A DNA stretch of 64,000 nt from Comamonadaceae bacterium (GTDB lineage Bacteria; Pseudomonadota; Gammaproteobacteria; Burkholderiales; Burkholderiaceae_C), in contig CANJWZ010000020.1 of NCBI GenBank assembly GCA_947478725.1, positions 1 to 64,000 on the forward strand. The letters are read 5' to 3'. The position numbers and the translations under genes were made by a program. Positions 1 through 64,000 of this stretch are shown one piece after another; the first letter of the stretch is position 1; the number at the start of each line of letters is the position of its first letter. The notes beneath the pieces were generated by a model. It had not been told where the DNA came from. It ran no database searches and worked only from the letters and a program-made list of their open reading frames with translations.

Positions 1-699
1 CGCTACGTGCTGCAAAGTGAATCGTTTGCCAAAGCCAAGCTGGACACCGCCTTGATCCCGCGTGAAGAGGCGGTGCTGTTCAAACAAGAGCGGATTGGCT
101 TGCCCATGGCCGTTGCATGCGCTGTGGCGCAAACGCTGTTGAAGGAAAAGTCCTTGGAGACGAATGACCCCTTCAGCCGCCGCGATGGCTGGCAGTCGCA
201 TGGCGTGGCGCTGCGGCGCTTTGAGTTTGAGTTTCATGGCGAACTGCACCCAGCTGCCCTGACTTACCTGCACGAGGGCGCTTTGCATCTGGCCGCAGGC
301 GGTGTGGCGGGCGTGCTGACTTTTTCATCAGCAGCTGACGCCATCAACGTTCAGTTTGACGGGCAGCGCATCACCGCCAGAACCTACCAGCATAACGGTG
401 TGACCTATATCTTCAGTGGGCAAGGTGCTACACAAATAATAGCAATTGATTTGCTGGCGCATGCTGGTGTGGCACAAATCGAAGGCGGCCGTTTGACCGC
501 TCCCATGCCGGGCAAGGTGGTGTCGTTTGCGGTCAAGGCGGGCGACAAAGTCAGCAAGGGCCAGGCGCTGGCCGTGATGGAGGCCATGAAGATGGAGCAC
601 ACCATTGCCGCACCGGTGGACGGCGTGGTCGAGGAGCTGCTTTACGCACCGGGCGACCAGGTGGCTGAAGGCGCAGAGCTTTTAAAACTGGGAGCTTAA
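1..699 (+). CDS. Methylcrotonyl-CoA carboxylase biotin-containing (alpha) subunit, C-terminal part
   Basis: This is the last 232 codons of a biotin-dependent acyl-CoA carboxylase alpha chain. The frame is open to the left edge (codons CGC TAC precede the GTG at 7), so the gene starts outside the window. The C-terminal biotinyl/lipoyl domain is clear: a TAPMPGKVV strand and the biotin attachment motif MEAMKMEH, whose second lysine carries biotin. The biotin carboxylase and ATP-grasp domains would lie upstream. It ends 4 bp before the next gene, and HMG-CoA lyase follows shortly after. That context favours 3-methylcrotonyl-CoA carboxylase of leucine degradation (liuD/mccA type) over propionyl- or acetyl-CoA carboxylase. 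The stretch around 425-465 slightly resembles a dispersed repeat but may be native. Confidence 0.9.
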   Translation, partial: RYVLQSESFAKAKLDTALIPREEAVLFKQERIGLPMAVACAVAQTLLKEKSLETNDPFSRRDGWQSHGVALRRFEFEFHGELHPAALTYLHEGALHLAAGGVAGVLTFSSAADAINVQFDGQRITARTYQHNGVTYIFSGQGATQIIAIDLLAHAGVAQIEGGRLTAPMPGKVVSFAVKAGDKVSKGQALAVMEAMKMEHTIAAPVDGVVEELLYAPGDQVAEGAELLKLGA

Positions 700-703
700 G
701 CCG

Positions 704-1633
704 ATGCGCGTGACGTTTTGCTGTACGGATACGAAGGCCCAACCCTGGCTGGACGGCCTGCGCGCTGCCCTGCCGGGCGCGCAGCTTGAGCTGTGGGCGC
801 CAGGCGCCAGCCCAGCCGACTACGCTGTGGTGTGGGCACCCCCGCAAGCCTTTTTTGACGCGCAAACGGCCCTCAAAGGTATTTTCAATATCGGTGCCGG
901 TGTGGATGCGCTGATGAAGCTGCGCCTGCCTTCGGGCGTGCCAGTGGTGCGGCTCGACGATGCGGGCATGTCGGTGCAAATGGCTGAATATGTGTGCCAT
1001 GCGGTGATCCGGCATTTCAGGGAATTTGATGCCTATGAAGCCGATCTGGCAGGCGGCCAATGGTCGTTTCGCAAGCCGCGTGTGCGTGCAGACTTTCCTG
1101 TCGGCTTGATGGGCTTGGGCGTGCTGGGTGAGCGTGTGGCGCTGGCGCTAAAGCAGTTTGATTTTCCGGTGCTGGGCTGGAGCCGCTCAGCAAAAGCCGT
1201 CGATGGTGTGCAGTGTTTCTCAGGAACGGATGGGTTGGATGACTTTCTGGCCGCCTCCCGCATCCTGGTCTGCCTGCTGCCCCTGACGCCTGAAACGGAC
1301 AGTATTTTGAACCGGCGTCACCTGACACAGCTGTTGCCTGGCGCGTATCTCATCAATGTGGCGCGCGGTGGCCACCTGGTGGATGATGACTTGTTGGCGC
1401 TGATTGACAGCGGGCATCTGGCCGGTGCGACGCTGGATGTTTTCAGACAAGAACCCTTGCCACCCGAGCACCGGTTCTGGAAGCACCCCAAAATCAAGGT
1501 AACGCCGCATACATCTGCACGGACCTTGCGGGACGAGAGCATTGCGCAGATCGCTGGCAAAATTCAGGCGCTGCAAGGCGGTGCGGCTATTGGCAGCATC
1601 GCAGGCATCGTGGACATGAAAAAAGGATACTAA
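704..1633 (+). CDS. D-2-hydroxyacid dehydrogenase (glyoxylate/hydroxypyruvate reductase A-like)
   Basis: A 309-residue NAD(P)-dependent D-2-hydroxyacid dehydrogenase, expected to reduce glyoxylate, hydroxypyruvate or a related 2-oxoacid in the cytoplasm. The nucleotide-binding loop GLGVLGERVA lies near residue 145. The catalytic triad regions are visible: Arg in NVARGG, Glu in the DVFRQEP block and His in TPHTSA near the C-terminus. The length and the short N-terminal domain fit the GhrA subfamily. The ATG lies 4 bp after the carboxylase stop, so the two are probably co-transcribed. Its role inside a leucine-degradation operon is not obvious and the exact substrate is not determined by sequence. 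Confidence 0.85.
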   Translation: MRVTFCCTDTKAQPWLDGLRAALPGAQLELWAPGASPADYAVVWAPPQAFFDAQTALKGIFNIGAGVDALMKLRLPSGVPVVRLDDAGMSVQMAEYVCHAVIRHFREFDAYEADLAGGQWSFRKPRVRADFPVGLMGLGVLGERVALALKQFDFPVLGWSRSAKAVDGVQCFSGTDGLDDFLAASRILVCLLPLTPETDSILNRRHLTQLLPGAYLINVARGGHLVDDDLLALIDSGHLAGATLDVFRQEPLPPEHRFWKHPKIKVTPHTSARTLRDESIAQIAGKIQALQGGAAIGSIAGIVDMKKGY

Positions 1634-1636
1634 TGA

Positions 1637-1830
1637 CGTCGCCCCCACGGTCGTTCGCTTCGCGTAACTCCCTGCCCCCCGAGGGGGCCGCTGCCCTTGC
1701 AGGGCGCACTGCCGCCAGAGGCGGCGCTCTCGAGGCTGTCCAACCCCACTCAAGTGGGCTTGGAGCCGCAGCCTCAAGCCTGCGGACTGGCAGAGCCAGA
1801 TCCGCGGCCCCTGTTTGATTTAAGAGATTA
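1637..1830. repeat. GC-rich dispersed repeat (family A) with an extended palindromic tail
   Basis: The interval between the hydroxyacid dehydrogenase and HMG-CoA lyase is filled by a GC-rich element. It has the shared core CCTGCCCCCCGAGGGGGC in reverse orientation, followed by further short inverted repeats. The same core recurs at least nine times in this window. The 61-codon ORF at 1633-1818 and the 5' extension of the next ORF are by-products of it. Confidence 0.85.
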
Positions 1831-1876
1831 CCGTCACTCACCGCGCATTGCCTGCATATTCCGTGAAAGTACCTTT

Positions 1877-2785
1877 ATGAACCTGCCTTTCAAAGTCAAA
1901 CTGGTGGACGTTGGCCCGCGCGATGGCCTGCAAAACGAGAAAGCACCAGTGCCTGCGGCAGTCAAAATTGAGCTGGTGCATCGCTTACAAGAAGCCGGCC
2001 TGAAGGAGCTGGAAGTGACCAGTTTTGTGTCGCCCAAATGGGTGCCGCAAATGGCCGATGCGCTGGACGTGATGGCCGGCATTGAGCGACGGGCAGATGT
2101 TCGTTATTCGGTGCTCACTCCCAACATGAAGGGCTTTGAAGCGGCGGTCACGGCCAAGCCCGATGAGATCGTGGTGTTTGCCTCAGCCAGCGAAGCCTTC
2201 AGCCAGCGCAATATCAATTGCTCGATTGCCGAGAGTATTGAACGCTTTGCACCGGTGGTAGCAGCGGCCAAAGCGGCTGGCATTCGGGTACGCGGCGCTA
2301 TTTCCTGTGCCGTGGGTTGTCCGTACGAGGGCGATATTGCGCCTGACCGGGTGGGGATGGTGGCCGGGCTGATGGCGGGCATTGGTGTCCAGCATATTGG
2401 TGTGGCCGACACGATTGGGGTGGGCACGCCACTGAAGGTGCAGCGCGCCATGGAGGCCGCGCTCAAGCACTACGGCATCAACGATATATCCGGCCACTTT
2501 CACGACACCTATGGTCAGGCACTGGGCAACACACTGGCCAGCCTGCAAGTGGGCGTGTGGCACTTCGATACGTCTGTGGCTGGCCTGGGCGGTTGCCCTT
2601 ATGCCAAAGGCGCGACCGGTAACGTCGCCACCGAGGACGTGGTCTACATGCTGCACGGTATGGGCATTGAAACCGGCATTGACCTGGACAAACTGGTTGA
2701 TGCGGGTCAGTACATCAGCGACTTTTTGGGCCGCAAGCCCAGCTCGCGTGCGGCTACTGCTTTGTTGAACAAGAGGGTTGGCTAG
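1877..2785 (+). CDS. mvaB: Hydroxymethylglutaryl-CoA lyase
   Basis: A 302-residue lyase that cleaves (S)-HMG-CoA to acetyl-CoA and acetoacetate, the last step of leucine catabolism. The ORF track starts at 1697, but those 60 extra codons are repeat sequence; the ATG at 1877 gives the family N-terminus (FKVKLVDVGPRDGLQNE). The metal/substrate site VGPRDGLQ, the FHDTYGQALGN block and the active-site cysteine loop GLGGCPYAKGATGN with the following NVATED are all present. It lies downstream of the carboxylase biotin subunit, consistent with a liu-type operon, although a repeat now separates them. Confidence 0.95.
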   Translation: MNLPFKVKLVDVGPRDGLQNEKAPVPAAVKIELVHRLQEAGLKELEVTSFVSPKWVPQMADALDVMAGIERRADVRYSVLTPNMKGFEAAVTAKPDEIVVFASASEAFSQRNINCSIAESIERFAPVVAAAKAAGIRVRGAISCAVGCPYEGDIAPDRVGMVAGLMAGIGVQHIGVADTIGVGTPLKVQRAMEAALKHYGINDISGHFHDTYGQALGNTLASLQVGVWHFDTSVAGLGGCPYAKGATGNVATEDVVYMLHGMGIETGIDLDKLVDAGQYISDFLGRKPSSRAATALLNKRVG

Positions 2786-2789
2786 GTGC

Positions 2790-2872
2790 GCAGCGACGGG
2801 CCGCCCCTAGCAAGCACAGCCCCCTCGGGGGGCAGAGAGTTACATGAAATGAATGAACGTGGGGGTCTTACT
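2790..2872 (+). repeat. GC-rich dispersed repeat (family A)
   Basis: A forward copy of the GC-rich element between mvaB and the YbaK-like gene. It has a GGGCCGCCCC start, a CCCCCTCGGGGGGCAG core and a GTGGGGG end. It reads in frame with the following gene, which is why the ORF track extends that gene upstream to 2786. Confidence 0.85.
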
Positions 2873-2890
2873 TTGTGTGGTTCGGAATTG

Positions 2891-3625
2891 ATGGCGCTGC
2901 CTGAAGGCGTTCAAAAAGTAGCCGCTTTGCTGCAAGCCAAAGCTCACCCTCATTTACCCGTCATGCTCGACGATGCGGCACGTACCGCACAGCAGGCGGC
3001 TGATGCGCTGGGCGTCAGTGTGGGTCAGATTGCCAAGAGCATTCTGTTTCGCCGCCGGTCAGACGATGCGGCCGTGCTGGTGGTCACATCGGGCGACCAG
3101 CGGGTTGATGAAAAAAAACTCGAGGCGCTGGTGTGCCCAGACGGCAAGCGCCTGGGACGGGCCGATGCGGCGTTTGTCAAAAGCAAAACCGGGTTTTCCA
3201 TCGGTGGTGTGTCGCCCCTGGCGCATGCCACGCCTTGTGTTTTGCTGATCGATGCATCTTTGTTTCGGTTCGATGAGATCTGGGCCGCTGCCGGGCACCC
3301 GAATGCGGTGTTTCAGTTGGCACCGGCAGACCTGGAGTGGCTGACGGGCGCGCCTGTGGTGGACGTTTCTGTTAACCCCGTGGAGGAGCAATCAGCCCAG
3401 TCAAGTGCTATTTCGTTGGTAGCATCTCGGGCTCTAAAAATAAGGGCTACAGCCGAGATGCTGTCGCCCTGTATATCGGTGTGCCGCATGCATGCCGTGA
3501 CCGGTTTGTGTGAAGGCTGCTTCAGAACCCGCGATGAAATTGCCGCCTGGGGCAACGCGGATGACGGTGCCAAAAGAGCCACCTGGACGCGCATTGAACA
3601 GCGCATGACTGACCTGCAGGCTTGA
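2891..3625 (+). CDS. YbaK/aminoacyl-tRNA deacylase domain fused to a DUF1289 domain
   Basis: A 244-residue protein with two parts. Residues 1-160 match the YbaK/ProX-like trans-editing fold that hydrolyses mischarged aminoacyl-tRNA, with the conserved lysine in QIAKSILFR and the GFSIGGVSPLAH loop. Residues about 193-235 match DUF1289, with the cysteine pattern SPCISVCRM...GLCEGCFRT. The linker (residues about 168-190) is encoded by a dispersed repeat, so the fusion may have arisen through it. The ATG at 2891 (MALPEG) was chosen because the ORF upstream of it is GC-rich repeat. A DsbA-fold gene follows after 3 bp. Editing activity is inferred from the family; the role of DUF1289 is unknown. 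Confidence 0.8.
   Translation: MALPEGVQKVAALLQAKAHPHLPVMLDDAARTAQQAADALGVSVGQIAKSILFRRRSDDAAVLVVTSGDQRVDEKKLEALVCPDGKRLGRADAAFVKSKTGFSIGGVSPLAHATPCVLLIDASLFRFDEIWAAAGHPNAVFQLAPADLEWLTGAPVVDVSVNPVEEQSAQSSAISLVASRALKIRATAEMLSPCISVCRMHAVTGLCEGCFRTRDEIAAWGNADDGAKRATWTRIEQRMTDLQA
3396..3455 (+). repeat. Dispersed repeat (family B) forming a protein linker
   Basis: This copy begins GCTATTTCGTTGGTAGCATC and ends near AAGGGCTAC, matching the family B pattern (GCTAT, about 8 bases, AGTAGC, about 20 bases, a GGGC end). It lies between the YbaK-like and DUF1289 coding domains and stays in frame. Confidence 0.65.
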
Positions 3626-3628
3626 CGC

Positions 3629-4270
3629 ATGAAGCACATCACCTTTCACCTCGACTTTATTTCGCCCTACGCTTATCTGGCGTTTGCGCAGTTACCCGAG
3701 GCATTAAAGGGCATCAGCTACGGCGTTGATTACCGGCCGGTGTTGTTTGCCGGCATGCTCAAACACCACGGTCAGCTGGGGCCGGCCGAGATCGCTCCCA
3801 AGCGCGACTGGACCTATCGGCAAGTCATGTGGCTGGCAGACAAGCTGGGGCTGGAGATGCGCATGCCTGCAAGCCACCCGTTCAATCCACTGCCGCTGCT
3901 CCGCTTGGCCCTGGCCTGTGGCCAGCGGGCGGGCGACAGCAACCGCTATGTGTGTGAGCAGATTTTCAAACACGTGTGGACCAGCGGCGCAGACATGAAC
4001 GATGCTGCGGCTTTTGAAACACTGCTGGCCCAGCTCAAGCCCCGCCATGACCTGGAAGGCAGCGACGTTAAAAACGGTTTGAAAGCCAATACCGACGCCG
4101 CCATCAGCAAGGGTGTTTTTGGGGTGCCCGCTTTTGAAGTCGATGGCCAGGTCTTTTGGGGCCTGGATGCGCTGCCCATGCTGCGTGACTATCTGCTCGA
4201 TGCGCCCTGGTTTGAAGCCGGTGGCTGGGAGCGCTCGCGTCAGGTCGCGGCAGGGGTTGTTCGACAGTGA
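3629..4270 (+). CDS. 2-hydroxychromene-2-carboxylate isomerase-like DsbA-fold protein
   Basis: A 213-residue member of the DsbA/kappa-GST superfamily. The N-terminal HLDFISPYAYLA has the serine that binds the glutathione thiol in HCCA isomerases, and the cis-proline loop is GVFGVPAFEVDGQVFWG near residues 163-180. The family isomerises aromatic ring-cleavage products using glutathione in the cytoplasm, but many chromosomal members have no known aromatic pathway. No aromatic-degradation genes are nearby, so the substrate is uncertain. It follows the YbaK fusion gene by 3 bp and is probably in the same transcript. Confidence 0.8.
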   Translation: MKHITFHLDFISPYAYLAFAQLPEALKGISYGVDYRPVLFAGMLKHHGQLGPAEIAPKRDWTYRQVMWLADKLGLEMRMPASHPFNPLPLLRLALACGQRAGDSNRYVCEQIFKHVWTSGADMNDAAAFETLLAQLKPRHDLEGSDVKNGLKANTDAAISKGVFGVPAFEVDGQVFWGLDALPMLRDYLLDAPWFEAGGWERSRQVAAGVVRQ

Positions 4271-4403
4271 TCGAAAATTGACCCAGCGTTTTCCCTCAAA
4301 ATCCGCATCTTGAAAAGTTTTTGTCGGGTTTTCCCTTGAGTTGTAAGGCCTTGTTAGTTTCGCGTCAGAACGCGGTCAGCCACAACCAAAACAATGCACG
4401 AGT

Positions 4404-4430
4404 CTTCCATTTTGGAAGTCTTATTATTTT
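4404..4430 (+). terminator. Hairpin plus T-tract immediately before the MHS transporter
   Basis: A 6-bp perfect stem (CTTCCA/TGGAAG, loop TTT) is followed by TCTTATTATTTTTT, ending directly at the ribosome binding site of the next gene. It could terminate the upstream operon or act as a leader attenuator. The stem is short, so it is not a strong terminator. Confidence 0.45.
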
Positions 4431-4442
4431 TTGGAGACAGCT

Positions 4443-6119
4443 ATGGCAACATCAACCGTCGCTCCACGTCCCATGAGCGCTGAAGAGAAGAAAGTGATCT
4501 TCGCTTCCTCGCTGGGTACCGTGTTTGAGTGGTACGACTTTTATCTGTATGGCTCACTGGCCGCTGTGATCGCCAAACAGTTCTTTGGCGGACTGGACCC
4601 CACATCGGCCTACATTTTCGCGTTGTTGGCGTTCGCTGCAGGCTTTATTGTGCGTCCGTTCGGTGCGTTGGTTTTTGGCCGCCTGGGCGACATGATTGGC
4701 CGCAAGTACACCTTTTTGGTCACGATCGTGATCATGGGTTCGGCGACGTTTATCGTCGGCCTGCTGCCTAACTACGCCACCATCGGTATTGCTGCCCCGA
4801 TCATTCTGGTCGCACTGCGCATGCTGCAAGGCTTGGCATTGGGTGGTGAATATGGCGGCGCTGCCACTTATGTTGCCGAGCATTCCCCCATGGGCAAGCG
4901 TGGCGCGTACACCGCCTGGATTCAAACCACCGCCACGCTGGGTTTGTTCCTGTCGTTGATCGTGATTCTGGTCACCCGCGAATTGACCGGCCCGGCTTTT
5001 GAAGTCTGGGGCTGGCGCGTTCCCTTCCTGCTGTCCATCTTGCTGCTGGCCGTGTCGGTTTACATTCGTTTGAGCATGAACGAATCACCCGCTTTTGCCA
5101 AGATGAAGGCTGAAGGCAAAACCTCCAAAGCGCCGCTGTCCGAGTCCTTCGGCCAGTGGAAGAACCTGAAAATCGTGATTCTGGCGCTGATTGGTTTGAC
5201 CGCAGGTCAGGCCGTGGTCTGGTACACCGGTCAGTTTTATGCGCTGTTCTTCTTGCAGTCGATCGCCAAAGTGGACCCGAAAACCGCCAACTTGCTGATT
5301 GCCGCGTCGCTGGTGATCGGTACGCCGTTTTTCATCTTCTTCGGCTCGCTGTCAGACAAAATTGGCCGCAAGCCCATCATCCTGGGTGGCTGCCTGATTG
5401 CTGCCTTGACCTACTTCACGGTCTTCCCCATGCTGCTGAATTACGCCAATCCGGCGCTGGTCGCTGCACAAAAGGCTGTACCTGTCACTGTGACTGCTGA
5501 TCAGGCCACCTGCTCCTTCCAGGGCAGCCCGATTGCGCGTCCGATCGACTTCACCAGCTCCTGCGACATTGCCAAGCGCACGTTGACAGAGAACTATATT
5601 CCCTACAAAAACGTGACTGGTGCAGCCGGTTCTATCGCTGTCATCAAGCTGGGTGACAAAGAGATCCCGTCCCTGAACGCCACCCTCAATGACAAGCGCG
5701 ATGCGTTCTCGCCTGACAGCGGCAAAGCGATTGCAGACTTCAAAAAAGCCGTGGTTGAAACCGCGAAAACGGCAGGCCTGACAGCCAAAGCCGACGACAA
5801 GACCATGAACAAAGGCATGGTGTTGGCGGTGCTGGTGTTCCTGGTGATTCTGGTCACCATGGTGTATGGCCCGATTGCTGCCATGCTGGTTGAGATGTTC
5901 CCAACCCGTATCCGCTACACCTCGATGAGCTTGCCTTATCACATTGGTAACGGCTGGTTTGGCGGTTTGCTGCCCACCACGGCATTCGCCATGGTGGCTG
6001 CGACAGGCGACATTTTCTATGGCTTGTGGTACCCGGTGATCGTTGCAGCCGCCACCTTCGTCATTGGCATGCTGTTGATCAAAGAGACCAAAGACGTCGA
6101 TATTTTTGCCAACGACTAA
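4443..6119 (+). CDS. MHS-family MFS transporter (metabolite:H+ symporter)
   Basis: A 558-residue inner-membrane transporter of the MHS branch of the major facilitator superfamily (ProP/KgtP/ShiA relatives). Visible marks are the first-helix GTVFEWYDFYLYG, the loop 2-3 signature GRLGDMIGRK and its repeat in the second half, SLSDKIGRKP. Most MHS members are about 430-450 residues; this one carries an insert of about 100 polar residues (roughly 345-450) between helices in the second half, with two cysteines. The ATG at 4443 is preceded by GGAGA. The gene stands alone between a hairpin and a strong terminator. The substrate is probably an organic acid or osmolyte but cannot be read from sequence. 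Confidence 0.88.
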   Translation: MATSTVAPRPMSAEEKKVIFASSLGTVFEWYDFYLYGSLAAVIAKQFFGGLDPTSAYIFALLAFAAGFIVRPFGALVFGRLGDMIGRKYTFLVTIVIMGSATFIVGLLPNYATIGIAAPIILVALRMLQGLALGGEYGGAATYVAEHSPMGKRGAYTAWIQTTATLGLFLSLIVILVTRELTGPAFEVWGWRVPFLLSILLLAVSVYIRLSMNESPAFAKMKAEGKTSKAPLSESFGQWKNLKIVILALIGLTAGQAVVWYTGQFYALFFLQSIAKVDPKTANLLIAASLVIGTPFFIFFGSLSDKIGRKPIILGGCLIAALTYFTVFPMLLNYANPALVAAQKAVPVTVTADQATCSFQGSPIARPIDFTSSCDIAKRTLTENYIPYKNVTGAAGSIAVIKLGDKEIPSLNATLNDKRDAFSPDSGKAIADFKKAVVETAKTAGLTAKADDKTMNKGMVLAVLVFLVILVTMVYGPIAAMLVEMFPTRIRYTSMSLPYHIGNGWFGGLLPTTAFAMVAATGDIFYGLWYPVIVAAATFVIGMLLIKETKDVDIFAND

Positions 6120-6140
6120 GGTTTAGTTTTTGTCACCCAA

Positions 6141-6172
6141 GGCCCTCGCCGCTTGTCGAGGGCCTTTTTTTT
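6141..6172 (+). terminator. Rho-independent terminator after the MHS transporter
   Basis: A 9-bp GC-rich stem (GGCCCTCG.../...CGAGGGCC) is followed by eight T residues, 21 bp after the transporter stop codon. Confidence 0.92.
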
Positions 6173-6186
6173 GTAAAGAGCGCATC

Positions 6187-6321
6187 ATGTGGAAATTGCT
6201 TGTTGGATTCATCGTTTTTGCCGGTTTGGCTTTGTATCTGCTGATGAAGGGCGGAGACATTGACATGAGCGGAGAAAAGCACGGCTTATTGAATGCCCAT
6301 GTTATTTTTGTGAAGGTTTGA
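6187..6321 (+). CDS. Small single-pass membrane protein (unknown)
   Basis: A 44-codon ORF starting MWKLLVGFIVFAGLALYLLMKGGD. It has one hydrophobic segment (residues 3-20) followed by a short polar tail. The upstream AAAGAG is a plausible ribosome binding site, and the ATG follows the terminator by 14 bp. Small proteins beginning MWKLxVGFIVFA are, from memory, common in Comamonadaceae and usually have a longer Ala/Pro-rich tail. This tail looks shortened and may be frameshifted. Function unknown. Confidence 0.55.
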   Translation: MWKLLVGFIVFAGLALYLLMKGGDIDMSGEKHGLLNAHVIFVKV

Positions 6322-6415
6322 TGCTAAGGTTACGTTTCGTCACTTGAACTTGTAACCGCCTCCTTGAACCTCGTCTTCATCTGGCTGCAGCGCAACTGAC
6401 TTACTGGAGGCGAAG

Positions 6416-6925
6416 ATGATTTACACCAAAACCGAGCTGGGTAGAACGGTGCTGCAGGACAGGTCACTGGGCCTGAGTCCCCGGCAGCGCTCAGCGTTCA
6501 TCCTGTTTGATGGCGCGCGCGGTGTGGAAGAGGTGCTCAAGCTCACCAAGGCCCTGGGGGTGACAGCTGATGACATCAGCTGGCTGGTTGAATTGGCTTT
6601 GTTGGCGCCAAAGGATGCAGTCGCTGACCGCCAACAGGCTGATGCGGCACAGTCTCCCTTGGCAGCGCCTGGCCTTGGTGCTGCCTTGCCGGGCTTGACA
6701 GCGTCTGCAGGCGAGTTCCCCGCTCTCGACGACCAGGCGCACTATGCCCGCGCCTATCCCATCGCGGTCCGTTTGACGAGCAGTCTGGGTTTGCGCGGTT
6801 TCAGGCTCAACCTCGCGGTTGAATCAGCCGCTGATCTGGAAGCGCTCAAAGACCTGGCCCCCAAAATCAAGGAAGCCGTGGGCATGGACAAGTTCAAGGA
6901 ACTCGAGGACGCGCTTTACCGTTAG
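6416..6925 (+). CDS. Hypothetical protein, 169 residues
   Basis: The product was not recognised. The ATG has a good Shine-Dalgarno (ACTGGAGG) 7 bp upstream. The protein has an N-terminal globular part (residues 1-65, ending in a hydrophobic LVELALLAP run), an Ala/Leu/Pro-rich middle (70-105) and a mixed alpha-helical C-terminus. No signal peptide or clear membrane segment is visible. Codon use and GC3 look like the neighbours. It is a stand-alone gene between a small membrane protein and uvrA. Confidence 0.65.
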   Translation: MIYTKTELGRTVLQDRSLGLSPRQRSAFILFDGARGVEEVLKLTKALGVTADDISWLVELALLAPKDAVADRQQADAAQSPLAAPGLGAALPGLTASAGEFPALDDQAHYARAYPIAVRLTSSLGLRGFRLNLAVESAADLEALKDLAPKIKEAVGMDKFKELEDALYR

Positions 6926-7024
6926 GTGCCTGTGATTGGTCGTCGCATGCCCGATAACCACATGGACAGCTTGGCCGCCGTGCCTGCCTAAAATGTCCGA
7001 CCTCTTCAGGAAAGCACTCACGAC

Positions 7025-10000
7025 ATGCCCCAGGGAACCATCCGCATTCGCGGCGCGCGCCAGCACAATCTCAAAAATATTGACCTGGACATCCGTACCA
7101 ATGAAATGACGGTCGTCACCGGGCCAAGCGGTTCGGGCAAGTCGTCGCTGGTGTTTGACACCCTTTTTGCCGAAGGCCAGCGCCGCTACGTCGAAACCTT
7201 TTCGGCCTATGCCCGGCAGTTTTTGGACCGCATGGACAAACCTGCCGTTGACAAGGTCGAAGGCGTGCCGCCGGCGATTGCGATTGACCAGACCAATCCG
7301 GTGCGAAGCTCGCGCTCGACGGTCGGCACCATGACAGAGCTGAATGACCATCTGAAGCTGCTTTATGCAAGGTCGGCCCAGTTGTTTGACAAGCAAACCG
7401 CGCAAGCCGTGCGACATGACACGCCCGAGTCGATTTATGCGGAGTTGATGGCGCGCACGGCTGAGTTGGATGCACAATTTTCCAACGGGCGCGCTCCCGA
7501 AGGAAAATTAGCCCCCTCGGGGGGCAGCGAAGTACGCGAAGCGACGAGAGTGGGGGCTCGTGTGGTGATGACTTTTCCGGTAGAACTGCCCGGCAATACC
7601 AGCGCAGAGCAACTGGAGCAATGGTTATCAGCCAGCGGTTTTACCCGCGTGCATGCCGAACGTGAAGTGGCCACACCTGCTGGGCCGCACAAACTGCTGG
7701 ATGTGGTGGCCGACAGGTTTCGGATTCAGACGATTGAAAAAGCGCGTGCGGTTGAGGCGATTGAAGTGGCCATCAAGCGGGGTGGTGGGCGCTTGAATGT
7801 GTATGTTCAATCAGATGGGCAAGATGAAAAGATGTGGCGCTTTTCCACTGGCTTGCATTGCCCCGACAGCGACACGCGTTACACCGACCCAACGCCCTCA
7901 CTGTTCTCGTTCAACTCCGCGATGGGCGCGTGCGACAAGTGCAAGGGCTTTGGCCGCGTGATTGGCGTGGACTACGGCCTGGTGATCCCTAACGACAAGC
8001 TGACGCTGCGCGCGGGTGCGGTCAAGGTCATGCAAACCCCGGCCTGGCAAGAGGCGCAAGACGATTTGATGCGCCACGCTGAAAGCGCCGGTATTCCGCG
8101 TGACACGCCTTGGTACAAGCTCACGCCCGAGCATCAGGCCTGGGTGATCAACGGCTCGCCCAACTGGAATGGCAAGTGGAGCCAGCACTGGTTTGGCATC
8201 AAACGCTTTTTTGAATACCTGGAGTCCAAGTCCTACAAGATGCATATCCGCGTCTTGCTGTCCAAGTACCGCAGCTACACGCCGTGCGAGACTTGCGGCA
8301 GCGCACGCTTAAAGCTCGAATCGCTGCTGTGGCGGCTGGGTACCCAAGAAGCAGCCGATGCCGTGCTGCCACCGGCGGAGCGTTTCATGCCGGTTGGCGT
8401 GACGTGGACACGCGCGCAACTGGAGGCAATGCCAGGCTTGTGTTTGCACGACCTGATGCGCTTGCCGATTGATAAATTACAAAAGTTCTCGGCCAGTTTG
8501 TCGCACGCTGCCCTGGGCGATGACGCAGAGCAAAAAGCCCTCAAGTCCCTTTTTGAAGAAATCCAGACCCGGCTGAAATACCTGTGCGACGTCGGCATTG
8601 GCTACCTCACACTGGACCGGCAAAGCCGCACCCTGTCGGGCGGTGAGGTGCAGCGCATCAACCTGACGACGGCGCTCGGCACCTCCTTGGTCAACACCCT
8701 GTTTGTATTGGACGAGCCTTCGATTGGCCTGCACCCGCGCGACATGAACCGCATCACCCAGGCCATGCACCGCTTGCGCGACGCGGGCAACACGCTGGTG
8801 GTGGTCGAGCATGACCCGGCGGTGATGCTGGCCGCCGACCGCATGATCGACATGGGCCCTGGCCCGGGTGAGAAGGGTGGGCAGATTGTGTTTGACGGCA
8901 CGCCGGAAGACTTAAAGCATGCCGACACGCTGACGGGTGCTTACCTGGGAGCCCGCAAGCAGGTCGGCATGGGTTTCAAGCGCCCGGTGACCGACAGCAC
9001 GCCGCGTTTGATTCTGGAAGGCGCACGTGACCACAACCTGAAAAATCTCACAGTCGATTTTCCTTTGCAGCGCCTGGTCTGCGTGACGGGCGTCAGTGGC
9101 TCGGGCAAGTCCACGCTGATGCAGGACATTCTGGCCCCCGCGCTGCTGCGCCAGTTTGGCAAGGCCACCGAAACGCCCGGCCTGCATGACCGCCTGATGG
9201 GCGCTGACCATCTGACGGATGTGGTGTTTGTTGACCAGTCGCCCATCGGGAAAACCGCACGCTCCAACCCGGCCAGCTATGTAGGCGCATGGGACGCGGT
9301 GCGCGAGCTGTTTGCCCAGGCACCGTTGGCACGGCAGCGCAGCTACACCTCGTCCAAGTTCAGCTTCAACAACGGCGATGGACGTTGCCCAACCTGTGGC
9401 GGTTCAGGTTTTGAGCATGTCGAAATGCAGTTTTTGAGTGATGTTTACTTGCGCTGCCCGGACTGCGATGGCAAGCGCTACCGTCCCGAGATTCTGGAAG
9501 TCACCATCGAGCGCAAAGCCATCGGTCAAACCGTTTCAAAGATTTTGAATGTGGCTGATGTGCTTGACCTGACGGTCAGCGAAGCCGTACAACTGTTTGC
9601 CCAAGACCGCGAGGTGGTGCGCGCCCTGCAACCCATCGTGGATGTGGGGCTGGAATACGTCAAGCTCGGCCAGCCTGTGCCCACGCTGTCCGGCGGTGAA
9701 GCCCAGCGCCTGAAGCTGGCGGGGTTTTTAGCCGATGCGAGCAAAACCCGCAGCGCCAGCAAGCAGGCTCTGGCCCTGCGCCACCCGAGCAAGGGCACGC
9801 TGTTTTTATTCGACGAGCCCACCACCGGCCTGCACTTTGACGACATCGCCAAGCTCATGCGTGCGCTGCGCAAGCTGCTTGAAGCGGGCCATTCGCTCAT
9901 CATCATTGAGCACAATCTGGACGTGATTCGTTCTGCCGACTGGATCATTGATCTGGGCCCCGAGGGCGGCGAAGCAGGCGGCCTGCTGGTGGCAGAAGGT

Positions 10001-12973
10001 ACGCCCGAGCAGGTGATGGAGCACCGCACATCACACACCGCATTGGCGCTGCGCGAGTATGCAGCGGTGATGAACAAAGTGCACGCGGTTGAAGAGCCGC
10101 GCGCCAAAGCCTGGAAGACGCGGCCGACGTTTTCAAACGACATTCAAATCGTCAACGCCAAAGAAAACAACCTCAAGAGCCTGTCGGTCAACATTCCGCG
10201 TGGCAAGTTCAATGTGGTCACGGGTGTGTCCGGTTCGGGCAAGTCGACGCTGGCGTTTGATATTTTGTTCAATGAAGGCCAGCGCCGCTATCTTGAATCA
10301 CTCAACGCCTATGCGCGCAGCATTGTGCAGCCGGCCGGCCGGCCCGAGGTGGATGCGGTGTACGGCATACCGCCGACGGTGGCGATTGAGCAGCGCCTGT
10401 CGCGCGGCGGTCGCAAGTCCACGGTGGGCACCACCACCGAGGTATGGCACTTTTTGCGACTGCTGTACGTCAAGCTGGGGATTCAGCATTGCACCAAAGA
10501 CGATGCCGCCGTGATGCCGCAAAGCCCCGAGAGCATTGCCGCACAACTGATGAAAAACTACCGCGGCAAACATATCGGCTTGCTCGCGCCGCTGGTAATA
10601 GCACGCAAAGGTGTTTACACCGAGCTGGCCGACTGGGCGCGGCCACGTGGTTACACCCATTTGCGGGTCGATGGCGAGTTTTTGCCGACCACAGGTTTTC
10701 CGCGCATTGACCGCTTCAAAGAGCACACGGTGGAGCTGCCGATTGCCAGCCTGCACATTGACCCGAAGAACGAAGCGGCCTTGCGCTTGGCGCTGACAGT
10801 GGCACTGCAACACGGCAAAGGCCAGGTGCATGTGCTGGCCCCGCTGGACGGCTTGCAGGGCGCGATGCTGGCGGGCACGTCAACCCAGGCGATTGGCAAG
10901 CTCGAAGCGTTCTCGACCAAGCGCGCCTGTCCGGTGTGCAGCACCTCGTATCCCGAGCTGGACCCGCGCCTGTTTAGCTACAACAGCAAGCACGGCTGGT
11001 GCCCTGATTGCGTGGGCACAGGCGTCAAGCTGACCAAAGAACAGCGCAAAGTGTTTGACGACTCGGTGCAAGATGCCGACAACAAGGGCCGCGAGCAAAG
11101 CTTTGCCGAGCCTGACGTTGAAGATGTGGCCAACACGGCCTGCCCTGGTTGCGCAGGGACGCGCCTGAACCGGCAAGCTCGGGCCGTCAAATTTGCGGGT
11201 GTGGGCATTGCCGACATCGCATGCTTGTCGGTTACCGACGTGCGGGCCTGGGTTGAAAAACTGGCCTTGGTTGGCCGCGAAAGCGGCATTGCGCGCGACC
11301 TGATTCCCGAGATCAAATCACGCCTTGAATTCCTGGAGGATGTGGGCTTGGGCTACCTCACGCTGGACCGTGGCGCGCCCACGCTGTCAGGCGGCGAGGC
11401 ACAGCGCATCCGGCTGGCGGCGCAACTGGGCAGCAATTTGCAAGGTGTTTGCTATGTGCTCGATGAGCCGACGATTGGCCTGCACCCGCGTGACAACGCC
11501 ATCTTGCTCAGCGCGCTGGGCAAGTTGAGCGAACGCGGCAACACGCTGGTGGTGGTCGAGCATGACGAAGACACCATTCGCCGCGCCGACAACATCATCG
11601 ACATCGGGCCCGGTGCTGGCAAGCGCGGTGGGCGTCTGGTGGCGCAGGGCAGTGCGGCACAACTGTCTGCGGTGCCAGACTCACTGACGGGTCGTTATCT
11701 TGCGAACCCGCTGATTCACCCCCTGCATGCGCGGCGCGAAACAGTCACTGAATTAGCCGACGTCCAACCGGCGAACGCCAGCTCAGCGCAACCGCTCAAA
11801 CCCGTCAGCAAACAAAAAGCCGCCAAACTCAAAGCAGCCGCACTGATCGCCAACGCTGCATCGGCCAGCACGCTGCACAACGCCGCCCCGGCCGCTGCCA
11901 GCAAACACACCTCGTGGCTGACGGTGACCAAAGCCGATTTGCACAACCTCAAAGACGTGACGATTGACGTGCCGCTTTTCAGGCTGGTCGCCGTCACAGG
12001 CGTCTCAGGTTCAGGCAAATCGACATTGGCCCGCGATGTGCTGCTGACCAACGTGCACGCCGCTGTCATGCAGCGCAGCACCAAGGCAGGCCGTGACTCA
12101 GACGATGCAGGCCACCATCCGACATGGGCCGGTTGTGAAAGCATCGCAGGCTACCGCGTGGTCGACCGCGTGCTTGAAGTGGACCAAACCCCGATCGGCA
12201 AAACGCCGCGGTCTTGCCCGGCTACCTACATCGGTTTTTGGGACACGATTCGCAAACTGTTTGCCGACACGCTGGAGGCGCGCGCCCGCGGTTACCAGGC
12301 TGGGCGCTTTAGCTTTAACACCGGCGAGGGCCGCTGCCCGACCTGCGAAGGAGCGGGCGTGCGGACCATTGGCATGAGCTTTTTGCCCGACGTGAAAGTG
12401 CTGTGCGAAACCTGCCACGGCGCCCGCTTTAACCCCGAGACGCTGGCGGTGACCTGGCGCGGCAAAAGCATTGGCGATGTGCTGAAGATGGAAGTCGACG
12501 AAGCGGTGGAATTTTTCAAATCCATGCCCAGCATCGGCCACCCGCTGCAATTGCTCAAAGACGTTGGGCTGGGTTACCTCACGCTTGGCCAGCCCTCGCC
12601 CACGCTGTCGGGCGGCGAGGCGCAGCGCATCAAGCTGGTGACTGAATTGAGCAAGGTGCGTGACGACATCACAAGGCGTGGTCAAAAAGCGCCGCACACG
12701 CTGTATGTGCTGGACGAGCCCACCGTCGGCCTGCACATGGCTGACGTTGAAAAGCTCATCCATGTGCTGCACCGCCTGGTCAACGGCGGCCACAGCGTGG
12801 TGGTGATCGAGCACGACCTGGACGTGATTGCCGAGGCCGACTGGGTGATTGACCTCGGGCCAGACGGCGGCAACGCCGGTGGCAGCGTGGTCGCCGCTGC
12901 ACCGCCTGAAACCGTCGTCAAGCTGGGCACCCACACCGGAAACGCCCTGCGCGGCGTTCTGGAACGGCTTTGA
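7025..12973 (+). CDS. uvrA: Double-length UvrA-type excinuclease ATPase (four ABC modules)
   Basis: A 1982-residue protein built from two UvrA units in tandem. UvrA is the damage-recognition ATPase of nucleotide excision repair and is normally about 950 residues. Four Walker A loops (GxSGSGKS) are visible near residues 33, 688, 1066 and 1659. Four ABC signatures (LSGGE) lie near 535, 886, 1452 and 1859, each followed by a Walker B DEP. Zinc-finger cysteine pairs are seen in both halves (CDKC, CPTC...CPDC, CPVC...CPDC, CPTC...CETC). Residues about 155-179 are encoded by a GC-rich dispersed repeat. Long UvrA paralogs of this kind are, from memory, known in Burkholderiales, usually beside a normal UvrA elsewhere; the function of the fusion is not established. 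It is a single gene with no nearby partner. Confidence 0.93.
7487..7560 (+). repeat. GC-rich dispersed repeat (family A) in frame inside uvrA
   Basis: The uvrA coding sequence contains the element core GCCCCCTCGGGGGGCAGCGA and the usual AGTGGGGGC end. It is translated as an extra [17 protein letters not shown]-like segment, the same reading frame and orientation as in ttcA and between ruvA and ruvB. Confidence 0.85.
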
Positions 12974-12980
12974 GTCAGCT

Positions 12981-13040
12981 TGATTGCTATTTATTCAGGA
13001 GCTATTCATCCTTATATTGATTGAGCTACAGGCCAAAATA
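12981..13040 (+). repeat. Dispersed repeat (family B) after uvrA
   Basis: The sequence GCTATTTATTCAGGAGCTAT, ending in GAGCTACAGGCCAAAA, follows the uvrA stop. It matches the family B copies near 41.8 and 50.4 kb. Confidence 0.7.
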
Positions 13041-13146
13041 CGCATGGAAAGCCCAATTTTATGTTTTTGACGTCTTTCAGGTGTTCCCCTGATGCGTTTT
13101 GCCTTCTGCTGACCGATGATGTCATCACCTCACTGATTGGAGTCCC

Positions 13147-14112
13147 ATGAAACGCCGCCACTTGCTGCAATCTGCAGCCGCACTCGCTGTGCCCACCCTG
13201 CTCAGCCAGGCGGGTGCCCAAAGCTTCCCGAACAAACCCATCAAGCTGGTGATTGCTTTCCCCGCAGGCGGGCCCACCGACATCACGATGCGATCGCTGG
13301 CTGACAACGCCTCCAAAATCCTGGGCCAGCCGGTGGTTGTTGAAAATAAACCCGGCGCGGGCGGCACGCTGCCGGCCCAGCAATTGCAAAGCGCTGCGGC
13401 TGACGGCTACACGGTGGCGCAAATTCCGTTGGGCGTGTTTCGCCTGCCGTACACCACCAAACTGTCCTGGGACCCGATCACCGATTTGACCTATGTGCTG
13501 AACGTCACCGGCTACGCATTTGGCCTGGTCGTGCCCACGGATTCACCGCTCAAAACCTGGACGCACTTTGTCGGCTGGGCCAAGGCCAATCCCGGCAAGC
13601 TCAGCTATGGTTCTACCGGCACCATGACCAGCCCGCACCTGACGATGGAGCTGATTGCGCAAAAGCTCGGCATTGAGCTGCTGCATGTGCCGTACAAAGG
13701 CAGTGCTGACCTGATGCAGTCCATCTTGGGTGGCAACATCATGGCCGCGGCCGATTCCACCGGCTTTGCGCCGCAGGTTGAAGCGGGCAAGCTGCGGGTG
13801 CTGAACACCTGGGGTGCAGAACGGCTGGCCAAATTTCCGGATGCGCCCACGCTGAAAGAGCTGGGCCTGGACATGGTGCAAAACTCGCCATTTGGCATTG
13901 CGGCCCCGCGCGACACGCCACCAGCCGTGGTCAAGCGCTTGCATGACGGCTTCAAGCAGGCCATGGACATGGAGAGCTACAAAAACACCCTGGCCAAGTA
14001 CGACATGACACCCATGTACATGAGCTCGTCGGCTTACCTGAAGTTTGCGCAAGAGACTTTCAAGCGCGAGAAAGCACTGGTGGAGAAGCTGGGGCTGCTT
14101 AAAAGCTCTTAG
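13147..14112 (+). CDS. Bug/TctC-family tripartite tricarboxylate transporter substrate-binding protein
   Basis: A 321-residue periplasmic solute-binding protein of the Bug family, very abundant in Burkholderiales. It has an export signal (MKRRHLLQSAAALAVP, cleavage likely after AGAQ, residues 22-25), then the family start FPNKPIKLVIAFPAGGPTD and the VVENKPGAGG loop near residue 72. No TctA/TctB membrane genes or catabolic genes are adjacent, so it is an orphan and its ligand is unknown. The ATG at 13147 begins 173 bp after uvrA, and the gap holds a dispersed repeat. Confidence 0.9.
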   Translation: MKRRHLLQSAAALAVPTLLSQAGAQSFPNKPIKLVIAFPAGGPTDITMRSLADNASKILGQPVVVENKPGAGGTLPAQQLQSAAADGYTVAQIPLGVFRLPYTTKLSWDPITDLTYVLNVTGYAFGLVVPTDSPLKTWTHFVGWAKANPGKLSYGSTGTMTSPHLTMELIAQKLGIELLHVPYKGSADLMQSILGGNIMAAADSTGFAPQVEAGKLRVLNTWGAERLAKFPDAPTLKELGLDMVQNSPFGIAAPRDTPPAVVKRLHDGFKQAMDMESYKNTLAKYDMTPMYMSSSAYLKFAQETFKREKALVEKLGLLKSS

Positions 14113-14933
14113 CGTGACTGCGCCGATAGGACGGCCCGAGCCACTTCGGCAAACCCAGCGCCGCGTTCAGCATTGGTGAAGTAGCGCGGCAAATGTGCCA
14201 GCTGCGCCTCAAAGCGCCGCACATTGGCCACGCCAATGGAATTCGGGAAAGCGTCGAACATCAACTGGTCGTTGGTTGAATCGCCCACGAAGACCCAGTT
14301 GTCCATTTCTGCATCCAGGTCTCGCGCAAACAACTGGCGCACGGCCCAGCGCGCGCCCACCACCTTGTTGTGCTCGCCAAACCAGCCATTGATGTGGATG
14401 GAGCTAACGGTGGCCGTCATGCCTTCGGCCTGCATGATGGCGACGACTTGCGCTATTTTTTCTGGTGGCAGATGGGTGAATTCGCTGTGGTCAATCGCCA
14501 TGTCGGTTTCACGCCCAGCACTATCGCGCGCCAGCAGCGTGCCCGGCACCTCTTGCAAGATACGCTGACCGATTTGTGCCATGCGGGCGAAGTTGCTGGC
14601 CCTGATGGCATCGCCCTGTTGATATGATTTCAATAGCAGATTGCGCTTGTTTCTATTGGCTTTCGGGTCTTTTTGATGGACTTTTTGAAGCAAAACAGCG
14701 CCGTTTTCAGCCACAATTGCATCGACGGGCCAGCGCATGGCAAAAGGCTCGCTCCAGCCGACCGGACGGCCTGTGATGGCGATGACAGCCAAGCCTCGCG
14801 CCTTCAAGTCACCCAAGGCGGCCAGTGCATCTGGCGTGATCGCGCCCTGCGTGGTCAGCGTGTCGTCAATGTCTGTGAAGACGCCTTTGATGCGGCTTCT
14901 GGCCTGCCAAGACCAAGAATTTAAGGGCTGCAT
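14109..14933 (-). CDS. HAD-superfamily (IIB type) phosphatase
   Basis: A 274-residue Cof/SPP-like hydrolase. The nucleophile motif DIDDTLTTQG lies near residue 20, motif II (ITGRPVGW) near 50, and motif IV (FVGDSTNDQLMFDAF) near 215. The family dephosphorylates sugar phosphates such as phosphoglycerate glycosides or sucrose phosphate; the actual substrate is unknown. The ORF track starts at 15095, but that extension crosses the SAH riboswitch, so the ATG at 14933 was chosen. This start overlaps the -35 box of the divergent ahcY promoter. Residues about 87-105, after the AENGAVLL strand, are encoded by a family B dispersed repeat and look like an insertion. It overlaps the Bug gene by 4 bp tail to tail. 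Confidence 0.82.
   Translation of the reverse strand: MQPLNSWSWQARSRIKGVFTDIDDTLTTQGAITPDALAALGDLKARGLAVIAITGRPVGWSEPFAMRWPVDAIVAENGAVLLQKVHQKDPKANRNKRNLLLKSYQQGDAIRASNFARMAQIGQRILQEVPGTLLARDSAGRETDMAIDHSEFTHLPPEKIAQVVAIMQAEGMTATVSSIHINGWFGEHNKVVGARWAVRQLFARDLDAEMDNWVFVGDSTNDQLMFDAFPNSIGVANVRRFEAQLAHLPRYFTNAERGAGFAEVARAVLSAQSR
14618..14675 (+). repeat. Dispersed repeat (family B) in frame inside the HAD phosphatase gene
   Basis: The sequence TTGATATGATTTCAATAGCA followed by a TTGCGCTTG...GGCTTTCGGGT end matches family B. It is read on the opposite strand by the phosphatase as a Lys/Asn/Gln-rich segment unlike the rest of the protein. Confidence 0.65.
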
Positions 14934-14960
14934 GACGAAAGTGTCGCATGTCTGTACAAT
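14932..14960 (+). promoter_or_regulatory. Sigma70-type promoter for ahcY
   Basis: A -35-like ATGACG (14932-14937) and a -10 TACAAT (14955-14960) are separated by exactly 17 bp. They lie just upstream of the SAH riboswitch and would start transcription a few bases before it. Confidence 0.65.
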
Positions 14961-14963
14961 ATC

Positions 14964-15060
14964 GGGTTCTTGAGGAGCGTTGCAACCCACGGCATGTGGA
15001 TTAGGCTCAAGATTTAACTTTGCAACCACGCTCACCCGCAATGCTTGTTCGCCGGGTGAG
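14964..15060 (+). ncRNA. SAH (S-adenosylhomocysteine) riboswitch with expression platform
   Basis: The leader contains the conserved SAH riboswitch segments in order: GAGGAGCGTTGCAACC, then AGGCTC, then TGCAACCACGCTCACC. In this class SAH binding turns on genes that recycle SAH, and the next gene is ahcY. CTCACCCG (15031-15038), whose CACGCTC part closes the aptamer, can also pair with CGGGTGAG (15053-15060). These alternatives form a plausible switch. No long T-tract follows, so control may be at translation or anti-termination level. Confidence 0.88.
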
Positions 15061-15150
15061 TTTCCAAACTCTCCAGACGTTTCAGCATTGCGCACGTGGC
15101 CATTTTGCCCAATTGATGTTTGATCTCATTTTTTGATGTTGGAGAACCGT

Positions 15151-16590
15151 ATGAACGCCGTCCTTAAACCTGTTACTGCTTTCACTGATTACGTGATTGC
15201 TGATCTTTCTTTGGCCGCCTGGGGCCGCAAAGAATTCAAAATTGCCGAAACCGAAATGCCGGGCCTGATGGCCATCCGCGAAGAATTCGCCAAGGCTCAG
15301 CCCCTCAAAGGTGCCCGTATCACTGGCTCGCTGCACATGACGATTCAAACCGGCGTGCTGGTTGAAACGCTGCAAGCCCTGGGCGCTGACGTGCGCTGGG
15401 CATCGTGCAATATTTTCTCGACGCAAGACCACGCCGCCGCCGCGCTGGCAGCGGTTGGCACACCTGTGTTTGCGATCAAGGGTGAAACCCTGGCCGACTA
15501 CTGGGATTACACCCACCGCATTTTTGAGTTCGGCGGCGCCAAAGGCACCCCTGAAGAAGGTCCGAACATGATTCTGGACGACGGCGGCGACGCCACCTTG
15601 CTGATGCACCTGGGCACCAAGGCTGAGAAAGACATCTCCCTGCTGGCCAAGCCTGGCAGCGAAGAGGAAATCTGCCTGTTCAACGCCATCAAGGCGAAGC
15701 TGGCGATTGACCCGACCTGGTACAGCCGCCGCCTGAAAAATATCATCGGCGTGACCGAAGAAACCACCACGGGTGTGTTGCGTTTGAACGAAATGTCCGC
15801 CAAGGGCACACTGGCCATTCGCGCCATCAACGTGAACGACTCCGTGACCAAATCCAAGTTCGACAACCTGTATGGTTGCCGCGAATCGCTGGTTGACGCT
15901 GTCAAGCGCGCTACCGACGTGATGATTGCTGGCAAAGTGGCTGTGGTTGCCGGCTACGGCGATGTGGGCAAGGGCTCGGCCCAGGCACTGCGCGCCTTGA
16001 GCGCCCAGGTGTGGGTGACCGAGATTGACCCGATCAACGCGCTGCAAGCCGCGATGGAAGGCTACAAAGTCGTGACGATGGAATACGCTGCTGACAAGTG
16101 CGACATTTTTGTGTCCGCCACCGGGAACAAAAACGTCATCACCTATGAGCACATGGCCGCCATGAAAGACCAGGCCATCGTTTGCAACATCGGCCACTTT
16201 GACAACGAAATCGATGTGGTGTCGCTCGAGAAATGCACCTGGGAAGAAATCAAGCCGCAAGTCGACCACGTGATTTTCCCGGACGGCAAACGCATCATCC
16301 TGCTGGCCAAAGGCCGCTTGGTCAACCTGGGCTGCGGCACCGGCCACCCCAGCTTTGTGATGTCGTCAAGCTTTGCGAACCAGACGATTGCACAAATCGA
16401 ACTGTTCACCAAGCAGGCCGACTACGAAGTGGGCAAGGTCTATGTGTTGCCAAAACATCTGGATGAAAAAGTCGCGCGCTTGCACCTGAAGAAAGTCGGC
16501 GCTGTGCTAAGCGAACTGAGCCAGGAACAGGCTGATTACATCGGCGTCAGCAAGTCTGGCCCGTACAAAGCCAACGCCTACCGTTATTAA
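15151..16590 (+). CDS. ahcY: Adenosylhomocysteinase
   Basis: A 479-residue NAD+-dependent enzyme that hydrolyses S-adenosylhomocysteine to homocysteine and adenosine in the activated methyl cycle. The NAD-binding glycine loop is [16 protein letters not shown] near residue 270, and the C-terminal [12 protein letters not shown] is the invariant tail that contributes to the neighbouring NAD site. The ATG at 15151, with GGAGA upstream, was chosen over the track start at 15133. The SAH riboswitch in its leader indicates induction by substrate. metF lies downstream with a tlyA-like gene between, forming a SAM-cycle group. Confidence 0.97.
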
Positions 16591-16715
16591 AAGCTACTGC
16601 GCACCCGTGATACTGCGTTGCGGGTCCCGTCTGCGAATCCTCACGTACCTTCAGTACGCTCCGGTTCGCAGCCACCCGCGCCTTGTCTGACGGGCGCTCG
16701 CTACGCTTTTAGCCT
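16588..16715. repeat. Long imperfect inverted repeat (stem-loop) between ahcY and tlyA
   Basis: The region has outer arms TAAAAGCTACTGCGCACCCG / CGGGCGCTCGCTACGCTTTTA. An inner stem, CTGCGAATCCTCACGTAC / GTACGCTCCGGTTCGCAG (16631-16671), closes on a TTCA-type loop. The whole could fold as one large cruciform or terminator-like hairpin. It starts at the ahcY stop codon. Confidence 0.7.
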
Positions 16716-16734
16716 GCTACCTCCAAAGAAATCC

Positions 16735-17733
16735 ATGCGCGCTGACCTTTTTCTCGTCGAACACGGCTTTGCCACCACCCGCTCCCAGGCCCAGCGCCTG
16801 ATTGGCTCGGGCGTGCAGTGGCGTGTTGTGGTTGACGAGGCAGAGGTCGCTGCGCCGTGGAAACGCGTGGCCAAGAACGGTGATGAGATCCCAGATGCGG
16901 CAGAAGTTGAAGTGCTCGACAACACCGAGGCCAAATACATCTCGCGTGGTGGCTTGAAGCTCGAAGGTGCATTGAAAGCCACCGGGCTTGACGTGACCGG
17001 CCTGCGCTGCTTTGATGTGGGTCAGTCGACCGGCGGCTTTACTGATTGCCTGCTCCAGCATGGTGCTGTGCAGGTGGTGGGTGTGGACGTCGGTCATGGC
17101 CAGTTGCACGCCAGCATGCGTGACGACGACCGGGTGGTGTGCCTGGAAGGCATCAATGCACGGTCATTGACGTCCGCTGATCTGGTGTCTGCTTACGCTC
17201 AGTCTTATTCGTCTGATGACGACACAGATGCGGATCGTGATGCAGAAAGTGAACCCGGCATTGACCCTGTTTTCGATTTTCTGACAGGTGACCTGTCCTT
17301 TATTTCACTCACGCTGGTGCTGCCTGCCGTCGTGCGCCTGCTCAAGGCCGAGGGCCATCTGTTGATGCTGGTGAAACCGCAATTTGAACTGCAGCCCGGC
17401 CAGATCGGCAAGGGCGGTATTGTTCGTGATGCTGTGCATTTTGAGTTTGTTGAAAAGCGTTTGCGTGACTGTTGTGCTGAACTTGGCGTTGACGTGCTGG
17501 GCTGGATGGCATCCAGCATCGAAGGCGGTGACGGCAACCGCGAGTTTTTCATTCACGGCAAAAAAGGCAGTGACGTCGGTCTGGACGACAAACCTCTGCC
17601 TGCTGCGCTACCGCGCAAAGCCGTCAAACGCACACCGCGTGCCGAAACACGCGCCCTGCATGCTGCGCATGAAGACTCTGAAGAAGCCCACGCTGGCCAG
17701 CACGGTCCGGCGCGGCGCAAACAGCGTGACTAA
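16735..17733 (+). CDS. TlyA-family S4/FtsJ methyltransferase (hemolysin A-like)
   Basis: A 332-residue protein with an N-terminal S4 RNA-binding domain (RADLFLVEHGFATTRSQAQRLI, residues 2-60) and an RrmJ/FtsJ-type SAM-binding domain starting at DVGQSTGGFTDCLLQ near residue 98. Family members methylate ribosomal RNA 2'-hydroxyls. Unusual parts are an Asp/Ser-rich insert (about residues 158-178) and a basic, His-rich C-terminal tail of about 45 residues. The ATG at 16735 was chosen because the 39 upstream codons lie in the stem-loop repeat. It sits between ahcY and metF. The tail and insert suggest lineage-specific divergence. Confidence 0.83.
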   Translation: MRADLFLVEHGFATTRSQAQRLIGSGVQWRVVVDEAEVAAPWKRVAKNGDEIPDAAEVEVLDNTEAKYISRGGLKLEGALKATGLDVTGLRCFDVGQSTGGFTDCLLQHGAVQVVGVDVGHGQLHASMRDDDRVVCLEGINARSLTSADLVSAYAQSYSSDDDTDADRDAESEPGIDPVFDFLTGDLSFISLTLVLPAVVRLLKAEGHLLMLVKPQFELQPGQIGKGGIVRDAVHFEFVEKRLRDCCAELGVDVLGWMASSIEGGDGNREFFIHGKKGSDVGLDDKPLPAALPRKAVKRTPRAETRALHAAHEDSEEAHAGQHGPARRKQRD

Positions 17734-17779
17734 ATAGCGTGACTGACTGCGGTCACGCGCGATTGAAGAAAAGCTTTTC

Positions 17780-18619
17780 ATGAACCACACCAAGCTTCCG
17801 ATCAGTGTTGAATTCTTCCCGCCCAAAACGCCTGAAGGTGCTCAAAAGCTGCGCGCGACGCGGCAGACGCTTTACGCCTTGAAGCCCGAGTTTTGTTCCG
17901 TGACCTTCGGCGCAGGGGGTTCGACGCAACAGGGCACCTTTGCCACCGTCAGTGAAATTCTGGCCGAAGGCTTCTCTGCCGCCAGCCACTTTTCATGCAT
18001 TGGCGCCACCAAAGCTACGGTACGCACGCAACTTGAAACCCTGCAGACCATGGGCGTCAAGCGCCTGGTAGCGCTGCGTGGCGACCTGCCCAGCGGCTAT
18101 GGTGCCGGCGGTGAGTTTCATTACGCGAGTGACCTGGTGGCCTTCATCCGCGCCGAGACGGGCGATGCCTTTCACATCGAAGTGGCCGCTTACCCTGAGG
18201 TGCATCCACAGGCCAGGTCGGCCGATGACGACCTGAAGGCTTACGTCACCAAGGTCAAGGCCGGTGCCAATTCAGCCATTACCCAGTATTTTTTCAACAG
18301 CGACGCGTATTTCCGATTTGTTGACGATGCGTACAAGCTCGGCATTGATGTTCCCGTCGTGCCGGGCATCATGCCAATCACCAGTTCCACCCAATTGATG
18401 CGCTTTTCAGATGCCTGCGGTGCAGAAATTCCACGCTGGATACGCCTGCGTCTGCAGGGCTTTGGTGACGACACCGCGTCCATCAAGAGTTTTGGCCTGG
18501 ACGTGACAACCGACCTGTGCGACCAGTTGCGCAACGGCGGTGTGCCGGGGATTCATTTTTATTCGATGAATCAGGCCGGGCCCACGGTTGAGATTTGCGA
18601 GCGGCTCCAGCTGGCTTGA
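17780..18619 (+). CDS. metF: 5,10-methylenetetrahydrofolate reductase
   Basis: A 279-residue FAD enzyme that reduces methylene-THF to methyl-THF for methionine synthesis. The catalytic Glu lies in SVEFFPPKTPEG at the N-terminus, the flavin-binding blocks follow (VTFGAGGSTQQ; ALRGDLPSGYG near residue 95), and the HFYSMNQ segment is near the C-terminus. The start at 17780 is preceded by GAAAAG. Together with ahcY it supplies the methyl cycle, and a weak terminator follows. Confidence 0.96.
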   Translation: MNHTKLPISVEFFPPKTPEGAQKLRATRQTLYALKPEFCSVTFGAGGSTQQGTFATVSEILAEGFSAASHFSCIGATKATVRTQLETLQTMGVKRLVALRGDLPSGYGAGGEFHYASDLVAFIRAETGDAFHIEVAAYPEVHPQARSADDDLKAYVTKVKAGANSAITQYFFNSDAYFRFVDDAYKLGIDVPVVPGIMPITSSTQLMRFSDACGAEIPRWIRLRLQGFGDDTASIKSFGLDVTTDLCDQLRNGGVPGIHFYSMNQAGPTVEICERLQLA

Positions 18620-18632
18620 GCCCGCCATAACT

Positions 18633-18655
18633 GCCCGCTTGAACGGGCCTTGTTT
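18633..18655 (+). terminator. Weak intrinsic terminator after metF
   Basis: A 5-bp perfect GC stem (GCCCG/CGGGC, loop CTTGAA) is followed by CTTGTTT, 13 bp after the metF stop. Confidence 0.55.
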
Positions 18656-18695
18656 CAAGCCAATATTCAATGGAGCAGTGATGTGCTGGCGCGGT

Positions 18696-19673
18696 CTAGC
18701 CGCCGCTGTCCAGCGTAAAACCGGCATTTCGGTCTTGCCCCAGCAGCGTGACCATCTGCGGCAGCGCTAGCTGCAACTGCGCTTTGAGCGTGTGCGGCGG
18801 GTTGATGACAAACATGCCGCTGGCTGGCAAGCCGGGTCGGACCACATCGCCTTCATCATCGGTGGTCAACTTGCTCGACTTGACAGTCAAAACAGCATTC
18901 AACCAGGGTCTCGATGCTTTCACCGCCAGCGTTTTCAGCTTGCGCGGCAAATCATGTGCTTCTGGCCGGGGGATGACCGGGTACCAGATGACGTACGTGC
19001 CGGTGGCAAAGCGCTTGACGGCATCTGCCATGCAGGCGCTGACGCGGGCGTAGTCGCTCTTCATTTCGTAACTCGGGTCACAAAAAACCATGGCGCGGCG
19101 TGATGGCGGCGGTAAAAAGGTTTTCAGGGACTCAAAACCGTCTTCACGGGCTACGCTGACCTGCCGGCCTGCACCGAGTTGCGCAATATTGCCTGACAGC
19201 GACTTGAAGTCAGTCGGGTGCAATTCAAACAGCTTGAGCTTGTCGCGGCCTTCAAGGAACTGCTGGGTAATAAAAGGGGAGCCGGGATAGATTTTGAGCT
19301 GGCTGGCATCGCCGGTCTCAGCAAACTTCGGGTTCAGGCCGCGCAAAACAAGGGCGTAATCTTCCAGGGCAGGGCAGAAGTCATCTGGCGTGATGGCTTT
19401 TGGCGCTTCCTTTTTAGGTCTTGCTGGCGTTTGGATTTGCTGGACTCCACCTTCACCGGATGCCTGAAAAAGCTTGAAAACACCCTCTCTGGCCTCGCCG
19501 CTGGTCTCGGTGTAGTCGCCATCGAGCCGGTACAGCCCGGCACCGGCATGGGTGTCGATGACGCTCAGGGCGGTGTCCTTGCCGCACAGGTACTTGCATA
19601 GCGCAATCAGGATGGTGTGTTTGAGGACGTCGGCATGGTTGCCGGCGTGAAAGGCGTGGCGGTAGGAGAACAT
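18696..19673 (-). CDS. rlmJ: 23S rRNA (adenine(2030)-N6)-methyltransferase RlmJ-like
   Basis: A 325-residue SAM-dependent methyltransferase of the RlmJ/ComJ (YhiR) family, which modifies A2030 of 23S rRNA. It starts with the family signature MFSYRHAFHAGNHADVLKH. The SAM-binding region is VIDTHAGAGLY near residue 42. The catalytic motif reads DPSYE near residue 200 rather than the usual DPPY. An insert near residues 70-95 (Gln/Pro/Lys-rich) explains the extra length over the roughly 280-residue E. coli protein. It faces rplM divergently, with the rplM promoter in the shared gap. Confidence 0.9.
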   Translation of the reverse strand: MFSYRHAFHAGNHADVLKHTILIALCKYLCGKDTALSVIDTHAGAGLYRLDGDYTETSGEAREGVFKLFQASGEGGVQQIQTPARPKKEAPKAITPDDFCPALEDYALVLRGLNPKFAETGDASQLKIYPGSPFITQQFLEGRDKLKLFELHPTDFKSLSGNIAQLGAGRQVSVAREDGFESLKTFLPPPSRRAMVFCDPSYEMKSDYARVSACMADAVKRFATGTYVIWYPVIPRPEAHDLPRKLKTLAVKASRPWLNAVLTVKSSKLTTDDEGDVVRPGLPASGMFVINPPHTLKAQLQLALPQMVTLLGQDRNAGFTLDSGG

Positions 19674-19716
19674 CTTGCTATTTTCGCCCCTAAACCGCTG
19701 GTACAGGCATCCTATC

Positions 19717-19746
19717 TTGACGCCAGCCCTTGATATTTCATATAAT
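19717..19746 (+). promoter_or_regulatory. Strong sigma70-type promoter for rplM-rpsI
   Basis: A -35 TTGACG and a perfect -10 TATAAT are separated by 18 bp. The start would be near 19753, giving an untranslated leader of about 150 nt. Confidence 0.85.
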
Positions 19747-19752
19747 GGTGGG

Positions 19753-19904
19753 CTTCGCAGCGCATTTGTGGTTCCGCGGCGAAGCCAGGTCTCGGTATCG
19801 TCTTGCGACCGTAAGCTGAGTCAATCCTGCCTAAGAGGTTCCCACCAGAGGAACGCCGACCGCAGAAAAGAGCCCGCCAAACCCTTCTTTTAAAGAGAAA
19901 ACTC
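19753..19904 (+). promoter_or_regulatory. Long 5' leader of rplM with small hairpins
   Basis: About 150 nt without a gene separate the promoter and the rplM start. A small hairpin (GTTCC/GGAAC) lies around 19839-19855. In E. coli the rplM operon is autoregulated by L13 through its leader; a similar role here is inferred from leader length only. Confidence 0.4.
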
Positions 19905-20372
19905 ATGAAAACCTTCAGCGCAAAACCCGCTGACGTGGTGCACGAGTGGTTTGTGATTGACGCGACCGACAAGGTCCTCGGACGAGTAGCCAGCGAAGTT
20001 GCTCTCCGTTTACGCGGCAAACACAAGGCCATTTACACGCCTCACGTCGACACCGGTGACTTCATTGTCATCATCAATGCAGCCCAGCTGCGTGTCACCG
20101 GTGCCAAGCCGCTTGACAAAATTTACTACCGCCATTCGGGTTACCCTGGCGGTATCACGGCGACCAACTTCCGTGACATGCAGGCCAAACATCCTGGCCG
20201 CGCGCTTGAAAAAGCGGTCAAGGGCATGTTGCCAAAAGGCCCCTTGGGCTACGCCATGATCAAAAAGCTGAAGGTGTACGGCGGTGCTGAGCATCCACAT
20301 ACGGCTCAGCAGCCAAAGGTTCTGGACATTCCAGGCATCTCCATCAACGCTCAGAAAGAGGCCGCCAAATGA
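19905..20372 (+). CDS. rplM: 50S ribosomal protein L13
   Basis: A 155-residue large-subunit protein. Family blocks are [23 protein letters not shown] near residue 20, FIVIINA near 60 and the [21 protein letters not shown] block near 107. It is slightly longer than the 142 residues of E. coli because of a short C-terminal extension ([10 protein letters not shown]). The start ATG follows AAAGAG. Its last codons overlap rpsI by 4 bp, the usual rplM-rpsI coupling. Confidence 0.98.
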
Positions 20373-20761
20373 TCGGTGAATGGAACAATGGCACCGGCCG
20401 CCGCAAATCCAGCGTCGCTCGCGTGTTTCTGAAAAAAGGTACCGGCAAGATCACTGTCAACGACAAAGACATTCAGGTGTTCTTTGGCCGTGAGACATCC
20501 ATCATGATCTGCCGCCAGCCCCTGTTTTTGACCAACCACGTCGAAACGTTTGACATCATGGTCAACGTGCACGGCGGTGGTGAGTCTGGCCAGGCAGGCG
20601 CTGTGCGCCACGGCATCACCCGTGCTCTGATTGACTATGACGCAGCCTTGAAGCCAGCGTTGAGCCAGGCAGGCTTTGTGACCCGTGACGCACGTGAAGT
20701 CGAACGTAAAAAGGTCGGTTTCCGTTCAGCACGCCGTCGCAAGCAGTTCAGCAAGCGCTAA
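20369..20761 (+). CDS. rpsI: 30S ribosomal protein S9
   Basis: A 130-residue small-subunit protein with the family pattern [12 protein letters not shown] at the start, [17 protein letters not shown] in the middle and the basic C-terminal tail RRRKQFSKR that reaches the ribosomal P site. It overlaps rplM through ATGA and is followed by a strong terminator. Confidence 0.98.
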
Positions 20762-20791
20762 TGGCGCAAGCGGCATGTCTGTCGCTTTTCC

Positions 20792-20830
20792 AAAAAGCCG
20801 CCCGGTTTGCCCCTGGCGGCTTTTTCTTTT
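20792..20830 (+). terminator. Rho-independent terminator after rpsI
   Basis: The hairpin AAAAAGCCGCC...GGCGGCTTTTT is followed by further T residues, about 30 bp after the rpsI stop. Confidence 0.93.
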
Positions 20831-20885
20831 TTGTTGCACGCAAACGGTGCACAATGCCTAATCCATCACAGCGCAGCCATTCGTT

Positions 20886-21593
20886 TTGAAATTTCGCCTG
20901 TTTCGTCGTCGCCTGACCATCAGCTCCCCCCGCATGTCGGTGCGCAGCGCACTGCCTTGGCCGGTTCGCTGGATGGTGGGCGCTGTCATGCTGGGGTTTT
21001 CAGCCGCCATTGGTTTATGGGCGTTTGAATTCGGCAAAGGCATTGCCGGCTTGGACACCGGCGCCAAGGACGAATTGAAGCTGTTGCGCCAAGAAGTGGT
21101 GCAACTCAGGCAAGACCGTGACAAAGCACAAACCATCGCCAACACGTCGGGTAGCCTGCTGACGGCTGAAAAAGCCACCCAGGAAAAAATGGCGGTGCAG
21201 CTCAAGCAGCTGGAGTCTGACAACCGCCTGCTGCGTGACGACCTGGGATTTTTTGAAAAACTGCTGCCCGCGGGCGGCTCAGATGGCATAGCCATCCGTG
21301 GCCTTCATGCCGAGTTGCTGTCGGCTTCGCAGCTGAAATGGCAGGTTTTGGTGATTCAGCCGGTTAAAAACGCGCCGGACTTCAATGGCAAGATGGAAAT
21401 CACCCTCAGCGGCATGCTGGCGGGCAAGCCATGGACCGCCAACCTGCCTGGCGGGGCACAGAACTTGCAGTTCAAGCAATTCCGGCGGATTGAAGGGGTA
21501 CTGGATTTGCCCCCCCAAGCCGTGGTAAAAACAGTCACCGCGAAAGTAGTGGAAGGCGTTGCTACCCGATCCGTTCAGACCTTCAAGCTATAA
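20886..21593 (+). CDS. DUF6776-type membrane-anchored coiled-coil protein
   Basis: A 235-residue protein with a basic N-terminus (about 30 residues), one membrane helix (about residues 32-52, WMVGAVMLGFSAAIGLWAF) and a coiled coil (about 60-120, Leu/Gln/Glu heptads). The C-terminal domain ends near the TRSVQTFKL tail. It is probably anchored in the inner membrane with the rest in the periplasm. The track uses a TTG start at 20886; an ATG at 20934 is an alternative. It lies 20 bp before a bactofilin gene and may act with it in envelope organisation, which is an inference from position. Confidence 0.75.
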   Translation: MKFRLFRRRLTISSPRMSVRSALPWPVRWMVGAVMLGFSAAIGLWAFEFGKGIAGLDTGAKDELKLLRQEVVQLRQDRDKAQTIANTSGSLLTAEKATQEKMAVQLKQLESDNRLLRDDLGFFEKLLPAGGSDGIAIRGLHAELLSASQLKWQVLVIQPVKNAPDFNGKMEITLSGMLAGKPWTANLPGGAQNLQFKQFRRIEGVLDLPPQAVVKTVTAKVVEGVATRSVQTFKL

Positions 21594-21613
21594 AACCCCT
21601 TTTTAGGATTTTC

Positions 21614-22012
21614 ATGTTCGGTAAAAAAAAGCAGCCCTCCATCAAAAGCCTGATTGCCCAAGGCAGTAGCATTGAAGGCAATCTCAAATTCACCGATGGG
21701 TTGCGCATTGACGGTGAGGTCATGGGTGACGTTCGGGCTGCCGAAGGCGGTGCCAGTATTCTGGTCATCAGTGAATCAGCGACGGTCAAGGGGCAGATCT
21801 ATGCGGACCACGTGATCATCAATGGCCGCGTCATAGGACCGGTGCACGCGTCAGAACTGCTGGAATTGCAGCCAAAAGCCAATATTGAGGGCGATGTGTC
21901 CTACAGGGCGCTTGAAATGCACCAGGGGGCACTTATCGCTGGGCAGTTGAGGCCGATGAGCCAAGACGCTGAAGACAAACCGGTTCTGAAGCTGGCAGCC
22001 AACAACGGCTAG
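21614..22012 (+). CDS. Bactofilin family cytoskeletal protein
   Basis: A 132-residue protein with a central right-handed beta-helix of short hydrophobic repeats (residues about 20-115; SIEGNLKFTDGLRIDGEVMGDV, ASILVISESATVKGQIYADHVIING, GPVHASELLEL). Bactofilins polymerise into filaments that organise cell-shape or envelope enzymes. The N-terminal MFGKKKQ is a typical short membrane-targeting tail. It probably shares a transcript with the upstream coiled-coil protein. Confidence 0.93.
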   Translation: MFGKKKQPSIKSLIAQGSSIEGNLKFTDGLRIDGEVMGDVRAAEGGASILVISESATVKGQIYADHVIINGRVIGPVHASELLELQPKANIEGDVSYRALEMHQGALIAGQLRPMSQDAEDKPVLKLAANNG

Positions 22013-22100
22013 CAGCCAGAGGCGACAAAGCACCTGTCAGCATTGTGGTCAGGCGTGTTGAGTTACCATCATCTATCGATTCTGAAGTCAGGAGTTTCTT

Positions 22101-22466
22101 ATGAGCGCCGTTGCTGAAATTATTCCTACCCAAATGCCCGACCCATTTGTCTTTACCGACAGTGCGGCCGGCAAGGTCGCCGAGTTGATTGCCGAAGAAG
22201 GCAACCCGGACCTCAAACTGCGCGTGTTTGTCCAGGGCGGCGGCTGCTCAGGGTTTTCTTATGGCTTCACGTTTGATGAAGTCACCAATGACGACGACAC
22301 CACCATGACCAAAAATGGCGTCTCCTTGCTGATCGACGCGATGAGCTACCAGTACCTGGTAGGCGCCGAGATTGACTACAAAGACGACCTCGAAGGTGCG
22401 CAGTTTGTGATCAAAAACCCGAATGCGACCAGCACTTGCGGATGCGGTTCCAGCTTCTCGGCTTGA
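22101..22466 (+). CDS. erpA: Iron-sulfur cluster insertion protein ErpA
   Basis: A 121-residue A-type Fe-S carrier that delivers clusters to apoproteins. The three conserved cysteines are in [11 protein letters not shown] (near residue 49) and in [10 protein letters not shown] at the C-terminus. The ATG follows CAGGAG. The gene stands alone between the bactofilin gene and a bidirectional terminator. Confidence 0.96.
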
Positions 22467-22479
22467 GATTCTGGCCCCC

Positions 22480-22512
22480 AACAAAAAACCGCCCTTGAGG
22501 CGGTTTTTTGTT
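22480..22512. terminator. Bidirectional intrinsic terminator between erpA and anmK
   Basis: AACAAAAAACCGCC...GGCGGTTTTTTGTT is symmetrical with A and T tracts on both sides. It can therefore end both the plus-strand erpA and minus-strand anmK transcripts. Confidence 0.93.
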
Positions 22513-22524
22513 GTCCGCTATTCG

Positions 22525-23622
22525 TCAAGCCGGATAGCTTGCGCCCAGCACCCGAAGCCCAGCAGCGCCTGTCACGCTGGGCAGGTTGCCGGGCATGCGC
22601 AACGTGGTCTGTCGGGCCAGCCAGGCAAAAGCCGCAGCTTCGACCTGTAAAGGCGGCAATCCGTGTGTTTCGGAAGAGACAACTTTCAAAGACGGCAGAC
22701 CGGCTTGCAGCCGCTGCATCAGGTAGCCGTTAAAAGCACCGCCTCCGCAAACAATCAGTTCTTTGCTATCTTTTAAGTAGCTGTTCGCACTCGTAATACA
22801 GGCCCTTGCGCTGAATTCGGTCAATGTGTTTTGCACGTCTTCGGGCCGGTAGTTGGTAAAGGCTTGCAGCTTTTGCGCAAGCCAGCCCATGCTGAACAAA
22901 TCTCGCCCCGTGCTCTTTGGGGGCGGCATTGAGAAATAGGGTTCGTCCAGCAAACTGGCCAGCAATGTGGGAATCCCTTGACCGCTGGCGGCCCACTGGC
23001 CGCCTTGGTCGAAGTGCTGGCCGGTGTGCTGAAAACACCAGGCATCCATCAGGGCGTTGCCGGGGCCGCAGTCAAAGCCCAACACCTGACCGGTTGCTGG
23101 CAGAACGCTGAGATTGGAAATGCCGCCGATGTTCAGCACCAAGGCGGTTTGCCCGCCCTGACCGAAAACACTTTGGTGAAAGGCCGGTACGAGCGGTGCG
23201 CCCTGGCCACCGGCTGCGACGTCGCGGCTGCGAAAGTCTGCCACCACGTCAATGCTGGTGCGCTCGGCCAGCAGGGCTGGGTTGTTCAGTTGTGTGCTGT
23301 AGCCTGATCTGGGTTGATGCCGCACGGTCTGGCCGTGTGCGCCTATGGCTTGAATGTCTTGGGCGGTGAGCCGGGTCTGTTCAAGCAGCGACTTGACGAC
23401 GGATGCATACACTTCAACCAGCTGGTTGGCAGCCATCGCGGCGCGATGTAGCTCGTTATGTGAGGGGGTATTGAGTGCCAGCAGTTCCGTGCGGAATTCG
23501 TTTGAAAACGCTTGCGTACTGTTTGCCAACACCCGGAGTCTGGCGCCGGAAAAATCAACCAGCACGCCGTCTGCGCCATCGAGCGATGTACCCGACATCA
23601 GGCCGATGTACAAATCGTTCAT
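22525..23622 (-). CDS. anmK: Anhydro-N-acetylmuramic acid kinase
   Basis: A 365-residue cytoplasmic kinase of peptidoglycan recycling that converts anhydro-MurNAc to MurNAc-6-phosphate. The N-terminal LYIGLMSGTSLDGADGVLVDF is the phosphate-binding loop. GAHGQTVRHQP (near residue 93), NIGGISNLSVLP (near 165) and FDCGPGNALMDAW (near 184) are family motifs. Residues about 275-293 (SANSYLKDSKEL) are encoded by a family B dispersed repeat next to the VCGGGAFN loop. It lies downstream of an M23 peptidase gene on the same strand, a cell-wall recycling context. Confidence 0.95.
   Translation of the reverse strand: MNDLYIGLMSGTSLDGADGVLVDFSGARLRVLANSTQAFSNEFRTELLALNTPSHNELHRAAMAANQLVEVYASVVKSLLEQTRLTAQDIQAIGAHGQTVRHQPRSGYSTQLNNPALLAERTSIDVVADFRSRDVAAGGQGAPLVPAFHQSVFGQGGQTALVLNIGGISNLSVLPATGQVLGFDCGPGNALMDAWCFQHTGQHFDQGGQWAASGQGIPTLLASLLDEPYFSMPPPKSTGRDLFSMGWLAQKLQAFTNYRPEDVQNTLTEFSARACITSANSYLKDSKELIVCGGGAFNGYLMQRLQAGLPSLKVVSSETHGLPPLQVEAAAFAWLARQTTLRMPGNLPSVTGAAGLRVLGASYPA
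22745..22808 (+). repeat. Dispersed repeat (family B) in frame inside anmK
   Basis: GCTATCTTTTAAGTAGCTGT with a following CAGGCCCTTG end matches the family B pattern, closest to the copies in phoH and glmU. It is read antisense as part of anmK. Confidence 0.75.
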
Positions 23623-23656
23623 GACTCAATATTCCTGAAGGACATTGTGAGAATTT

Positions 23657-23737
23657 TTCGACGGGCCGCTACCAAGGAAAAACCAGCCCCCTCGTCGGGG
23701 CAGAACGCTACGTCAAACGAGCGAACATGGGGATTGT
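23657..23737 (+). repeat. GC-rich dispersed repeat (family A) between the M23 peptidase gene and anmK
   Basis: A diverged family A copy: TTCGACGGGCCGCTACCAAG, then CCCCCTCGTCGGGGCAG, then an AACATGGGGA end. It fills the gap between two co-directional genes. Confidence 0.75.
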
Positions 23738-25162
23738 TTACTCAGCCCGGGTTTGACCTATCGTGGCAGCAGCTTGCAATTGTGTGCTGACGACTGCGGC
23801 CAAGCGTTTGAAGGTGGGCAATGCGGCCAGTGGCACAGGAACGGTCTCGCTCTGGCGGGCAATGGTCATGGGGTCCTGGTGAACGCCATTGACACGGAAC
23901 TCAAAATGCAAATGGGGTCCAGTGGCCCAGCCCGTGGCGCCTACCAGACCAATGTTGTCGCCTTGCGCCACACTTTGACCAACCCGCACATTGACTTTGC
24001 TCAAGTGAGCGTAGACCGTTTCATGGCCATTGCGGTGCTTGACAAACACCACATTGCCATAGCCGTTTTGACTGCCTGCAAACGACACCACACCGTCGCC
24101 CACCGTGCGCGCCGGTGTACCGATTGGGGCTGCGAAGTCTGTACCCAAATGTGCACGCCACTTTTGCAAAATCGGGTGAAAGCGCATGGAAAAGCCGCTG
24201 CTGATACGCGTGAACGCCAGTGGCGAGCCCAGGTAGGCGCGGCGCAAGCTTTTGCCGTCCAGTGAGTAATAACCGCCTTTGTAAGCCGTGCCATTTGCGT
24301 CCTGACCAGGGGGCTGAAACCACATCGCCTGATGGGTCTTGCCGGCGTTGACAAACTCAGCTGACAGCACCCGGCCAGTGCGCAGCGGTTCGCCATCGGC
24401 CTCGAGCGCCTCGAAGACCACGTTGAAGTGGTCGCCTTTGCGTAGCGCCCGGCGAAAGTCGATCTCACTGGAAAACATCTCAGCGATTTGAACGGCTACC
24501 GCATCCGGTATGCGCGCCTCGTCGGTGGCGGCAAAAAGAGAGGTTTGGATACTGCCGCTGGCCAGCCGGGCGTTGGCCACGTAGGGGGCGCTTTCTATCC
24601 GGGAGACAAACGACGCCCCGATGCGCTCAACGACCAGCCGCTTGAACAGGGTGTCATCGTCGCTCGGCCAGCGGGTGCTGAGCTTGGTCAATTCCTGTTT
24701 GTCGCTGGCTTCGGCCGTGATGGTCTTGCCGGGGCGGCCCGCCAGTGCCAGCCGGGCATTGGCGTCTTTGCGTAAAAACGCCGCTGCCGCCGGGTCCGTG
24801 ATGTTGAGGCGTTTGAGCAGCGTGTCCGCTGTGTCATTGCCGCGGGTGATGTCGGTACGAAACAGTTTGAAACGGTGGTCAGCCAGCGCATCCAGCTGCG
24901 CTTGCAGCGGCAGCGTCTGCACGGATTCGAGCACCTGGCGTACAGGCAGATCGGCTGCGTCAGGTGCCAGCGGCACAACGCCAAAAGCCGTCACAACGGT
25001 GCCGAGCAGCAAGGCGGCCAAACTGCCAGCGACCCGTTTCGGGTGGCGCTGCAGGCTGGCGGCGATTGAATTTAAAAACTGTACCGAATCTGAAAATTGC
25101 AAAACTTTGAGTCCCAACGAAGGTGCGTGATGCCAAAAATGAGGTTCTTGCGGAGGCGCCAA
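23738..25162 (-). CDS. M23-family murein metallopeptidase
   Basis: A 474-residue membrane-anchored LytM-domain endopeptidase expected to cut peptidoglycan cross-links. An N-terminal membrane helix is at about residues 43-65 (AGSLAALLLGTVVTAFGVVPL). The zinc site is in the C-terminal domain: H in RAHLGTDFAAP, near residue 335, and the HLHF motif in GWATGPHLHFEFR, near 425. The middle contains an OapA/Csd3-type region. The start shown is a TTG at 25162; no ATG precedes the membrane helix, so the true start is uncertain. It is divergent from tyrS and upstream of anmK. Confidence 0.88.
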   Translation of the reverse strand: MAPPQEPHFWHHAPSLGLKVLQFSDSVQFLNSIAASLQRHPKRVAGSLAALLLGTVVTAFGVVPLAPDAADLPVRQVLESVQTLPLQAQLDALADHRFKLFRTDITRGNDTADTLLKRLNITDPAAAAFLRKDANARLALAGRPGKTITAEASDKQELTKLSTRWPSDDDTLFKRLVVERIGASFVSRIESAPYVANARLASGSIQTSLFAATDEARIPDAVAVQIAEMFSSEIDFRRALRKGDHFNVVFEALEADGEPLRTGRVLSAEFVNAGKTHQAMWFQPPGQDANGTAYKGGYYSLDGKSLRRAYLGSPLAFTRISSGFSMRFHPILQKWRAHLGTDFAAPIGTPARTVGDGVVSFAGSQNGYGNVVFVKHRNGHETVYAHLSKVNVRVGQSVAQGDNIGLVGATGWATGPHLHFEFRVNGVHQDPMTIARQSETVPVPLAALPTFKRLAAVVSTQLQAAATIGQTRAE

Positions 25163-25254
25163 AGCGGCCTTGAGTTGCGCATCTAAAATAGAGACCCTGC
25201 AAGAGAAGTGCCAGTATATCTGTCAGACGACCCCGCGACCTGCTAAAAACCCTT

Positions 25255-26499
25255 ATGAATCAAGCTCCTGTTACAAATTACCCGGTGACCGATCGCGTCA
25301 AGAACGCCCTGGCCATATCTCTTCGGGGCTGCGAAGAGCTGATTCCGCAAGACGAGTGGGTCAAAAAGCTCGCCAGGTCAGAGGCCACGGGCGTGTCGCT
25401 GCGCATCAAATTGGGACTGGACCCGACGGCACCTGACATTCACATTGGCCACACCGTCGTGCTGAACAAAATGCGCCAGTTGCAGGACCTGGGTCATACG
25501 GTCATCTTTTTGATTGGCGACTTCACCACCCTGATTGGCGACCCGTCTGGCCGCAACACCACCCGACCGCCGCTCACGCCTGAACAGATCAAGGCGAATG
25601 CCGAAACTTATTACAAACAGGCCAGCCTGGTGCTGGACCCGGCCAAAACCGAGATCCGCTACAACAGCGAATGGTCAGACCCGTTGGGTGCGCGCGGCAT
25701 GATTCAACTGGCGGCCAAATACAACGTGGCCCGCATGATGGAGCGCAATGATTTTCATGACCGCTTCAAGGCTGGCACACCCATCAGCGTGCATGAGTTT
25801 TTGTACCCGCTGATGCAGGGTTACGACTCGGTAGCGCTCAAAAGCGATCTGGAACTGGGCGGAACCGACCAGAAGTTCAACCTGCTGGTCGGCAGACACC
25901 TGCAAACTGAGTACGGTCAGGAGCCGCAATGCATTTTGACCATGCCGCTGCTAGAAGGCATCGACGGCGTCGAGAAAATGTCGAAAAGCAAAAACAACTA
26001 CATCGGCATCTCTGAAGACGCCAACACCATGTATGCCAAGGTGCTGAGCATTTCTGACGTGCTGATGTGGAAGTGGTACACCCTGCTGTCCTTCAGGAGC
26101 GAGGCCGATATTGCGGCGCTCAAAGCCGAAGTGTCCGCTGGGCGCAACCCAAAAGATGCCAAGGTGGCGCTGGCCAAAGAAATCACCGCACGCTTTCATT
26201 CGGCCGCTTTGGCGGATGCAGCCGAGCAGGATTTCGTCAATCGCAGCAAGGGCGGTATTCCGGACGAGATCGCCGAGATCAGCCTGCCGCTGGGCGTGGA
26301 CGGCGCGGCGCAAACCATTGGCGCGCTGCTCAAAGCCACGGGCCTTGCTCCCAGCACCGGCGAAGGCAACCGGCTGATTGACGGCGGCGGCGTGCGCGTG
26401 GACAGCCAGGTTGTCAGCGATAAAGGACTCAAGCTCGGCGCGGGTACTTACGTTTTGCAGGTCGGCAAGCGCAAGTTTGTGCGCCTTAACCTGGCCTGA
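25255..26499 (+). CDS. tyrS: Tyrosyl-tRNA synthetase
   Basis: A 414-residue class I synthetase. The HIGH motif appears as DIHIGHTVVLNK near residue 61, the KMSKS loop as EKMSKSKNN near 245, and a C-terminal S4 RNA-binding domain covers about residues 345-410. The start at 25255 follows an AT-rich leader. It lies directly before dtd, which removes D-tyrosine from tRNA, a functional pairing. Confidence 0.97.
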   Translation: MNQAPVTNYPVTDRVKNALAISLRGCEELIPQDEWVKKLARSEATGVSLRIKLGLDPTAPDIHIGHTVVLNKMRQLQDLGHTVIFLIGDFTTLIGDPSGRNTTRPPLTPEQIKANAETYYKQASLVLDPAKTEIRYNSEWSDPLGARGMIQLAAKYNVARMMERNDFHDRFKAGTPISVHEFLYPLMQGYDSVALKSDLELGGTDQKFNLLVGRHLQTEYGQEPQCILTMPLLEGIDGVEKMSKSKNNYIGISEDANTMYAKVLSISDVLMWKWYTLLSFRSEADIAALKAEVSAGRNPKDAKVALAKEITARFHSAALADAAEQDFVNRSKGGIPDEIAEISLPLGVDGAAQTIGALLKATGLAPSTGEGNRLIDGGGVRVDSQVVSDKGLKLGAGTYVLQVGKRKFVRLNLA

Positions 26500-26505
26500 G
26501 CTGGC

Positions 26506-27030
26506 ATGCTGGCGCTCATCCAGCGGGTGCGCCGCGCCAGCGTCACCATTGAAGGCACGGTTGTCGGACAGATCGGCGCGGGCCTACTGGTACTGATTTG
26601 CGCCGAGCAGGGCGACACACGGGCGCAAGCTGACAAGCTGCTGGTCAAAATCCTCAAATTGCGCATCTTCAGTGACGAACAGGGCAAGATGAACCGCTGC
26701 GTCCAAGACCTGGACGGCGCGGGGCTGCATGGCGGCCTGCTGCTGGTCAGCCAGTTCACCCTGGCCGCTGACACCTCCGGCGGTAACCGCCCCAGCTTCA
26801 CCCAAGCCGCCGCCCCCGACCTGGGCCGCTCTCTGTACGAGCACTTTGTGCAGCAGGCGCGCGGCGCACACAGCGACGTGGCGACCGGCGTCTTTGCTGC
26901 CGATATGCAAGTGGAGCTGGTCAACGACGGGCCGGTGACGATTCCGATACGGGCCTATAATCATCGGCCACCCCCTCCAAGCCATGTTCCAACTCTTATT
27001 CCACCCGCGCAGCTTCGGCGCAGCCCTTAG
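26506..27030 (+). CDS. dtd: D-aminoacyl-tRNA deacylase
   Basis: A 174-residue enzyme that hydrolyses D-aminoacyl-tRNAs. The catalytic SQFTLAAD motif is near residue 82, and the Gly-cisPro loop is in NDGPVTIPI near 145. The family is usually about 145-150 residues; here a Pro-rich tail of about 24 residues extends into the next gene, overlapping it by 47 bp. It starts 6 bp after tyrS and is probably translated from the same mRNA. Confidence 0.95.
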
Positions 27031-28159
27031 GCTGCGGAGTTTGGCGCTGGGGCTTTGCGGGCTGGCATGCGGCTACGCGGCTGCGCAAAGTGCAGCCCCG
27101 GCCAAATCCTGCCCCGCGCCGCAGCAGATGCAGGCGCTCAGCCAGGCCCCCATTACCGTGCGTTTCGTCGGTGACCTGGTGCTGGGCAACAGCCATTTGG
27201 TGGACAACATTCCCGCAGAGTGGGACGCCATGTACTTTGGAAAGGTGGAGGCCTATCTGAAGAATACGGACCTGACCTTGGGTAATCTGGAAGGCGCCCT
27301 GACGAATTACAGCAAGACCTTGAAGGTCACCGGTACCGGGCGTTCCTATGCTTTCCGGTTTCCGCCGCGCTACGCCAAGCTCTTGAAAGACACCGGGTTT
27401 ACCGCCCTGAACGTGGCCAACAACCATGCCCGTGACTTCGGCGAACAAGGCTTTGCCGATACCGGCGACAACCTGCGCCAGGCCGGGATTGCGGTGGTGG
27501 GCCTCAAAGGGCAGTTCGCGACCCTGCAGGTCAAGGGTTTGCGGATGGGCTTGGTCGGCTTTGGCTTTTACCCGCACCAGAACATGGTGCAAGACCTGGC
27601 CGCGGCCAGCCAGTTGATTGCCCAGGCCAAAGCCGCGTCCGATTACGTCGTGGTGACCTTCCATGGCGGCGCTGAAGGCGATAGCGCGGTTTTTCATGGC
27701 GATAGCAACGAGCTGTTTTTGGGTGAAGACCGGGGCAATGCGGTGGCCTTCTCCCGCGCTGCCATCGACGCAGGTGCCGACTTGGTGGTCGGCCATGGCC
27801 CCCACGTGTTGCGGGCCATTGAGTGCTATCAGGGGCGCCCGATTTTCCACTCACTGGGTAATTTTGTCGGCGTTGGCGGTTTGTCCATTCGCAGCATGGC
27901 TGCTATGACGGCTATCGGCGGCGTGCAACTCGGCCCCAAGGGCGAGCTGCTGGGGGTGGAGTTTTTGCCCCTGCGCTTCAGCGAACGCAAAGTGCCGCAA
28001 GCCGACGAGCGCGAAGACGCCAGCCATTTGGTCAACTGGTTGGCCGACAACGCCAAATTCAGCGGCCAGTTTTTGCGCGTGCCCGCCAATGACGCCAGCC
28101 GCAAGGCCTTGGTTGATTGGGCGGCAAAAACAGTTCCATCGGGCAAGGTGCGGGAATGA
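26984..28159 (+). CDS. CapA-family (metallophosphatase-like) exported protein
   Basis: A 391-residue protein of the CapA/PgsA superfamily. A signal peptide of about 35 residues ends near YAAAQS. The family motifs are RFVGDLVLG near residue 60, LGNLEGAL near 100, [10 protein letters not shown] near 145, and [13 protein letters not shown] with FHSLGNFVG near 270-295. CapA-type proteins resemble calcineurin phosphatases and are linked to capsule or cell-wall polymers; the substrate here is unknown. The start lies inside dtd, and its stop overlaps the next gene by 4 bp, so it is part of a tight operon with the C40 peptidase gene. Confidence 0.85.
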
Positions 28160-28743
28160 GCAGCCGTATGCAACAGCTTCATCGCCCCTATCGCATGCGA
28201 GCCATCTGGCTGGTTTTGGGTGCGCTCTTGGTGTCAGCCAGTGCCTGGGCGCAAGAGGTTCCCGTCGGCAGCCTGAATGCCGCGACCCTGCAGGGCAAAA
28301 GTGGCGCGGAGTCCCCACCGCCAGCCCCGACCTGGGACCAGCGCCTGAGGCGGATTGCCAGTGACTTTATGGGAACCCGCTACCGCCTGGGCGGCAGCTC
28401 CCAAGATACCGGCTTAGACTGTAGCGGGCTGATCAAGCAAATCTGGCAACGCTTGGGGCTGGCCGATCTGCCGCATCAAGCCGCGAACATGGCCAGGCTG
28501 GGTGTTCCGGTGCAACTGCGTGACATCCAGGTCGGTGACCTGGTGTTTTTCAACACCACCGGCAAACAAAACTCCCACGTTGGTGTGTATATCGGCGACG
28601 GCCGCTTTGTGCATGCGTCGTCAGTGCTCAAAAAAGTGACTGAAAACTCACTGAGCGAAGGCTATTACCAAAAAACGTTCAACGGCATCCGCCGTCTTGC
28701 TGGCGTCAACACCGTGGCGGATGCATCGGCTATTTCCGAATAG
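28156..28743 (+). CDS. NlpC/P60 (C40) family peptidase
   Basis: A 195-residue exported cysteine peptidase expected to cleave cell-wall peptides. The signal segment is about residues 14-32 (ending ASAWAQ). The catalytic Cys is in DTGLDCSGLI near residue 96, and the His is in SHVGVYIGDGRFVHAS near 145. The ATG at 28156 overlaps the capA-like stop (ATGA), so it was preferred to the track start at 28117. A nearby ATG at 28168 would also leave the signal peptide intact. Confidence 0.9.
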   Translation: MSSRMQQLHRPYRMRAIWLVLGALLVSASAWAQEVPVGSLNAATLQGKSGAESPPPAPTWDQRLRRIASDFMGTRYRLGGSSQDTGLDCSGLIKQIWQRLGLADLPHQAANMARLGVPVQLRDIQVGDLVFFNTTGKQNSHVGVYIGDGRFVHASSVLKKVTENSLSEGYYQKTFNGIRRLAGVNTVADASAISE

Positions 28744-28778
28744 GCTTATCTGAAGGCAGGCCGGTGCGCCTGGGTACT

Positions 28779-29231
28779 TCAATACGGATTACGCACCCCC
28801 AAGCCCGCCAGGATATCCACCTCCCGCGCTTCCATGGCCTGCGCATCTGCAGCTGAGGTTTCATGGTCATAGCCCTGCGCATGCAGCGTGCCGTGCACCA
28901 GTAGATGCGCGTAGTGGTCGCGAAGCGTTTTTTTGTGGTCTTTGGCCTCCTTGGCAATCACGGGTGCGCAAAGCACCAGGTCAGCGGTGACCATCGGCGC
29001 CCGCGTGTAGTCAAAGGTCAGCACATTGGTCGCGTGGTCCTTTTGGCGGTAGTCGCGGTTCAGTGCCTGGGCCTCATCGCTGCCAACAATCCGCACCGTG
29101 ATCTCGGCATCGCTTTCAAGCGCGTGGCGAATCCAGCGGGCCACGCTGTGGCGCGGCAAGGCGGCGCGGTGGCGGGCGGCATTTTGAATGTCGCCAAATT
29201 GTAGCGACAGCTGTAGGTTTTTAAGAGCCAT
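28779..29231 (-). CDS. ybeY: Endoribonuclease YbeY
   Basis: A 150-residue metal-dependent endoribonuclease that works in 16S rRNA 3' maturation and ribosome quality control. The zinc site HGTLHAQGYDH lies near residue 112 and the NVLTFDY strand near 69. Its ATG lies inside the end of phoH (11-bp overlap), so the two are translationally coupled. A dispersed repeat lies just upstream of this start. Confidence 0.95.
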   Translation of the reverse strand: MALKNLQLSLQFGDIQNAARHRAALPRHSVARWIRHALESDAEITVRIVGSDEAQALNRDYRQKDHATNVLTFDYTRAPMVTADLVLCAPVIAKEAKDHKKTLRDHYAHLLVHGTLHAQGYDHETSAADAQAMEAREVDILAGLGVRNPY

Positions 29232-30297
29232 TTCGGTTCCTGGCCCTTGTTTTACTTGGGCTAGTAGCTACTGTATTGGTAGCAATTGTTAATTCATCAA
29301 CAGCACCGGGCCTTTTGTTCGCGCCCCTGGCTGTCTTCTTCACGTCGCCAGGCGTCTTGTCCACGCCGTCAGGCGCACGGTCATACGCATCCACAATCCG
29401 CGCCACCAGTGGGTGCCGCACCACGTCCGCGCTGGTCAGCCGGGTAATGGCAATACCGTTGACACGCTTTAAAACCCGCTCGGCATCGACCAGCCCACTG
29501 AGTTGCGTGCGCGGCAAATCAACCTGGCTCACATCACCTGTGACCACCGCCTTGCTGCCAAAGCCAATGCGGGTCAAAAACATCTTCATCTGCTCGGGCG
29601 TGGTGTTTTGCGCTTCGTCCAAAATCACGAACGCGTGGTTCAAGGTGCGGCCCCGCATGAAGGCGAGCGGCGCAATTTCAATTTGCTGGCGCTCAAAGGC
29701 TTTTTGCACCCGTTCAAACCCCATCAGCTCATGCAGCGCGTCCCACAGCGGCCGCAGGTACGGGTCCACTTTCTGGCTTAAATCACCGGGTAAAAAGCCC
29801 AGCCGCTCGCCAGCTTCCACCGCAGGGCGGGTCAGCACAATGCGCTGCACGGCACTGCGCTCCAGCGCATCCACAGCGCAGGCCACGGCCAAATAGGTTT
29901 TGCCCGTGCCGGCAGGGCCAATGCCAAAGGTGATGTCATGGGTGGCAATGTTTTCAAGATAAGTGCCCTGGTTGACGGTGCGCGCACGCAGGTCGGCGCG
30001 CCGGGTGGTCAATGTGGTGCTGCCGTCGGGCGCATGCTTTAAGGAGGTGTCGCCCGCCATCATCAGCTGCACGGTTTCCTCAGCGATCGGCCGCTGCGCC
30101 ATTTCATACAGCGCCTGCAGCACCTCCAGCGCCTGGGTCGCGCGCGCCTTGGTGCCGTCAATCTTGAACTGCTCAAACCGGTGCGCAATCTTCACGTCCA
30201 GGCCCACTTCAATGGTGCGAATGTGTGCATCCATCGGCCCGCACAGGTGGCCCATGCGGGTGTTGTTTGGCGGCGTGAAGGTGTGGCGGAGGATCAA
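29221..30297 (-). CDS. phoH: PhoH-family ATPase
   Basis: A 358-residue cytoplasmic ATPase with Walker A GPAGTGKTYLA near residue 128 and Walker B VILDEAQN near 225, followed by VTGDVSQVDLP. The start shown is a TTG at 30297, in line with the family N-terminus. The last 50 or so residues are Lys/Arg/Thr-rich and unlike the family core. The final part (LTIATNTVATS... to the stop) is encoded by a family B repeat that also precedes the ybeY start. Coupling with ybeY is typical and links it to RNA metabolism. Confidence 0.93.
   Translation of the reverse strand: MILRHTFTPPNNTRMGHLCGPMDAHIRTIEVGLDVKIAHRFEQFKIDGTKARATQALEVLQALYEMAQRPIAEETVQLMMAGDTSLKHAPDGSTTLTTRRADLRARTVNQGTYLENIATHDITFGIGPAGTGKTYLAVACAVDALERSAVQRIVLTRPAVEAGERLGFLPGDLSQKVDPYLRPLWDALHELMGFERVQKAFERQQIEIAPLAFMRGRTLNHAFVILDEAQNTTPEQMKMFLTRIGFGSKAVVTGDVSQVDLPRTQLSGLVDAERVLKRVNGIAITRLTSADVVRHPLVARIVDAYDRAPDGVDKTPGDVKKTARGANKRPGAVDELTIATNTVATSPSKTRARNRNGS
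29232..29290 (-). repeat. Dispersed repeat (family B) at the phoH 3' end
   Basis: Read on the minus strand this is GCTACCAATACAGTAGCTAC followed by an ACAAGGGCCAGG end, a good family B match. It encodes the PhoH C-terminal residues and ends beside the ybeY start codon. Confidence 0.78.
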
Positions 30298-30375
30298 GGC
30301 AGGGCGTCCTGAAGAAGATGAAGGGGTGATTGTCCGCTGATATTCCCATCACGGGGTGACTGATAACATCCAGCC

Positions 30376-30948
30376 ATGATTGGACGAATTCAAGGCTTTC
30401 TAGCCGAAAAGAACCCACCCGAAATTTTGGTGGACTGCAACGGCGTGGGCTACGAGCTGTTGGTGCCCATGAGCACGTTTTACAACCTGCCCGTGCTGGG
30501 TGAAAAAGTCAGCCTGCTGACCCACTTTGTGGTCCGTGAAGACGCTCAAATCCTGTACGGCTTTGCCACATCGACAGAGCGCGCAGCTTTCAGGCAACTG
30601 GTCAAAATATCCGGCGTCGGCCCGCGCACCGCCCTCAGCGTGCTCAGCGGCATGAGCGTGGAAGAACTCGCCCAGGCCGTCACCCTGCAAGAGGCTGGCC
30701 GCATCATCAAGGTGCCCGGTATCGGCAAAAAAACCGCCGAACGTTTGCTGCTCGAGCTCAAAGGCAAGCTCGGTGCAGACATCGGCGTGAACGTCAGCAT
30801 CAGCAATGACAGCCAGTCAGATATCTTGCAGGCGCTGGTGGCGCTGGGCTACAGCGACCGGGATGCGGCGCTGGCGCTCAAAGCTTTGCCTCAAGATATT
30901 GGGGTGTCTGATGGCATCAAGCTGGCATTGAAGGCACTGGCCAAATGA
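30376..30948 (+). CDS. ruvA: Holliday junction branch migration protein RuvA
   Basis: A 190-residue junction-binding subunit. The N-terminal OB fold starts MIGRIQG. Two helix-hairpin-helix motifs follow ([11 protein letters not shown] near residue 77; [17 protein letters not shown] near 113), and a C-terminal RuvB-contacting domain covers about 140-190. It is divergent from phoH. Its stop codon overlaps, through ATGA, an ORF made of tandem repeats that leads into ruvB. Confidence 0.97.
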
Positions 30949-31208
30949 GCGCCGCGCCGGGCCGCCCCAAGCAAGCTCGCACCCCCTTGGGGGGCAGCGT
31001 CGTACACACAGTGACAAGCGTGGGGGCCACTAGAAGCGCCGCGCCGGGCCGCCCCAAGCAAGCTCGCACCCCCTTGGGGGGCAGCGTCGTACACACAGTG
31101 ACAAGCGTGGGGGCCACTAGAAGCGCCGCACCTAGCCGCCCCAAGCAAGCTCGCACACCCTTAGGGGGCAGCGCCGTTCACGCAGTGACAAGCGTGGGGG
31201 CCCATCGT
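30948..31208 (+). repeat. Three tandem 87-bp copies of the GC-rich family A repeat
   Basis: Units start at 30948, 31035 and 31122 with AGCGCCGC(G/A)CC and have a period of exactly 87 bp. Units 1 and 2 look identical over the stretches compared and unit 3 has several differences. Because 87 is a multiple of 3, the array is an open frame (30945-31214, 89 codons). That ORF overlaps the ruvA stop and the ruvB start by ATGA on each side. The encoded peptide is probably not a functional protein but may keep ribosomes running from ruvA to ruvB. Confidence 0.92.
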
Positions 31209-31210
31209 TC

Positions 31211-32275
31211 ATGACCATCCAAACCGACGACTTCAACCTGGCCGACTTGCCGCCCGCCCGGCGAGTCATGTCAGCTGCGCCTGATTCTCCTAAAGAAGAG
31301 GCGATTGAGCGCGCCCTTCGGCCCAAGCTGTTTGACGAGTATGTGGGCCAGACCAAGGTGCGTGAGCAGTTGGAGATTTTTATTGGCGCGGCCAAAAAAC
31401 GCAGCGAGGCGCTGGACCATGTGCTGCTGTTTGGCCCGCCGGGTTTGGGTAAAACCACACTGAGCCACATCATTGCGCATGAGCTGGGCGTGAACATGCG
31501 GCAAACCAGTGGCCCAGTGCTCGAAAAACCCAAAGACCTGGCGGCGCTGCTGACGAATTTAGAGAAAAACGACGTGCTCTTTATTGATGAGATTCACCGC
31601 CTCAGCCCAGTGGTTGAAGAGATTTTGTACCCCGCGCTGGAGGACTACCAGATCGACATCATGATTGGTGAAGGCCCGGCAGCGCGCAGCATCAAGCTGG
31701 ATTTGCAGCCTTTCACGCTGGTCGGGGCCACCACCCGCGCTGGCATGCTGACCAACCCGCTGCGTGATCGCTTTGGTATTGTGGCGCGGCTGGAGTTTTA
31801 CACCGCTGAAGAACTCGCCCGCATAGTTAAACGCAGCGCGGGGCTGCTGAATGTGCCAACAGACGAAGAGGGCGGTTTTGAAATCGCCCGCCGTTCACGC
31901 GGCACACCGCGCATTGCCAACCGGCTGCTGCGCCGGGTGCGCGATTTTGCAGACGTCAAAGGCAAAGGTGAGATCGACCTTAGCATTGCCAACAAAGCAC
32001 TCGCCATGCTCGACGTGGACCCGCAAGGCTTTGATGTGATGGACCGCAAACTGCTCGAATGCGTGATTCACCGCTTTGACGGCGGCCCGGTGGGGCTGGA
32101 CAACATAGCCGCCAGCATTGGCGAGGAGCGCGACACGATTGAAGACGTGATTGAGCCGTATTTGATTCAGCAGGGCTATTTGCAGCGCACCCCGCGTGGG
32201 CGCATTGCCACGCTGGCAGCGTATCGGCATTTGGGGGTCGCACCGCCAGCGGCAGGAAATGAGTTGTTTACTTGA
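31211..32275 (+). CDS. ruvB: Holliday junction branch migration ATPase RuvB
   Basis: A 354-residue AAA+ motor. Walker A is GPPGLGKTT near residue 75, Walker B is FIDEIHRL near 123, sensor GATTRAG lies near 175, and the arginine finger region LRDRFG near 187. A winged-helix domain forms the C-terminus (YLQRTPRGR). The ATG overlaps the stop of the repeat-array ORF. With ruvA it forms the branch-migration complex; ruvC is not in the window. Confidence 0.97.
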
Positions 32276-32292
32276 ACAATGTCTCAAGGGTC

Positions 32293-32423
32293 TTCTAGAA
32301 ATTCAAATTTTCGGGATGAAGCGCAAGGCGCCCGGAGCGCAGGACACCGGAATGCACCTGTGTGCATGAGGATTCCGAGCACCGCGCAACGCCGCGATCC
32401 ACCCGAAAAATGAATTTATAGAA
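32293..32423. repeat. 131-bp inverted-repeat element (MITE-like)
   Basis: The terminal arms TTCTAGAAATTCAAATTTTCGGG and CCCGAAAAATGAATTTATAGAA are near-perfect inverted repeats. An internal GC-rich part also has palindromic pieces (GGAATGCACC/TGTGTGCAT). It fills the gap between the convergent ruvB and DSD1-type genes and has no coding capacity. It could be a miniature mobile element or act as a bidirectional terminator. Confidence 0.8.
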
Positions 32424-32429
32424 GTGCCC

Positions 32430-33590
32430 TCAGGTCAGCGCACCGCGCGCATCCACCTTGATGATCCGCTCCACCACACCCTTGAGCAGCCCGCCACGCA
32501 CCCCAATCATCACCTGGTGCAAGTTCACGGTGGGGTCGCAGTGGCCGGGTATCAGCCACAGCATGCTGCCCAGGCTGGGCAGGCGGGTGCAGCCTGCTGC
32601 GGGTGTCAAGATCCCGTGCTCGTCGCCACCGTTTGAGTATTCCAGTTGGCTGCGGCTGCTGAAGGCATGCACCTTCGGCAGGCCAGAATCAATCGCGTGG
32701 CTTTTGTGGCCCGCGTCACACACCGCATGTCCGGCATGCACACTGATGACCTGGGTTTTGACAAACAGCGAGTGCTGGAACCGTGGCTGGCCCACGGCAG
32801 GCAGGTTGGCGGCGTAGTCGGCATCCATGAACAAATAGGAGCCGGCCTGCAGTTCGCCATACAGCTTGCTGGCCGCTTCAAGGGGGGCGGTGCCGGTACC
32901 TGCGCCCGTGACCAGCGCCACCTTGATACCTTCGGCTTCTATCAGCGCGCGGGTCTGCTGCACAGCCATGATGGCGCTGAGTATGGCGTCACGTCTTTCG
33001 TCCGGGCCGCGCAAATGCTGTGCCTTGCCGTGGTAAGCCTGCAGGCCCGCAAAATTCAAGGCCGGGTGCTTGCGAATCTCGATGGCCAGCGCGACAGCAG
33101 GTACGCCAGGCTCGACCCCGCAGCGGTTCTGCCCCACGTTGATTTCAATGAACACGTCGATCGACGACGCCAGGCCTGATGACAGGCGGCCTTCGTTCAT
33201 GCCGATCGCCAGGCGGCGTATGCCTTCTATGCTGTCAACGCAGATGGCCAGTTTGCCGCCCATGGGTATCAAGGCGCGCGTCAGGGCCGCAACACGTGCC
33301 AGTTTGCTGGGCGCGATCACCTCATTGCTGATGAAGATGTTGTGCACGCCGCCCGCCACCAGCGCTTCGGCCTCAGATGTTTTCTGGACGCACACGCCGA
33401 CTGCACCTGCCTTGATTTGAAGCTTTGCCAACTCGGCGCTTTTGTGCATCTTGGCATGTGGCCGCAGCATGACCTGGTGCTGCGCTGCAAACGCCGCCAT
33501 GGTTTGCAGATTTCGCTCCATGGCGTCCAAGTCAAGCACCAGCGCGGGTGTGTCGATGGTGTTCACACTGTGGCCGATCAGGTCATTCAT
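32430..33590 (-). CDS. DSD1/D-threonine aldolase-family PLP enzyme
   Basis: A 386-residue fold-III PLP enzyme related to D-threonine aldolase and D-serine dehydratase. The PLP lysine is in RPHAKMHKS near residue 46. The VTGAGTGTAP block lies near 235. The C-terminal metal site is GDEHG and the IPGHCDPTVNLH block near 328 and 352. It would act on D-3-hydroxyamino acids with a divalent metal. The ATG at 33590 (MNDLIGHSV) was chosen because it begins 4 bp after the upstream phosphatase stop; the track start at 33626 overlaps that gene. Confidence 0.87.
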   Translation of the reverse strand: MNDLIGHSVNTIDTPALVLDLDAMERNLQTMAAFAAQHQVMLRPHAKMHKSAELAKLQIKAGAVGVCVQKTSEAEALVAGGVHNIFISNEVIAPSKLARVAALTRALIPMGGKLAICVDSIEGIRRLAIGMNEGRLSSGLASSIDVFIEINVGQNRCGVEPGVPAVALAIEIRKHPALNFAGLQAYHGKAQHLRGPDERRDAILSAIMAVQQTRALIEAEGIKVALVTGAGTGTAPLEAASKLYGELQAGSYLFMDADYAANLPAVGQPRFQHSLFVKTQVISVHAGHAVCDAGHKSHAIDSGLPKVHAFSSRSQLEYSNGGDEHGILTPAAGCTRLPSLGSMLWLIPGHCDPTVNLHQVMIGVRGGLLKGVVERIIKVDARGALT

Positions 33591-33594
33591 GTGT

Positions 33595-34236
33595 TCAGCC
33601 TGCCGCATCATCCAGCGCGTCGTCATTCAAATGCTGTGTGTCGGCCCAGCCGACCAGCGTGAAGCCTTCGGGCGTCCAGAGCAGCCGGTTGATGGCCGCA
33701 TTGCCCAGCGCCCAGGTGCGCGGGGCCTGAATGTCCAGTCGGGTAGCAGCCCGGTACAGCACATCCATCACGCCGCCGTGACCGACCAGCGCAATCTGCT
33801 CACCGGGGTGCCGTGCGGCCAGGCGCTCGGCGGCCTCGACCACACGCGCGCTCAAAGCCACCAGCGATTCACCGCCACGGGGTGAAAACTCCGGGTCACG
33901 CCTGCGCCAGCGCATCGACTGTTCGGGCAACAAGGCTGCAATCTCGGCAAAAGTCTTGCCTTCAAAGTCGCCAAAACCACGTTCGCGCAGGCCAGTTTCT
34001 TTGATGACTTGCCGGCCATGGGTCTGGCCCAGGTATTGCGCTGTTTCCCAGGCGCGTGTCAGGTCGCTGGCGTAGATCGCCTGGATGGTTTCGCCGCGCA
34101 AGGCCTCAGCCAGCCGCTCGGCTTGCCAGCGGCCGTTGGCACTGAGCGGAATGTCCAGTTGCCCCTGAATGCGGGTGTCCACGTTCCAGCTGGTTTCACC
34201 GTGCCGGATGGCGATGATGCGGGTTGGTTCTATCAT
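33595..34236 (-). CDS. Histidine phosphatase family protein (phosphoglycerate mutase-like)
   Basis: A 213-residue protein with the RHGETSWN phospho-histidine motif at residue 11, SDLTRAWETAQ near 57, GFGDFEG near 87 and the second histidine in LVGHGGVMD near 150. The family includes GpmB/CobC-like phosphatases; the substrate is not predictable. It is followed after 4 bp by the PLP enzyme and probably co-transcribed with it. Confidence 0.88.
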   Translation of the reverse strand: MIEPTRIIAIRHGETSWNVDTRIQGQLDIPLSANGRWQAERLAEALRGETIQAIYASDLTRAWETAQYLGQTHGRQVIKETGLRERGFGDFEGKTFAEIAALLPEQSMRWRRRDPEFSPRGGESLVALSARVVEAAERLAARHPGEQIALVGHGGVMDVLYRAATRLDIQAPRTWALGNAAINRLLWTPEGFTLVGWADTQHLNDDALDDAAG

Positions 34237-34258
34237 TTATTGATGAAAATCACAAAAA

Positions 34259-34341
34259 GAAATTTTTCGACGGGCCGCCCCGAGAAAAATGAGCCGCCCT
34301 CGGGGGGCAGCGTTGACACGAAGTGAAAAGCGTGGGGGTCA
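34259..34341 (+). repeat. GC-rich dispersed repeat (family A)
   Basis: TTCGACGGGCCGCCCCGAG, the core GCCCTCGGGGGGCAGCG and an AAGCGTGGGGGTC end identify this copy. It lies between two minus-strand genes. Confidence 0.88.
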
Positions 34342-34343
34342 TG

Positions 34344-34949
34344 TTATCTAGGGATTTCAACATTAATTCGCCGGCTTCCAGCAGGCGGCTGCGGAAAGCC
34401 CAGCAAGGCAGCGTCCAGCATCGCAGGCAGCACTGCAAAGCCATCATTCCAGACACCGTCATGCAGCGCACGGGATTCAAACACCACTTGTTGGCTTGTC
34501 AGGTCGCGCATCAAAATGCCGAGCGAGCGTTTGTAGTACGACTGGCCAAAACCGATGGGAAATGACAGGCCGAATGAACTCCCGCGGCTGCCCCCACTGG
34601 CGAACACCCCAGGGCCGCCGAAGCCAAAGCCAGGGTCAGGGTAACGCTGAACGATGTCAGTGGCCAGCAGCACCTGCACGCTGTAGCGAGCCTCAAGCGG
34701 GCTGAGCGTCATGCCAACTTTTGACAAGCTGGTGGTGGCCAGTGCCTCAATGCGGTCTTGCTGCGCGGCTGTGCTTTGGGATGGCAAACGCTCAAAGCGG
34801 TAGGGCGTGCCCGGCGCTGGCGGTGCGGCCGTCCAGGCTGAAAACGCGGTGACATCGCTGTCGACGATGCGCATGCTGGAGCAGGCCGTCAGAAAAACGC
34901 TCACCACCACCATCAGCTCGCTTGCCAGCGCTTTTCCTGCCCGGTTCAT
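34344..34949 (-). CDS. DUF4136-type lipoprotein
   Basis: A 201-residue predicted lipoprotein. The signal segment ends in the lipobox LTAC (Cys at about residue 23), followed by a DUF4136-like domain with the TPYRFERLPSQ start and a Gly/Phe-rich stretch near residues 115-145. The ATG at 34949 was chosen because the track start at 35123 lies inside ttcA and lacks a signal peptide. Function unknown; it probably sits on an envelope membrane. Confidence 0.78.
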   Translation of the reverse strand: MNRAGKALASELMVVVSVFLTACSSMRIVDSDVTAFSAWTAAPPAPGTPYRFERLPSQSTAAQQDRIEALATTSLSKVGMTLSPLEARYSVQVLLATDIVQRYPDPGFGFGGPGVFASGGSRGSSFGLSFPIGFGQSYYKRSLGILMRDLTSQQVVFESRALHDGVWNDGFAVLPAMLDAALLGFPQPPAGSRRINVEIPR

Positions 34950-34989
34950 AGCGCCCGCCCATCGGTTGAACACACAAAAATCATAAAGC

Positions 34990-36060
34990 TCAGAACGACT
35001 GTATGTTGATGACCGATCGGCCCGCAAGTTCTGTTGTCGTCGGCCCCTTGAAGTCGTCAGCATCAAACGCCTTGTCGCCCTCTGCATCGGCAACACCCGT
35101 GGTTTTGATGCCTTTGAAGTCATGGCGCTTGCCGTCCATCAAATGCGAGGGCACGATGTTTTGCAGGGCGCTGAACATGTTCTCAATTCGGCCAGGGAAT
35201 TTTTTGTCCCATTCGCGCAGCATGTTGCCGACCTGCTTGCGTTGCAGGTTCTCCTGGCTGCCGCACAGCGTGCAGGGAATGATGGGAAAGTTTTGCACAT
35301 CGGCCCAGCGGCTCAGGTCTTTTTCCGGCACATAGGCCATCGGCCGAATGACGATGTTTTTGCCATCGTCACTGACCAGCTTGGGCGGCATGCCTTTGAG
35401 CTTGGCGGCAAAAAACATGTTCAAAAAAAATGTTTGCAGCATGTCATCACGGTGATGGCCGAGCGCGATTTTGGTGGCGCCCAACTCGCCGGCGACCCGG
35501 TACAAAATGCCGCGCCGCAGGCGTGAGCAAAGTGAACACAGCGTTTTCCCCTCGGGTATCACCCGCTTGACGATGCTGTACGTGTCCTGGTTTTCAATGT
35601 GAAAGGGCACCCCCAGCTTGCTCAAATAGTCGGGCAGGATGTGCTCTGGAAAGCCGGGTTGCTTTTGGTCCAGATTGACGGCGATCAGGCTGAAGTTGAT
35701 CGGCGCGCGCTTTTGCAATTTCATCAAGATGTCCAGCATGGCGTAGCTGTCCTTGCCGCCAGACACGCAGACCATCACCTTGTCGCCTTCTTCAATCATG
35801 TTGAAGTCAACAATCGCACGGCCGACTTCCCGGCACAGGCGTTTTTCCAGTTTGTGTTCTTCGCGTTCAAGTTTGATGGCCCCCACGCTCCCCACTGCGT
35901 GTGGTTCGCTGCCCCCCGAGGGGGCGCTGCGCCTGCGGCCCGGCAAAGCCGGTTCCGCGGCCCCTGCTGGTAAAGATGAAGCCACCAAGTGTGTTGCTTT
36001 GCGTTCTGCGCTGGTTGTTTTTGTAGTGTCGGTCGCCACACTCATTTTTTCAACTTGCAT
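34990..36060 (-). CDS. ttcA: tRNA 2-thiocytidine biosynthesis protein TtcA
   Basis: A 356-residue ATP-dependent thiolase for cytidine-32 of tRNA. The PP-loop [10 protein letters not shown] lies near residue 98. The Fe-S cysteines are in [10 protein letters not shown] near 175 and PCTLCGSQ near 265. The ATG at 36060, with GGTGA upstream, was chosen over the track start, which overlaps folB. Residues about 32-61 are encoded by a reverse-orientation GC-rich repeat and interrupt the family N-terminus before the conserved [11 protein letters not shown] helix. It follows folB by 5 bp. Confidence 0.94.
35878..35965 (-). repeat. GC-rich dispersed repeat (family A) in frame inside ttcA
   Basis: On the minus strand this has the GGGGGGCAGCG core preceded by CGCCCCCTC and a GTGGGGGCC end. 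It encodes a [17 protein letters not shown] segment, the same frame and orientation relative to the gene as in uvrA and the ruvAB array. Confidence 0.88.
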
Positions 36061-36065
36061 GCTGT

Positions 36066-36437
36066 TCACCACTGCCCTGTCTCGATACGAATCGCCACTT
36101 CGCAATCGTCAAATATTTCAAGCTTGGCAATTTTGATCCGTACGCCCAGCACACCAGGCAGCTGCATCAGCCGATGGGCGAGTTTGCCGATCAATGTTTC
36201 CAGCAAATTCACGTGTTTGGCGGTGCATTCCGTGATGATGATCTGGCGCACCTTGCGGTAGTCCAGCACATGGTGGATGTCATCGGCGCTGGGTATCAGG
36301 GGCTGCATCCCCAGGTTGAGCTCGGCATCGACCTGAATCGGTTGAGGCGATGCTTTTTCGCTGTCGAGAATGCCAAGACTGGCGTCAAAACGCAAACCTG
36401 TTAGCGTCAAAATCTGGGTGCCGCGGGTGTTGAACAT
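36066..36437 (-). CDS. folB: Dihydroneopterin aldolase (FolB)
   Basis: A 123-residue FolB-fold protein of folate biosynthesis that converts dihydroneopterin to 6-hydroxymethyl-dihydropterin. The family segments [11 protein letters not shown] near residue 14, [12 protein letters not shown] near 55 and the Glu in [11 protein letters not shown] near 77 are present. It lies 1 bp after a pteridine reductase-like SDR gene and 5 bp before ttcA, on one transcript. Confidence 0.93.
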
Positions 36438-36438
36438 A

Positions 36439-37236
36439 TCAGGTGTGGTTTGTCATGAGGGAGAAATCGCGCGCAAACTTCATCAGGTGTTGGCCACCAT
36501 CGACCAGCAAGGTGGTGCCGGTGATGGACTGGTTTTCGAGTGCGAATTTAACGGTGGCGGCCACATCAGCGGGCGTCGACGAGCGGCCCAGCGGTGACAG
36601 CTTGTGCAGCGCTTCAAACTGTGCGTCGCTCAGCAGGTGGCTGGTCAGTGTCAGGCCCGGCGCCACACCCACCACCCGCACCTGTGGAGCCAGTGCCATG
36701 GCCAGCATGGTGTTGGCGGCTTCGAGCGCCGCTTTGGACAGGGTGTAACTTAAAAAATCGGGGTTCTGGTTCCAGAGCTTTTGGTCCAGCAGATTGACCA
36801 CCGCTCCGCGAACCGGCTTTTCACCGCGCGCCTGGCGGCTGGCCAGATGCGTGTGCAGCGCTTGCGCCAGCAAGATCGGCGCGCCGGTGTTGCTGTGCAG
36901 GTGTTTTTCAAGTGCTGCAAAGCTGAAGCTGGCAGCATCGTCCTGCTCAAAGGTTGACGCGCTGTTGACGACGGCATCGATCTGGCCAAAGCGTTCAACC
37001 ACGCTCGGCACCAGCGCTTTGACTGCATTTTCGTCCCCTAAATCAGCCTCAAACAAGGCGGAATCGCCCTGAATACGTGTGCAGGCAGCTACGGTTTCAA
37101 CAGCATCTTGCGCAGAGCTGCGGTAGTGCACCGCCACTCGCCAGCCACCTGCGGCAAGTGCCAGGGCAATCTCGCGGCCCAGTCGTTTGGCTGCGCCGGT
37201 GACGAGAACGACAGGAGAGGGTGGGTGTTGTGACAT
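36439..37236 (-). CDS. SDR family oxidoreductase, pteridine reductase-like (FolM type)
   Basis: A 265-residue short-chain dehydrogenase. The cofactor loop VTGAAKRLGREIA lies near residue 12. The following HYRSS segment resembles the NADPH-binding His-Tyr-Arg of pteridine reductases. NSAS lies near 95 and the catalytic YTLSKAALE near 165. Adjacent folB supports a dihydropterin/dihydrofolate role, as for FolM. The ATG at 37236 was chosen; the track's TTG at 37263 is less likely because no ribosome binding site is seen for it. Confidence 0.84.
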   Translation of the reverse strand: MSQHPPSPVVLVTGAAKRLGREIALALAAGGWRVAVHYRSSAQDAVETVAACTRIQGDSALFEADLGDENAVKALVPSVVERFGQIDAVVNSASTFEQDDAASFSFAALEKHLHSNTGAPILLAQALHTHLASRQARGEKPVRGAVVNLLDQKLWNQNPDFLSYTLSKAALEAANTMLAMALAPQVRVVGVAPGLTLTSHLLSDAQFEALHKLSPLGRSSTPADVAATVKFALENQSITGTTLLVDGGQHLMKFARDFSLMTNHT

Positions 37237-37284
37237 GGGTGGGTAGGGGGCAATCGTTGACAATCTGAACTTAGACGCATTGCC

Positions 37285-38388
37285 ATGACAACCCCCATTT
37301 TAGCGACCCCCTTGCACATCCGAATCCACGAGGCCATAGCGCAAGCCGGCGGCTGGCTGGGCTTTGACGTGTTTATGAACATGGCGCTGTATACGCCCGG
37401 TCTGGGCTATTACGCCAACGACCTGCGCAAGTTTGGCTTGATGCCTGGCGGCCGGCTAGATGCTGGCAGCGATTTTGTGACCGCACCCGAGATGTCGCCG
37501 CGCTTTGGCCAGGCCCTGGCGCGGCAGATGGCCCAAGCGTTGGAGGCCACGGGCGTGCACCAGGTATGGGAGTTTGGTGCCGGCTCTGGCGCGCTGGCCG
37601 AGCAGATCTTGCAGGCACTTCCGCAAGTCACGCGCTACACCATTTTGGATGTGTCGGGCAGTTTGCGGGCCCGTCAGCAGCAGCGCCTGGCAGCCTTTGA
37701 GGGGCGCGTGCAATGGGCGACAGCCTTGCCCGACGCCATGCGCGGCGTGGTGATTGGCAATGAGGTGCTGGATGCCATGCCGGTGAAATTGCTGGCGCGC
37801 CTGAACGGCGTTTGGCACGAACGGGGTGTGGTGGTTCATCAAAGCGCCTTGACGTACGCCGACCAGCCGACCGACTTGAGGCCGCCCATCGAGGTGCCGG
37901 GCACACATGACTACCTGACTGAAATCCATCCGCAAGCCGAAGGCTTTGTGCGTACCCTGGCGGACAGGCTCGAAGCAGGCGCGATTTTCATGATCGACTA
38001 CGGCTTTCCCGAGCATGAGTACTACCACCCGCAGCGCAGCATGGGCACCGTGCTGTGCCACCGCGCGCATCAGGTGGATGCCGATGCACTGGTGCATGTG
38101 GGCAGCAAGGACATCACCGCGCATGTCAACTTCACCGGCATTGCCCTGGCTGGGCAAGAGGCCGGCTTGCCCGTGTTGGGTTATGCCGGGCAGGGGCGTT
38201 TTTTACTCAACTGCGGTGCGCTCGATGGGATGGAAAACGCGCCGATTGCCGATAAAACCATGGTGCAAAAGCTCATCAACGAACATGAAATGGGCGAGCT
38301 GTTCAAGGTGATCGCCTTCGGTGCGAAGCGCACGCCGGTGTGGCAGCCGATGGGCTTTTCGGTGGGCGACCGGACCCATACCTTATGA
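37285..38388 (+). CDS. MidA/NDUFAF7-family SAM-dependent methyltransferase
   Basis: A 367-residue protein of the DUF185 family. Family features are the N-terminal YYANDLRKFG block with DFVTAPEMSPRFG near residue 62, the SAM motif VWEFGAGSGALAEQ near 92, and IGNEVLDAMPVKLL near 155. Eukaryotic NDUFAF7 methylates a complex I arginine; the bacterial target is not established. It is divergent from the folM-like gene. Confidence 0.9.
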   Translation: MTTPILATPLHIRIHEAIAQAGGWLGFDVFMNMALYTPGLGYYANDLRKFGLMPGGRLDAGSDFVTAPEMSPRFGQALARQMAQALEATGVHQVWEFGAGSGALAEQILQALPQVTRYTILDVSGSLRARQQQRLAAFEGRVQWATALPDAMRGVVIGNEVLDAMPVKLLARLNGVWHERGVVVHQSALTYADQPTDLRPPIEVPGTHDYLTEIHPQAEGFVRTLADRLEAGAIFMIDYGFPEHEYYHPQRSMGTVLCHRAHQVDADALVHVGSKDITAHVNFTGIALAGQEAGLPVLGYAGQGRFLLNCGALDGMENAPIADKTMVQKLINEHEMGELFKVIAFGAKRTPVWQPMGFSVGDRTHTL

Positions 38389-38389
38389 G

Positions 38390-38476
38390 CCCCCACGTTC
38401 ACTCACGTCGTTTAATTTTCTGCCCCCCGAGGGGGCCGTTTTTCCGTTGGGGCGGCCCGGCGGGAAAACATTTTTT
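38390..38476 (-). repeat. GC-rich dispersed repeat (family A)
   Basis: In reverse orientation it reads CCCCCACG..., then TGCCCCCCGAGGGGGCC, then GGGCGGCCCGGCG. It separates the methyltransferase and DUF2905 genes and creates the long track ORF starting at 38321. Confidence 0.88.
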
Positions 38477-38491
38477 GCAAAGCTTTCGCGC

Positions 38492-38686
38492 ATGATTCGC
38501 TGGATGATCGTTATTTTTCTGACCCTGGTGTTTATCAGCGCGCTCACGCCGTGGCTGAACAAGCTGGGCTTTGGCAAACTGCCGGGCGACTTGCGCTTCA
38601 AGCTGTTTGGCAAGGAGCGCTACATTCCGCTGACCACCACCATTTTGCTGAGTCTGGTGGCCAGCATCGTGTCGCAGCTAATTTGA
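38492..38686 (+). CDS. DUF2905 small membrane protein
   Basis: A 64-residue inner-membrane protein with two hydrophobic helices (about residues 4-20 and 45-62) joined by the family loop LGKLPGDLRF-like GFGKLPGDLRFKLFGKERYIPL. The ATG at 38492 (MIRWMIVIF) was chosen over the track start, which is repeat sequence. It overlaps cca by 9 bp tail to tail. Function unknown. Confidence 0.88.
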   Translation: MIRWMIVIFLTLVFISALTPWLNKLGFGKLPGDLRFKLFGKERYIPLTTTILLSLVASIVSQLI

Positions 38687-39967
38687 CGACTGGATCTGCT
38701 GCGCCACTGCCGTCACCCGCGCAGCATGCACCCGCTCACCGATTTTTTTGCCATCCAGCCCCTCGGCCTGCGCCGCCTCGGCAATCACGCTGGTCATCAC
38801 CGACTGCGCGGCTTTCAGCACACCCGCCAGCCGCTGGCGCGGCGGGTAGGGCGATTCATGCAGCCCCAGCCGCCCGCGCGCATCGCACTCGCAGGCCAGC
38901 AGCACAGCGGCAAAACGCTGCGGCTTGCGAAAGGCATCGCAGCGCTCCAGCAACCGAACCAGCGCGGCGGCACTGAAGTCAGCACTGCGGTGAATGTTGC
39001 CGTGCTCCATGGCTACGACGTCGGCCAGCTCGCGGCATTCAACCGGTACGCGCAGTCGTTCACAAACGGTTTTTGATAACTTGGCGCTGCGGAGTTCATG
39101 ACCGATGTGGCGCGGAATTAAATTGGGGTCAGACTCCAATCTAATTCCTTTGCCCAGGTCATGCATCAGGCAGGCAAAGCGCACTGGCAAGGGTGCGTCC
39201 TGTCGCGCCGCCATATCAAGCACCATCATGAGATGCACACCGGTATCGACCTCGGGGTGATGGTCCGCACGCTGCGGCACCCCCCACAGCCGGTTGACTT
39301 CCGGCAACAAACGCTCAAGCGCGCCGCATTCGCGCAGCACCTCGAACATGCGCGATGGTTTTGCGTCCATCAAACCGCGCGACAGTTCTTGCCACACACG
39401 CTCGGCCACCAGCGCGTCGGCTTCGCCATCCGCCACCATGTCCTTCATCAGCTGCAGGGTCTCAGGCGCAACACTAAAGTCATGAAAGCGCGCCGCAAAC
39501 CGCGCGACCCGCAGAATGCGTACCGGGTCTTCGCGAAAGGCATCGGTCACGTGGCGCAGCAGTTTGGCGTTGATGTCGCGCTGGCCGCCATAGGGGTCGA
39601 TCAGATCGGCAGGGGTCAGGTCCACATCGGTGCCAAATTGCCCGGTAGACCGGTCAATCAATGCGCAGGCGGCGATGGCGTTGATGGTCAGGTCGCGCCG
39701 CGCCAGGTCTTGCTCCAGCGTGACATCAGGCGCCGCATGCACCGCAAAGCCGTGATAGCCTTTTGCGGTTTTGCGCTCGGTGCGGGCCAGGGCGTATTCT
39801 TCTTTGGTCGTGGGGTGAAGAAACACCGGAAAGTCTTTGCCGACAGGCAAAAAGCCGCGTGCCACCAGTTCTTCAGGCGTGCTGCCCACCACCACCCAGT
39901 CGCGGTCTTGCACAGGCAAGCTCAGCAAGGCATCGCGAACCGCACCGCCAACCATGAAAATTTCCAT
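38678..39967 (-). CDS. cca: CCA-adding enzyme with HD domain
   Basis: A 429-residue class II tRNA nucleotidyltransferase that completes tRNA 3' CCA ends. MVGGAVRDALL lies at residue 5, the metal-binding region DRDWVVVG near 22, and RRDLTINAIA near 90. The HD phosphohydrolase domain has CLMHDLGKG near residue 260, as in the multifunctional E. coli-type enzyme. Just after this motif a REP-like palindrome (39114-39148) is read in frame as RLESDPNLI and lengthens the loop by about 3 residues compared with E. coli. Confidence 0.95.
   Translation of the reverse strand: MEIFMVGGAVRDALLSLPVQDRDWVVVGSTPEELVARGFLPVGKDFPVFLHPTTKEEYALARTERKTAKGYHGFAVHAAPDVTLEQDLARRDLTINAIAACALIDRSTGQFGTDVDLTPADLIDPYGGQRDINAKLLRHVTDAFREDPVRILRVARFAARFHDFSVAPETLQLMKDMVADGEADALVAERVWQELSRGLMDAKPSRMFEVLRECGALERLLPEVNRLWGVPQRADHHPEVDTGVHLMMVLDMAARQDAPLPVRFACLMHDLGKGIRLESDPNLIPRHIGHELRSAKLSKTVCERLRVPVECRELADVVAMEHGNIHRSADFSAAALVRLLERCDAFRKPQRFAAVLLACECDARGRLGLHESPYPPRQRLAGVLKAAQSVMTSVIAEAAQAEGLDGKKIGERVHAARVTAVAQQIQSSN
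39114..39148. repeat. REP-like palindrome inside cca
   Basis: The arms GGAATTAAATTGG and CCAATCTAATTCC (12 of 13 pair) flank GGTCAGACT. The GGGGTCAGAC core resembles REP elements linked to RAYT (Y1) transposases. It is inside the coding sequence, in frame. Confidence 0.75.
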
Positions 39968-40004
39968 GGGGGAAGTTTAGCGGTCTGGCCCGTTGCGGTT
40001 TGCC

Positions 40005-40688
40005 TCAAGGCTGCAAGCGGTAGGGCTCTTCAAAATCCCGAAAGTCGTTTTCAAGCAGCGCATCATCAATCCACGCCTTCACACCGGCTGTGGCGCACAG
40101 CCTGTGGATGTACGCGGTGATGCGGGCAGGCACCGGCAGGGCGTAGGTCTTCAAGCGCATGGCCACGGGCGCGTAGTAGGCATCAGCAATGCTGAACTCG
40201 CCAAACAGCATCGGGCCGCTGTGCTGGGTTAACAGCTCGTCCCACATCGCCACCACGCGCGCCAGGTCTGCACGCACAGCAGGCTTGTCGCGCCAGATCA
40301 GCTGGCCTATGTCTGGCAGGCTGGCTTCGATGTTCATCGGGCAGGCAGAGCGCAGTGCCGCAAAGCCGCTGTGCATGTCAGCGCAGACCGATCTGGCCCG
40401 GGCGCGCGCTTTTGAGTCTTGCGGCCAGAGGTTTTTTTCATGAAATTGCTCGGCCAGATATTCGGCTATCGCCAGTGTGTCCCAGACCACCAAACCGTCA
40501 TCCACCAGCACAGGGACTTTGCCGACGGGCGACACCGAATCGACCGTTTTGCGAAATTCCGAGCCGGCCTGAAACGCGTCAAACCTGACCATGACCTCTT
40601 CAAACGGGATGCCGCACTGTTTGAGCAAGACCCAGGGCCGCATCGACCAGGATGAATAGTTTTTGTTGCCTATGTAGAGCTTGAGCAT
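40005..40688 (-). CDS. Glutathione S-transferase family protein
   Basis: A 227-residue GST. The thioredoxin-like N-terminal domain starts MLKLYIGNKNYSSWSMRPWV, with the Ser typical of YfcF/zeta-like active sites. The cis-proline is in VGKVPVLVDDG near residue 53, and an all-helical C-terminal domain contains SIADAYYAPVAMRL near 170. The ATG at 40688 has AAGGAAGT upstream, so the track start at 40757 was rejected. Substrate unknown. Confidence 0.9.
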   Translation of the reverse strand: MLKLYIGNKNYSSWSMRPWVLLKQCGIPFEEVMVRFDAFQAGSEFRKTVDSVSPVGKVPVLVDDGLVVWDTLAIAEYLAEQFHEKNLWPQDSKARARARSVCADMHSGFAALRSACPMNIEASLPDIGQLIWRDKPAVRADLARVVAMWDELLTQHSGPMLFGEFSIADAYYAPVAMRLKTYALPVPARITAYIHRLCATAGVKAWIDDALLENDFRDFEEPYRLQP

Positions 40689-40781
40689 GGTGACTTCCTT
40701 ATGTACTTGTGTGCGGGTACGCCATGCTAGCGCGGCATCAACTATTGATTGATGCAAAAACTCAGGCGAATTGATGCCGAA

Positions 40782-41726
40782 TTAAAACCGTCCGGCCGTC
40801 TTGCGCTTGGCTGTCAAGCCGCTGCGCAGGCCTTGCGCGCCCAAGTAAAACGGCACCACCGCACTCAGGGCAGATGGTGTGATGCCCAAGGCTTGCAGGC
40901 CAGGCAGGGTGCCGCCGGAGATGTTGTCAACCTTCATCGCGTCCAGATTGTCACGGCTCATGATGGGCTCCCCGGGGGCGAGCTCCATCAGGCCGGCCTG
41001 GATGCGTGCCAGCGCGTCGGGCAGTCCGATGACAGGCTTTTCGTGGCCGCTGTACTGGCCCGCCAGTTGCACCAGCTGCTTGAGCGTGAAAACTTCCGGG
41101 CCGCAGGCTTCGTAGGTTTGGCCGATGGTTGATTTGTCTTCAAGGCACTTGACCAGTGCCGTTGCCACGTCTTCAACCCACACCGGTTGAAATCTGGCGG
41201 TGCTGCCCGCCAGCGGGATGAACGGAAACAGCTTTTGCAGCGATGCAAAGGTGTTTAAAAACTTGTCTTCAGCGCCAAAAATCACGCTGGGCCGCAGCAC
41301 GCTGATGTCCAGGCCAGAGCTCTTCAGCACCGCTTCGCCGCGCGCTTTGCTGCGCTGGTACATGGACGGGGCCTTCAGATCTGCACCCAGCGAGCTGACA
41401 TGGACGATGCGCCGCTGCTCGGCGGCAGTGCAGGCTTTGACAAGTGCCGCGGGCAATTGCACATGGGCTTTGTCAAAAGCAGCTTCGCTGCCATGCAGGA
41501 TGGCCACCAGATTGACCACGGCATCATGCTCGGCCAGCAGCGGCGTGAGGGTGGCCGCGTCATGGGCCGAGCCTTCCAGCACGTCGACCATCGGCAGCAT
41601 CTGCACATGCCTGGCGTTTGAACGCCTGCGGGTCAACACGGTGGTGCGGTAATCGCCTTCGGCCAGCTTTTCACACAGGTGGCGGCCGACAAAACCAGTA
41701 CCGCCAAGAATGAGGATTTTTTTCAT
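40782..41726 (-). CDS. NDUFA9-like NAD(P)-binding epimerase/dehydratase family protein
   Basis: A 314-residue atypical SDR. The cofactor loop is ILGGTGFVGRHLCEKL at residue 6. The YQRSKARGE motif lies near 125, in the position of YxxxK. The domain order and the FQPVWVEDVATAL block near 185 match the complex I NDUFA9-like group. The stand-alone function in bacteria is not defined. A family B repeat lies upstream. Confidence 0.85.
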   Translation of the reverse strand: MKKILILGGTGFVGRHLCEKLAEGDYRTTVLTRRRSNARHVQMLPMVDVLEGSAHDAATLTPLLAEHDAVVNLVAILHGSEAAFDKAHVQLPAALVKACTAAEQRRIVHVSSLGADLKAPSMYQRSKARGEAVLKSSGLDISVLRPSVIFGAEDKFLNTFASLQKLFPFIPLAGSTARFQPVWVEDVATALVKCLEDKSTIGQTYEACGPEVFTLKQLVQLAGQYSGHEKPVIGLPDALARIQAGLMELAPGEPIMSRDNLDAMKVDNISGGTLPGLQALGITPSALSAVVPFYLGAQGLRSGLTAKRKTAGRF

Positions 41727-41784
41727 GGTGCTAATTTAGCGGTTTCGACTGAGTTTTGCTCAAAAAAGGCCATTTTCACGTGCA

Positions 41785-41842
41785 TTATGGCTGCAGCCCA
41801 ATATTTGCTTGGTCGAGTAGCTACTTATTCGATAGCGTTCAT
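41785..41842 (-). repeat. Dispersed repeat (family B)
   Basis: On the minus strand it reads GCTATCGAATAAGTAGCTAC followed by AAGCAAATATTGGGCTGCAG. It lies in the gap between slt and the NDUFA9-like gene. Confidence 0.8.
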
Positions 41843-41845
41843 CGG

Positions 41846-43855
41846 TCAGGGTAGCGTCTTATCGGTCTCGGGTTGGCTGGCATCGCGCGGCCCGACAGTG
41901 CCCAGCCTTGCTTTCAGCGATTGCGGCTGGCCCGTCAAGATGGCGGCGTAGTTGGTGGTGTTGGAAAGAACTTTTTTGACATAGTCACGGGTTTCCAGAA
42001 AAGGCACGCTTTCAGCCCAGATGGCGGCCTCGACCGTCGGGCTGCCAGACTGTCCGCGCCATGTTCTTGGTCGACCCGGCCCGGCGTTGTAGGCGGCAGC
42101 GGCCATGGGCATGGAGCCGCCCACGTCGTCCAGCACCAGTTTCAAATACCCTGTGCCGATGGCGATGTTGGTGTCACGGTCTGTGATCATGTTGGCTGTA
42201 AAGCCTGTCATGCCAATGCGCCGTGCTGTCTCGCGGGCGGTGGCGGGCATGACCTGCATCAGGCCGGATGCGCCCACGCCGGATCTAGCATCCATGATGA
42301 AGCGGCTTTCCTGCCGGATCAGCCCGTACACATAAGCCGGGTCCAGGTTGATGCTTTGCGCGCGTTTCACAACGGCCTCCTTGAAAGGCATCGGGAAGCG
42401 CTGCTCCAGGTCAATCAAGGCCTTGGTGCGCTCGCTGGTGTTGATGCAGCGGTCCCAGATTTGTTTGTCGCAGGCAAACTGCGCGGCAGCCAGCAGCTCG
42501 CGGTCGCTCATGCCGCCCGGTTTGGCCAGGTTGGTGCTGTAGTTCCATTCCCGCACGCCTTCTGGCCGCAAGCCAATCGCGATGGCGTAGGCGGCGCGGT
42601 TCAGTCCGGCGTTCAGCCGTGCATTTTCTTTTTCTTCGGGGCTGACGGGTGCTGGCTTGGATGGGGCGACGATTTTTTGGCCGAGTTCCTCCAGTGCCAG
42701 TTGCTCGTAGAAGCCGCGCACCGATGCGATCGACTGGTACAGAGCCACCGCCTCGGGGTTGCCGGCCTGCGTTGTTGCCACCAGGGCACGAGCCCTCCAG
42801 TACACCCAGACGGGTTCGGCTTTGGCGGCTTCGCTCATGGCTTTGGTGGCGTTCAGCACGTCGCGCCATCGGGGTTGCCCGCCAGCCCGCAGGGCTGCGC
42901 GCACCTTCCAGCCCAGCATGTCGTCGGTCAGGTCGGTGTCTTGGCTGACCTTGTTGTAATGGCCCAGAGCCTCGGCTGCGGGTACGGTGCCCAGCCGTGT
43001 GGCAGTTTGCTTGCCAATCAGGCCCCAGACCCAGTTGCGTTCTTCGCTGGTGAGCTGGTTGCCCCACTTGGCGTCCATCATGGCAGCAGCGCTTTCTGCC
43101 CCCGATGTGTCTGCGCTGGCCATTTTGACAAGCGCCAGGGTGATCAGTTCTTTGCGCGTGTTGCGAAGCGCAATGTTTTTTTCTGTCAAAAACCGGGCCG
43201 GGCTGTTGATGAGTTGGACCACCATGCCCACTGATTCTGGCGAGACGATGGCCACCGCATCGCGCCCGGCACCCGGCCGATTGGACTCCAGTGCCAGCCG
43301 TGCTTTTTGCCACACGTCCAGTCCGTTCATGTTTTTGGCGCCGACCAGCCGTTCGGCAGCGGCCCGGCAGCCGTCATCAGATTCGCGCTGGGCGTGCCAG
43401 TTTTTGCGCACCTCGTCCGACAGTCGCGCGTCGGCTGCCGGGTTTTTCAAGTGCTCAACCAGCAGTGCGTAGCAACGTATTTCCTTGTCGTCACCCATTC
43501 GGTAGTTGGGGTATTCGGCGTCAAAGGCGGGCCAGTCGCGCCTTTGCCCCAGCAGCAGCAGCCAGTCGGCCCGCAAGCGGTCTTCCTGGTAGGTACCGGG
43601 GTAGCGGGCAAAAAAGTCTTGGACGTCGCGCGTGCTGGCGTCGTCCAGCCGCGCTTTGAGCTCCCAGTAAGCGGCATAGGGTTCGAGTGCATGCCCCCTG
43701 GCTTGTGGCAACAGTGCCGCCAGTTTTTTGCGATCACCCCGCTTGAACGCCTGATTCATCTCGACAATCAGGCTGTCGCCCGCTGTGCTTTGGGCGAAGG
43801 CAACAGGCCCCCAAAAAGTGGCCATAACGAGGGTGCATAGAAATTTGGATAGCAT
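41846..43855 (-). CDS. Soluble lytic murein transglycosylase (Slt type)
   Basis: A 669-residue periplasmic enzyme that cleaves peptidoglycan glycan strands. It has a signal peptide (residues 1-22, ending PVAFAQ), a long helical superhelix (about 30-480) and a C-terminal SLT domain. The catalytic Glu is in LIRQESRF near residue 515, followed by GASGLMQVMP near 530 and AAAYNAGPGR near 590. The ATG at 43855 follows a TTG counted by the track. It is divergent from the 5-FCL gene with only 9 bp between the start codons. Confidence 0.94.
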   Translation of the reverse strand: MLSKFLCTLVMATFWGPVAFAQSTAGDSLIVEMNQAFKRGDRKKLAALLPQARGHALEPYAAYWELKARLDDASTRDVQDFFARYPGTYQEDRLRADWLLLLGQRRDWPAFDAEYPNYRMGDDKEIRCYALLVEHLKNPAADARLSDEVRKNWHAQRESDDGCRAAAERLVGAKNMNGLDVWQKARLALESNRPGAGRDAVAIVSPESVGMVVQLINSPARFLTEKNIALRNTRKELITLALVKMASADTSGAESAAAMMDAKWGNQLTSEERNWVWGLIGKQTATRLGTVPAAEALGHYNKVSQDTDLTDDMLGWKVRAALRAGGQPRWRDVLNATKAMSEAAKAEPVWVYWRARALVATTQAGNPEAVALYQSIASVRGFYEQLALEELGQKIVAPSKPAPVSPEEKENARLNAGLNRAAYAIAIGLRPEGVREWNYSTNLAKPGGMSDRELLAAAQFACDKQIWDRCINTSERTKALIDLEQRFPMPFKEAVVKRAQSINLDPAYVYGLIRQESRFIMDARSGVGASGLMQVMPATARETARRIGMTGFTANMITDRDTNIAIGTGYLKLVLDDVGGSMPMAAAAYNAGPGRPRTWRGQSGSPTVEAAIWAESVPFLETRDYVKKVLSNTTNYAAILTGQPQSLKARLGTVGPRDASQPETDKTLP

Positions 43856-43864
43856 CAAGGGATT

Positions 43865-44449
43865 ATGGACAAATTAACCGAACGACAAAGTAAGCGCAAG
43901 GCCCTGATTGAAGAACGGCTCAATCTGCCGGACCGCCTGCAGCGAGCCGACTTGCTGCAGCGCGTGATGCGCATCTGGCTGTTTGGCCGCACCGACCAGG
44001 TGATTGGCGCGTATTGGCCGATCAAAGGCGAGTTTGATCCGCTGCCTGCGCTGCACCGCTGGAAAGAAGACGGCGAGCTGCTCGATGAACCGCAGCTGCG
44101 CCGCATTGGCCTGCCGGTGGTCGACAAAGTCCATAAAACCCTGACCTTTCACGCCTGGTACCCGGGCTGCCCGATGGAAGAAGACGCTTACGGCATTCCC
44201 AAACCCAAAGACACCGAAGTGATCGTGCCCACCCTGCTGTTTGTGCCCTGCGTCGGCTATGGGCCGGGCGGCTTCAGGCTCGGCTATGGCGGCGGCTTTT
44301 ATGACCGCACACTGGCAACGCTTCTGCCCAAGCCGTTCACCGTGGGGCTGGGCTACACCAACGGCTGGCTGCCGGATATGGAGTCTGAGCCGCATGATGT
44401 GCCGCTGGATGCGCTGCTCAATGACAACGGCGTGGTCTGGCCGGTTTAG
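43865..44449 (+). CDS. 5-formyltetrahydrofolate cyclo-ligase
   Basis: A 194-residue ATP-dependent enzyme that converts 5-formyl-THF to methenyl-THF. The N-terminal helix has RQSKRKALIEERL-type basic residues. The ATP loop is in GGFRLGYGGGFYDRTLA near residue 138, and VPTLLFVPCVGY lies near 121. Starts of this gene and of slt nearly touch, so both promoters must lie inside the opposite genes or in upstream overlap. Confidence 0.93.
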   Translation: MDKLTERQSKRKALIEERLNLPDRLQRADLLQRVMRIWLFGRTDQVIGAYWPIKGEFDPLPALHRWKEDGELLDEPQLRRIGLPVVDKVHKTLTFHAWYPGCPMEEDAYGIPKPKDTEVIVPTLLFVPCVGYGPGGFRLGYGGGFYDRTLATLLPKPFTVGLGYTNGWLPDMESEPHDVPLDALLNDNGVVWPV

Positions 44450-44450
44450 T

Positions 44451-44490
44451 AAGCCCCCACGCTTGCCCGCTACGTGTGGCCCCTGCTTGA
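44451..44490 (-). repeat. Partial GC-rich repeat (family A) remnant
   Basis: AGCCCCCACGCTTGCCCGCT followed by GTGGCCCC resembles one end of the family A element without the core. Confidence 0.5.
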
Positions 44491-44518
44491 AAAGAATCCT
44501 ACTCACGAGAGTTCATGA

Positions 44519-44548
44519 TTTGCCAAAATTTGCCAAAGCTGCTAATCT
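44519..44548 (+). promoter_or_regulatory. parDE promoter with direct repeats
   Basis: A -35-like TTGCCA (44520-44525) and a -10 TAATCT (44543-44548) are separated by 17 bp. TTTGCCAAA occurs twice, 10 bp apart (44519 and 44529), overlapping the -35 and spacer. The repeat is well placed as the antitoxin binding site. Confidence 0.6.
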
Positions 44549-44554
44549 AAAGCG

Positions 44555-44794
44555 ATGACCACCATGAATATCTCGTTGCCCGACAGCATGAAAGCCTATG
44601 TCGATCAGCGCGTCAGCCAAGAGGGTTACGGCACGTCGAGTGAATATGTGCGCGAACTCATTCGGCGTGACAAAGACCGTAGTCAACTGCGTGCCATGAT
44701 GCTCAAAGGTTTAGACTCCCCGGCTATCGGGCAAGCCGATACAGCGTATTTTCAAAGCTTGCGCAAGCGTGTAGAGCAACGAAAAAAAGCATGA
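44555..44794 (+). CDS. ParD-family antitoxin
   Basis: A 79-residue ribbon-helix-helix protein. The N-terminal strand MNISLPDSMKAYVDQRV and the SSEYVRELIRRDKDR helix match ParD/CopG-type antitoxins that bind DNA as dimers and neutralise ParE. The start MTTM has two in-frame ATGs. It overlaps the toxin gene by 4 bp, the usual coupling. Confidence 0.9.
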   Translation: MTTMNISLPDSMKAYVDQRVSQEGYGTSSEYVRELIRRDKDRSQLRAMMLKGLDSPAIGQADTAYFQSLRKRVEQRKKA

Positions 44795-45108
44795 AGCCTT
44801 TGGTGCGGCTGCTTCAAGCCGACCTGGATGTTGAGGGGGCGCTTGCCCATTACGCGGCTGAAGCACCGCACGTGGCATTGAGCTTTCTGGATGCGCTTGA
44901 AAAGGCGTATTTGCACATTCAACGCCAGCCTGGTACGGGATCCCTTCGTTATGCCCACGCTTTAGACATTCCTGGCCTTCGGTTTTGGCCTTGTCAACGT
45001 TTTCCGCACATGGTGTTTTATGTGGAGCGCGATGAAAACATCGCTTTAGTCCGTGTCTTGCATGGCAGCCGTGATATTCCGGCTAGTTTTCACGAATTGT
45101 CCGACTGA
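44791..45108 (+). CDS. ParE-family toxin (RelE/ParE superfamily)
   Basis: A 105-residue toxin. Two N-terminal helices (AHYAAEAPHVALSFLDALEKAY) are followed by the RQPGTGS turn, LRFWPCQRFPHMVFYVE strands and a C-terminal VLHGSRDIP, all typical of the ParE fold. ParE toxins inhibit DNA gyrase. The ATG overlaps the antitoxin stop. Confidence 0.9.
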   Translation: MKPLVRLLQADLDVEGALAHYAAEAPHVALSFLDALEKAYLHIQRQPGTGSLRYAHALDIPGLRFWPCQRFPHMVFYVERDENIALVRVLHGSRDIPASFHELSD

Positions 45109-45143
45109 CCGCCTCACCGACTGATCGGCTGCTTCGCCAGCGC

Positions 45144-46130
45144 TCAATCCAGGTTATCTACCGTATCTGCATCCGGCACATCACCAATCGCTTCGCGGGT
45201 CAGCAGGGCCTGCGTTTTAAGCCAGTCGCAAAACGCCGCTACCTCGGGCCGTGCGGCGGTGCGCGGGCCCACGATCAGCCAGTAGGCCAGGGGCGAATCA
45301 ATCCTCATGTTGGGCAGGGGCTCCACCAGGTCGCCTGAGGCCAGGCTGTCTGCCACCAGCGGCATGCGGGCTAAAGCAATGCCCTGGCCTGTTAAGGCAG
45401 CTTGAGCAATCTGGTGCGCGTAGTTGAAGTACAGCCAGCGCTTGGGCGCAAAGCTTTTCAAACCTTGCTCATCAAACCACCGCTGCCAGGTCAGCCATTC
45501 CATGTGCTGGCTGCGGTGGGCGTCGCTGGCTTCTACCAGCGCATGTTGGGCCAGGTCGATGGGCTTTTTGATGCGGGTGCCGCTTTTGATCAACCACGGG
45601 CTGGCCACAGGCGTGAGTTGTTCGCCAAACAACCGCACCGCATGGCTGGGCACTGGGCCAGGCGCGCTGTAGCGCAGCGCCAGGTCAACGTCGGTGGTGT
45701 CCATGTCTACCGCCACATCGGTGGCATCAATGCGAATGTCGATGTCAGGGTGCGCACGCTGAAACATCTCCAGCCGGGGAATCAGCCACATCGACGCAAA
45801 CGATGCCCAGGTGCTGATCGCCACGCTTTTGCGTCCTGCACTTTGGCGAATGATGCGCACGGCGCTGTCGATCCGCTCCAGTGACGGCAGGGCCGCGCGC
45901 AGCAGTTGCGTGCCAGCGCTGGTCAGCTCCACAGCGCGCGTGTGGCGCAAAAACAGCGACACGCCGACTTCTTCTTCGAGCGCCTGAATTTGCCGACTGA
46001 CCGCTGATTGTGTCAAGGCCAGTTCTTCAGCTGCAGCCCGAAAATTCAGGTGCCGCGCCACGGCCTCAAAAGCGCGCAACTGGCCTGCGGAAATGGGTCG
46101 TGTGCGCAGATGGGTGAGTGAATGCAGCAT
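45144..46130 (-). CDS. LysR-family transcriptional regulator (GcvA-like)
   Basis: A 328-residue regulator. The N-terminal winged helix-turn-helix is at about residues 15-75 (LRAFEAVARHLNFRAAAEELALTQSAVSRQI). The effector domain follows from about residue 100, with SIWLIPRLE-like MWLIPRLEMFQ near 115. The pattern resembles GcvA/AmpR-type regulators. It is divergent from the DUF2917 gene, which is a candidate target together with the following MBL-fold gene. Confidence 0.93.
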   Translation of the reverse strand: MLHSLTHLRTRPISAGQLRAFEAVARHLNFRAAAEELALTQSAVSRQIQALEEEVGVSLFLRHTRAVELTSAGTQLLRAALPSLERIDSAVRIIRQSAGRKSVAISTWASFASMWLIPRLEMFQRAHPDIDIRIDATDVAVDMDTTDVDLALRYSAPGPVPSHAVRLFGEQLTPVASPWLIKSGTRIKKPIDLAQHALVEASDAHRSQHMEWLTWQRWFDEQGLKSFAPKRWLYFNYAHQIAQAALTGQGIALARMPLVADSLASGDLVEPLPNMRIDSPLAYWLIVGPRTAARPEVAAFCDWLKTQALLTREAIGDVPDADTVDNLD

Positions 46131-46266
46131 GGTCAGAGCAACATGATTGATGTGTTTAGGTCATGAATAGCGTATCCCAATTTCATTGGACTGACAAACC
46201 TTGCGGCGTGATCATTCACGTCCGTCCTCCTGAAATTTGTTCAGCTGGGGGTTTTGAAAGAACGCC

Positions 46267-46755
46267 ATGCATCACAGCATTGAACCGAAACTTTTTAGCC
46301 AAGCTGGCCTGATCTGCACGCAGCAAGCCACGCACCAGGTTCCCGCGCGGGCGGTGGGCTGCTTTAAGTTAAGCGCAGGCCGCGCCATGAGCTTGACACC
46401 TACCGTGCCGGGCGAGTTGCGCATGGCGTATGGGCGGGTGTGGGTGACTTTTACCAACGCGGCGAACGACAGCACGGCGCGGGCGGGAGACCACTTTTTA
46501 GCTGCAGGCGACCTGTTACGACTGCAAGCGGGTCAGCAACTGGTGCTGGAAATGATTGAGAACAACCCCCACCAATCCGTGTATTTCAGCTGGGAGACCG
46601 ACGCCGTCCTGAATGTGGCGGCGTCACCCCGACGGCGACAATTTGCCCAAGCTGAAGTACGCCAACCGCTGCTGGACTTGGGTGCTTGTCTTTGTCAGGC
46701 AGCTTGGGCGCTGAGCCGGCTGGTGCATGTCAAGGGTTATCGGCAAGATGCTTAG
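46267..46755 (+). CDS. DUF2917 domain protein
   Basis: A 162-residue protein with a short cupin-like region: the LRMAYGRVWVTFTN strand near residue 51 and AGDHFLAAGDLLRLQAGQQLVLE near 73 fit DUF2917. Function is unknown. It is divergent from a LysR regulator. Confidence 0.78.
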   Translation: MHHSIEPKLFSQAGLICTQQATHQVPARAVGCFKLSAGRAMSLTPTVPGELRMAYGRVWVTFTNAANDSTARAGDHFLAAGDLLRLQAGQQLVLEMIENNPHQSVYFSWETDAVLNVAASPRRRQFAQAEVRQPLLDLGACLCQAAWALSRLVHVKGYRQDA

Positions 46756-46819
46756 TGCATTCAACTATTCGTCATTGATGACGTTTAGTTAACATCAGGC
46801 CAATACCAAGGATTCACCC

Positions 46820-47809
46820 ATGTCAAAAGCCTTTGCCTCCCAAGCCGACCTGGACGATAAAAAAATCACCTTCGAGCAGCTGTCTGCACATTGCTGGGCC
46901 TACACGGCTGAAGGCGACCCCAATTCAGGCGTCATCATCGGCGACAAATTCATCATGGTCAGCGACGCCACGGCCACGCCCGCCATGGCGCAAGACCTGA
47001 TCGCGCGCATTCGCAGCGTCAGCAACAAGCCGATCAAATACGTGCTGCTGACGCATTACCACGCGGTGCGTGTGCTGGGGGCCAGCGCTTACCTTGCCGA
47101 AGGCGCGACAGAAGTCATTGCCAGCCAGGGCACCTATGAGCTGATTGTTGAGCGCGGTGCACAGGACATGCAAAGCGAGATGGAGCGCTTTCCGCGCCTG
47201 TTCCGCAACTCTGAAAGCGTGCCTGGCCTGACCTGGCCCACCATGGTGATTGGCGGCGGCGACCCGACAAAAAATGAAGTCCCCGGCAAATTGACGCTCG
47301 ACCTGGGCGGCGTGAAAGTACAAGTCTGGCACCCCGGCCCGGGCCACACACGCGGCGACACGATTGCCTGGGTTGAAGAAGAAAAAGTGCTGTTTTCTGG
47401 CGACCTGGTGGAATACGAAGCCGGCGTGTACACCGGCGACGCGCAACTGGAGGAATGGCCCGCCACCCTTGAAGCGCTGCGTGCGCTGAAGGCTGAGGCG
47501 ATTGTTCCGGGACGCGGCGAGGCGATGAAGGGGGCAGCAAACGTCAACAAGGCACTGGACTACACCAAGCGTTGGGTTCAGACCTTGTTCCAAGCGGGTA
47601 AAGAAGCTGCTGCGGGCGGCATGGACTTGAAAGCCGCGATGGCGCACACCCGCAAATCCATGGACCCGATTTTTGGCCATGTGTTTATTTACGAACATTG
47701 CCTGCCGTTTGACGTGAGCCGCGCGTTTGACGAAGCCAGCGGCATTAAAAACCCGCGCATCTGGACGGCTGAGCGCGACAAAGAAATGTGGAACGCACTT
47801 CAGGCCTGA
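46820..47809 (+). CDS. MBL-fold hydrolase-like protein with altered metal motif
   Basis: A 329-residue metallo-beta-lactamase-fold protein. The fold is supported by PGPGHTRGDTIAW near residue 175 and LFSGDLVEYEA near 193. The first metal motif reads THYHAVRVLG near residue 77, so the Asp and third His of HxHxDH are missing and the second metal site is probably lost. It may be a one-metal enzyme or have another role. It lies 64 bp after the DUF2917 gene. Confidence 0.82.
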   Translation: MSKAFASQADLDDKKITFEQLSAHCWAYTAEGDPNSGVIIGDKFIMVSDATATPAMAQDLIARIRSVSNKPIKYVLLTHYHAVRVLGASAYLAEGATEVIASQGTYELIVERGAQDMQSEMERFPRLFRNSESVPGLTWPTMVIGGGDPTKNEVPGKLTLDLGGVKVQVWHPGPGHTRGDTIAWVEEEKVLFSGDLVEYEAGVYTGDAQLEEWPATLEALRALKAEAIVPGRGEAMKGAANVNKALDYTKRWVQTLFQAGKEAAAGGMDLKAAMAHTRKSMDPIFGHVFIYEHCLPFDVSRAFDEASGIKNPRIWTAERDKEMWNALQA

Positions 47810-47847
47810 AGTGCGGGCGGGCAGCTTTGCAGAGCTGACGGGGGGGC

Positions 47848-48015
47848 AACAGGCAACAGGCAACAGGCGCGGCCACCTCTGCGCAGGCCCAAACGGCGGC
47901 AAAACCATGGTGATCGACCCGTGGATCGCCGGCGGCCCCAAAGCCCCGGCGCTTTAACAAGATCGGCAGCGTCAAGGTGCTGCCCATGACGGAAGGGCAA
48001 AGCGTCGACTTTTAG
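47848..48015 (+). pseudogene. Remnant of an MBL-fold metal-dependent hydrolase gene
   Basis: Two short coding fragments remain. The first reads GGKTMVIDPWIAGGPKAP, matching the N-terminal substrate-loop region of UPF0173-like MBL hydrolases. In another frame the next 21 codons read FNKIGSVKVLPMTEGQSVDF and stop at 48015, matching the C-terminal end of such proteins. The central part with the metal site is deleted. A GCAACAG heptamer is repeated three times just upstream (near 47848-47868). Confidence 0.6.
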
Positions 48016-48041
48016 AGGCTATGGGTCTTGGTTGCCCGACA

Positions 48042-48923
48042 TCACTTCTGCGCAGCCAGCATCTTGAAATCCTGCTCATACTCCGCCAGTACGTTGACTG
48101 CTTTTTTGCGCTGCTCTGCTGTGGTGGCGTTGTGCAGCTCGGCAAAATTGGCGCAGCCTTCCTGCGTGATGGTTTCAAGATAGCTGCGGTAGGCAGCATC
48201 GGGTGAGCTGATGGACCTTTGCATCAAGCTGCGCATGTCTTTTTGCAAGGTCACCGGGTCTGGCCGGCTGGCCACCACCTTGGCCAGCGTTTGCAACATA
48301 TCTTTTTGGCGGCGCTCGCGCTCGGCATAGCTTTGTGCGGCGTTGAACTGCGATTTTTCAATCTGCTGTGAAATCAGGCTGCGCTGCCTGTCGTTGATGC
48401 TGCCGTACAGCATTTCGCCGCGCTTGACGGCGTTTTTTTGCCGATTTTCAAAAACGTCCTTTGTGCTGGCGTCCAGGTAGTCTTTGCGCCAGCTGCTGTT
48501 GCCCTTGGCAAACTTGCGCTGCATCGCGTCGAGTTGTTTTTGTGTCAATGTCAGGGCCAGGCTCAAGGCGGCTGGCTCGGCGTGGTCGGTCATGGCGAGG
48601 GCTTTTTGCCGCACGTCGGCAAACACCTCACAGGCTTGGCTTGCGGTAATGTCCTGCTTCATTTTTTGCTGCAATTTTTGTAGCAAGTCAATATAGGCAG
48701 GCAGCTGCGTTTGCCGGTGCCAAGCCTGCATCTGGGCCAGGTCATTTTTGACTTGCGTGCTCTGCGCGTCATTGAAGTCAACGTAGCCGTCGAGGTAAAA
48801 ATAGGCCAGCGTCGGTGCCTGGTTGTAGGCAATCTTGACCGCGTTGCAGCCTTGTAGGACCAGACCCACAAACAGCCAGCACATAATTCTGGTCAAGCGC
48901 AAAAAATTCAAAGGACGTGTCAT
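48042..48923 (-). CDS. DUF6279-type lipoprotein
   Basis: A 293-residue helical lipoprotein. The signal segment (about residues 10-25, WLFVGLVLQGC) ends in the lipobox LQGC. The conserved AYNQAPTLAYFYLDGYVDFND block follows near residue 32, then long Gln/Lys/Ala-rich helices. The ATG at 48923 was chosen because the track extension overlaps glmU. Its start codon and that of glmU lie in the same CATG. Function unknown. Confidence 0.82.
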   Translation of the reverse strand: MTRPLNFLRLTRIMCWLFVGLVLQGCNAVKIAYNQAPTLAYFYLDGYVDFNDAQSTQVKNDLAQMQAWHRQTQLPAYIDLLQKLQQKMKQDITASQACEVFADVRQKALAMTDHAEPAALSLALTLTQKQLDAMQRKFAKGNSSWRKDYLDASTKDVFENRQKNAVKRGEMLYGSINDRQRSLISQQIEKSQFNAAQSYAERERRQKDMLQTLAKVVASRPDPVTLQKDMRSLMQRSISSPDAAYRSYLETITQEGCANFAELHNATTAEQRKKAVNVLAEYEQDFKMLAAQK

Positions 48924-50373
48924 GACCGCTCTCGTTAATAAATCGTCGTCGACGCCGACAGATGTTGTCATCATGGCAGCCGGCAAAGGCACACGCATGA
49001 AAAGCAGCTTGCCCAAAGTGTTGCATCGCTTGGGCGGGCATGCCCTGCTGGGCCATGTGCTTGACTGCGCAGCGGGGTTATCAGCCCGCCGAGTGGTTGT
49101 CATCACGGGCCATGGTGCTATCGAAGTAGAAGCTGCTTGTACACGATTTCAGGGCTTTTCAGGCACTTCTCAAACGCCGCTGGACATCCAGTTTGCGCGC
49201 CAGGAGCCGCAGCTCGGCACCGGCCACGCGGTGCAGCAGGCCGTGCCCTTGCTGGCCGATGACGGCGTGACGCTGGTGCTGTCAGGGGATGTGCCGCTGA
49301 CCCAAACCGCGACCTTGCAAGCGCTGATGGGCCAGTGTGACGGCCAGCGTTTGGCGCTGCTCACCCTCAGCATGCCTGACCCCACAGGCTACGGACGGAT
49401 CGTTCGCAGCGGACCAGGCGCATCAGCCCAAGTACGCGCCATCGTTGAACACAAGGATGCGAGCGACGCCCAGCGCCAAATCCATGAAATCTACAGCGGC
49501 ATCATGGCCGTGCCCACAGCCCTGCTGCGCCGCTGGCTGGCCCGGCTGGACAACCACAATGCCCAGAACGAGTACTACCTGACCGACATTGTGAAATTCG
49601 CCGTAGCCGACGGCGTGGCGGTGGTGGCGCACCAGATCACTGATGCAGCGCAAGTCGCAGGTGTGAACAGCCCGGTCCAGCTGGCCGAACTGGAGCGCGC
49701 GTACCAGCAGCGCAGGGCGGTTGCCCTGATGGAGCAGGGTGTGCGCCTGGCCGACCCCGCCCGCTTTGACGTGCGCGGCACCTTGATATGCGGCCAGGAC
49801 GTTGAGATTGATGTCAATTGTCTGTTTGAAGGCGTAGTGACGCTGGGTAACGGCGTGCGAGTAGGCGCTAACTGCGTGATCGCCAACTGCACCATAGCCG
49901 CCAACGCCGTGATTCACCCGTTCACCCATATCGACGGCGAAAAGCTGGGCGTTGAAGTGGGTGAGGGCGCGCTGGTGGGCCCGTTTGCCCGCCTGCGGCC
50001 CGGCGCGCAGCTGGGTGCAGAGGTGCACATCGGCAACTTTGTAGAGGTCAAAAATTCGACCCTGGCCAAAGGCGCCAAAGCCAATCATCTGGCCTACCTC
50101 GGCGACGCCACGGTGGGCGAGCGCGTCAACTATGGCGCTGGCAGCATCACCGCCAACTACGACGGGGCCAACAAGCACCGCACGGTGATTGGTGACGATG
50201 TGCATATTGGCAGCAACTGCGTGCTGGTGGCACCCATCACCATCGGCGCGGGCGGCACAGTAGGCGGCGGCACCACGCTTGCCAAAAGCACTGAACCCGG
50301 CGGCCTGCATGTGGCGCGGGCCAAGCAAATCAGTCTGCCCAACTGGAAGCGGCCGGTGAAGGCCAAAAAGTAA
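48922..50373 (+). CDS. glmU: Bifunctional GlcNAc-1-P uridyltransferase / GlcN-1-P acetyltransferase
   Basis: A 483-residue enzyme making UDP-GlcNAc for peptidoglycan and LPS. The N-terminal uridyltransferase domain has the loop IMAAGKGTRMKSSLPKVLH near residue 17. The C-terminal left-handed beta-helix acetyltransferase covers about residues 280-470, with GNFVEVKNSTLAKGAKANHLAYLGD near 372. Residues about 62-78 (GAIEVEAACTRFQGF) are encoded by a family B repeat and extend a surface loop. The ATG at 48922 has AAAGGA upstream. It is functionally linked to glmS, two genes away. Confidence 0.96.
   Translation: MTALVNKSSSTPTDVVIMAAGKGTRMKSSLPKVLHRLGGHALLGHVLDCAAGLSARRVVVITGHGAIEVEAACTRFQGFSGTSQTPLDIQFARQEPQLGTGHAVQQAVPLLADDGVTLVLSGDVPLTQTATLQALMGQCDGQRLALLTLSMPDPTGYGRIVRSGPGASAQVRAIVEHKDASDAQRQIHEIYSGIMAVPTALLRRWLARLDNHNAQNEYYLTDIVKFAVADGVAVVAHQITDAAQVAGVNSPVQLAELERAYQQRRAVALMEQGVRLADPARFDVRGTLICGQDVEIDVNCLFEGVVTLGNGVRVGANCVIANCTIAANAVIHPFTHIDGEKLGVEVGEGALVGPFARLRPGAQLGAEVHIGNFVEVKNSTLAKGAKANHLAYLGDATVGERVNYGAGSITANYDGANKHRTVIGDDVHIGSNCVLVAPITIGAGGTVGGGTTLAKSTEPGGLHVARAKQISLPNWKRPVKAKK
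49106..49155 (+). repeat. Dispersed repeat (family B) in frame inside glmU
   Basis: GCTATCGAAGTAGAAGCTGC followed by TTTCAGGGCTTTT matches family B. It falls in the uridyltransferase domain. Confidence 0.78.
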
Positions 50374-50450
50374 TGCTATTTAAATAGTAGCTTCAGGCAT
50401 AGCAATCTATTGGCGTAGAAGCACTTTTGGCTCAAATTTTGAGCGTTTGA
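50373..50450 (+). repeat. Dispersed repeat (family B) after glmU
   Basis: GCTATTTAAATAGTAGCTTC followed by TAGCAATCTATTGGCG and GAAGCACTTTTGGCTC is a long, well-preserved family B copy. It occupies the gap between the convergent glmU and lrp-like genes. Confidence 0.82.
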
Positions 50451-50901
50451 TGCTAAAAAATGCCTTCACATTGCGAACATTGGCGTCTCCTGTGAAGAGC
50501 CGCTGGCTCAAAGCCAGATGGGCAGGCATGTCGGCCACATGCACGACCAGCACAAAGTCTGGCCCCGGCGAGGTGCGGTAGCACTGCTGCACGGCCGCAT
50601 CAACACGCATGCGTTGCTCAAAGGCGCTCAGGTGTTCGTCGCCCTGGCGGTCGAGCGTGATCTCAACAATGGCCGTCAGACCGTGGCCGGTGATGTGTGC
50701 CAGCTTGTCGGGGTTGAGCAGCGCAATCTGGCGCTCAATCAGCCCGGCATCGCGTAGCCGCTTGACGCGCCGCAGGCAGGTGGGCGGCGAGATGTGGGCC
50801 AGCGCGGCCAGGGCCAGGTTGCTCAGCGAAGCATCGTTTTGCAGGGCGTCCAGCAGTTTGAGGTCGGTCGCGTCTAGTTCAGTGTTATGTTTTTGTTCCA
50901 T
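50407..50901 (-). CDS. Lrp/AsnC-family transcriptional regulator
   Basis: A 164-residue regulator with an N-terminal helix-turn-helix (LDALQNDASLSNLALAALAHISPPTCLRRVKRL, residues 16-50) and a C-terminal RAM ligand-binding domain (VEITLDRQGDEHL, DFVLVVHVADM). The amino-acid effector is unknown. It is divergent from glmS and shares an AT-rich regulatory region. Confidence 0.92.
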   Translation of the reverse strand: MEQKHNTELDATDLKLLDALQNDASLSNLALAALAHISPPTCLRRVKRLRDAGLIERQIALLNPDKLAHITGHGLTAIVEITLDRQGDEHLSAFEQRMRVDAAVQQCYRTSPGPDFVLVVHVADMPAHLALSQRLFTGDANVRNVKAFFSIKRSKFEPKVLLRQ

Positions 50902-50945
50902 AAGCTAACTTTATATGAAATAAAAATTCACTGATGGTTATTTGA

Positions 50946-50958
50946 GAAATTTAATTTC
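50946..50958. promoter_or_regulatory. AT-rich palindrome in the lrp-glmS divergent region
   Basis: GAAATTTAATTTC is a perfect 13-bp palindrome in the unusually AT-rich 135-bp gap between the divergent lrp-like and glmS genes. It fits the AT-rich dyads bound by Lrp/AsnC proteins and is a candidate operator for either gene. Confidence 0.45.
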
Positions 50959-51036
50959 AAAAATAGACGAATATTAAGCGCCTTAAAAAATCAATAAACC
51001 TTAGCATCAGCAGGTTTCATTTTCAGGAGAAAGTTG

Positions 51037-52884
51037 ATGTGCGGCATTGTTGCAGCGGTATCTGGCCGCAATATCGTCCCGGTGCTGGTGCAAGGGCTGC
51101 AGCGCCTGGAATACCGGGGCTATGACTCTTGCGGCGTGGCGGTGTATGCCGATGGCCTCAAACGTGCCCGCAGCACATCGCGCGTGGCAGAGCTGCAAGA
51201 GCAGGTTGACCTTGAAAAGCTCACCGGCTCAACCGGCATTGCCCATACCCGCTGGGCCACCCACGGCGCACCGGCCATCCACAACGCACACCCGCACTTC
51301 AGCCACGGCCCCGGCACGGTGGGTGCCAGGCCCGGCAAGATCGCGCTGGTGCACAACGGCATCATTGAAAACCACGAAGAACTGCGCGCCGCACTGCAAG
51401 CCAAGGGCTACGTGTTTGACAGCCAGACCGACACCGAAGTGATCGTCCACCTGATGGAAAGCCTGTATGACGGTGATTTGTTTGAAGCCTTGAAAGCCGC
51501 CGTCAGCCAGCTGCACGGCGCCTATGCGATCGCCGCATTCTGCAAAGACGAGCCGTACCGCGTGGTCGGTGCGCGGGCCGGTTCACCGCTGATTCTGGGT
51601 GTCGGCAAAGTTGATCAAGAAAACTTTTTGGCCAGTGATGCGATGGCCCTGGCTGGTGTGACCGACCAGATCGTTTACCTGGAAGAAGGCGATCTGATTG
51701 ACATTCAGCTCGGTAAGTACTGGATTCTGGACAAGACACAAAAAGCGGTGCAGCGCGACGTTAAGACGGTGGTCGCTCATAGCGGCGCAGCAGAACTGGG
51801 CCCGTACCGCCACTACATGCAAAAAGAAATTTTTGAGCAACCCAGCGCCATTGCCAACACGCTAGAAGGCGTCGAGGGCATCACGCCAGATCTGTTTGGT
51901 GACCGGGCCGCCAGTGTGTTCAAAGACATTGACTCGGTGCTGATTCTGGCCTGTGGCACCAGCTACTACAGCGGCTGCACCGCCAAATACTGGCTTGAAG
52001 AAATTGCCGGCATCTCCACGCAGGTTGAAGTGGCCAGCGAATACCGCTACCGCACCAGCGTGCCCAACCCCCGCACGCTAGTCGTCACCATCACCCAAAG
52101 CGGCGAGACCGCCGACACCCTGGCCGCGCTGCGGCATGCACAGTCGCTCGGCATGACGCAAACCCTCACCATCTGCAACGTCGCCACATCGGCCATGGTG
52201 CGCGAATGCAAGCTGGCTTACGTCACACGCGCCGGGGTCGAGATTGGTGTGGCATCCACCAAAGCCTTTACCGCGCAGTTGGCGGGCCTGTTTTTGCTGA
52301 CGCTGGCACTGGCCCAAAGCAAAGGCCGCCTGACACAAAGCGACGAAGCAGCACACATCAAAGCCATGCGCCACCTGCCGGTGGCATTGGCTGGCGTGCT
52401 GGCCCTCGAGCCCCAGGTCATCGCCTGGGCTGAAGACTTTGCCAAGATGGAAAACGCCCTGTTTTTAGGCCGCGGCCTGCACTACCCGATTGCGCTGGAA
52501 GGCGCACTCAAGCTTAAAGAAATCAGCTACATCCACGCCGAGGCTTATCCCGCAGGCGAGCTGAAACACGGCCCGCTGGCCCTCGTGACCAGCGCCATGC
52601 CGGTGGTGGCCGTTGCCCCCAACGACAGCTTGTTGGAAAAGCTCAAAAGCAACCTGCAAGAAGTCCGCGCCCGCGGCGGCGTGCTGTACGTGCTGGCCGA
52701 CGCAGGCACCAAACTTGTCAGCAGCGAAGGCCTGCATGTCATCCGCATGCCAGAGCATTACGGCGCCTTAAGCCCCTTGCTGCATGTGGTGCCGCTGCAA
52801 TTGCTGGCGTACCACACCGCTTGCGCGCGGGGGACAGATGTGGACAAGCCGCGCAATTTGGCGAAGAGTGTGACGGTGGAGTAG
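51037..52884 (+). CDS. glmS: Glutamine--fructose-6-phosphate aminotransferase (isomerizing)
   Basis: A 615-residue enzyme that makes glucosamine-6-phosphate, the first step to UDP-GlcNAc. The processed nucleophile is Cys2 ([10 protein letters not shown]). The glutaminase domain has [10 protein letters not shown] near residue 72, and two SIS sugar-isomerase domains follow ([10 protein letters not shown] near 305; [16 protein letters not shown] near 498). The C-terminal KSVTVE is the invariant tail. The ATG at 51037 is preceded by CAGGAG. It is located near glmU. Confidence 0.97.
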
Positions 52885-53072
52885 TTTCGTTAGTGGGCGT
52901 TTGATTTTTGTTCTGAGCAATTAAAGTCTTAAGCAGACATGCAGATCGCTACCAATACACACTAAACAGTGCCATCGCTCAATCGACTGTCGCCAAAGAA
53001 ACATCGATGTGAACCACGAAGCGCTTAGCGATGTACACGCAGATGCGATTTAAGATGGTGAATGTAGATACG
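52885..53072. other. Intergenic region without recognised features
   Basis: This spacer between glmS and the mazEF promoter is mixed in composition and lower in GC than the surrounding genes. No ORF, hairpin terminator or repeat was recognised in it. Confidence 0.5.
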
Positions 53073-53113
53073 TGTTGATACATCAGAGTGCAACGTATAT
53101 ACTTGTATCAACA
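53073..53113 (+). promoter_or_regulatory. mazEF promoter with flanking operator inverted repeat
   Basis: A -35 TTGATA (53075-53080) and a -10 TATACT (53098-53103) are separated by 17 bp. A perfect 10-bp inverted repeat, TGTTGATACA (53073-53082) and TGTATCAACA (53104-53113), brackets the promoter. This is a good layout for autorepression by the antitoxin complex. Confidence 0.8.
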
Positions 53114-53130
53114 TTTTTCGAGGTATTCAA

Positions 53131-53391
53131 ATGGCAGCAGCAGTTTCAGTTGAACAAACGGTCCAGGAGTGGGGCAACGGCCTTGCGGTGCGTATCACTG
53201 CCCCGGTGGCCAAGGCTGCGCGATTTACGCGTGGCCTGCCCATCTATGTAGAGGTCGTTGATGGCGGCGTGTTCTTGCGCACCGCAGGCAAGCCAAAGCT
53301 GACGCTTGCCCAAAAGCTCAAGGCGTTCGATCCCGCTGTTCATGGTGGTGAAGTCATGGCAACCGGCCTTGTTGGCGCTGAAGTCTTCTGA
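53131..53391 (+). CDS. MazE-like (AbrB-fold) antitoxin
   Basis: An 86-residue protein with the swapped-hairpin AbrB/MazE start VQEWGNGLAVRITAPVAKAA (residues 11-30) and a C-terminal tail that would wrap the toxin. It overlaps the toxin gene by one base (TGATG). A promoter with a perfect inverted repeat lies upstream, suggesting autoregulation. Confidence 0.88.
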   Translation: MAAAVSVEQTVQEWGNGLAVRITAPVAKAARFTRGLPIYVEVVDGGVFLRTAGKPKLTLAQKLKAFDPAVHGGEVMATGLVGAEVF

Positions 53392-53759
53392 TGGCGACTG
53401 CGAGCAAATTATGGGTGCCAGATCGGCGCGACATGATCTGGATAAATTTCAATCCGCAGGTTGGTACGGAAATGAAGGATGAGCACCCTATGCTGGTGTT
53501 GTCTTCCAAGGCGTTTAACGAGCGTACAAATCTCGTGATTGGCCTGCCGATGACTCATGCACCCAGCAACGAAACCAACCCTTTTGCTGTCAAGTTCACG
53601 TCACCCAAGGGCGAGGTTTGCTATGTGCTGGCACATCAACCAAAGTCATTTTCTTGGCGCAACCGTGGCGCTCGACCGCACGCGTGGAAGCAAGTCCCTC
53701 CCGCGGTATTTGAGTCGGCATGCGAAGAGTTGAACGGGATCATTTCGATCTGCGTCTGA
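53391..53759 (+). CDS. MazF/PemK-family mRNA interferase toxin
   Basis: A 122-residue toxin with the N-terminal YVPDRGDIVW-like VPDRRDMIWINFNPQVGTE block, the VIGLPMTHA strand near residue 50 and the HQPKSFSWRNRGAR segment near 82. Members cut mRNA at short motifs. It forms a pair with the upstream antitoxin. Confidence 0.88.
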   Translation: MATASKLWVPDRRDMIWINFNPQVGTEMKDEHPMLVLSSKAFNERTNLVIGLPMTHAPSNETNPFAVKFTSPKGEVCYVLAHQPKSFSWRNRGARPHAWKQVPPAVFESACEELNGIISICV

Positions 53760-53797
53760 ACATACACCGAAAACAGGGCTTGCAAATAATCAATGAA

Positions 53798-53998
53798 TCA
53801 ATCGGGGAGCTGATTGGCATCAGACGCCAGCGCCGCGCCCATGCGGCGGCGGGCAAAGCTTTCTGGTTTGCCGGACGAACGGGTGTCCGTGTTGGGTACG
53901 CGCAGGGCGTCGGCCACGACGTCAAATACGATGCCTTTGGCCTCGATGCCCCCGTAAGTGACAGCGCTGGCGCCGGGGGTGCGCAGGGCTGTGTTGAC
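53798..53998 (-). pseudogene. 3' fragment of a purT (formate-dependent GAR transformylase) gene
   Basis: About 60 residues ([12 protein letters not shown], then [22 protein letters not shown] and [12 protein letters not shown]) match the C-terminal part of PurT. The rest of the ATP-grasp enzyme is missing. Changes such as TRSSGKPES where RxFGKPES is expected, and a tail diverging after ALASDAN, suggest decay. The homology starts at a REP-like hairpin at 53999-54018. The track ORF continues past it with unrelated sequence. Confidence 0.7.
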
Positions 53999-54018
53999 GG
54001 GGTCATGGGTCTGACCCC
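53999..54018. repeat. REP-like hairpin at the edge of the purT remnant
   Basis: GGGGTCA and TGACCCC are perfect 7-bp arms around TGGGTC. This contains the same GGGGTCAGAC-type core as the palindrome inside cca (read on the minus strand). Confidence 0.65.
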
Positions 54019-54248
54019 AAGTCCCAACCCAGGCCAGTGAATGGCCGGTTTCGACGACAAAGCAGAAATTCAAGGCGTTGGTTTCTGGCGCTCAAAGCAA
54101 AATATTGCAAAAATCACTCCAATAGAATTGAAGGGGTGAAGTTGCTCGATAGTTCGTTTCAGCACTGGCGGAAATTACTCCGCGCAGCGGCTTCGTCCAA
54201 CACCAGGACTAGACTTCTCCTTCAGGGGAACCAAGATGGGGGTGAGCT
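54019..54248. other. Intergenic region without recognised features
   Basis: No convincing gene was found. Short overlapping ORFs on the plus strand show no recognisable domain. The segment follows the purT remnant and precedes the SUMF1-like gene. Confidence 0.45.
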
Positions 54249-55034
54249 GTGAGCCGCATGGTGATCTGGGCGTTTGCTCTTCTCTTCGCCCTGCTGGCTT
54301 CGGCGCAGGCACCGCTCAGCGAGATGGTGGATATCCCCGCCGGGCCGTTCATGATGGGCAGCAACCACGGCCCTGAAGACGAACGTCCGGCGCATCCGGT
54401 CACACTCGCCGCGTTTTTGATCGACCGTTTCCCCGTGACCAACACGCAATACGCCAACTTTCTGAACCTTCAGCTCGAAAAAGCCGGCGCGACCGCGCGG
54501 CTCTATGACTATGACGACCCCGACGCACGGATCCACCGCCAGGGCGAGCGCTGGCTGGCTGACCCCGGATTCGAAAATCATCCGGTGGTGGAAGTGCCGT
54601 GGTTAGGCGCCGTCAGCTACTGTGCGGTCAACGGCAAGCGTTTGCCGACCGAGGCCGAATGGGAAAAAGCGGCACGGGGCATCGACGGTCGGCGCTATCC
54701 GTGGGGCTCCGAATTGCCGGAACGCGGGCGCGGCCAGTTCGCGGCAGGATGGAACGAGACCGCGCCGGTCAACACCCATCCCGCCGGTGCCAGCCCCTAC
54801 GGCGTGCGAGAAATGGCCGGCAACGTTTGGCAATGGGTTTCGAGCGCCTACCGTCCGTATCCCTACAGCGCCACCGATGGCCGCGAAGACTTGGTGCCGG
54901 GACTGGTGCGCGCCACGCGTGGCGGGGGCCACGACTCACAGCCCGGTGTAATCACGACGACCCAGCGCGGCCGCGATCTTTCGCGCAACCCGGCTGCGGG
55001 ACATCACAACATCGGATTTCGCTGCGCGCGTTGA
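54249..55034 (+). CDS. Exported SUMF1/FGE-sulfatase-domain protein
   Basis: A 261-residue protein. A signal peptide (residues 4-20, WAFALLFALLASAQA) is followed by an FGE-sulfatase domain: VDIPAGPFMMGSN near residue 27, PVTNTQYANFL near 62, RLPTEAEWEKAARG near 130, YGVREMAGNVWQWVSS near 184 and NIGFRCAR at the end. The cysteine pair of formylglycine-generating enzymes is not seen; the region reads RATRGGGHDSQPG. It is therefore probably a SUMF1-like relative with another role. The start is GTG at 54249 or ATG at 54258. Confidence 0.85.
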   Translation: MSRMVIWAFALLFALLASAQAPLSEMVDIPAGPFMMGSNHGPEDERPAHPVTLAAFLIDRFPVTNTQYANFLNLQLEKAGATARLYDYDDPDARIHRQGERWLADPGFENHPVVEVPWLGAVSYCAVNGKRLPTEAEWEKAARGIDGRRYPWGSELPERGRGQFAAGWNETAPVNTHPAGASPYGVREMAGNVWQWVSSAYRPYPYSATDGREDLVPGLVRATRGGGHDSQPGVITTTQRGRDLSRNPAAGHHNIGFRCAR

Positions 55035-55364
55035 CCGGGTTCATTTTGAAGGCGCACCCTCGAAAATTCGAACTCCATCGAATCGGTACCTAAAGCCAAA
55101 TTGGCTGCCAGTTACCAGCCATTCGCATATGTCAGCTTCCGGCCCAAACCTGCCGATCGTCCAACTCTAAAGTCGCCAAACTTCGAAAATCAATACGGGC
55201 TTAACTAATGGAAGCATTCAAAGACGCTTTTTCAAGTTCTAACCTCGCACGTTGATTCAAACCTCCAAACGGCTGAAGTCAGTCTTTCCCTCATGTGGCT
55301 TCACACCCATTTCAACGATGGGCAAGTGTTGGATGCCTTGGTACTGGAACGCGATGGTTGCCTT
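55035..55364. other. 330-bp intergenic region, possibly with a degraded repeat
   Basis: No gene was recognised. The part around 55105-55175 (CAGCTTCCGGCCCAAACCTG with CCATTCGCATATGTCAGC) resembles a degenerate repeat seen downstream of genes in many proteobacteria, but the match is from memory and weak. Short ORFs here show no domain. Confidence 0.4.
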
Positions 55365-55760
55365 TTAGGCAATAAGAGTCATGCCAGCGTACTTGGACGC
55401 GCCGACATCAAAAGTCATGGTTTGAGTGCAGCCGGCACCCGCTGCAGACCGTTCGATCAAACAGTCTGCAAAGTCTGCCTTGCCTTCACTGAAAACTCGC
55501 AGCGCACGCGTGACTTGATCCGCACGCTCTACCAAAAACTGTTTGGTCCGAAGGATGGCCTCTAGCGCTTGGACGACCTGCGCACCTGTCAATTCATAAC
55601 AAGAGCTCAACACCCAGTACAACTCGATGACGGACACCATGGTGATGTATCCGCGGTTGTCACTGTCCAGAGACTCAATCAACTTGGTGGCCTTGGGTGA
55701 ATTCTTGAGGTCGTCCTGCATGATGTAGCGAACGAGCACATTCGTATCCAGGCCGATCAT
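55365..55760 (-). CDS. VapC-family PIN-domain toxin
   Basis: A 131-residue PIN ribonuclease. The acidic catalytic residues are in MIGLDTNVLVRYI (Asp5), VSVIELYWVL (Glu near 46), KADFADCLIE (Asp near 98) and TFDVGASK near 117. The ATG overlaps the antitoxin stop by 4 bp. Confidence 0.92.
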   Translation of the reverse strand: MIGLDTNVLVRYIMQDDLKNSPKATKLIESLDSDNRGYITMVSVIELYWVLSSCYELTGAQVVQALEAILRTKQFLVERADQVTRALRVFSEGKADFADCLIERSAAGAGCTQTMTFDVGASKYAGMTLIA

Positions 55761-55999
55761 CGTGCTGCTGCCCCGCGCTTTGTGATGGCTGCATTCATGG
55801 CTTCAATGGAAACGGTCTTTTTCGCCGGCCCAAACATTCCCTTCAGCGCCGTTACTTCGCTAGTAGCCGCAACGAACTCGTAGCGACCAGGCGAAATTTG
55901 AACAAACTCAACGCGATCACCGGCATCAACCTTGAGGTCATTTCGGACCTCTACAGGGATGGTGATTTGGCCTTTGGACGTGAGGGTTGCGGTTGACAT
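55757..55999 (-). CDS. AbrB-fold (VapB-type) antitoxin
   Basis: An 80-residue protein with the AbrB/SpoVT swapped-hairpin motif ATLTSKGQITIPVEVRNDLKV at residues 4-24, followed by GDRVEFV. It neutralises the PIN toxin gene that overlaps its end. A palindrome upstream suggests autoregulation. Confidence 0.92.
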   Translation of the reverse strand: MSTATLTSKGQITIPVEVRNDLKVDAGDRVEFVQISPGRYEFVAATSEVTALKGMFGPAKKTVSIEAMNAAITKRGAAAR

Positions 56000-56019
56000 G
56001 ATTTAAGCCCTTGAAGGAT

Positions 56020-56037
56020 CCTTACTTTAATGTAAGG
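56020..56037. promoter_or_regulatory. Palindromic operator upstream of vapBC
   Basis: CCTTAC-TTTAAT-GTAAGG is a perfect 6-bp inverted repeat 20 bp upstream of the antitoxin start. On the minus strand a -35-like TTTACA and a -10-like TAAAGT with a 17-bp spacer overlap it, so binding of the antitoxin would block the promoter. Confidence 0.6.
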
Positions 56038-56194
56038 CAATCGACTTGTAAAGCGCGTTTCCACTTGAATCGCCCTGGAAACTATGTCGGCCAGCCTGGC
56101 ACTGAATTTTTATTGAACAAGTCGACCGAAGTAGCTCCGGCGGGTCTAGGTCTTCATTTCGCCCTAAATTTGGGCCAGATGTGAGTGACCCTGG

Positions 56195-56926
56195 TCATGG
56201 GCTGATGCTGGTCGTCACCGGCTCCGCGCCAGGCTCTAGGTAATGGATGAAGCGAGCGCATGCACCACCGATGTGGCTGCGCAGCAAACCGACAGCCGCT
56301 TGCTCGTCGTTGGTGCCGAGGGCCGCAAGGATGCGAACGTGGTCTTCATAGGGCTCGATGCCACGAAGGTCATGGAAGCCTTCAACCCGGCGCTTAAGAA
56401 TGAGGCGATCGAAAATACCGCCTAGGATCTTGCGCAGGGACTGATTACCCGACAGTGCTGCCAGCGCAAGGTGAAACTCGCGGTCAACCATCAGGCGCTC
56501 CCGGCTCAGATTTTCCATGCAAAGTGCTTTGTAGCGCGTGTTGATGGCGTGCAACTCGAGGACGGAGGCCGAGCTGATGCCTCCGCGAAAAACCAATTGC
56601 AGCGCGTAAATTTCCAAAGCTTCCCGCGTCTGATAAAGCTCTCTGACCTCCTGCACGTCAATCTCGGCCACGAAGTATCCGCGGTTAGCGATCCGCGTCA
56701 CATAGCCTTCCTGGTACAGACGCTCAAGCGATTCCCGTACTGGCGTGCGCGACACTCCCAGGCTTTCGGCCAGCGCCTGGTGAATCAGCTTGTGCCCCGG
56801 CCTGAGACGGTTGCCGAGAATGGCGTCTTTGATGGACTGATAGGTGCTTTGCACCAGAACATCGAGCACTTCAGGATCGGCATGCGTTGGGGCCAGGGCG
56901 GGCGCGGAAGGTTTGGTGGTAGACAA
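56195..56926 (-). CDS. GntR-family (FadR/FCD) transcriptional regulator
   Basis: A 243-residue regulator. The N-terminal winged helix is at about residues 25-95 (SIKDAILGNRLRPGHKLIHQALAESLGVSRTPVRESLERL), and a C-terminal FCD all-helical ligand-binding domain contains DREFHLALAALSGN near 145. The start in the track is a TTG. It lies at the end of a minus-strand cluster of CoA and decarboxylation/dehydratase enzymes, so it probably senses an organic acid from that pathway. Confidence 0.9.
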   Translation of the reverse strand: MSTTKPSAPALAPTHADPEVLDVLVQSTYQSIKDAILGNRLRPGHKLIHQALAESLGVSRTPVRESLERLYQEGYVTRIANRGYFVAEIDVQEVRELYQTREALEIYALQLVFRGGISSASVLELHAINTRYKALCMENLSRERLMVDREFHLALAALSGNQSLRKILGGIFDRLILKRRVEGFHDLRGIEPYEDHVRILAALGTNDEQAAVGLLRSHIGGACARFIHYLEPGAEPVTTSISP

Positions 56927-56996
56927 GTTTGGGCATTCAATCAGTTTGCAGAACGGAGAACAAAGCGGTATGGTTTATTTCACAATCCGACCGCGA

Positions 56997-57968
56997 TCAG
57001 TCAATTTTCACACCGCTTGTCTTGACTACCTCGGCCCAGCGAATCGTGTCGGTCTGGAGCAGCCGGTTCATCTCTTCAGCGGTGCCGCCCAGCGGTTCGA
57101 GTCCTGCGTCGTTGAGGATCCTCGCGAAGCCCGGATCCTTGAGTATGCGATTGGTCAACGAGTTAAGTTTAGAAATCGTTTGTGCCGGGGTTCGGGCCGG
57201 AGCGAAAAGGCCAAACCACACCTCAGACTGAAAGCCCGGCAAGCCAGACTCCGACACCGTCGGCAGATTCAGGCCTTTGACGCGCCCATTGCTGCCGACG
57301 GCCAGCATGCGCAGCCGCCCTGCCTTATCCTGCGGGGCCAGTGTGGATGCCGGGTTGAACAACACCTGTACTTGCCCGCCGAGCAGCGCAGCCATCGCCT
57401 CGCCACCGCCCTTGTATGGCACGTGCTGTATATCGACTTTGGCCATGGACTTGAAAAGCTCCATCGCCATGTGGTTGGTGGCACCATTGCCGGACGAGCC
57501 GTAGTTGAGCTTGCCAGGGTTAGCTTTGGCGTGAGCGATCAGTTCAGCCACACTCTTGACCGGTAGCGCAGGACTGACGGCCAGCACGTTAGGCGTGCGG
57601 ATCAGGATGGAAATCGCCGTCAAATCCTTGAGCGGATCGAAGGGCATATTCTTGTAGAGGCTGGGGTTGATCGCCAGGCTGCTGGCCGCTACCAGCAAGG
57701 TGTAGCCATCCGCCGGAGCCTTTGCGACAAGGTCGGCGCCAATGTTGCTGGCAGCCCCCGCCTTGTGGTCGACCACCATGGGCTGGCCGGTAAACTCCTG
57801 GAATTTTTTTGACAGCGACTGCGACACCACACTGGTCGAACCGCCGGGCGCATACGGATCAATCAACCGTACGGGTTTGGTCGGATATTCCTGCGAATAA
57901 GCGCCCTGGCTCAATGCCATCAGTGCGGCGGCGGTGATGAGGAACTGCCGTTTCGTGTTGGCCTTCAT
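56997..57968 (-). CDS. Bug/TctC-family substrate-binding protein
   Basis: A 323-residue periplasmic binding protein with a signal peptide (residues 1-25, ending GAYSQ), YPTKPVRLIDPYAPGGSTS near residue 30 and VVDHKAGAASNIGADLVAK near 60. It overlaps the MmgE/PrpD stop by 4 bp. Tight coupling to catabolic genes suggests it captures the pathway substrate, but no TctA/TctB genes are visible. Confidence 0.92.
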   Translation of the reverse strand: MKANTKRQFLITAAALMALSQGAYSQEYPTKPVRLIDPYAPGGSTSVVSQSLSKKFQEFTGQPMVVDHKAGAASNIGADLVAKAPADGYTLLVAASSLAINPSLYKNMPFDPLKDLTAISILIRTPNVLAVSPALPVKSVAELIAHAKANPGKLNYGSSGNGATNHMAMELFKSMAKVDIQHVPYKGGGEAMAALLGGQVQVLFNPASTLAPQDKAGRLRMLAVGSNGRVKGLNLPTVSESGLPGFQSEVWFGLFAPARTPAQTISKLNSLTNRILKDPGFARILNDAGLEPLGGTAEEMNRLLQTDTIRWAEVVKTSGVKID

Positions 57969-59389
57969 GTTCGTGTCTCCAAAAATGTATTGACCGGATC
58001 AGGCGGCGACTGCATCGCGTAGTCACGGACATCCAGCTGCGCCATCAGCTCCGATGCGTTGGACGCTTGTTCCATATTGCGCAGGACGCTGTAGATGCGG
58101 TCCTGAAAAGCACTGCCCAGCGGCGCGGTGCAGTCGTTGAACTTGGCGCGCAGCTGCTGCGCGGTAAACCAGCGGTCAGGCTTGCCAGCTGCCAGTGGAA
58201 CGTGTCTGGACAGACGCCGGCCCGATTGCGTCACCACGGTGATCTCGGTGGAGAATTCCGGGTCATCCCTCCAGCGATCATCTGTCTGCATGGTGATCCT
58301 TCGAATCAAGGCTCGCACTTTCGGATCAGCCACATTTGCGGGTGTGAAGGTGGACAGGTTCACCTCGCCAAACAGCAAGGCAGCGGCCACGCAGTAGTGC
58401 AGGCTGAACTTGCCTTCGAGCGGCGTGGCGGGCATGACATGGATCAGCGGTGAAAAAGCCATTTCGCAAACGCCGGCATGGACGCTTTCAATGGGCTCAC
58501 CATTGAGTTCCTGATGCAGCGCGACGGCTGCTTCAATTCCTGGATGTGTAGCGCCGCAAGCTGGATAAGGCTTCAGCGCGAGCCCGTGCTGTGTCAATAT
58601 CTCCAGCGATTCGCCCAGCGCCCTCAACGGCGTTTCATCAAAACCAATGTCGGCGTTGAACACAGACAGGTAGCCGTAGGAATGATCCAGAACATTCTCT
58701 GAAGCATCAAATCCTTCAAGAGCCAGCTGCGCAGCCAGCACGCCATTGCGCGCCGCGTAACCTGCATGCAGCGGCTTGACCATGCTGCCGAAGTTGGCGC
58801 GCAGGCCTGATGCAGCAGACGCTGCAATGCCGAGCGCCATCACGGTTTGTTGCTGGGTCAGGCCGAGAATGCGCGCAACGCCGACCACGGCGGCAAGGGT
58901 GCCGAAACTGGACGTCGCATGCCAGCCGCGTTTGTAATGCTGCGTGTTCATGGCGCGACCGAGCTTGCCGAAAATCTCGAAGCCGGCTATGTAGCCGTCG
59001 ATCAAGTCGGCCCCGCTGGCCTTGAAGATACGCGCGGCAGAAAGCAGCGCGGGTACCAACACCGCACTCGGATGCGCGTATGCCGGATGGTTGGTGTCGT
59101 CATAGTCCAGCGCGTGCGCAACCGCGCCATTGAAAAGAGCTGCGTCTGCTGGCGAGCCATAACGGCTTGTGCCGATCAAAAGCGACTGGAAAAGATTTGA
59201 TATGCCATCGGTCGTCGGCAAAACTTTCAGCAGCGGCTCGGCTAATGCTTCCCGGCTACCGGCAAACATACAGCCGATGCAATCGGTCATCGCATCGACT
59301 GCACGAGAGCGAGCCAGCGGCGGGTACTCATGCTTTCGCGTAGCGAAGTCCGCCATCGCATTGGTCAGGTCAGGTGCGTTTGGGTTCAT
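57965..59389 (-). CDS. MmgE/PrpD-family protein
   Basis: A 474-residue member of the fold that contains 2-methylcitrate dehydratase (PrpD), cis-aconitate decarboxylase and iminodisuccinate epimerase. Family blocks are the ALDYDDTNHPAYAHPSAVLVPALL region near residue 95, GWHATSSFGTLAAVVG near 155, KPLHAGYAARNGVLAA near 205 and KPYPACGATHPGIEA near 275. The ATG at 59389 was chosen; the track's GTG at 59428 lacks a ribosome site. The exact reaction cannot be read from sequence. Confidence 0.88.
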   Translation of the reverse strand: MNPNAPDLTNAMADFATRKHEYPPLARSRAVDAMTDCIGCMFAGSREALAEPLLKVLPTTDGISNLFQSLLIGTSRYGSPADAALFNGAVAHALDYDDTNHPAYAHPSAVLVPALLSAARIFKASGADLIDGYIAGFEIFGKLGRAMNTQHYKRGWHATSSFGTLAAVVGVARILGLTQQQTVMALGIAASAASGLRANFGSMVKPLHAGYAARNGVLAAQLALEGFDASENVLDHSYGYLSVFNADIGFDETPLRALGESLEILTQHGLALKPYPACGATHPGIEAAVALHQELNGEPIESVHAGVCEMAFSPLIHVMPATPLEGKFSLHYCVAAALLFGEVNLSTFTPANVADPKVRALIRRITMQTDDRWRDDPEFSTEITVVTQSGRRLSRHVPLAAGKPDRWFTAQQLRAKFNDCTAPLGSAFQDRIYSVLRNMEQASNASELMAQLDVRDYAMQSPPDPVNTFLETRT

Positions 59390-59443
59390 GGTCTGCTCTG
59401 GAGTTTTGGGGGTGAGTTTAGAGTCCACGTTTTTGACAGCTTG

Positions 59444-59500
59444 TCAAAACATGAATTCGCCGCCGTTGACGTGCATGATCTGGCCCGTCATGAAGCCACC
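59444..59500 (-). pseudogene. Last codons of a deleted SDR gene
   Basis: On the minus strand, 18 codons and a stop read GFMTGQIMHVNGGEFMF after an initial Gly. This is the typical C-terminal strand of 3-oxoacyl-ACP reductase-like SDR proteins (GFITGQ, HVDGG). It is out of frame with, and overlaps the last codons of, the ligase gene. No other part of an SDR is present, so a deletion joined the ligase end to this fragment. Confidence 0.65.
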
Positions 59501-61701
59501 AGCGCATCGACGGCCATCACGCCTTGCCCTTGCGGCAGTACCAGCAATGGGTTGATTTCGAACTCGGCCAATGCCGGCGTGGTTGCCAAAAATGCGTCGC
59601 CGAATGCAACGGCTGCATCCACGAGTGCGCTGGTATCAGCAGCCGGTTGACCGCGAAAGCCTGCTAGCACGATGCTGAGCTTGAGGCTCGCGATTGCGTT
59701 GCTCACAGTGGCTTGGTCGGTTGGCAAGGCGAGCCAGGCCACATCGCGGAAAAGCTCCACCGCGACCCCGCCCAGTCCGATGGCCAGGACCGGTCCAAAG
59801 TCCGGGTTACGCGTGGCAGCCAGAAAAACTTCGACACCGTTTTTGACCATTTCCTGCACCAAAATGCCAGCTTCGGGTTTGTTCAGTGCTTTGCGGATGC
59901 GCCAAGCCTCGTTGGCTATGGCCCCTGGGCCCTTCACATTCAACGAGAGAAGGCCGAGTTCAGTCTTGTGACCCGCATCTTCGGGAAAAGCCTTGACAGC
60001 GACTGGACCCAGTTCCGCGCAAAGTTGCTCGATATTGCTGCCAGGCGCGACTTCTAGCCACCGCGGTACCGTCATGCCGGCGGCTTCCAGCCAGGACATG
60101 GTGCTGGCCCAATCCGACGGGGCGGCAATGCTGCTTTGGCGATAAAGCGCGCTGGCCCTGTTCTGCAAGCGATGCGCTTCAGTCGCACGGCGCGCCTTGT
60201 AGAGCCAGCCCAAGAAAAGCGCCGCTTCCGCAGGGTCGCGCGCGCACAAAACTTTCAGCTCGCGCAGTCTGGCGCGGTCAGCTGCCGGCAGGCTGTCGCC
60301 AAGGAAGGTGGCGATCACGGGCATGCCGGTATCGCTCGCGATCTTGCCTAGCAAGGCGGCGCGTTCCATCACATCCCTGGGTCCGCGATTGGCAACCTGC
60401 ACGATCAGCGCCTCGGTGTGCGGATCTTTGGCAATGATGGACAGCGTCTGGTCAAATAGGCCTTCATGCGAGAGCACCTGTCCGGTCAAGTCGGTCGGAT
60501 TTTCGACACCGCCAAATTCAGGCAGCGCATCCGTCAGCTGCGCGACCGTGCTGCGTGCAAAAGTACAAAGCGGCACACCATGCGCCTCGCACTGGTCGGC
60601 CGTTAAAGCACGTGTCCCGCCCGGAATGCTGAAAACAGACACGCCATCCTGACCGTCGCGCGCTTGACTTTGTTCTTGCAAATGCGATACAGGCAGTGGC
60701 GCGGTGCCGAGCACCTCGCCTGCGGCGATCAGCTCAGTCAGGCTTTCCAGCAAGATCGCACCAGCGCCTGCCAACAGGTCTCGGTAGACACTGAATTCGG
60801 ATGCGATCTTTCCTGTGTGCGATGCGGCCGCTTCCATGCCAGCCTTCGAATTCCCCGACTTCAGCGCCGCAACGCGAATACCGCGTGATGTTGCCAGTCG
60901 AATCAGTTGAAGCAGGCGCTCACCATCGCGCAGTCCTTCAATGAAAAGCAGCACGACACGCACGTCCTCCTGCTCGATCATCCATTCCATGTAATCGGCG
61001 ATGGTCAGCACGGTTTCATTGCCGACCGACACCACATAGGAGCAGCCGATTGCAGCGTCTTGCAGATGGCGCGCGACCGCTCCTGCCATGGCGCCGCTTT
61101 GTGACAGCACAGCCACCGGTGTATGGTGCAGCACATCCCGCTTGGCGGCTGACCCGAAGGTCAACAGGGTGCGCGCGGCAACCGACCAGACACCTTCGCA
61201 ATTGGGCCCGACCACCGCGACACCGGTCTGCCGAGCCGCAGCCGCCAGGTCTGCCGCCGCCTGGTGTCCGCTCTCCGTTTCCTCGAATCCTGAACTCATC
61301 ACCACGACCGCACGCGTGCCTTTCGCGGCGCAGTCACGCACCGCCTGCGCGCAGTGTTTTGCCGCTAGCATGATCATGGCGACATCAGGCACTTCAGGCA
61401 GCACATCAATACTCGGGTACGAGCGCAGACCGCCGATCTCGGTGGCCTTTGGGTTGACCGGGTAGATTTGGCCCTTAAAGCCGGTCTGGCGCAGTATGCC
61501 CAGCGGCGCGCCGGTCATCTTGCGCGGATCGGTCGAGAGGCCCACCAGTGCGATTGAGCGCGCATGAAAGATGAAGTCGAGCGGGTTTGCGTAGCTGCCA
61601 TCGAAAGCGCCAGAGCGGCCGGCAGCATGGCCTGCCCCCGGGTGCTTCGCGATACGGGCATGGTCATTTGTGCGTCCGGGTTTGTCCATCAGATCATTCA
61701 T
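59488..61701 (-). CDS. NDP-forming acyl-CoA synthetase (acetate-CoA ligase family)
   Basis: A 737-residue fused enzyme. The CoA-binding domain is at about residues 40-135 (RSIALVGLSTDPRKMTGAPLG; IYPVNPKATEIGG), followed by succinyl-CoA ligase-like domains with the phospho-histidine region AASHTGKIASE near 295. An ATP-grasp domain from about 510 contains VQEMVKNGVEVFLA near 640 and FEINPLLVLP near 715. It makes acyl-CoA from an acid with ATP (or GTP). Its start overlaps the CoA-transferase stop by one base. The C-terminus is VDALVAS, next to an SDR remnant. Confidence 0.92.
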   Translation of the reverse strand: MNDLMDKPGRTNDHARIAKHPGAGHAAGRSGAFDGSYANPLDFIFHARSIALVGLSTDPRKMTGAPLGILRQTGFKGQIYPVNPKATEIGGLRSYPSIDVLPEVPDVAMIMLAAKHCAQAVRDCAAKGTRAVVVMSSGFEETESGHQAAADLAAAARQTGVAVVGPNCEGVWSVAARTLLTFGSAAKRDVLHHTPVAVLSQSGAMAGAVARHLQDAAIGCSYVVSVGNETVLTIADYMEWMIEQEDVRVVLLFIEGLRDGERLLQLIRLATSRGIRVAALKSGNSKAGMEAAASHTGKIASEFSVYRDLLAGAGAILLESLTELIAAGEVLGTAPLPVSHLQEQSQARDGQDGVSVFSIPGGTRALTADQCEAHGVPLCTFARSTVAQLTDALPEFGGVENPTDLTGQVLSHEGLFDQTLSIIAKDPHTEALIVQVANRGPRDVMERAALLGKIASDTGMPVIATFLGDSLPAADRARLRELKVLCARDPAEAALFLGWLYKARRATEAHRLQNRASALYRQSSIAAPSDWASTMSWLEAAGMTVPRWLEVAPGSNIEQLCAELGPVAVKAFPEDAGHKTELGLLSLNVKGPGAIANEAWRIRKALNKPEAGILVQEMVKNGVEVFLAATRNPDFGPVLAIGLGGVAVELFRDVAWLALPTDQATVSNAIASLKLSIVLAGFRGQPAADTSALVDAAVAFGDAFLATTPALAEFEINPLLVLPQGQGVMAVDALVAS

Positions 61702-62912
61702 CAGATAACGTTCTTCTTATGCAGCGCTGCGATCTCCTCGCCGCTGCGCCCTAGGATTTCAGAAAGCACCTCGTCCGTGTGTTCTCCCAGCATCGGCGGT
61801 GCGCGGCGGATGTCGCCACCACAGCCGGAAAAGCGAAAGGGCACGCCGAGCTGCGTCAGTTTGCCAAGCTTTGCATGCTGCACGCTGGTGACCATGTCGG
61901 GCGAGGTGGTTCGCAACTCTTCATAAGCTGTCGCCAAGTCGTTGACAGGAGCGCAGGGAATGTCGGCTTCTTCCAGGATGGAAAGCCAATCTAATGTAGT
62001 TCTCTGTACAAAGACCTTCGAGAGCTCGGCCACCATCGCATCACGGTTCTTGACCCGGCTCTGGTTTGATGCAAATAGCGGATTGGTGCCAAGATCTGGC
62101 CGATGGATCGCATCACAGAAGGTGCGGTAGGTCTTGTTGGTGCCAGTAGCGACGACCACAAAACCATCTCGTGTCGGGAAAGACTGATACGGCACCAGCT
62201 GCGGATGGCCCGAACCCAGCGGCGCCACATCAGCGCCACCATCCATCACCGCCACAGAATAATTGATCAGCAGGCTCATCGTCGCGTCCAGCAGCGAGAC
62301 GCTGACTTCCTGGCCTTTACCGGTGCGCTCTCGGTCGTAGAGTGCCGCTAACACCGCAGCGACCAAGTAGATGCCGCCGCCGAAATCGGCCACCGACGCG
62401 CCAGCGCGAATCGGCTCTTTCGAATCGTGTGCGCCGGTTATCCGCATGATTCCCGAGCGCGCCTGCACAGCGATGTCCATGCCGGCCTTGTCTGCATGCA
62501 CACCTTCAGAACCGTAAGCAGAAATGTTGGCGTAGATCAGTTTCGGGTTGAATCGCTCGAGGCTTTTATAGTCGAGCCCAAGGCGTTTGGTCACGCCAGG
62601 GCGAAAGTTCTGCACCACGATGTCGGCCCATCCGGCAAGCTCTTCGCAAATCGCCCGTCCTTCGGGTGTTTTCATCTCAAGCGCCATACTGCGCTTGTTG
62701 CGGTTGACAGCGAGGAAATAGTCCCCGCCAACTTTGGGAATGTCGGTGTGGAAGCGCTCGCTGACGTTCATGTAGCGCGTGGCGTCGCCGCGTTCCGGTT
62801 TTTCAATTTTGATGATTTCAGCGCCCAGGTCGCCGAGCACCATCGTGCAGTAAGGGCCAGCCACGCCGTGCGTGAGGTCAAGTATCTTGATGCCTTCGAG
62901 AGGTCTGCGCAT
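61701..62912 (-). CDS. CaiB/BaiF-family (type III) CoA-transferase
   Basis: A 403-residue CoA-transferase. The start is RPLEGIKILDLTHGVAGPYCTMVLGDLGAEIIKIEKPERGD. VQNFRPGV lies near residue 105, and the catalytic Asp is in KAGMDIAVQARSG near 148. GKGQEVSVSLLDA lies near 205. The ATG has AAGGAG upstream. It is 12 bp after the dehydratase gene and overlaps the ligase gene. The family moves CoA between carboxylic acids such as succinate and a substrate acid. Confidence 0.94.
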   Translation of the reverse strand: MRRPLEGIKILDLTHGVAGPYCTMVLGDLGAEIIKIEKPERGDATRYMNVSERFHTDIPKVGGDYFLAVNRNKRSMALEMKTPEGRAICEELAGWADIVVQNFRPGVTKRLGLDYKSLERFNPKLIYANISAYGSEGVHADKAGMDIAVQARSGIMRITGAHDSKEPIRAGASVADFGGGIYLVAAVLAALYDRERTGKGQEVSVSLLDATMSLLINYSVAVMDGGADVAPLGSGHPQLVPYQSFPTRDGFVVVATGTNKTYRTFCDAIHRPDLGTNPLFASNQSRVKNRDAMVAELSKVFVQRTTLDWLSILEEADIPCAPVNDLATAYEELRTTSPDMVTSVQHAKLGKLTQLGVPFRFSGCGGDIRRAPPMLGEHTDEVLSEILGRSGEEIAALHKKNVI

Positions 62913-62924
62913 ATCCCTGTCTCC

Positions 62925-63995
62925 TTAGCACCGAAGGGTGATGTCGCGTGAAGGCAGTCGCACTTGCGCCTTACCGCTGCAGTTCTGTTCGCCGCGCTGG
63001 TTTTCGCCCCACCAGCGGATATCGACCAGCGCTTCGTCTTTTGTCTTGTGTTTGCCGGTGACTTCGGCATGCATGCGGGTCAGGTCGCCGACCAGGTTGG
63101 GTTTGGTCACACGGCCTTCTAGCTTGCGAACAAAGCCCAAGTCGCCGCACCAGTTGGTCAGCAGGTGGCCCGCCCAGTTGATGCGCTGCCAGCCCTGATC
63201 GTAAGCACCGGGCATGCCGATTTCGTGGGCGATTTCCACATCGAAATGGCCTGCGGCAGGATGCATTGGTATGTTGCGTGTCGGCGAGTAGTAGACGTTG
63301 CGTGGATGGCGATCGCGCTCGGCGAAGGCCAGTTTCATGACGCTGTAAACCGTACGGCGGCCCGAATAAAAGCCTACGATGTCTACCAGCGTGAGCGGCC
63401 CCTTTTGCACCACAGGCAGCATCTCGCCGACCTCGACCTGTTCCCAATACAGCGCATCGCTGCCGCGACGGAATTCGTTGCGATAACCTTCTGCGATGGT
63501 TTCGATTTCCTTGTCCGTATATTTGTAGGGCTTGGGCGCTTCTGCAGCACCGTTGACTGCGAACTTGAAGCCGCCGCCGCTGCGCTTGCGCGGAATCCGG
63601 TAGATGTCGCCCTCATAGCGGCTGACGAGTTGGCCGTGCTGGTTGCTATAGAGAACCTCGCCAACCTGGTTGACGTAGCGCGACACATTGCGGCTTGATT
63701 TGATTTGCACGTCGATGAGGCGGGCACGGGCAGTGACGGTGTCTCCCGCCTTCACGGGATGGAAGTGCTCGAATCGTGAGCCGGCAAAAATCCATTGGAT
63801 GCCTGGCATGCCCGGCGCGATGATGCCGCTGTCTATCGTGTATAGAAATGTGGGGGGCGCGACGACGACCCCATGTGCCGTTCGCTTGGCGTATTCGACA
63901 TCCGAAAAAAGCGGATTGTCGTCGCCCACGCTGTAGTGCGCCCAGCGGCGAATGTCATGAACCGACAGTGGCTCATAAATGGCTGGTGTGTGCAC
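62925..63995 (-). CDS. MaoC/FAS1-like dehydratase (acyl-CoA hydratase type)
   Basis: A 356-residue protein with two hotdog-fold halves. The N-terminal half is FAS1-like (WAHYSVGDDNPLFSDVEYA near residue 18; APPTFLYTI near 46; FEHFHPVKAGDTV near 75). The C-terminal half is MaoC-like (LVDIVGFYSGRRTVYSVM near 205). It is likely to hydrate or dehydrate an enoyl-CoA. The track start is a GTG at 63995, 5 bp from the window edge, and the frame stays open to the edge, so the true start may lie outside. Confidence 0.85.
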   Translation of the reverse strand: MHTPAIYEPLSVHDIRRWAHYSVGDDNPLFSDVEYAKRTAHGVVVAPPTFLYTIDSGIIAPGMPGIQWIFAGSRFEHFHPVKAGDTVTARARLIDVQIKSSRNVSRYVNQVGEVLYSNQHGQLVSRYEGDIYRIPRKRSGGGFKFAVNGAAEAPKPYKYTDKEIETIAEGYRNEFRRGSDALYWEQVEVGEMLPVVQKGPLTLVDIVGFYSGRRTVYSVMKLAFAERDRHPRNVYYSPTRNIPMHPAAGHFDVEIAHEIGMPGAYDQGWQRINWAGHLLTNWCGDLGFVRKLEGRVTKPNLVGDLTRMHAEVTGKHKTKDEALVDIRWWGENQRGEQNCSGKAQVRLPSRDITLRC

Positions 63996-64000
63996 GTCGC

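Follow-up and report, generated by a model that had tools for sequence, protein, structure and literature searches.

A GC-rich repeat recurs through a 64,000-nucleotide stretch of a Comamonadaceae genome (the window; its genome is called G000 below), and two of its copies lie within uvrA and ttcA, which raises the question of how such an element comes to stand inside protein-coding genes and which copies endure there.

Anatomy of the repeat and its copies in the window

The sequence-only reading of the window had counted at least nine loci sharing a core, and that number held: searching for the core CCCCCTCGGGGGGCAG with up to three mismatches returned 11 matches against 1.06 expected (at most four in 100 shuffles), of which nine are real copies and two, at 1709 and 9953, are not. 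The 3.99-Mb genome contains 43 exact cores and none of a reversed control pattern, and R1, a 48-nt covariance model of the element's 3' module, finds 86 places in it at E ≤0.01. An Rfam scan of the window placed no family over the repeat copies. The only match from that scan was a SAH riboswitch aptamer at 14966-15040 on the plus strand, at 52.9 bits, above the gathering score.

The type I element is about 84 nt long and forms two hairpins. In hairpin 1, variable but mutually complementary arms (TTTTCC/GGAAAA in the uvrA copy) flank GGGCCGCCCC, and these are followed by GCCCCCTCGGGGGGCAG, a small CxCGAAGxG-type hairpin and GTGGGGGC/T; hairpin 2, GCCCCC...GGGGGC, encloses the conserved 3' module. 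Type II elements carry a CCGCGGAaCtGGCTTTGCCaG-type hairpin in place of hairpin 1. The element folds stably, and the arms of hairpin 1 belong together, because exchanging them between copies costs about 2.35 kcal/mol on average (native mean −12.05 kcal/mol, swapped mean −9.70, best of 20 swaps −10.06). Mean GC content is 70.9% over 78 copies of the window genome. The best-defined net insertions, in uvrA and cysN, measure 84 bp or 28 codons, and the units of arrays are mostly spaced at 81, 84 or 87.

Two of the nine window copies are intragenic. The uvrA gene (7025-12973, plus strand, 1982 aa, identified by alignment of relatives) contains an 84-nt type I copy at 7475-7558 on the same strand, and ttcA (34990-36060, minus strand) contains a copy with a type II 5' module at 35878-35966, also on the minus strand, which would add a 30-residue peptide to the N-terminal tail, ahead of the PP-loop domain (PF01171, residues 109-272 of P0002). 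Both stand in the sense orientation and in the same APSGGS frame, as had been claimed from the sequence. The same claim had been made for the array between ruvA and ruvB (30948-31208, plus strand), and there it failed: the three head-to-tail 87-nt units are intergenic, beginning on the last base of the ruvA stop codon and ending short of the ruvB ATG, their APxGGS-type frame is out of register with both genes, and both gene frames meet stops inside the array. The remaining copies are all intergenic: a composite at 1641-1813 on the minus strand, in which additional hairpins lie upstream of the 48-nt 3' module (1641-1689), and type I copies at 2794-2866 (plus), 34268-34339 (plus) and 38389-38460 (minus).

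Elsewhere, five antisense spacer copies (L217, L179, L203, L192, and L197) start at or just past the stop codon of the neighboring gene, with 48-54 nt between the end of that ORF and the core, so the element's 3' terminus may overlap stop codons.

Occupied and empty sites in host genes

Comparison with relatives indicates that the segments are insertions, being absent from the UvrA and TtcA of most close relatives. UvrA of G000 has 28 extra codons (84 nt) at a site that is empty in G015, although for most of its length the G015 protein shows 99% identity; the segment is also missing from most other congeners and from all order-level homologues aligned. The same site holds a copy in G014 and G008, two tandem in-frame copies in G035 (L043), and one copy in a Xenophilus azovorans protein that NCBIfam names UvrA. 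The TtcA element is common to G000 and G014, a different copy is present in G006, and the other congeners are without one. At the uvrA and cysN sites, the only two examined, no obvious target-site duplication, such as would mark a MITE, was seen.

Across five same-genus genomes, 85 copies were placed inside genes by a home-made codon-usage caller run on 4-kb regions, which would miss frame-breaking insertions with decayed hosts because it requires an open frame. In G000, where the set is nearly complete, 41 of 78 copies, about half, are intragenic, a share below that of random insertion into a genome assumed to be ~88% coding (p 1e-14). In-gene copies are thus rarer than chance would place them, and those that survive look like what a filter has let through. 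The two types are distributed unequally: 58 type I copies lie in genes against 43 in spacers, whereas type II counts 18 in genes and 70 in spacers (odds ratio 5.2, p 3e-7). Among flank pairs in which both sides were coding-like but discontinuous, no gene split by the element was found, and where such pairs could be named, which was only in part, they were different whole genes (pyrB/pyrC, tolQ/tolR, and ptsH/ptsI).

The hosts are often conserved housekeeping genes, essential ones included. Those named by NCBIfam or Pfam comprise LeuS, HolA, RadA, CysN, RecG, RecQ, ThrC, MetX, Fmt, IcmF, AmgK, Mpl, FdhD, GcvP, acetoacetate-CoA ligase, an RND permease, PurL (by its FGAR-AT domains), an IlvD/Edd dehydratase, and others. 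In MetX, the element interrupts the match to solved structures, which ends immediately ahead of it, at residue 239, and picks up again beyond it; in CysN, 28 codons are inserted between K and F, and G000 CysN (L099) carries two separate in-frame copies. The leucyl-tRNA synthetase host (LeuS) seems to be the sole copy in G000, since other matches in that genome are only distantly similar (~36% over 130 aa). G000 and G015 share the LeuS element, its site is empty in G012, G025, and other near relatives, and G010 LeuS carries a related, degenerate-looking insert. Between G000 and G015, the LeuS element differs by seven nonsynonymous and one synonymous change over 33 codons, against seven nonsynonymous and 34 synonymous over the 249 codons of the upstream flank; the peptide thus appears to be kept open and in frame and otherwise to be free to change, which fits a passenger.

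Some hosts have been entered more than once. Three species carry an antisense copy at a single IcmF site, with arms that differ between them, one loop of AmgK holds copies of either orientation in different species (L092, L170, L227, and L388), and repeated insertions occur in RecQ and in a caprolactamase-like protein. The same protein loops have been used recurrently, in independent hits.

Reading frames of in-gene copies and what may enforce them

For frame use, we retained copies with a strong gene score and at least 30 host residues on each side, the others being excluded because predicted gene ends and starts are doubtful there, which gave 125 copies in 85 host-gene families. With frames numbered from the first C of the core, sense frame 2 occurs in 50 families, antisense frame 1 in 28, sense frame 1 in seven, antisense frame 2 in four, and sense frame 0 and antisense frame 0 in none. 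The added loop of ~28 residues is therefore read mainly in two of six frames, encoding APSGGS..SVGA in sense (50) and APTLxxSRxxLPPEGA in antisense (28). Openness of the frames, measured in 235 spacer copies, was 90% for sense 2, 91% for antisense 1, 88% for sense 1, 56% for antisense 2, 50% for sense 0, and 95% for antisense 0. Frame use departs strongly from these values (chi2 107.7, p 1.3e-21, 85 families), with some dependence remaining in the frame statistics as host-gene families were counted once per frame; the antisense frame that is open in 95% of spacer copies is never used (28:0, p 2e-9), and the sense ratio is 50:7 (p 5e-9). Named public genomes show the same pattern (17, 9, 2, 0, 0, and 0 loci per frame), and other genera show it in less sharp form (14, 4, 3, 3, 0, and 0 copies per frame). 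The two used frames are also the lowest in arginine content and in net charge per 100 residues (6.1 and 4.2, against 12.7 to 20.9 in the others).

This very strong genome-wide bias supports the suggestion, made from the window, that selection favors copies that do not disrupt the host. The accompanying expectation of a single sense orientation does not survive, because antisense copies make up about one-third of host genes; beyond what the window had suggested, such copies elsewhere in the genome are also read within genes, in one preferred frame. We propose, with a probability of roughly 0.8, that the repeat is a mobile, non-coding two-hairpin element, most likely the Betaproteobacterial Repeat Element (BRE), which is filtered by selection at the protein level and survives in genes as a translated passenger loop. 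The element would spread via some enzyme and land in spacers and genes, gene-breaking copies would be removed, and copies adding whole codons in a tolerable frame would persist as a loop of ~28 residues, presumably translated in the cell and neutral for the host protein.

The main competitor, which we consider unlikely, is that the bias arises from insertion chemistry, by an entry motif with a fixed codon phase and with peptide content irrelevant. Repeated insertion into the same protein loops would fit such a motif, as would a weak A/T preference just past the 3' end of the element, present in genes and spacers alike. That preference is weak, however, yet the frame ratios reach 28:0 and 50:7, the phases used are not the same in the two orientations, and the frames used are the pair whose peptides have the least net charge and arginine. 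Selection on the peptide is therefore the reading we prefer; the insertion machinery may also favor certain phases and so contribute to the bias.

A more ambitious version of the preferred reading holds that the repeat is itself shaped for life inside genes, a DNA parasite adapted to harmless translation, its length tending to a multiple of 3 and each strand keeping a low-charge open frame even in spacers. Of 20 in-gene tandem pairs, 19 are spaced at a multiple of 3, a figure partly forced since only copies in open frames are detected; the same holds for 27 of 35 pairs in spacers, where spacing is not so forced, though some of the spacer calls may be wrong; with the commonest spacing (84) set aside, 13 of 21 spacer pairs still qualify (p 0.007). 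We regard this adaptation as possible but doubtful.

Retention of the peptide for a function, for example as a shared protein tag that regulates or localizes its hosts, is very improbable. Several hosts act in DNA repair and recombination (UvrA, RecQ, RecG, and RadA), and a published survey saw the same tendency for intragenic REPs (PMC3733652). Against this, hosts overall are very diverse, two unrelated peptides are in use, one sense and one antisense, close relatives carry the element only patchily, and the changes in the LeuS element are mostly nonsynonymous. Least credible of all is that the element could be removed before or during translation, by mRNA processing such as splicing, by bypassing or by proteolysis, leaving proteins unaltered: its fold is stable and known bypassing systems involve hairpins, but a removed element would tolerate stops and frameshifts, whereas the frames stay open, in-gene spacings (with the built-in part noted above) are nearly all multiples of 3, and no split host was found among the flank pairs tested.

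Relation to described repeats, distribution, and consequences

The closest described element is BRE (Hot et al. 2011, PMC3110155), with a unit of 75-91 bp, an average GC of ~69%, head-to-tail tandem copies, and a location mostly in spacers with some copies wholly inside coding sequences; it occurs in Betaproteobacteria including Polaromonas, Rhodoferax, and Acidovorax, with published copies from Bordetella. Our repeat agrees in its 84-nt insertions, its mean GC, its tandem habit (in the ruvAB array and many others), its mostly spacer location with some copies in coding sequences, and its presence in the same three genera, and is very probably BRE, as matched on the published description of size, GC, tandem habit, and host range, not on sequence. 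The text of that paper on BRE is silent on reading frames, host proteins, structure, and the scale of in-gene occurrence, and our literature search found no frame analysis of BRE.

The sequence-only reading had likened the element to the palindromic elements of Rickettsia (RPEs), which stand in frame in unrelated conserved genes and are read as added peptides (PMC10969869, PMC3733652). The likeness stands for in-frame insertion into conserved genes, here in 85 host-gene families. RPEs, however, are ~150 bp long (PMC10969869) and have a CGTC tag at one end (PMC3733652), whereas our element is shorter (84 nt), ends in variable arms and GTGGGGGC/T with no CGTC tag, resides in Betaproteobacteria, another bacterial class, and is translated from both strands under a two-frame rule; it works like RPEs but is not one of them, and very probably already has a name in BRE (PMC3110155). 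The GTAG- and CGTC-tagged REPs have intragenic copies in uvrA, tRNA synthetase, helicase, and recB genes that add 20-30 residues (PMC3733652), and our element shares the uvrA and tRNA synthetase hosts but has neither a GTAG nor a CGTC end and no RAYT link that we could see. As far as we have found, earlier work does not describe how extensively this family occupies genes, that both of its strands are used, the restriction to two frames with the accompanying trend in charge, or the repeated use of the same loops.

Copies occur in 39 of 41 congeners, at 1 to at least 149 per genome, and in 109 of 141 sampled genera of Comamonadaceae, with named carriers in Rhodoferax, Polaromonas, Hydrogenophaga, Variovorax, Ramlibacter, Xenophilus, Acidovorax, and Comamonas; the rest of the order gave only scattered weak matches. 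R1 scored no more than 150 candidates in any genome, and fewer in wide searches, which makes counts close to that ceiling lower bounds. Copy number varies widely within the genus, since G022 and G064 have no copy at threshold and other congeners reach at least ~149. One match outside Betaproteobacteria, loosely named bins aside, lies in a record titled as a Desulfovibrionaceae MAG (L421), possibly a mis-binned contig.

No mobilizing enzyme was found for the element, with RAYT checked across congeners. A RAYT transposase was rejected as its presence does not track copy number: nearly every congener has a Y1_Tnp gene, including the copy-free G022 and G064, and in G000 the detected copy nearest to the Y1_Tnp gene on its contig is ~21 kb off. 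Carriage by phages was likewise set aside, with no phage matches and three matched plasmid records.

In-gene palindromes have so far been known mainly from Rickettsia and scattered REP families, and here one family stands in genes across most sampled genera of a large, free-living and partly culturable group. Annotation is affected, because in-gene segments distort domain matches and start-codon calls. With dozens of cases in the window genome, empty sites in near relatives, both orientations, and independent hits on the same loops, the family constitutes a natural insertion-scanning experiment on which added peptides proteins tolerate, and the movement and survival of such elements in genes become directly testable.
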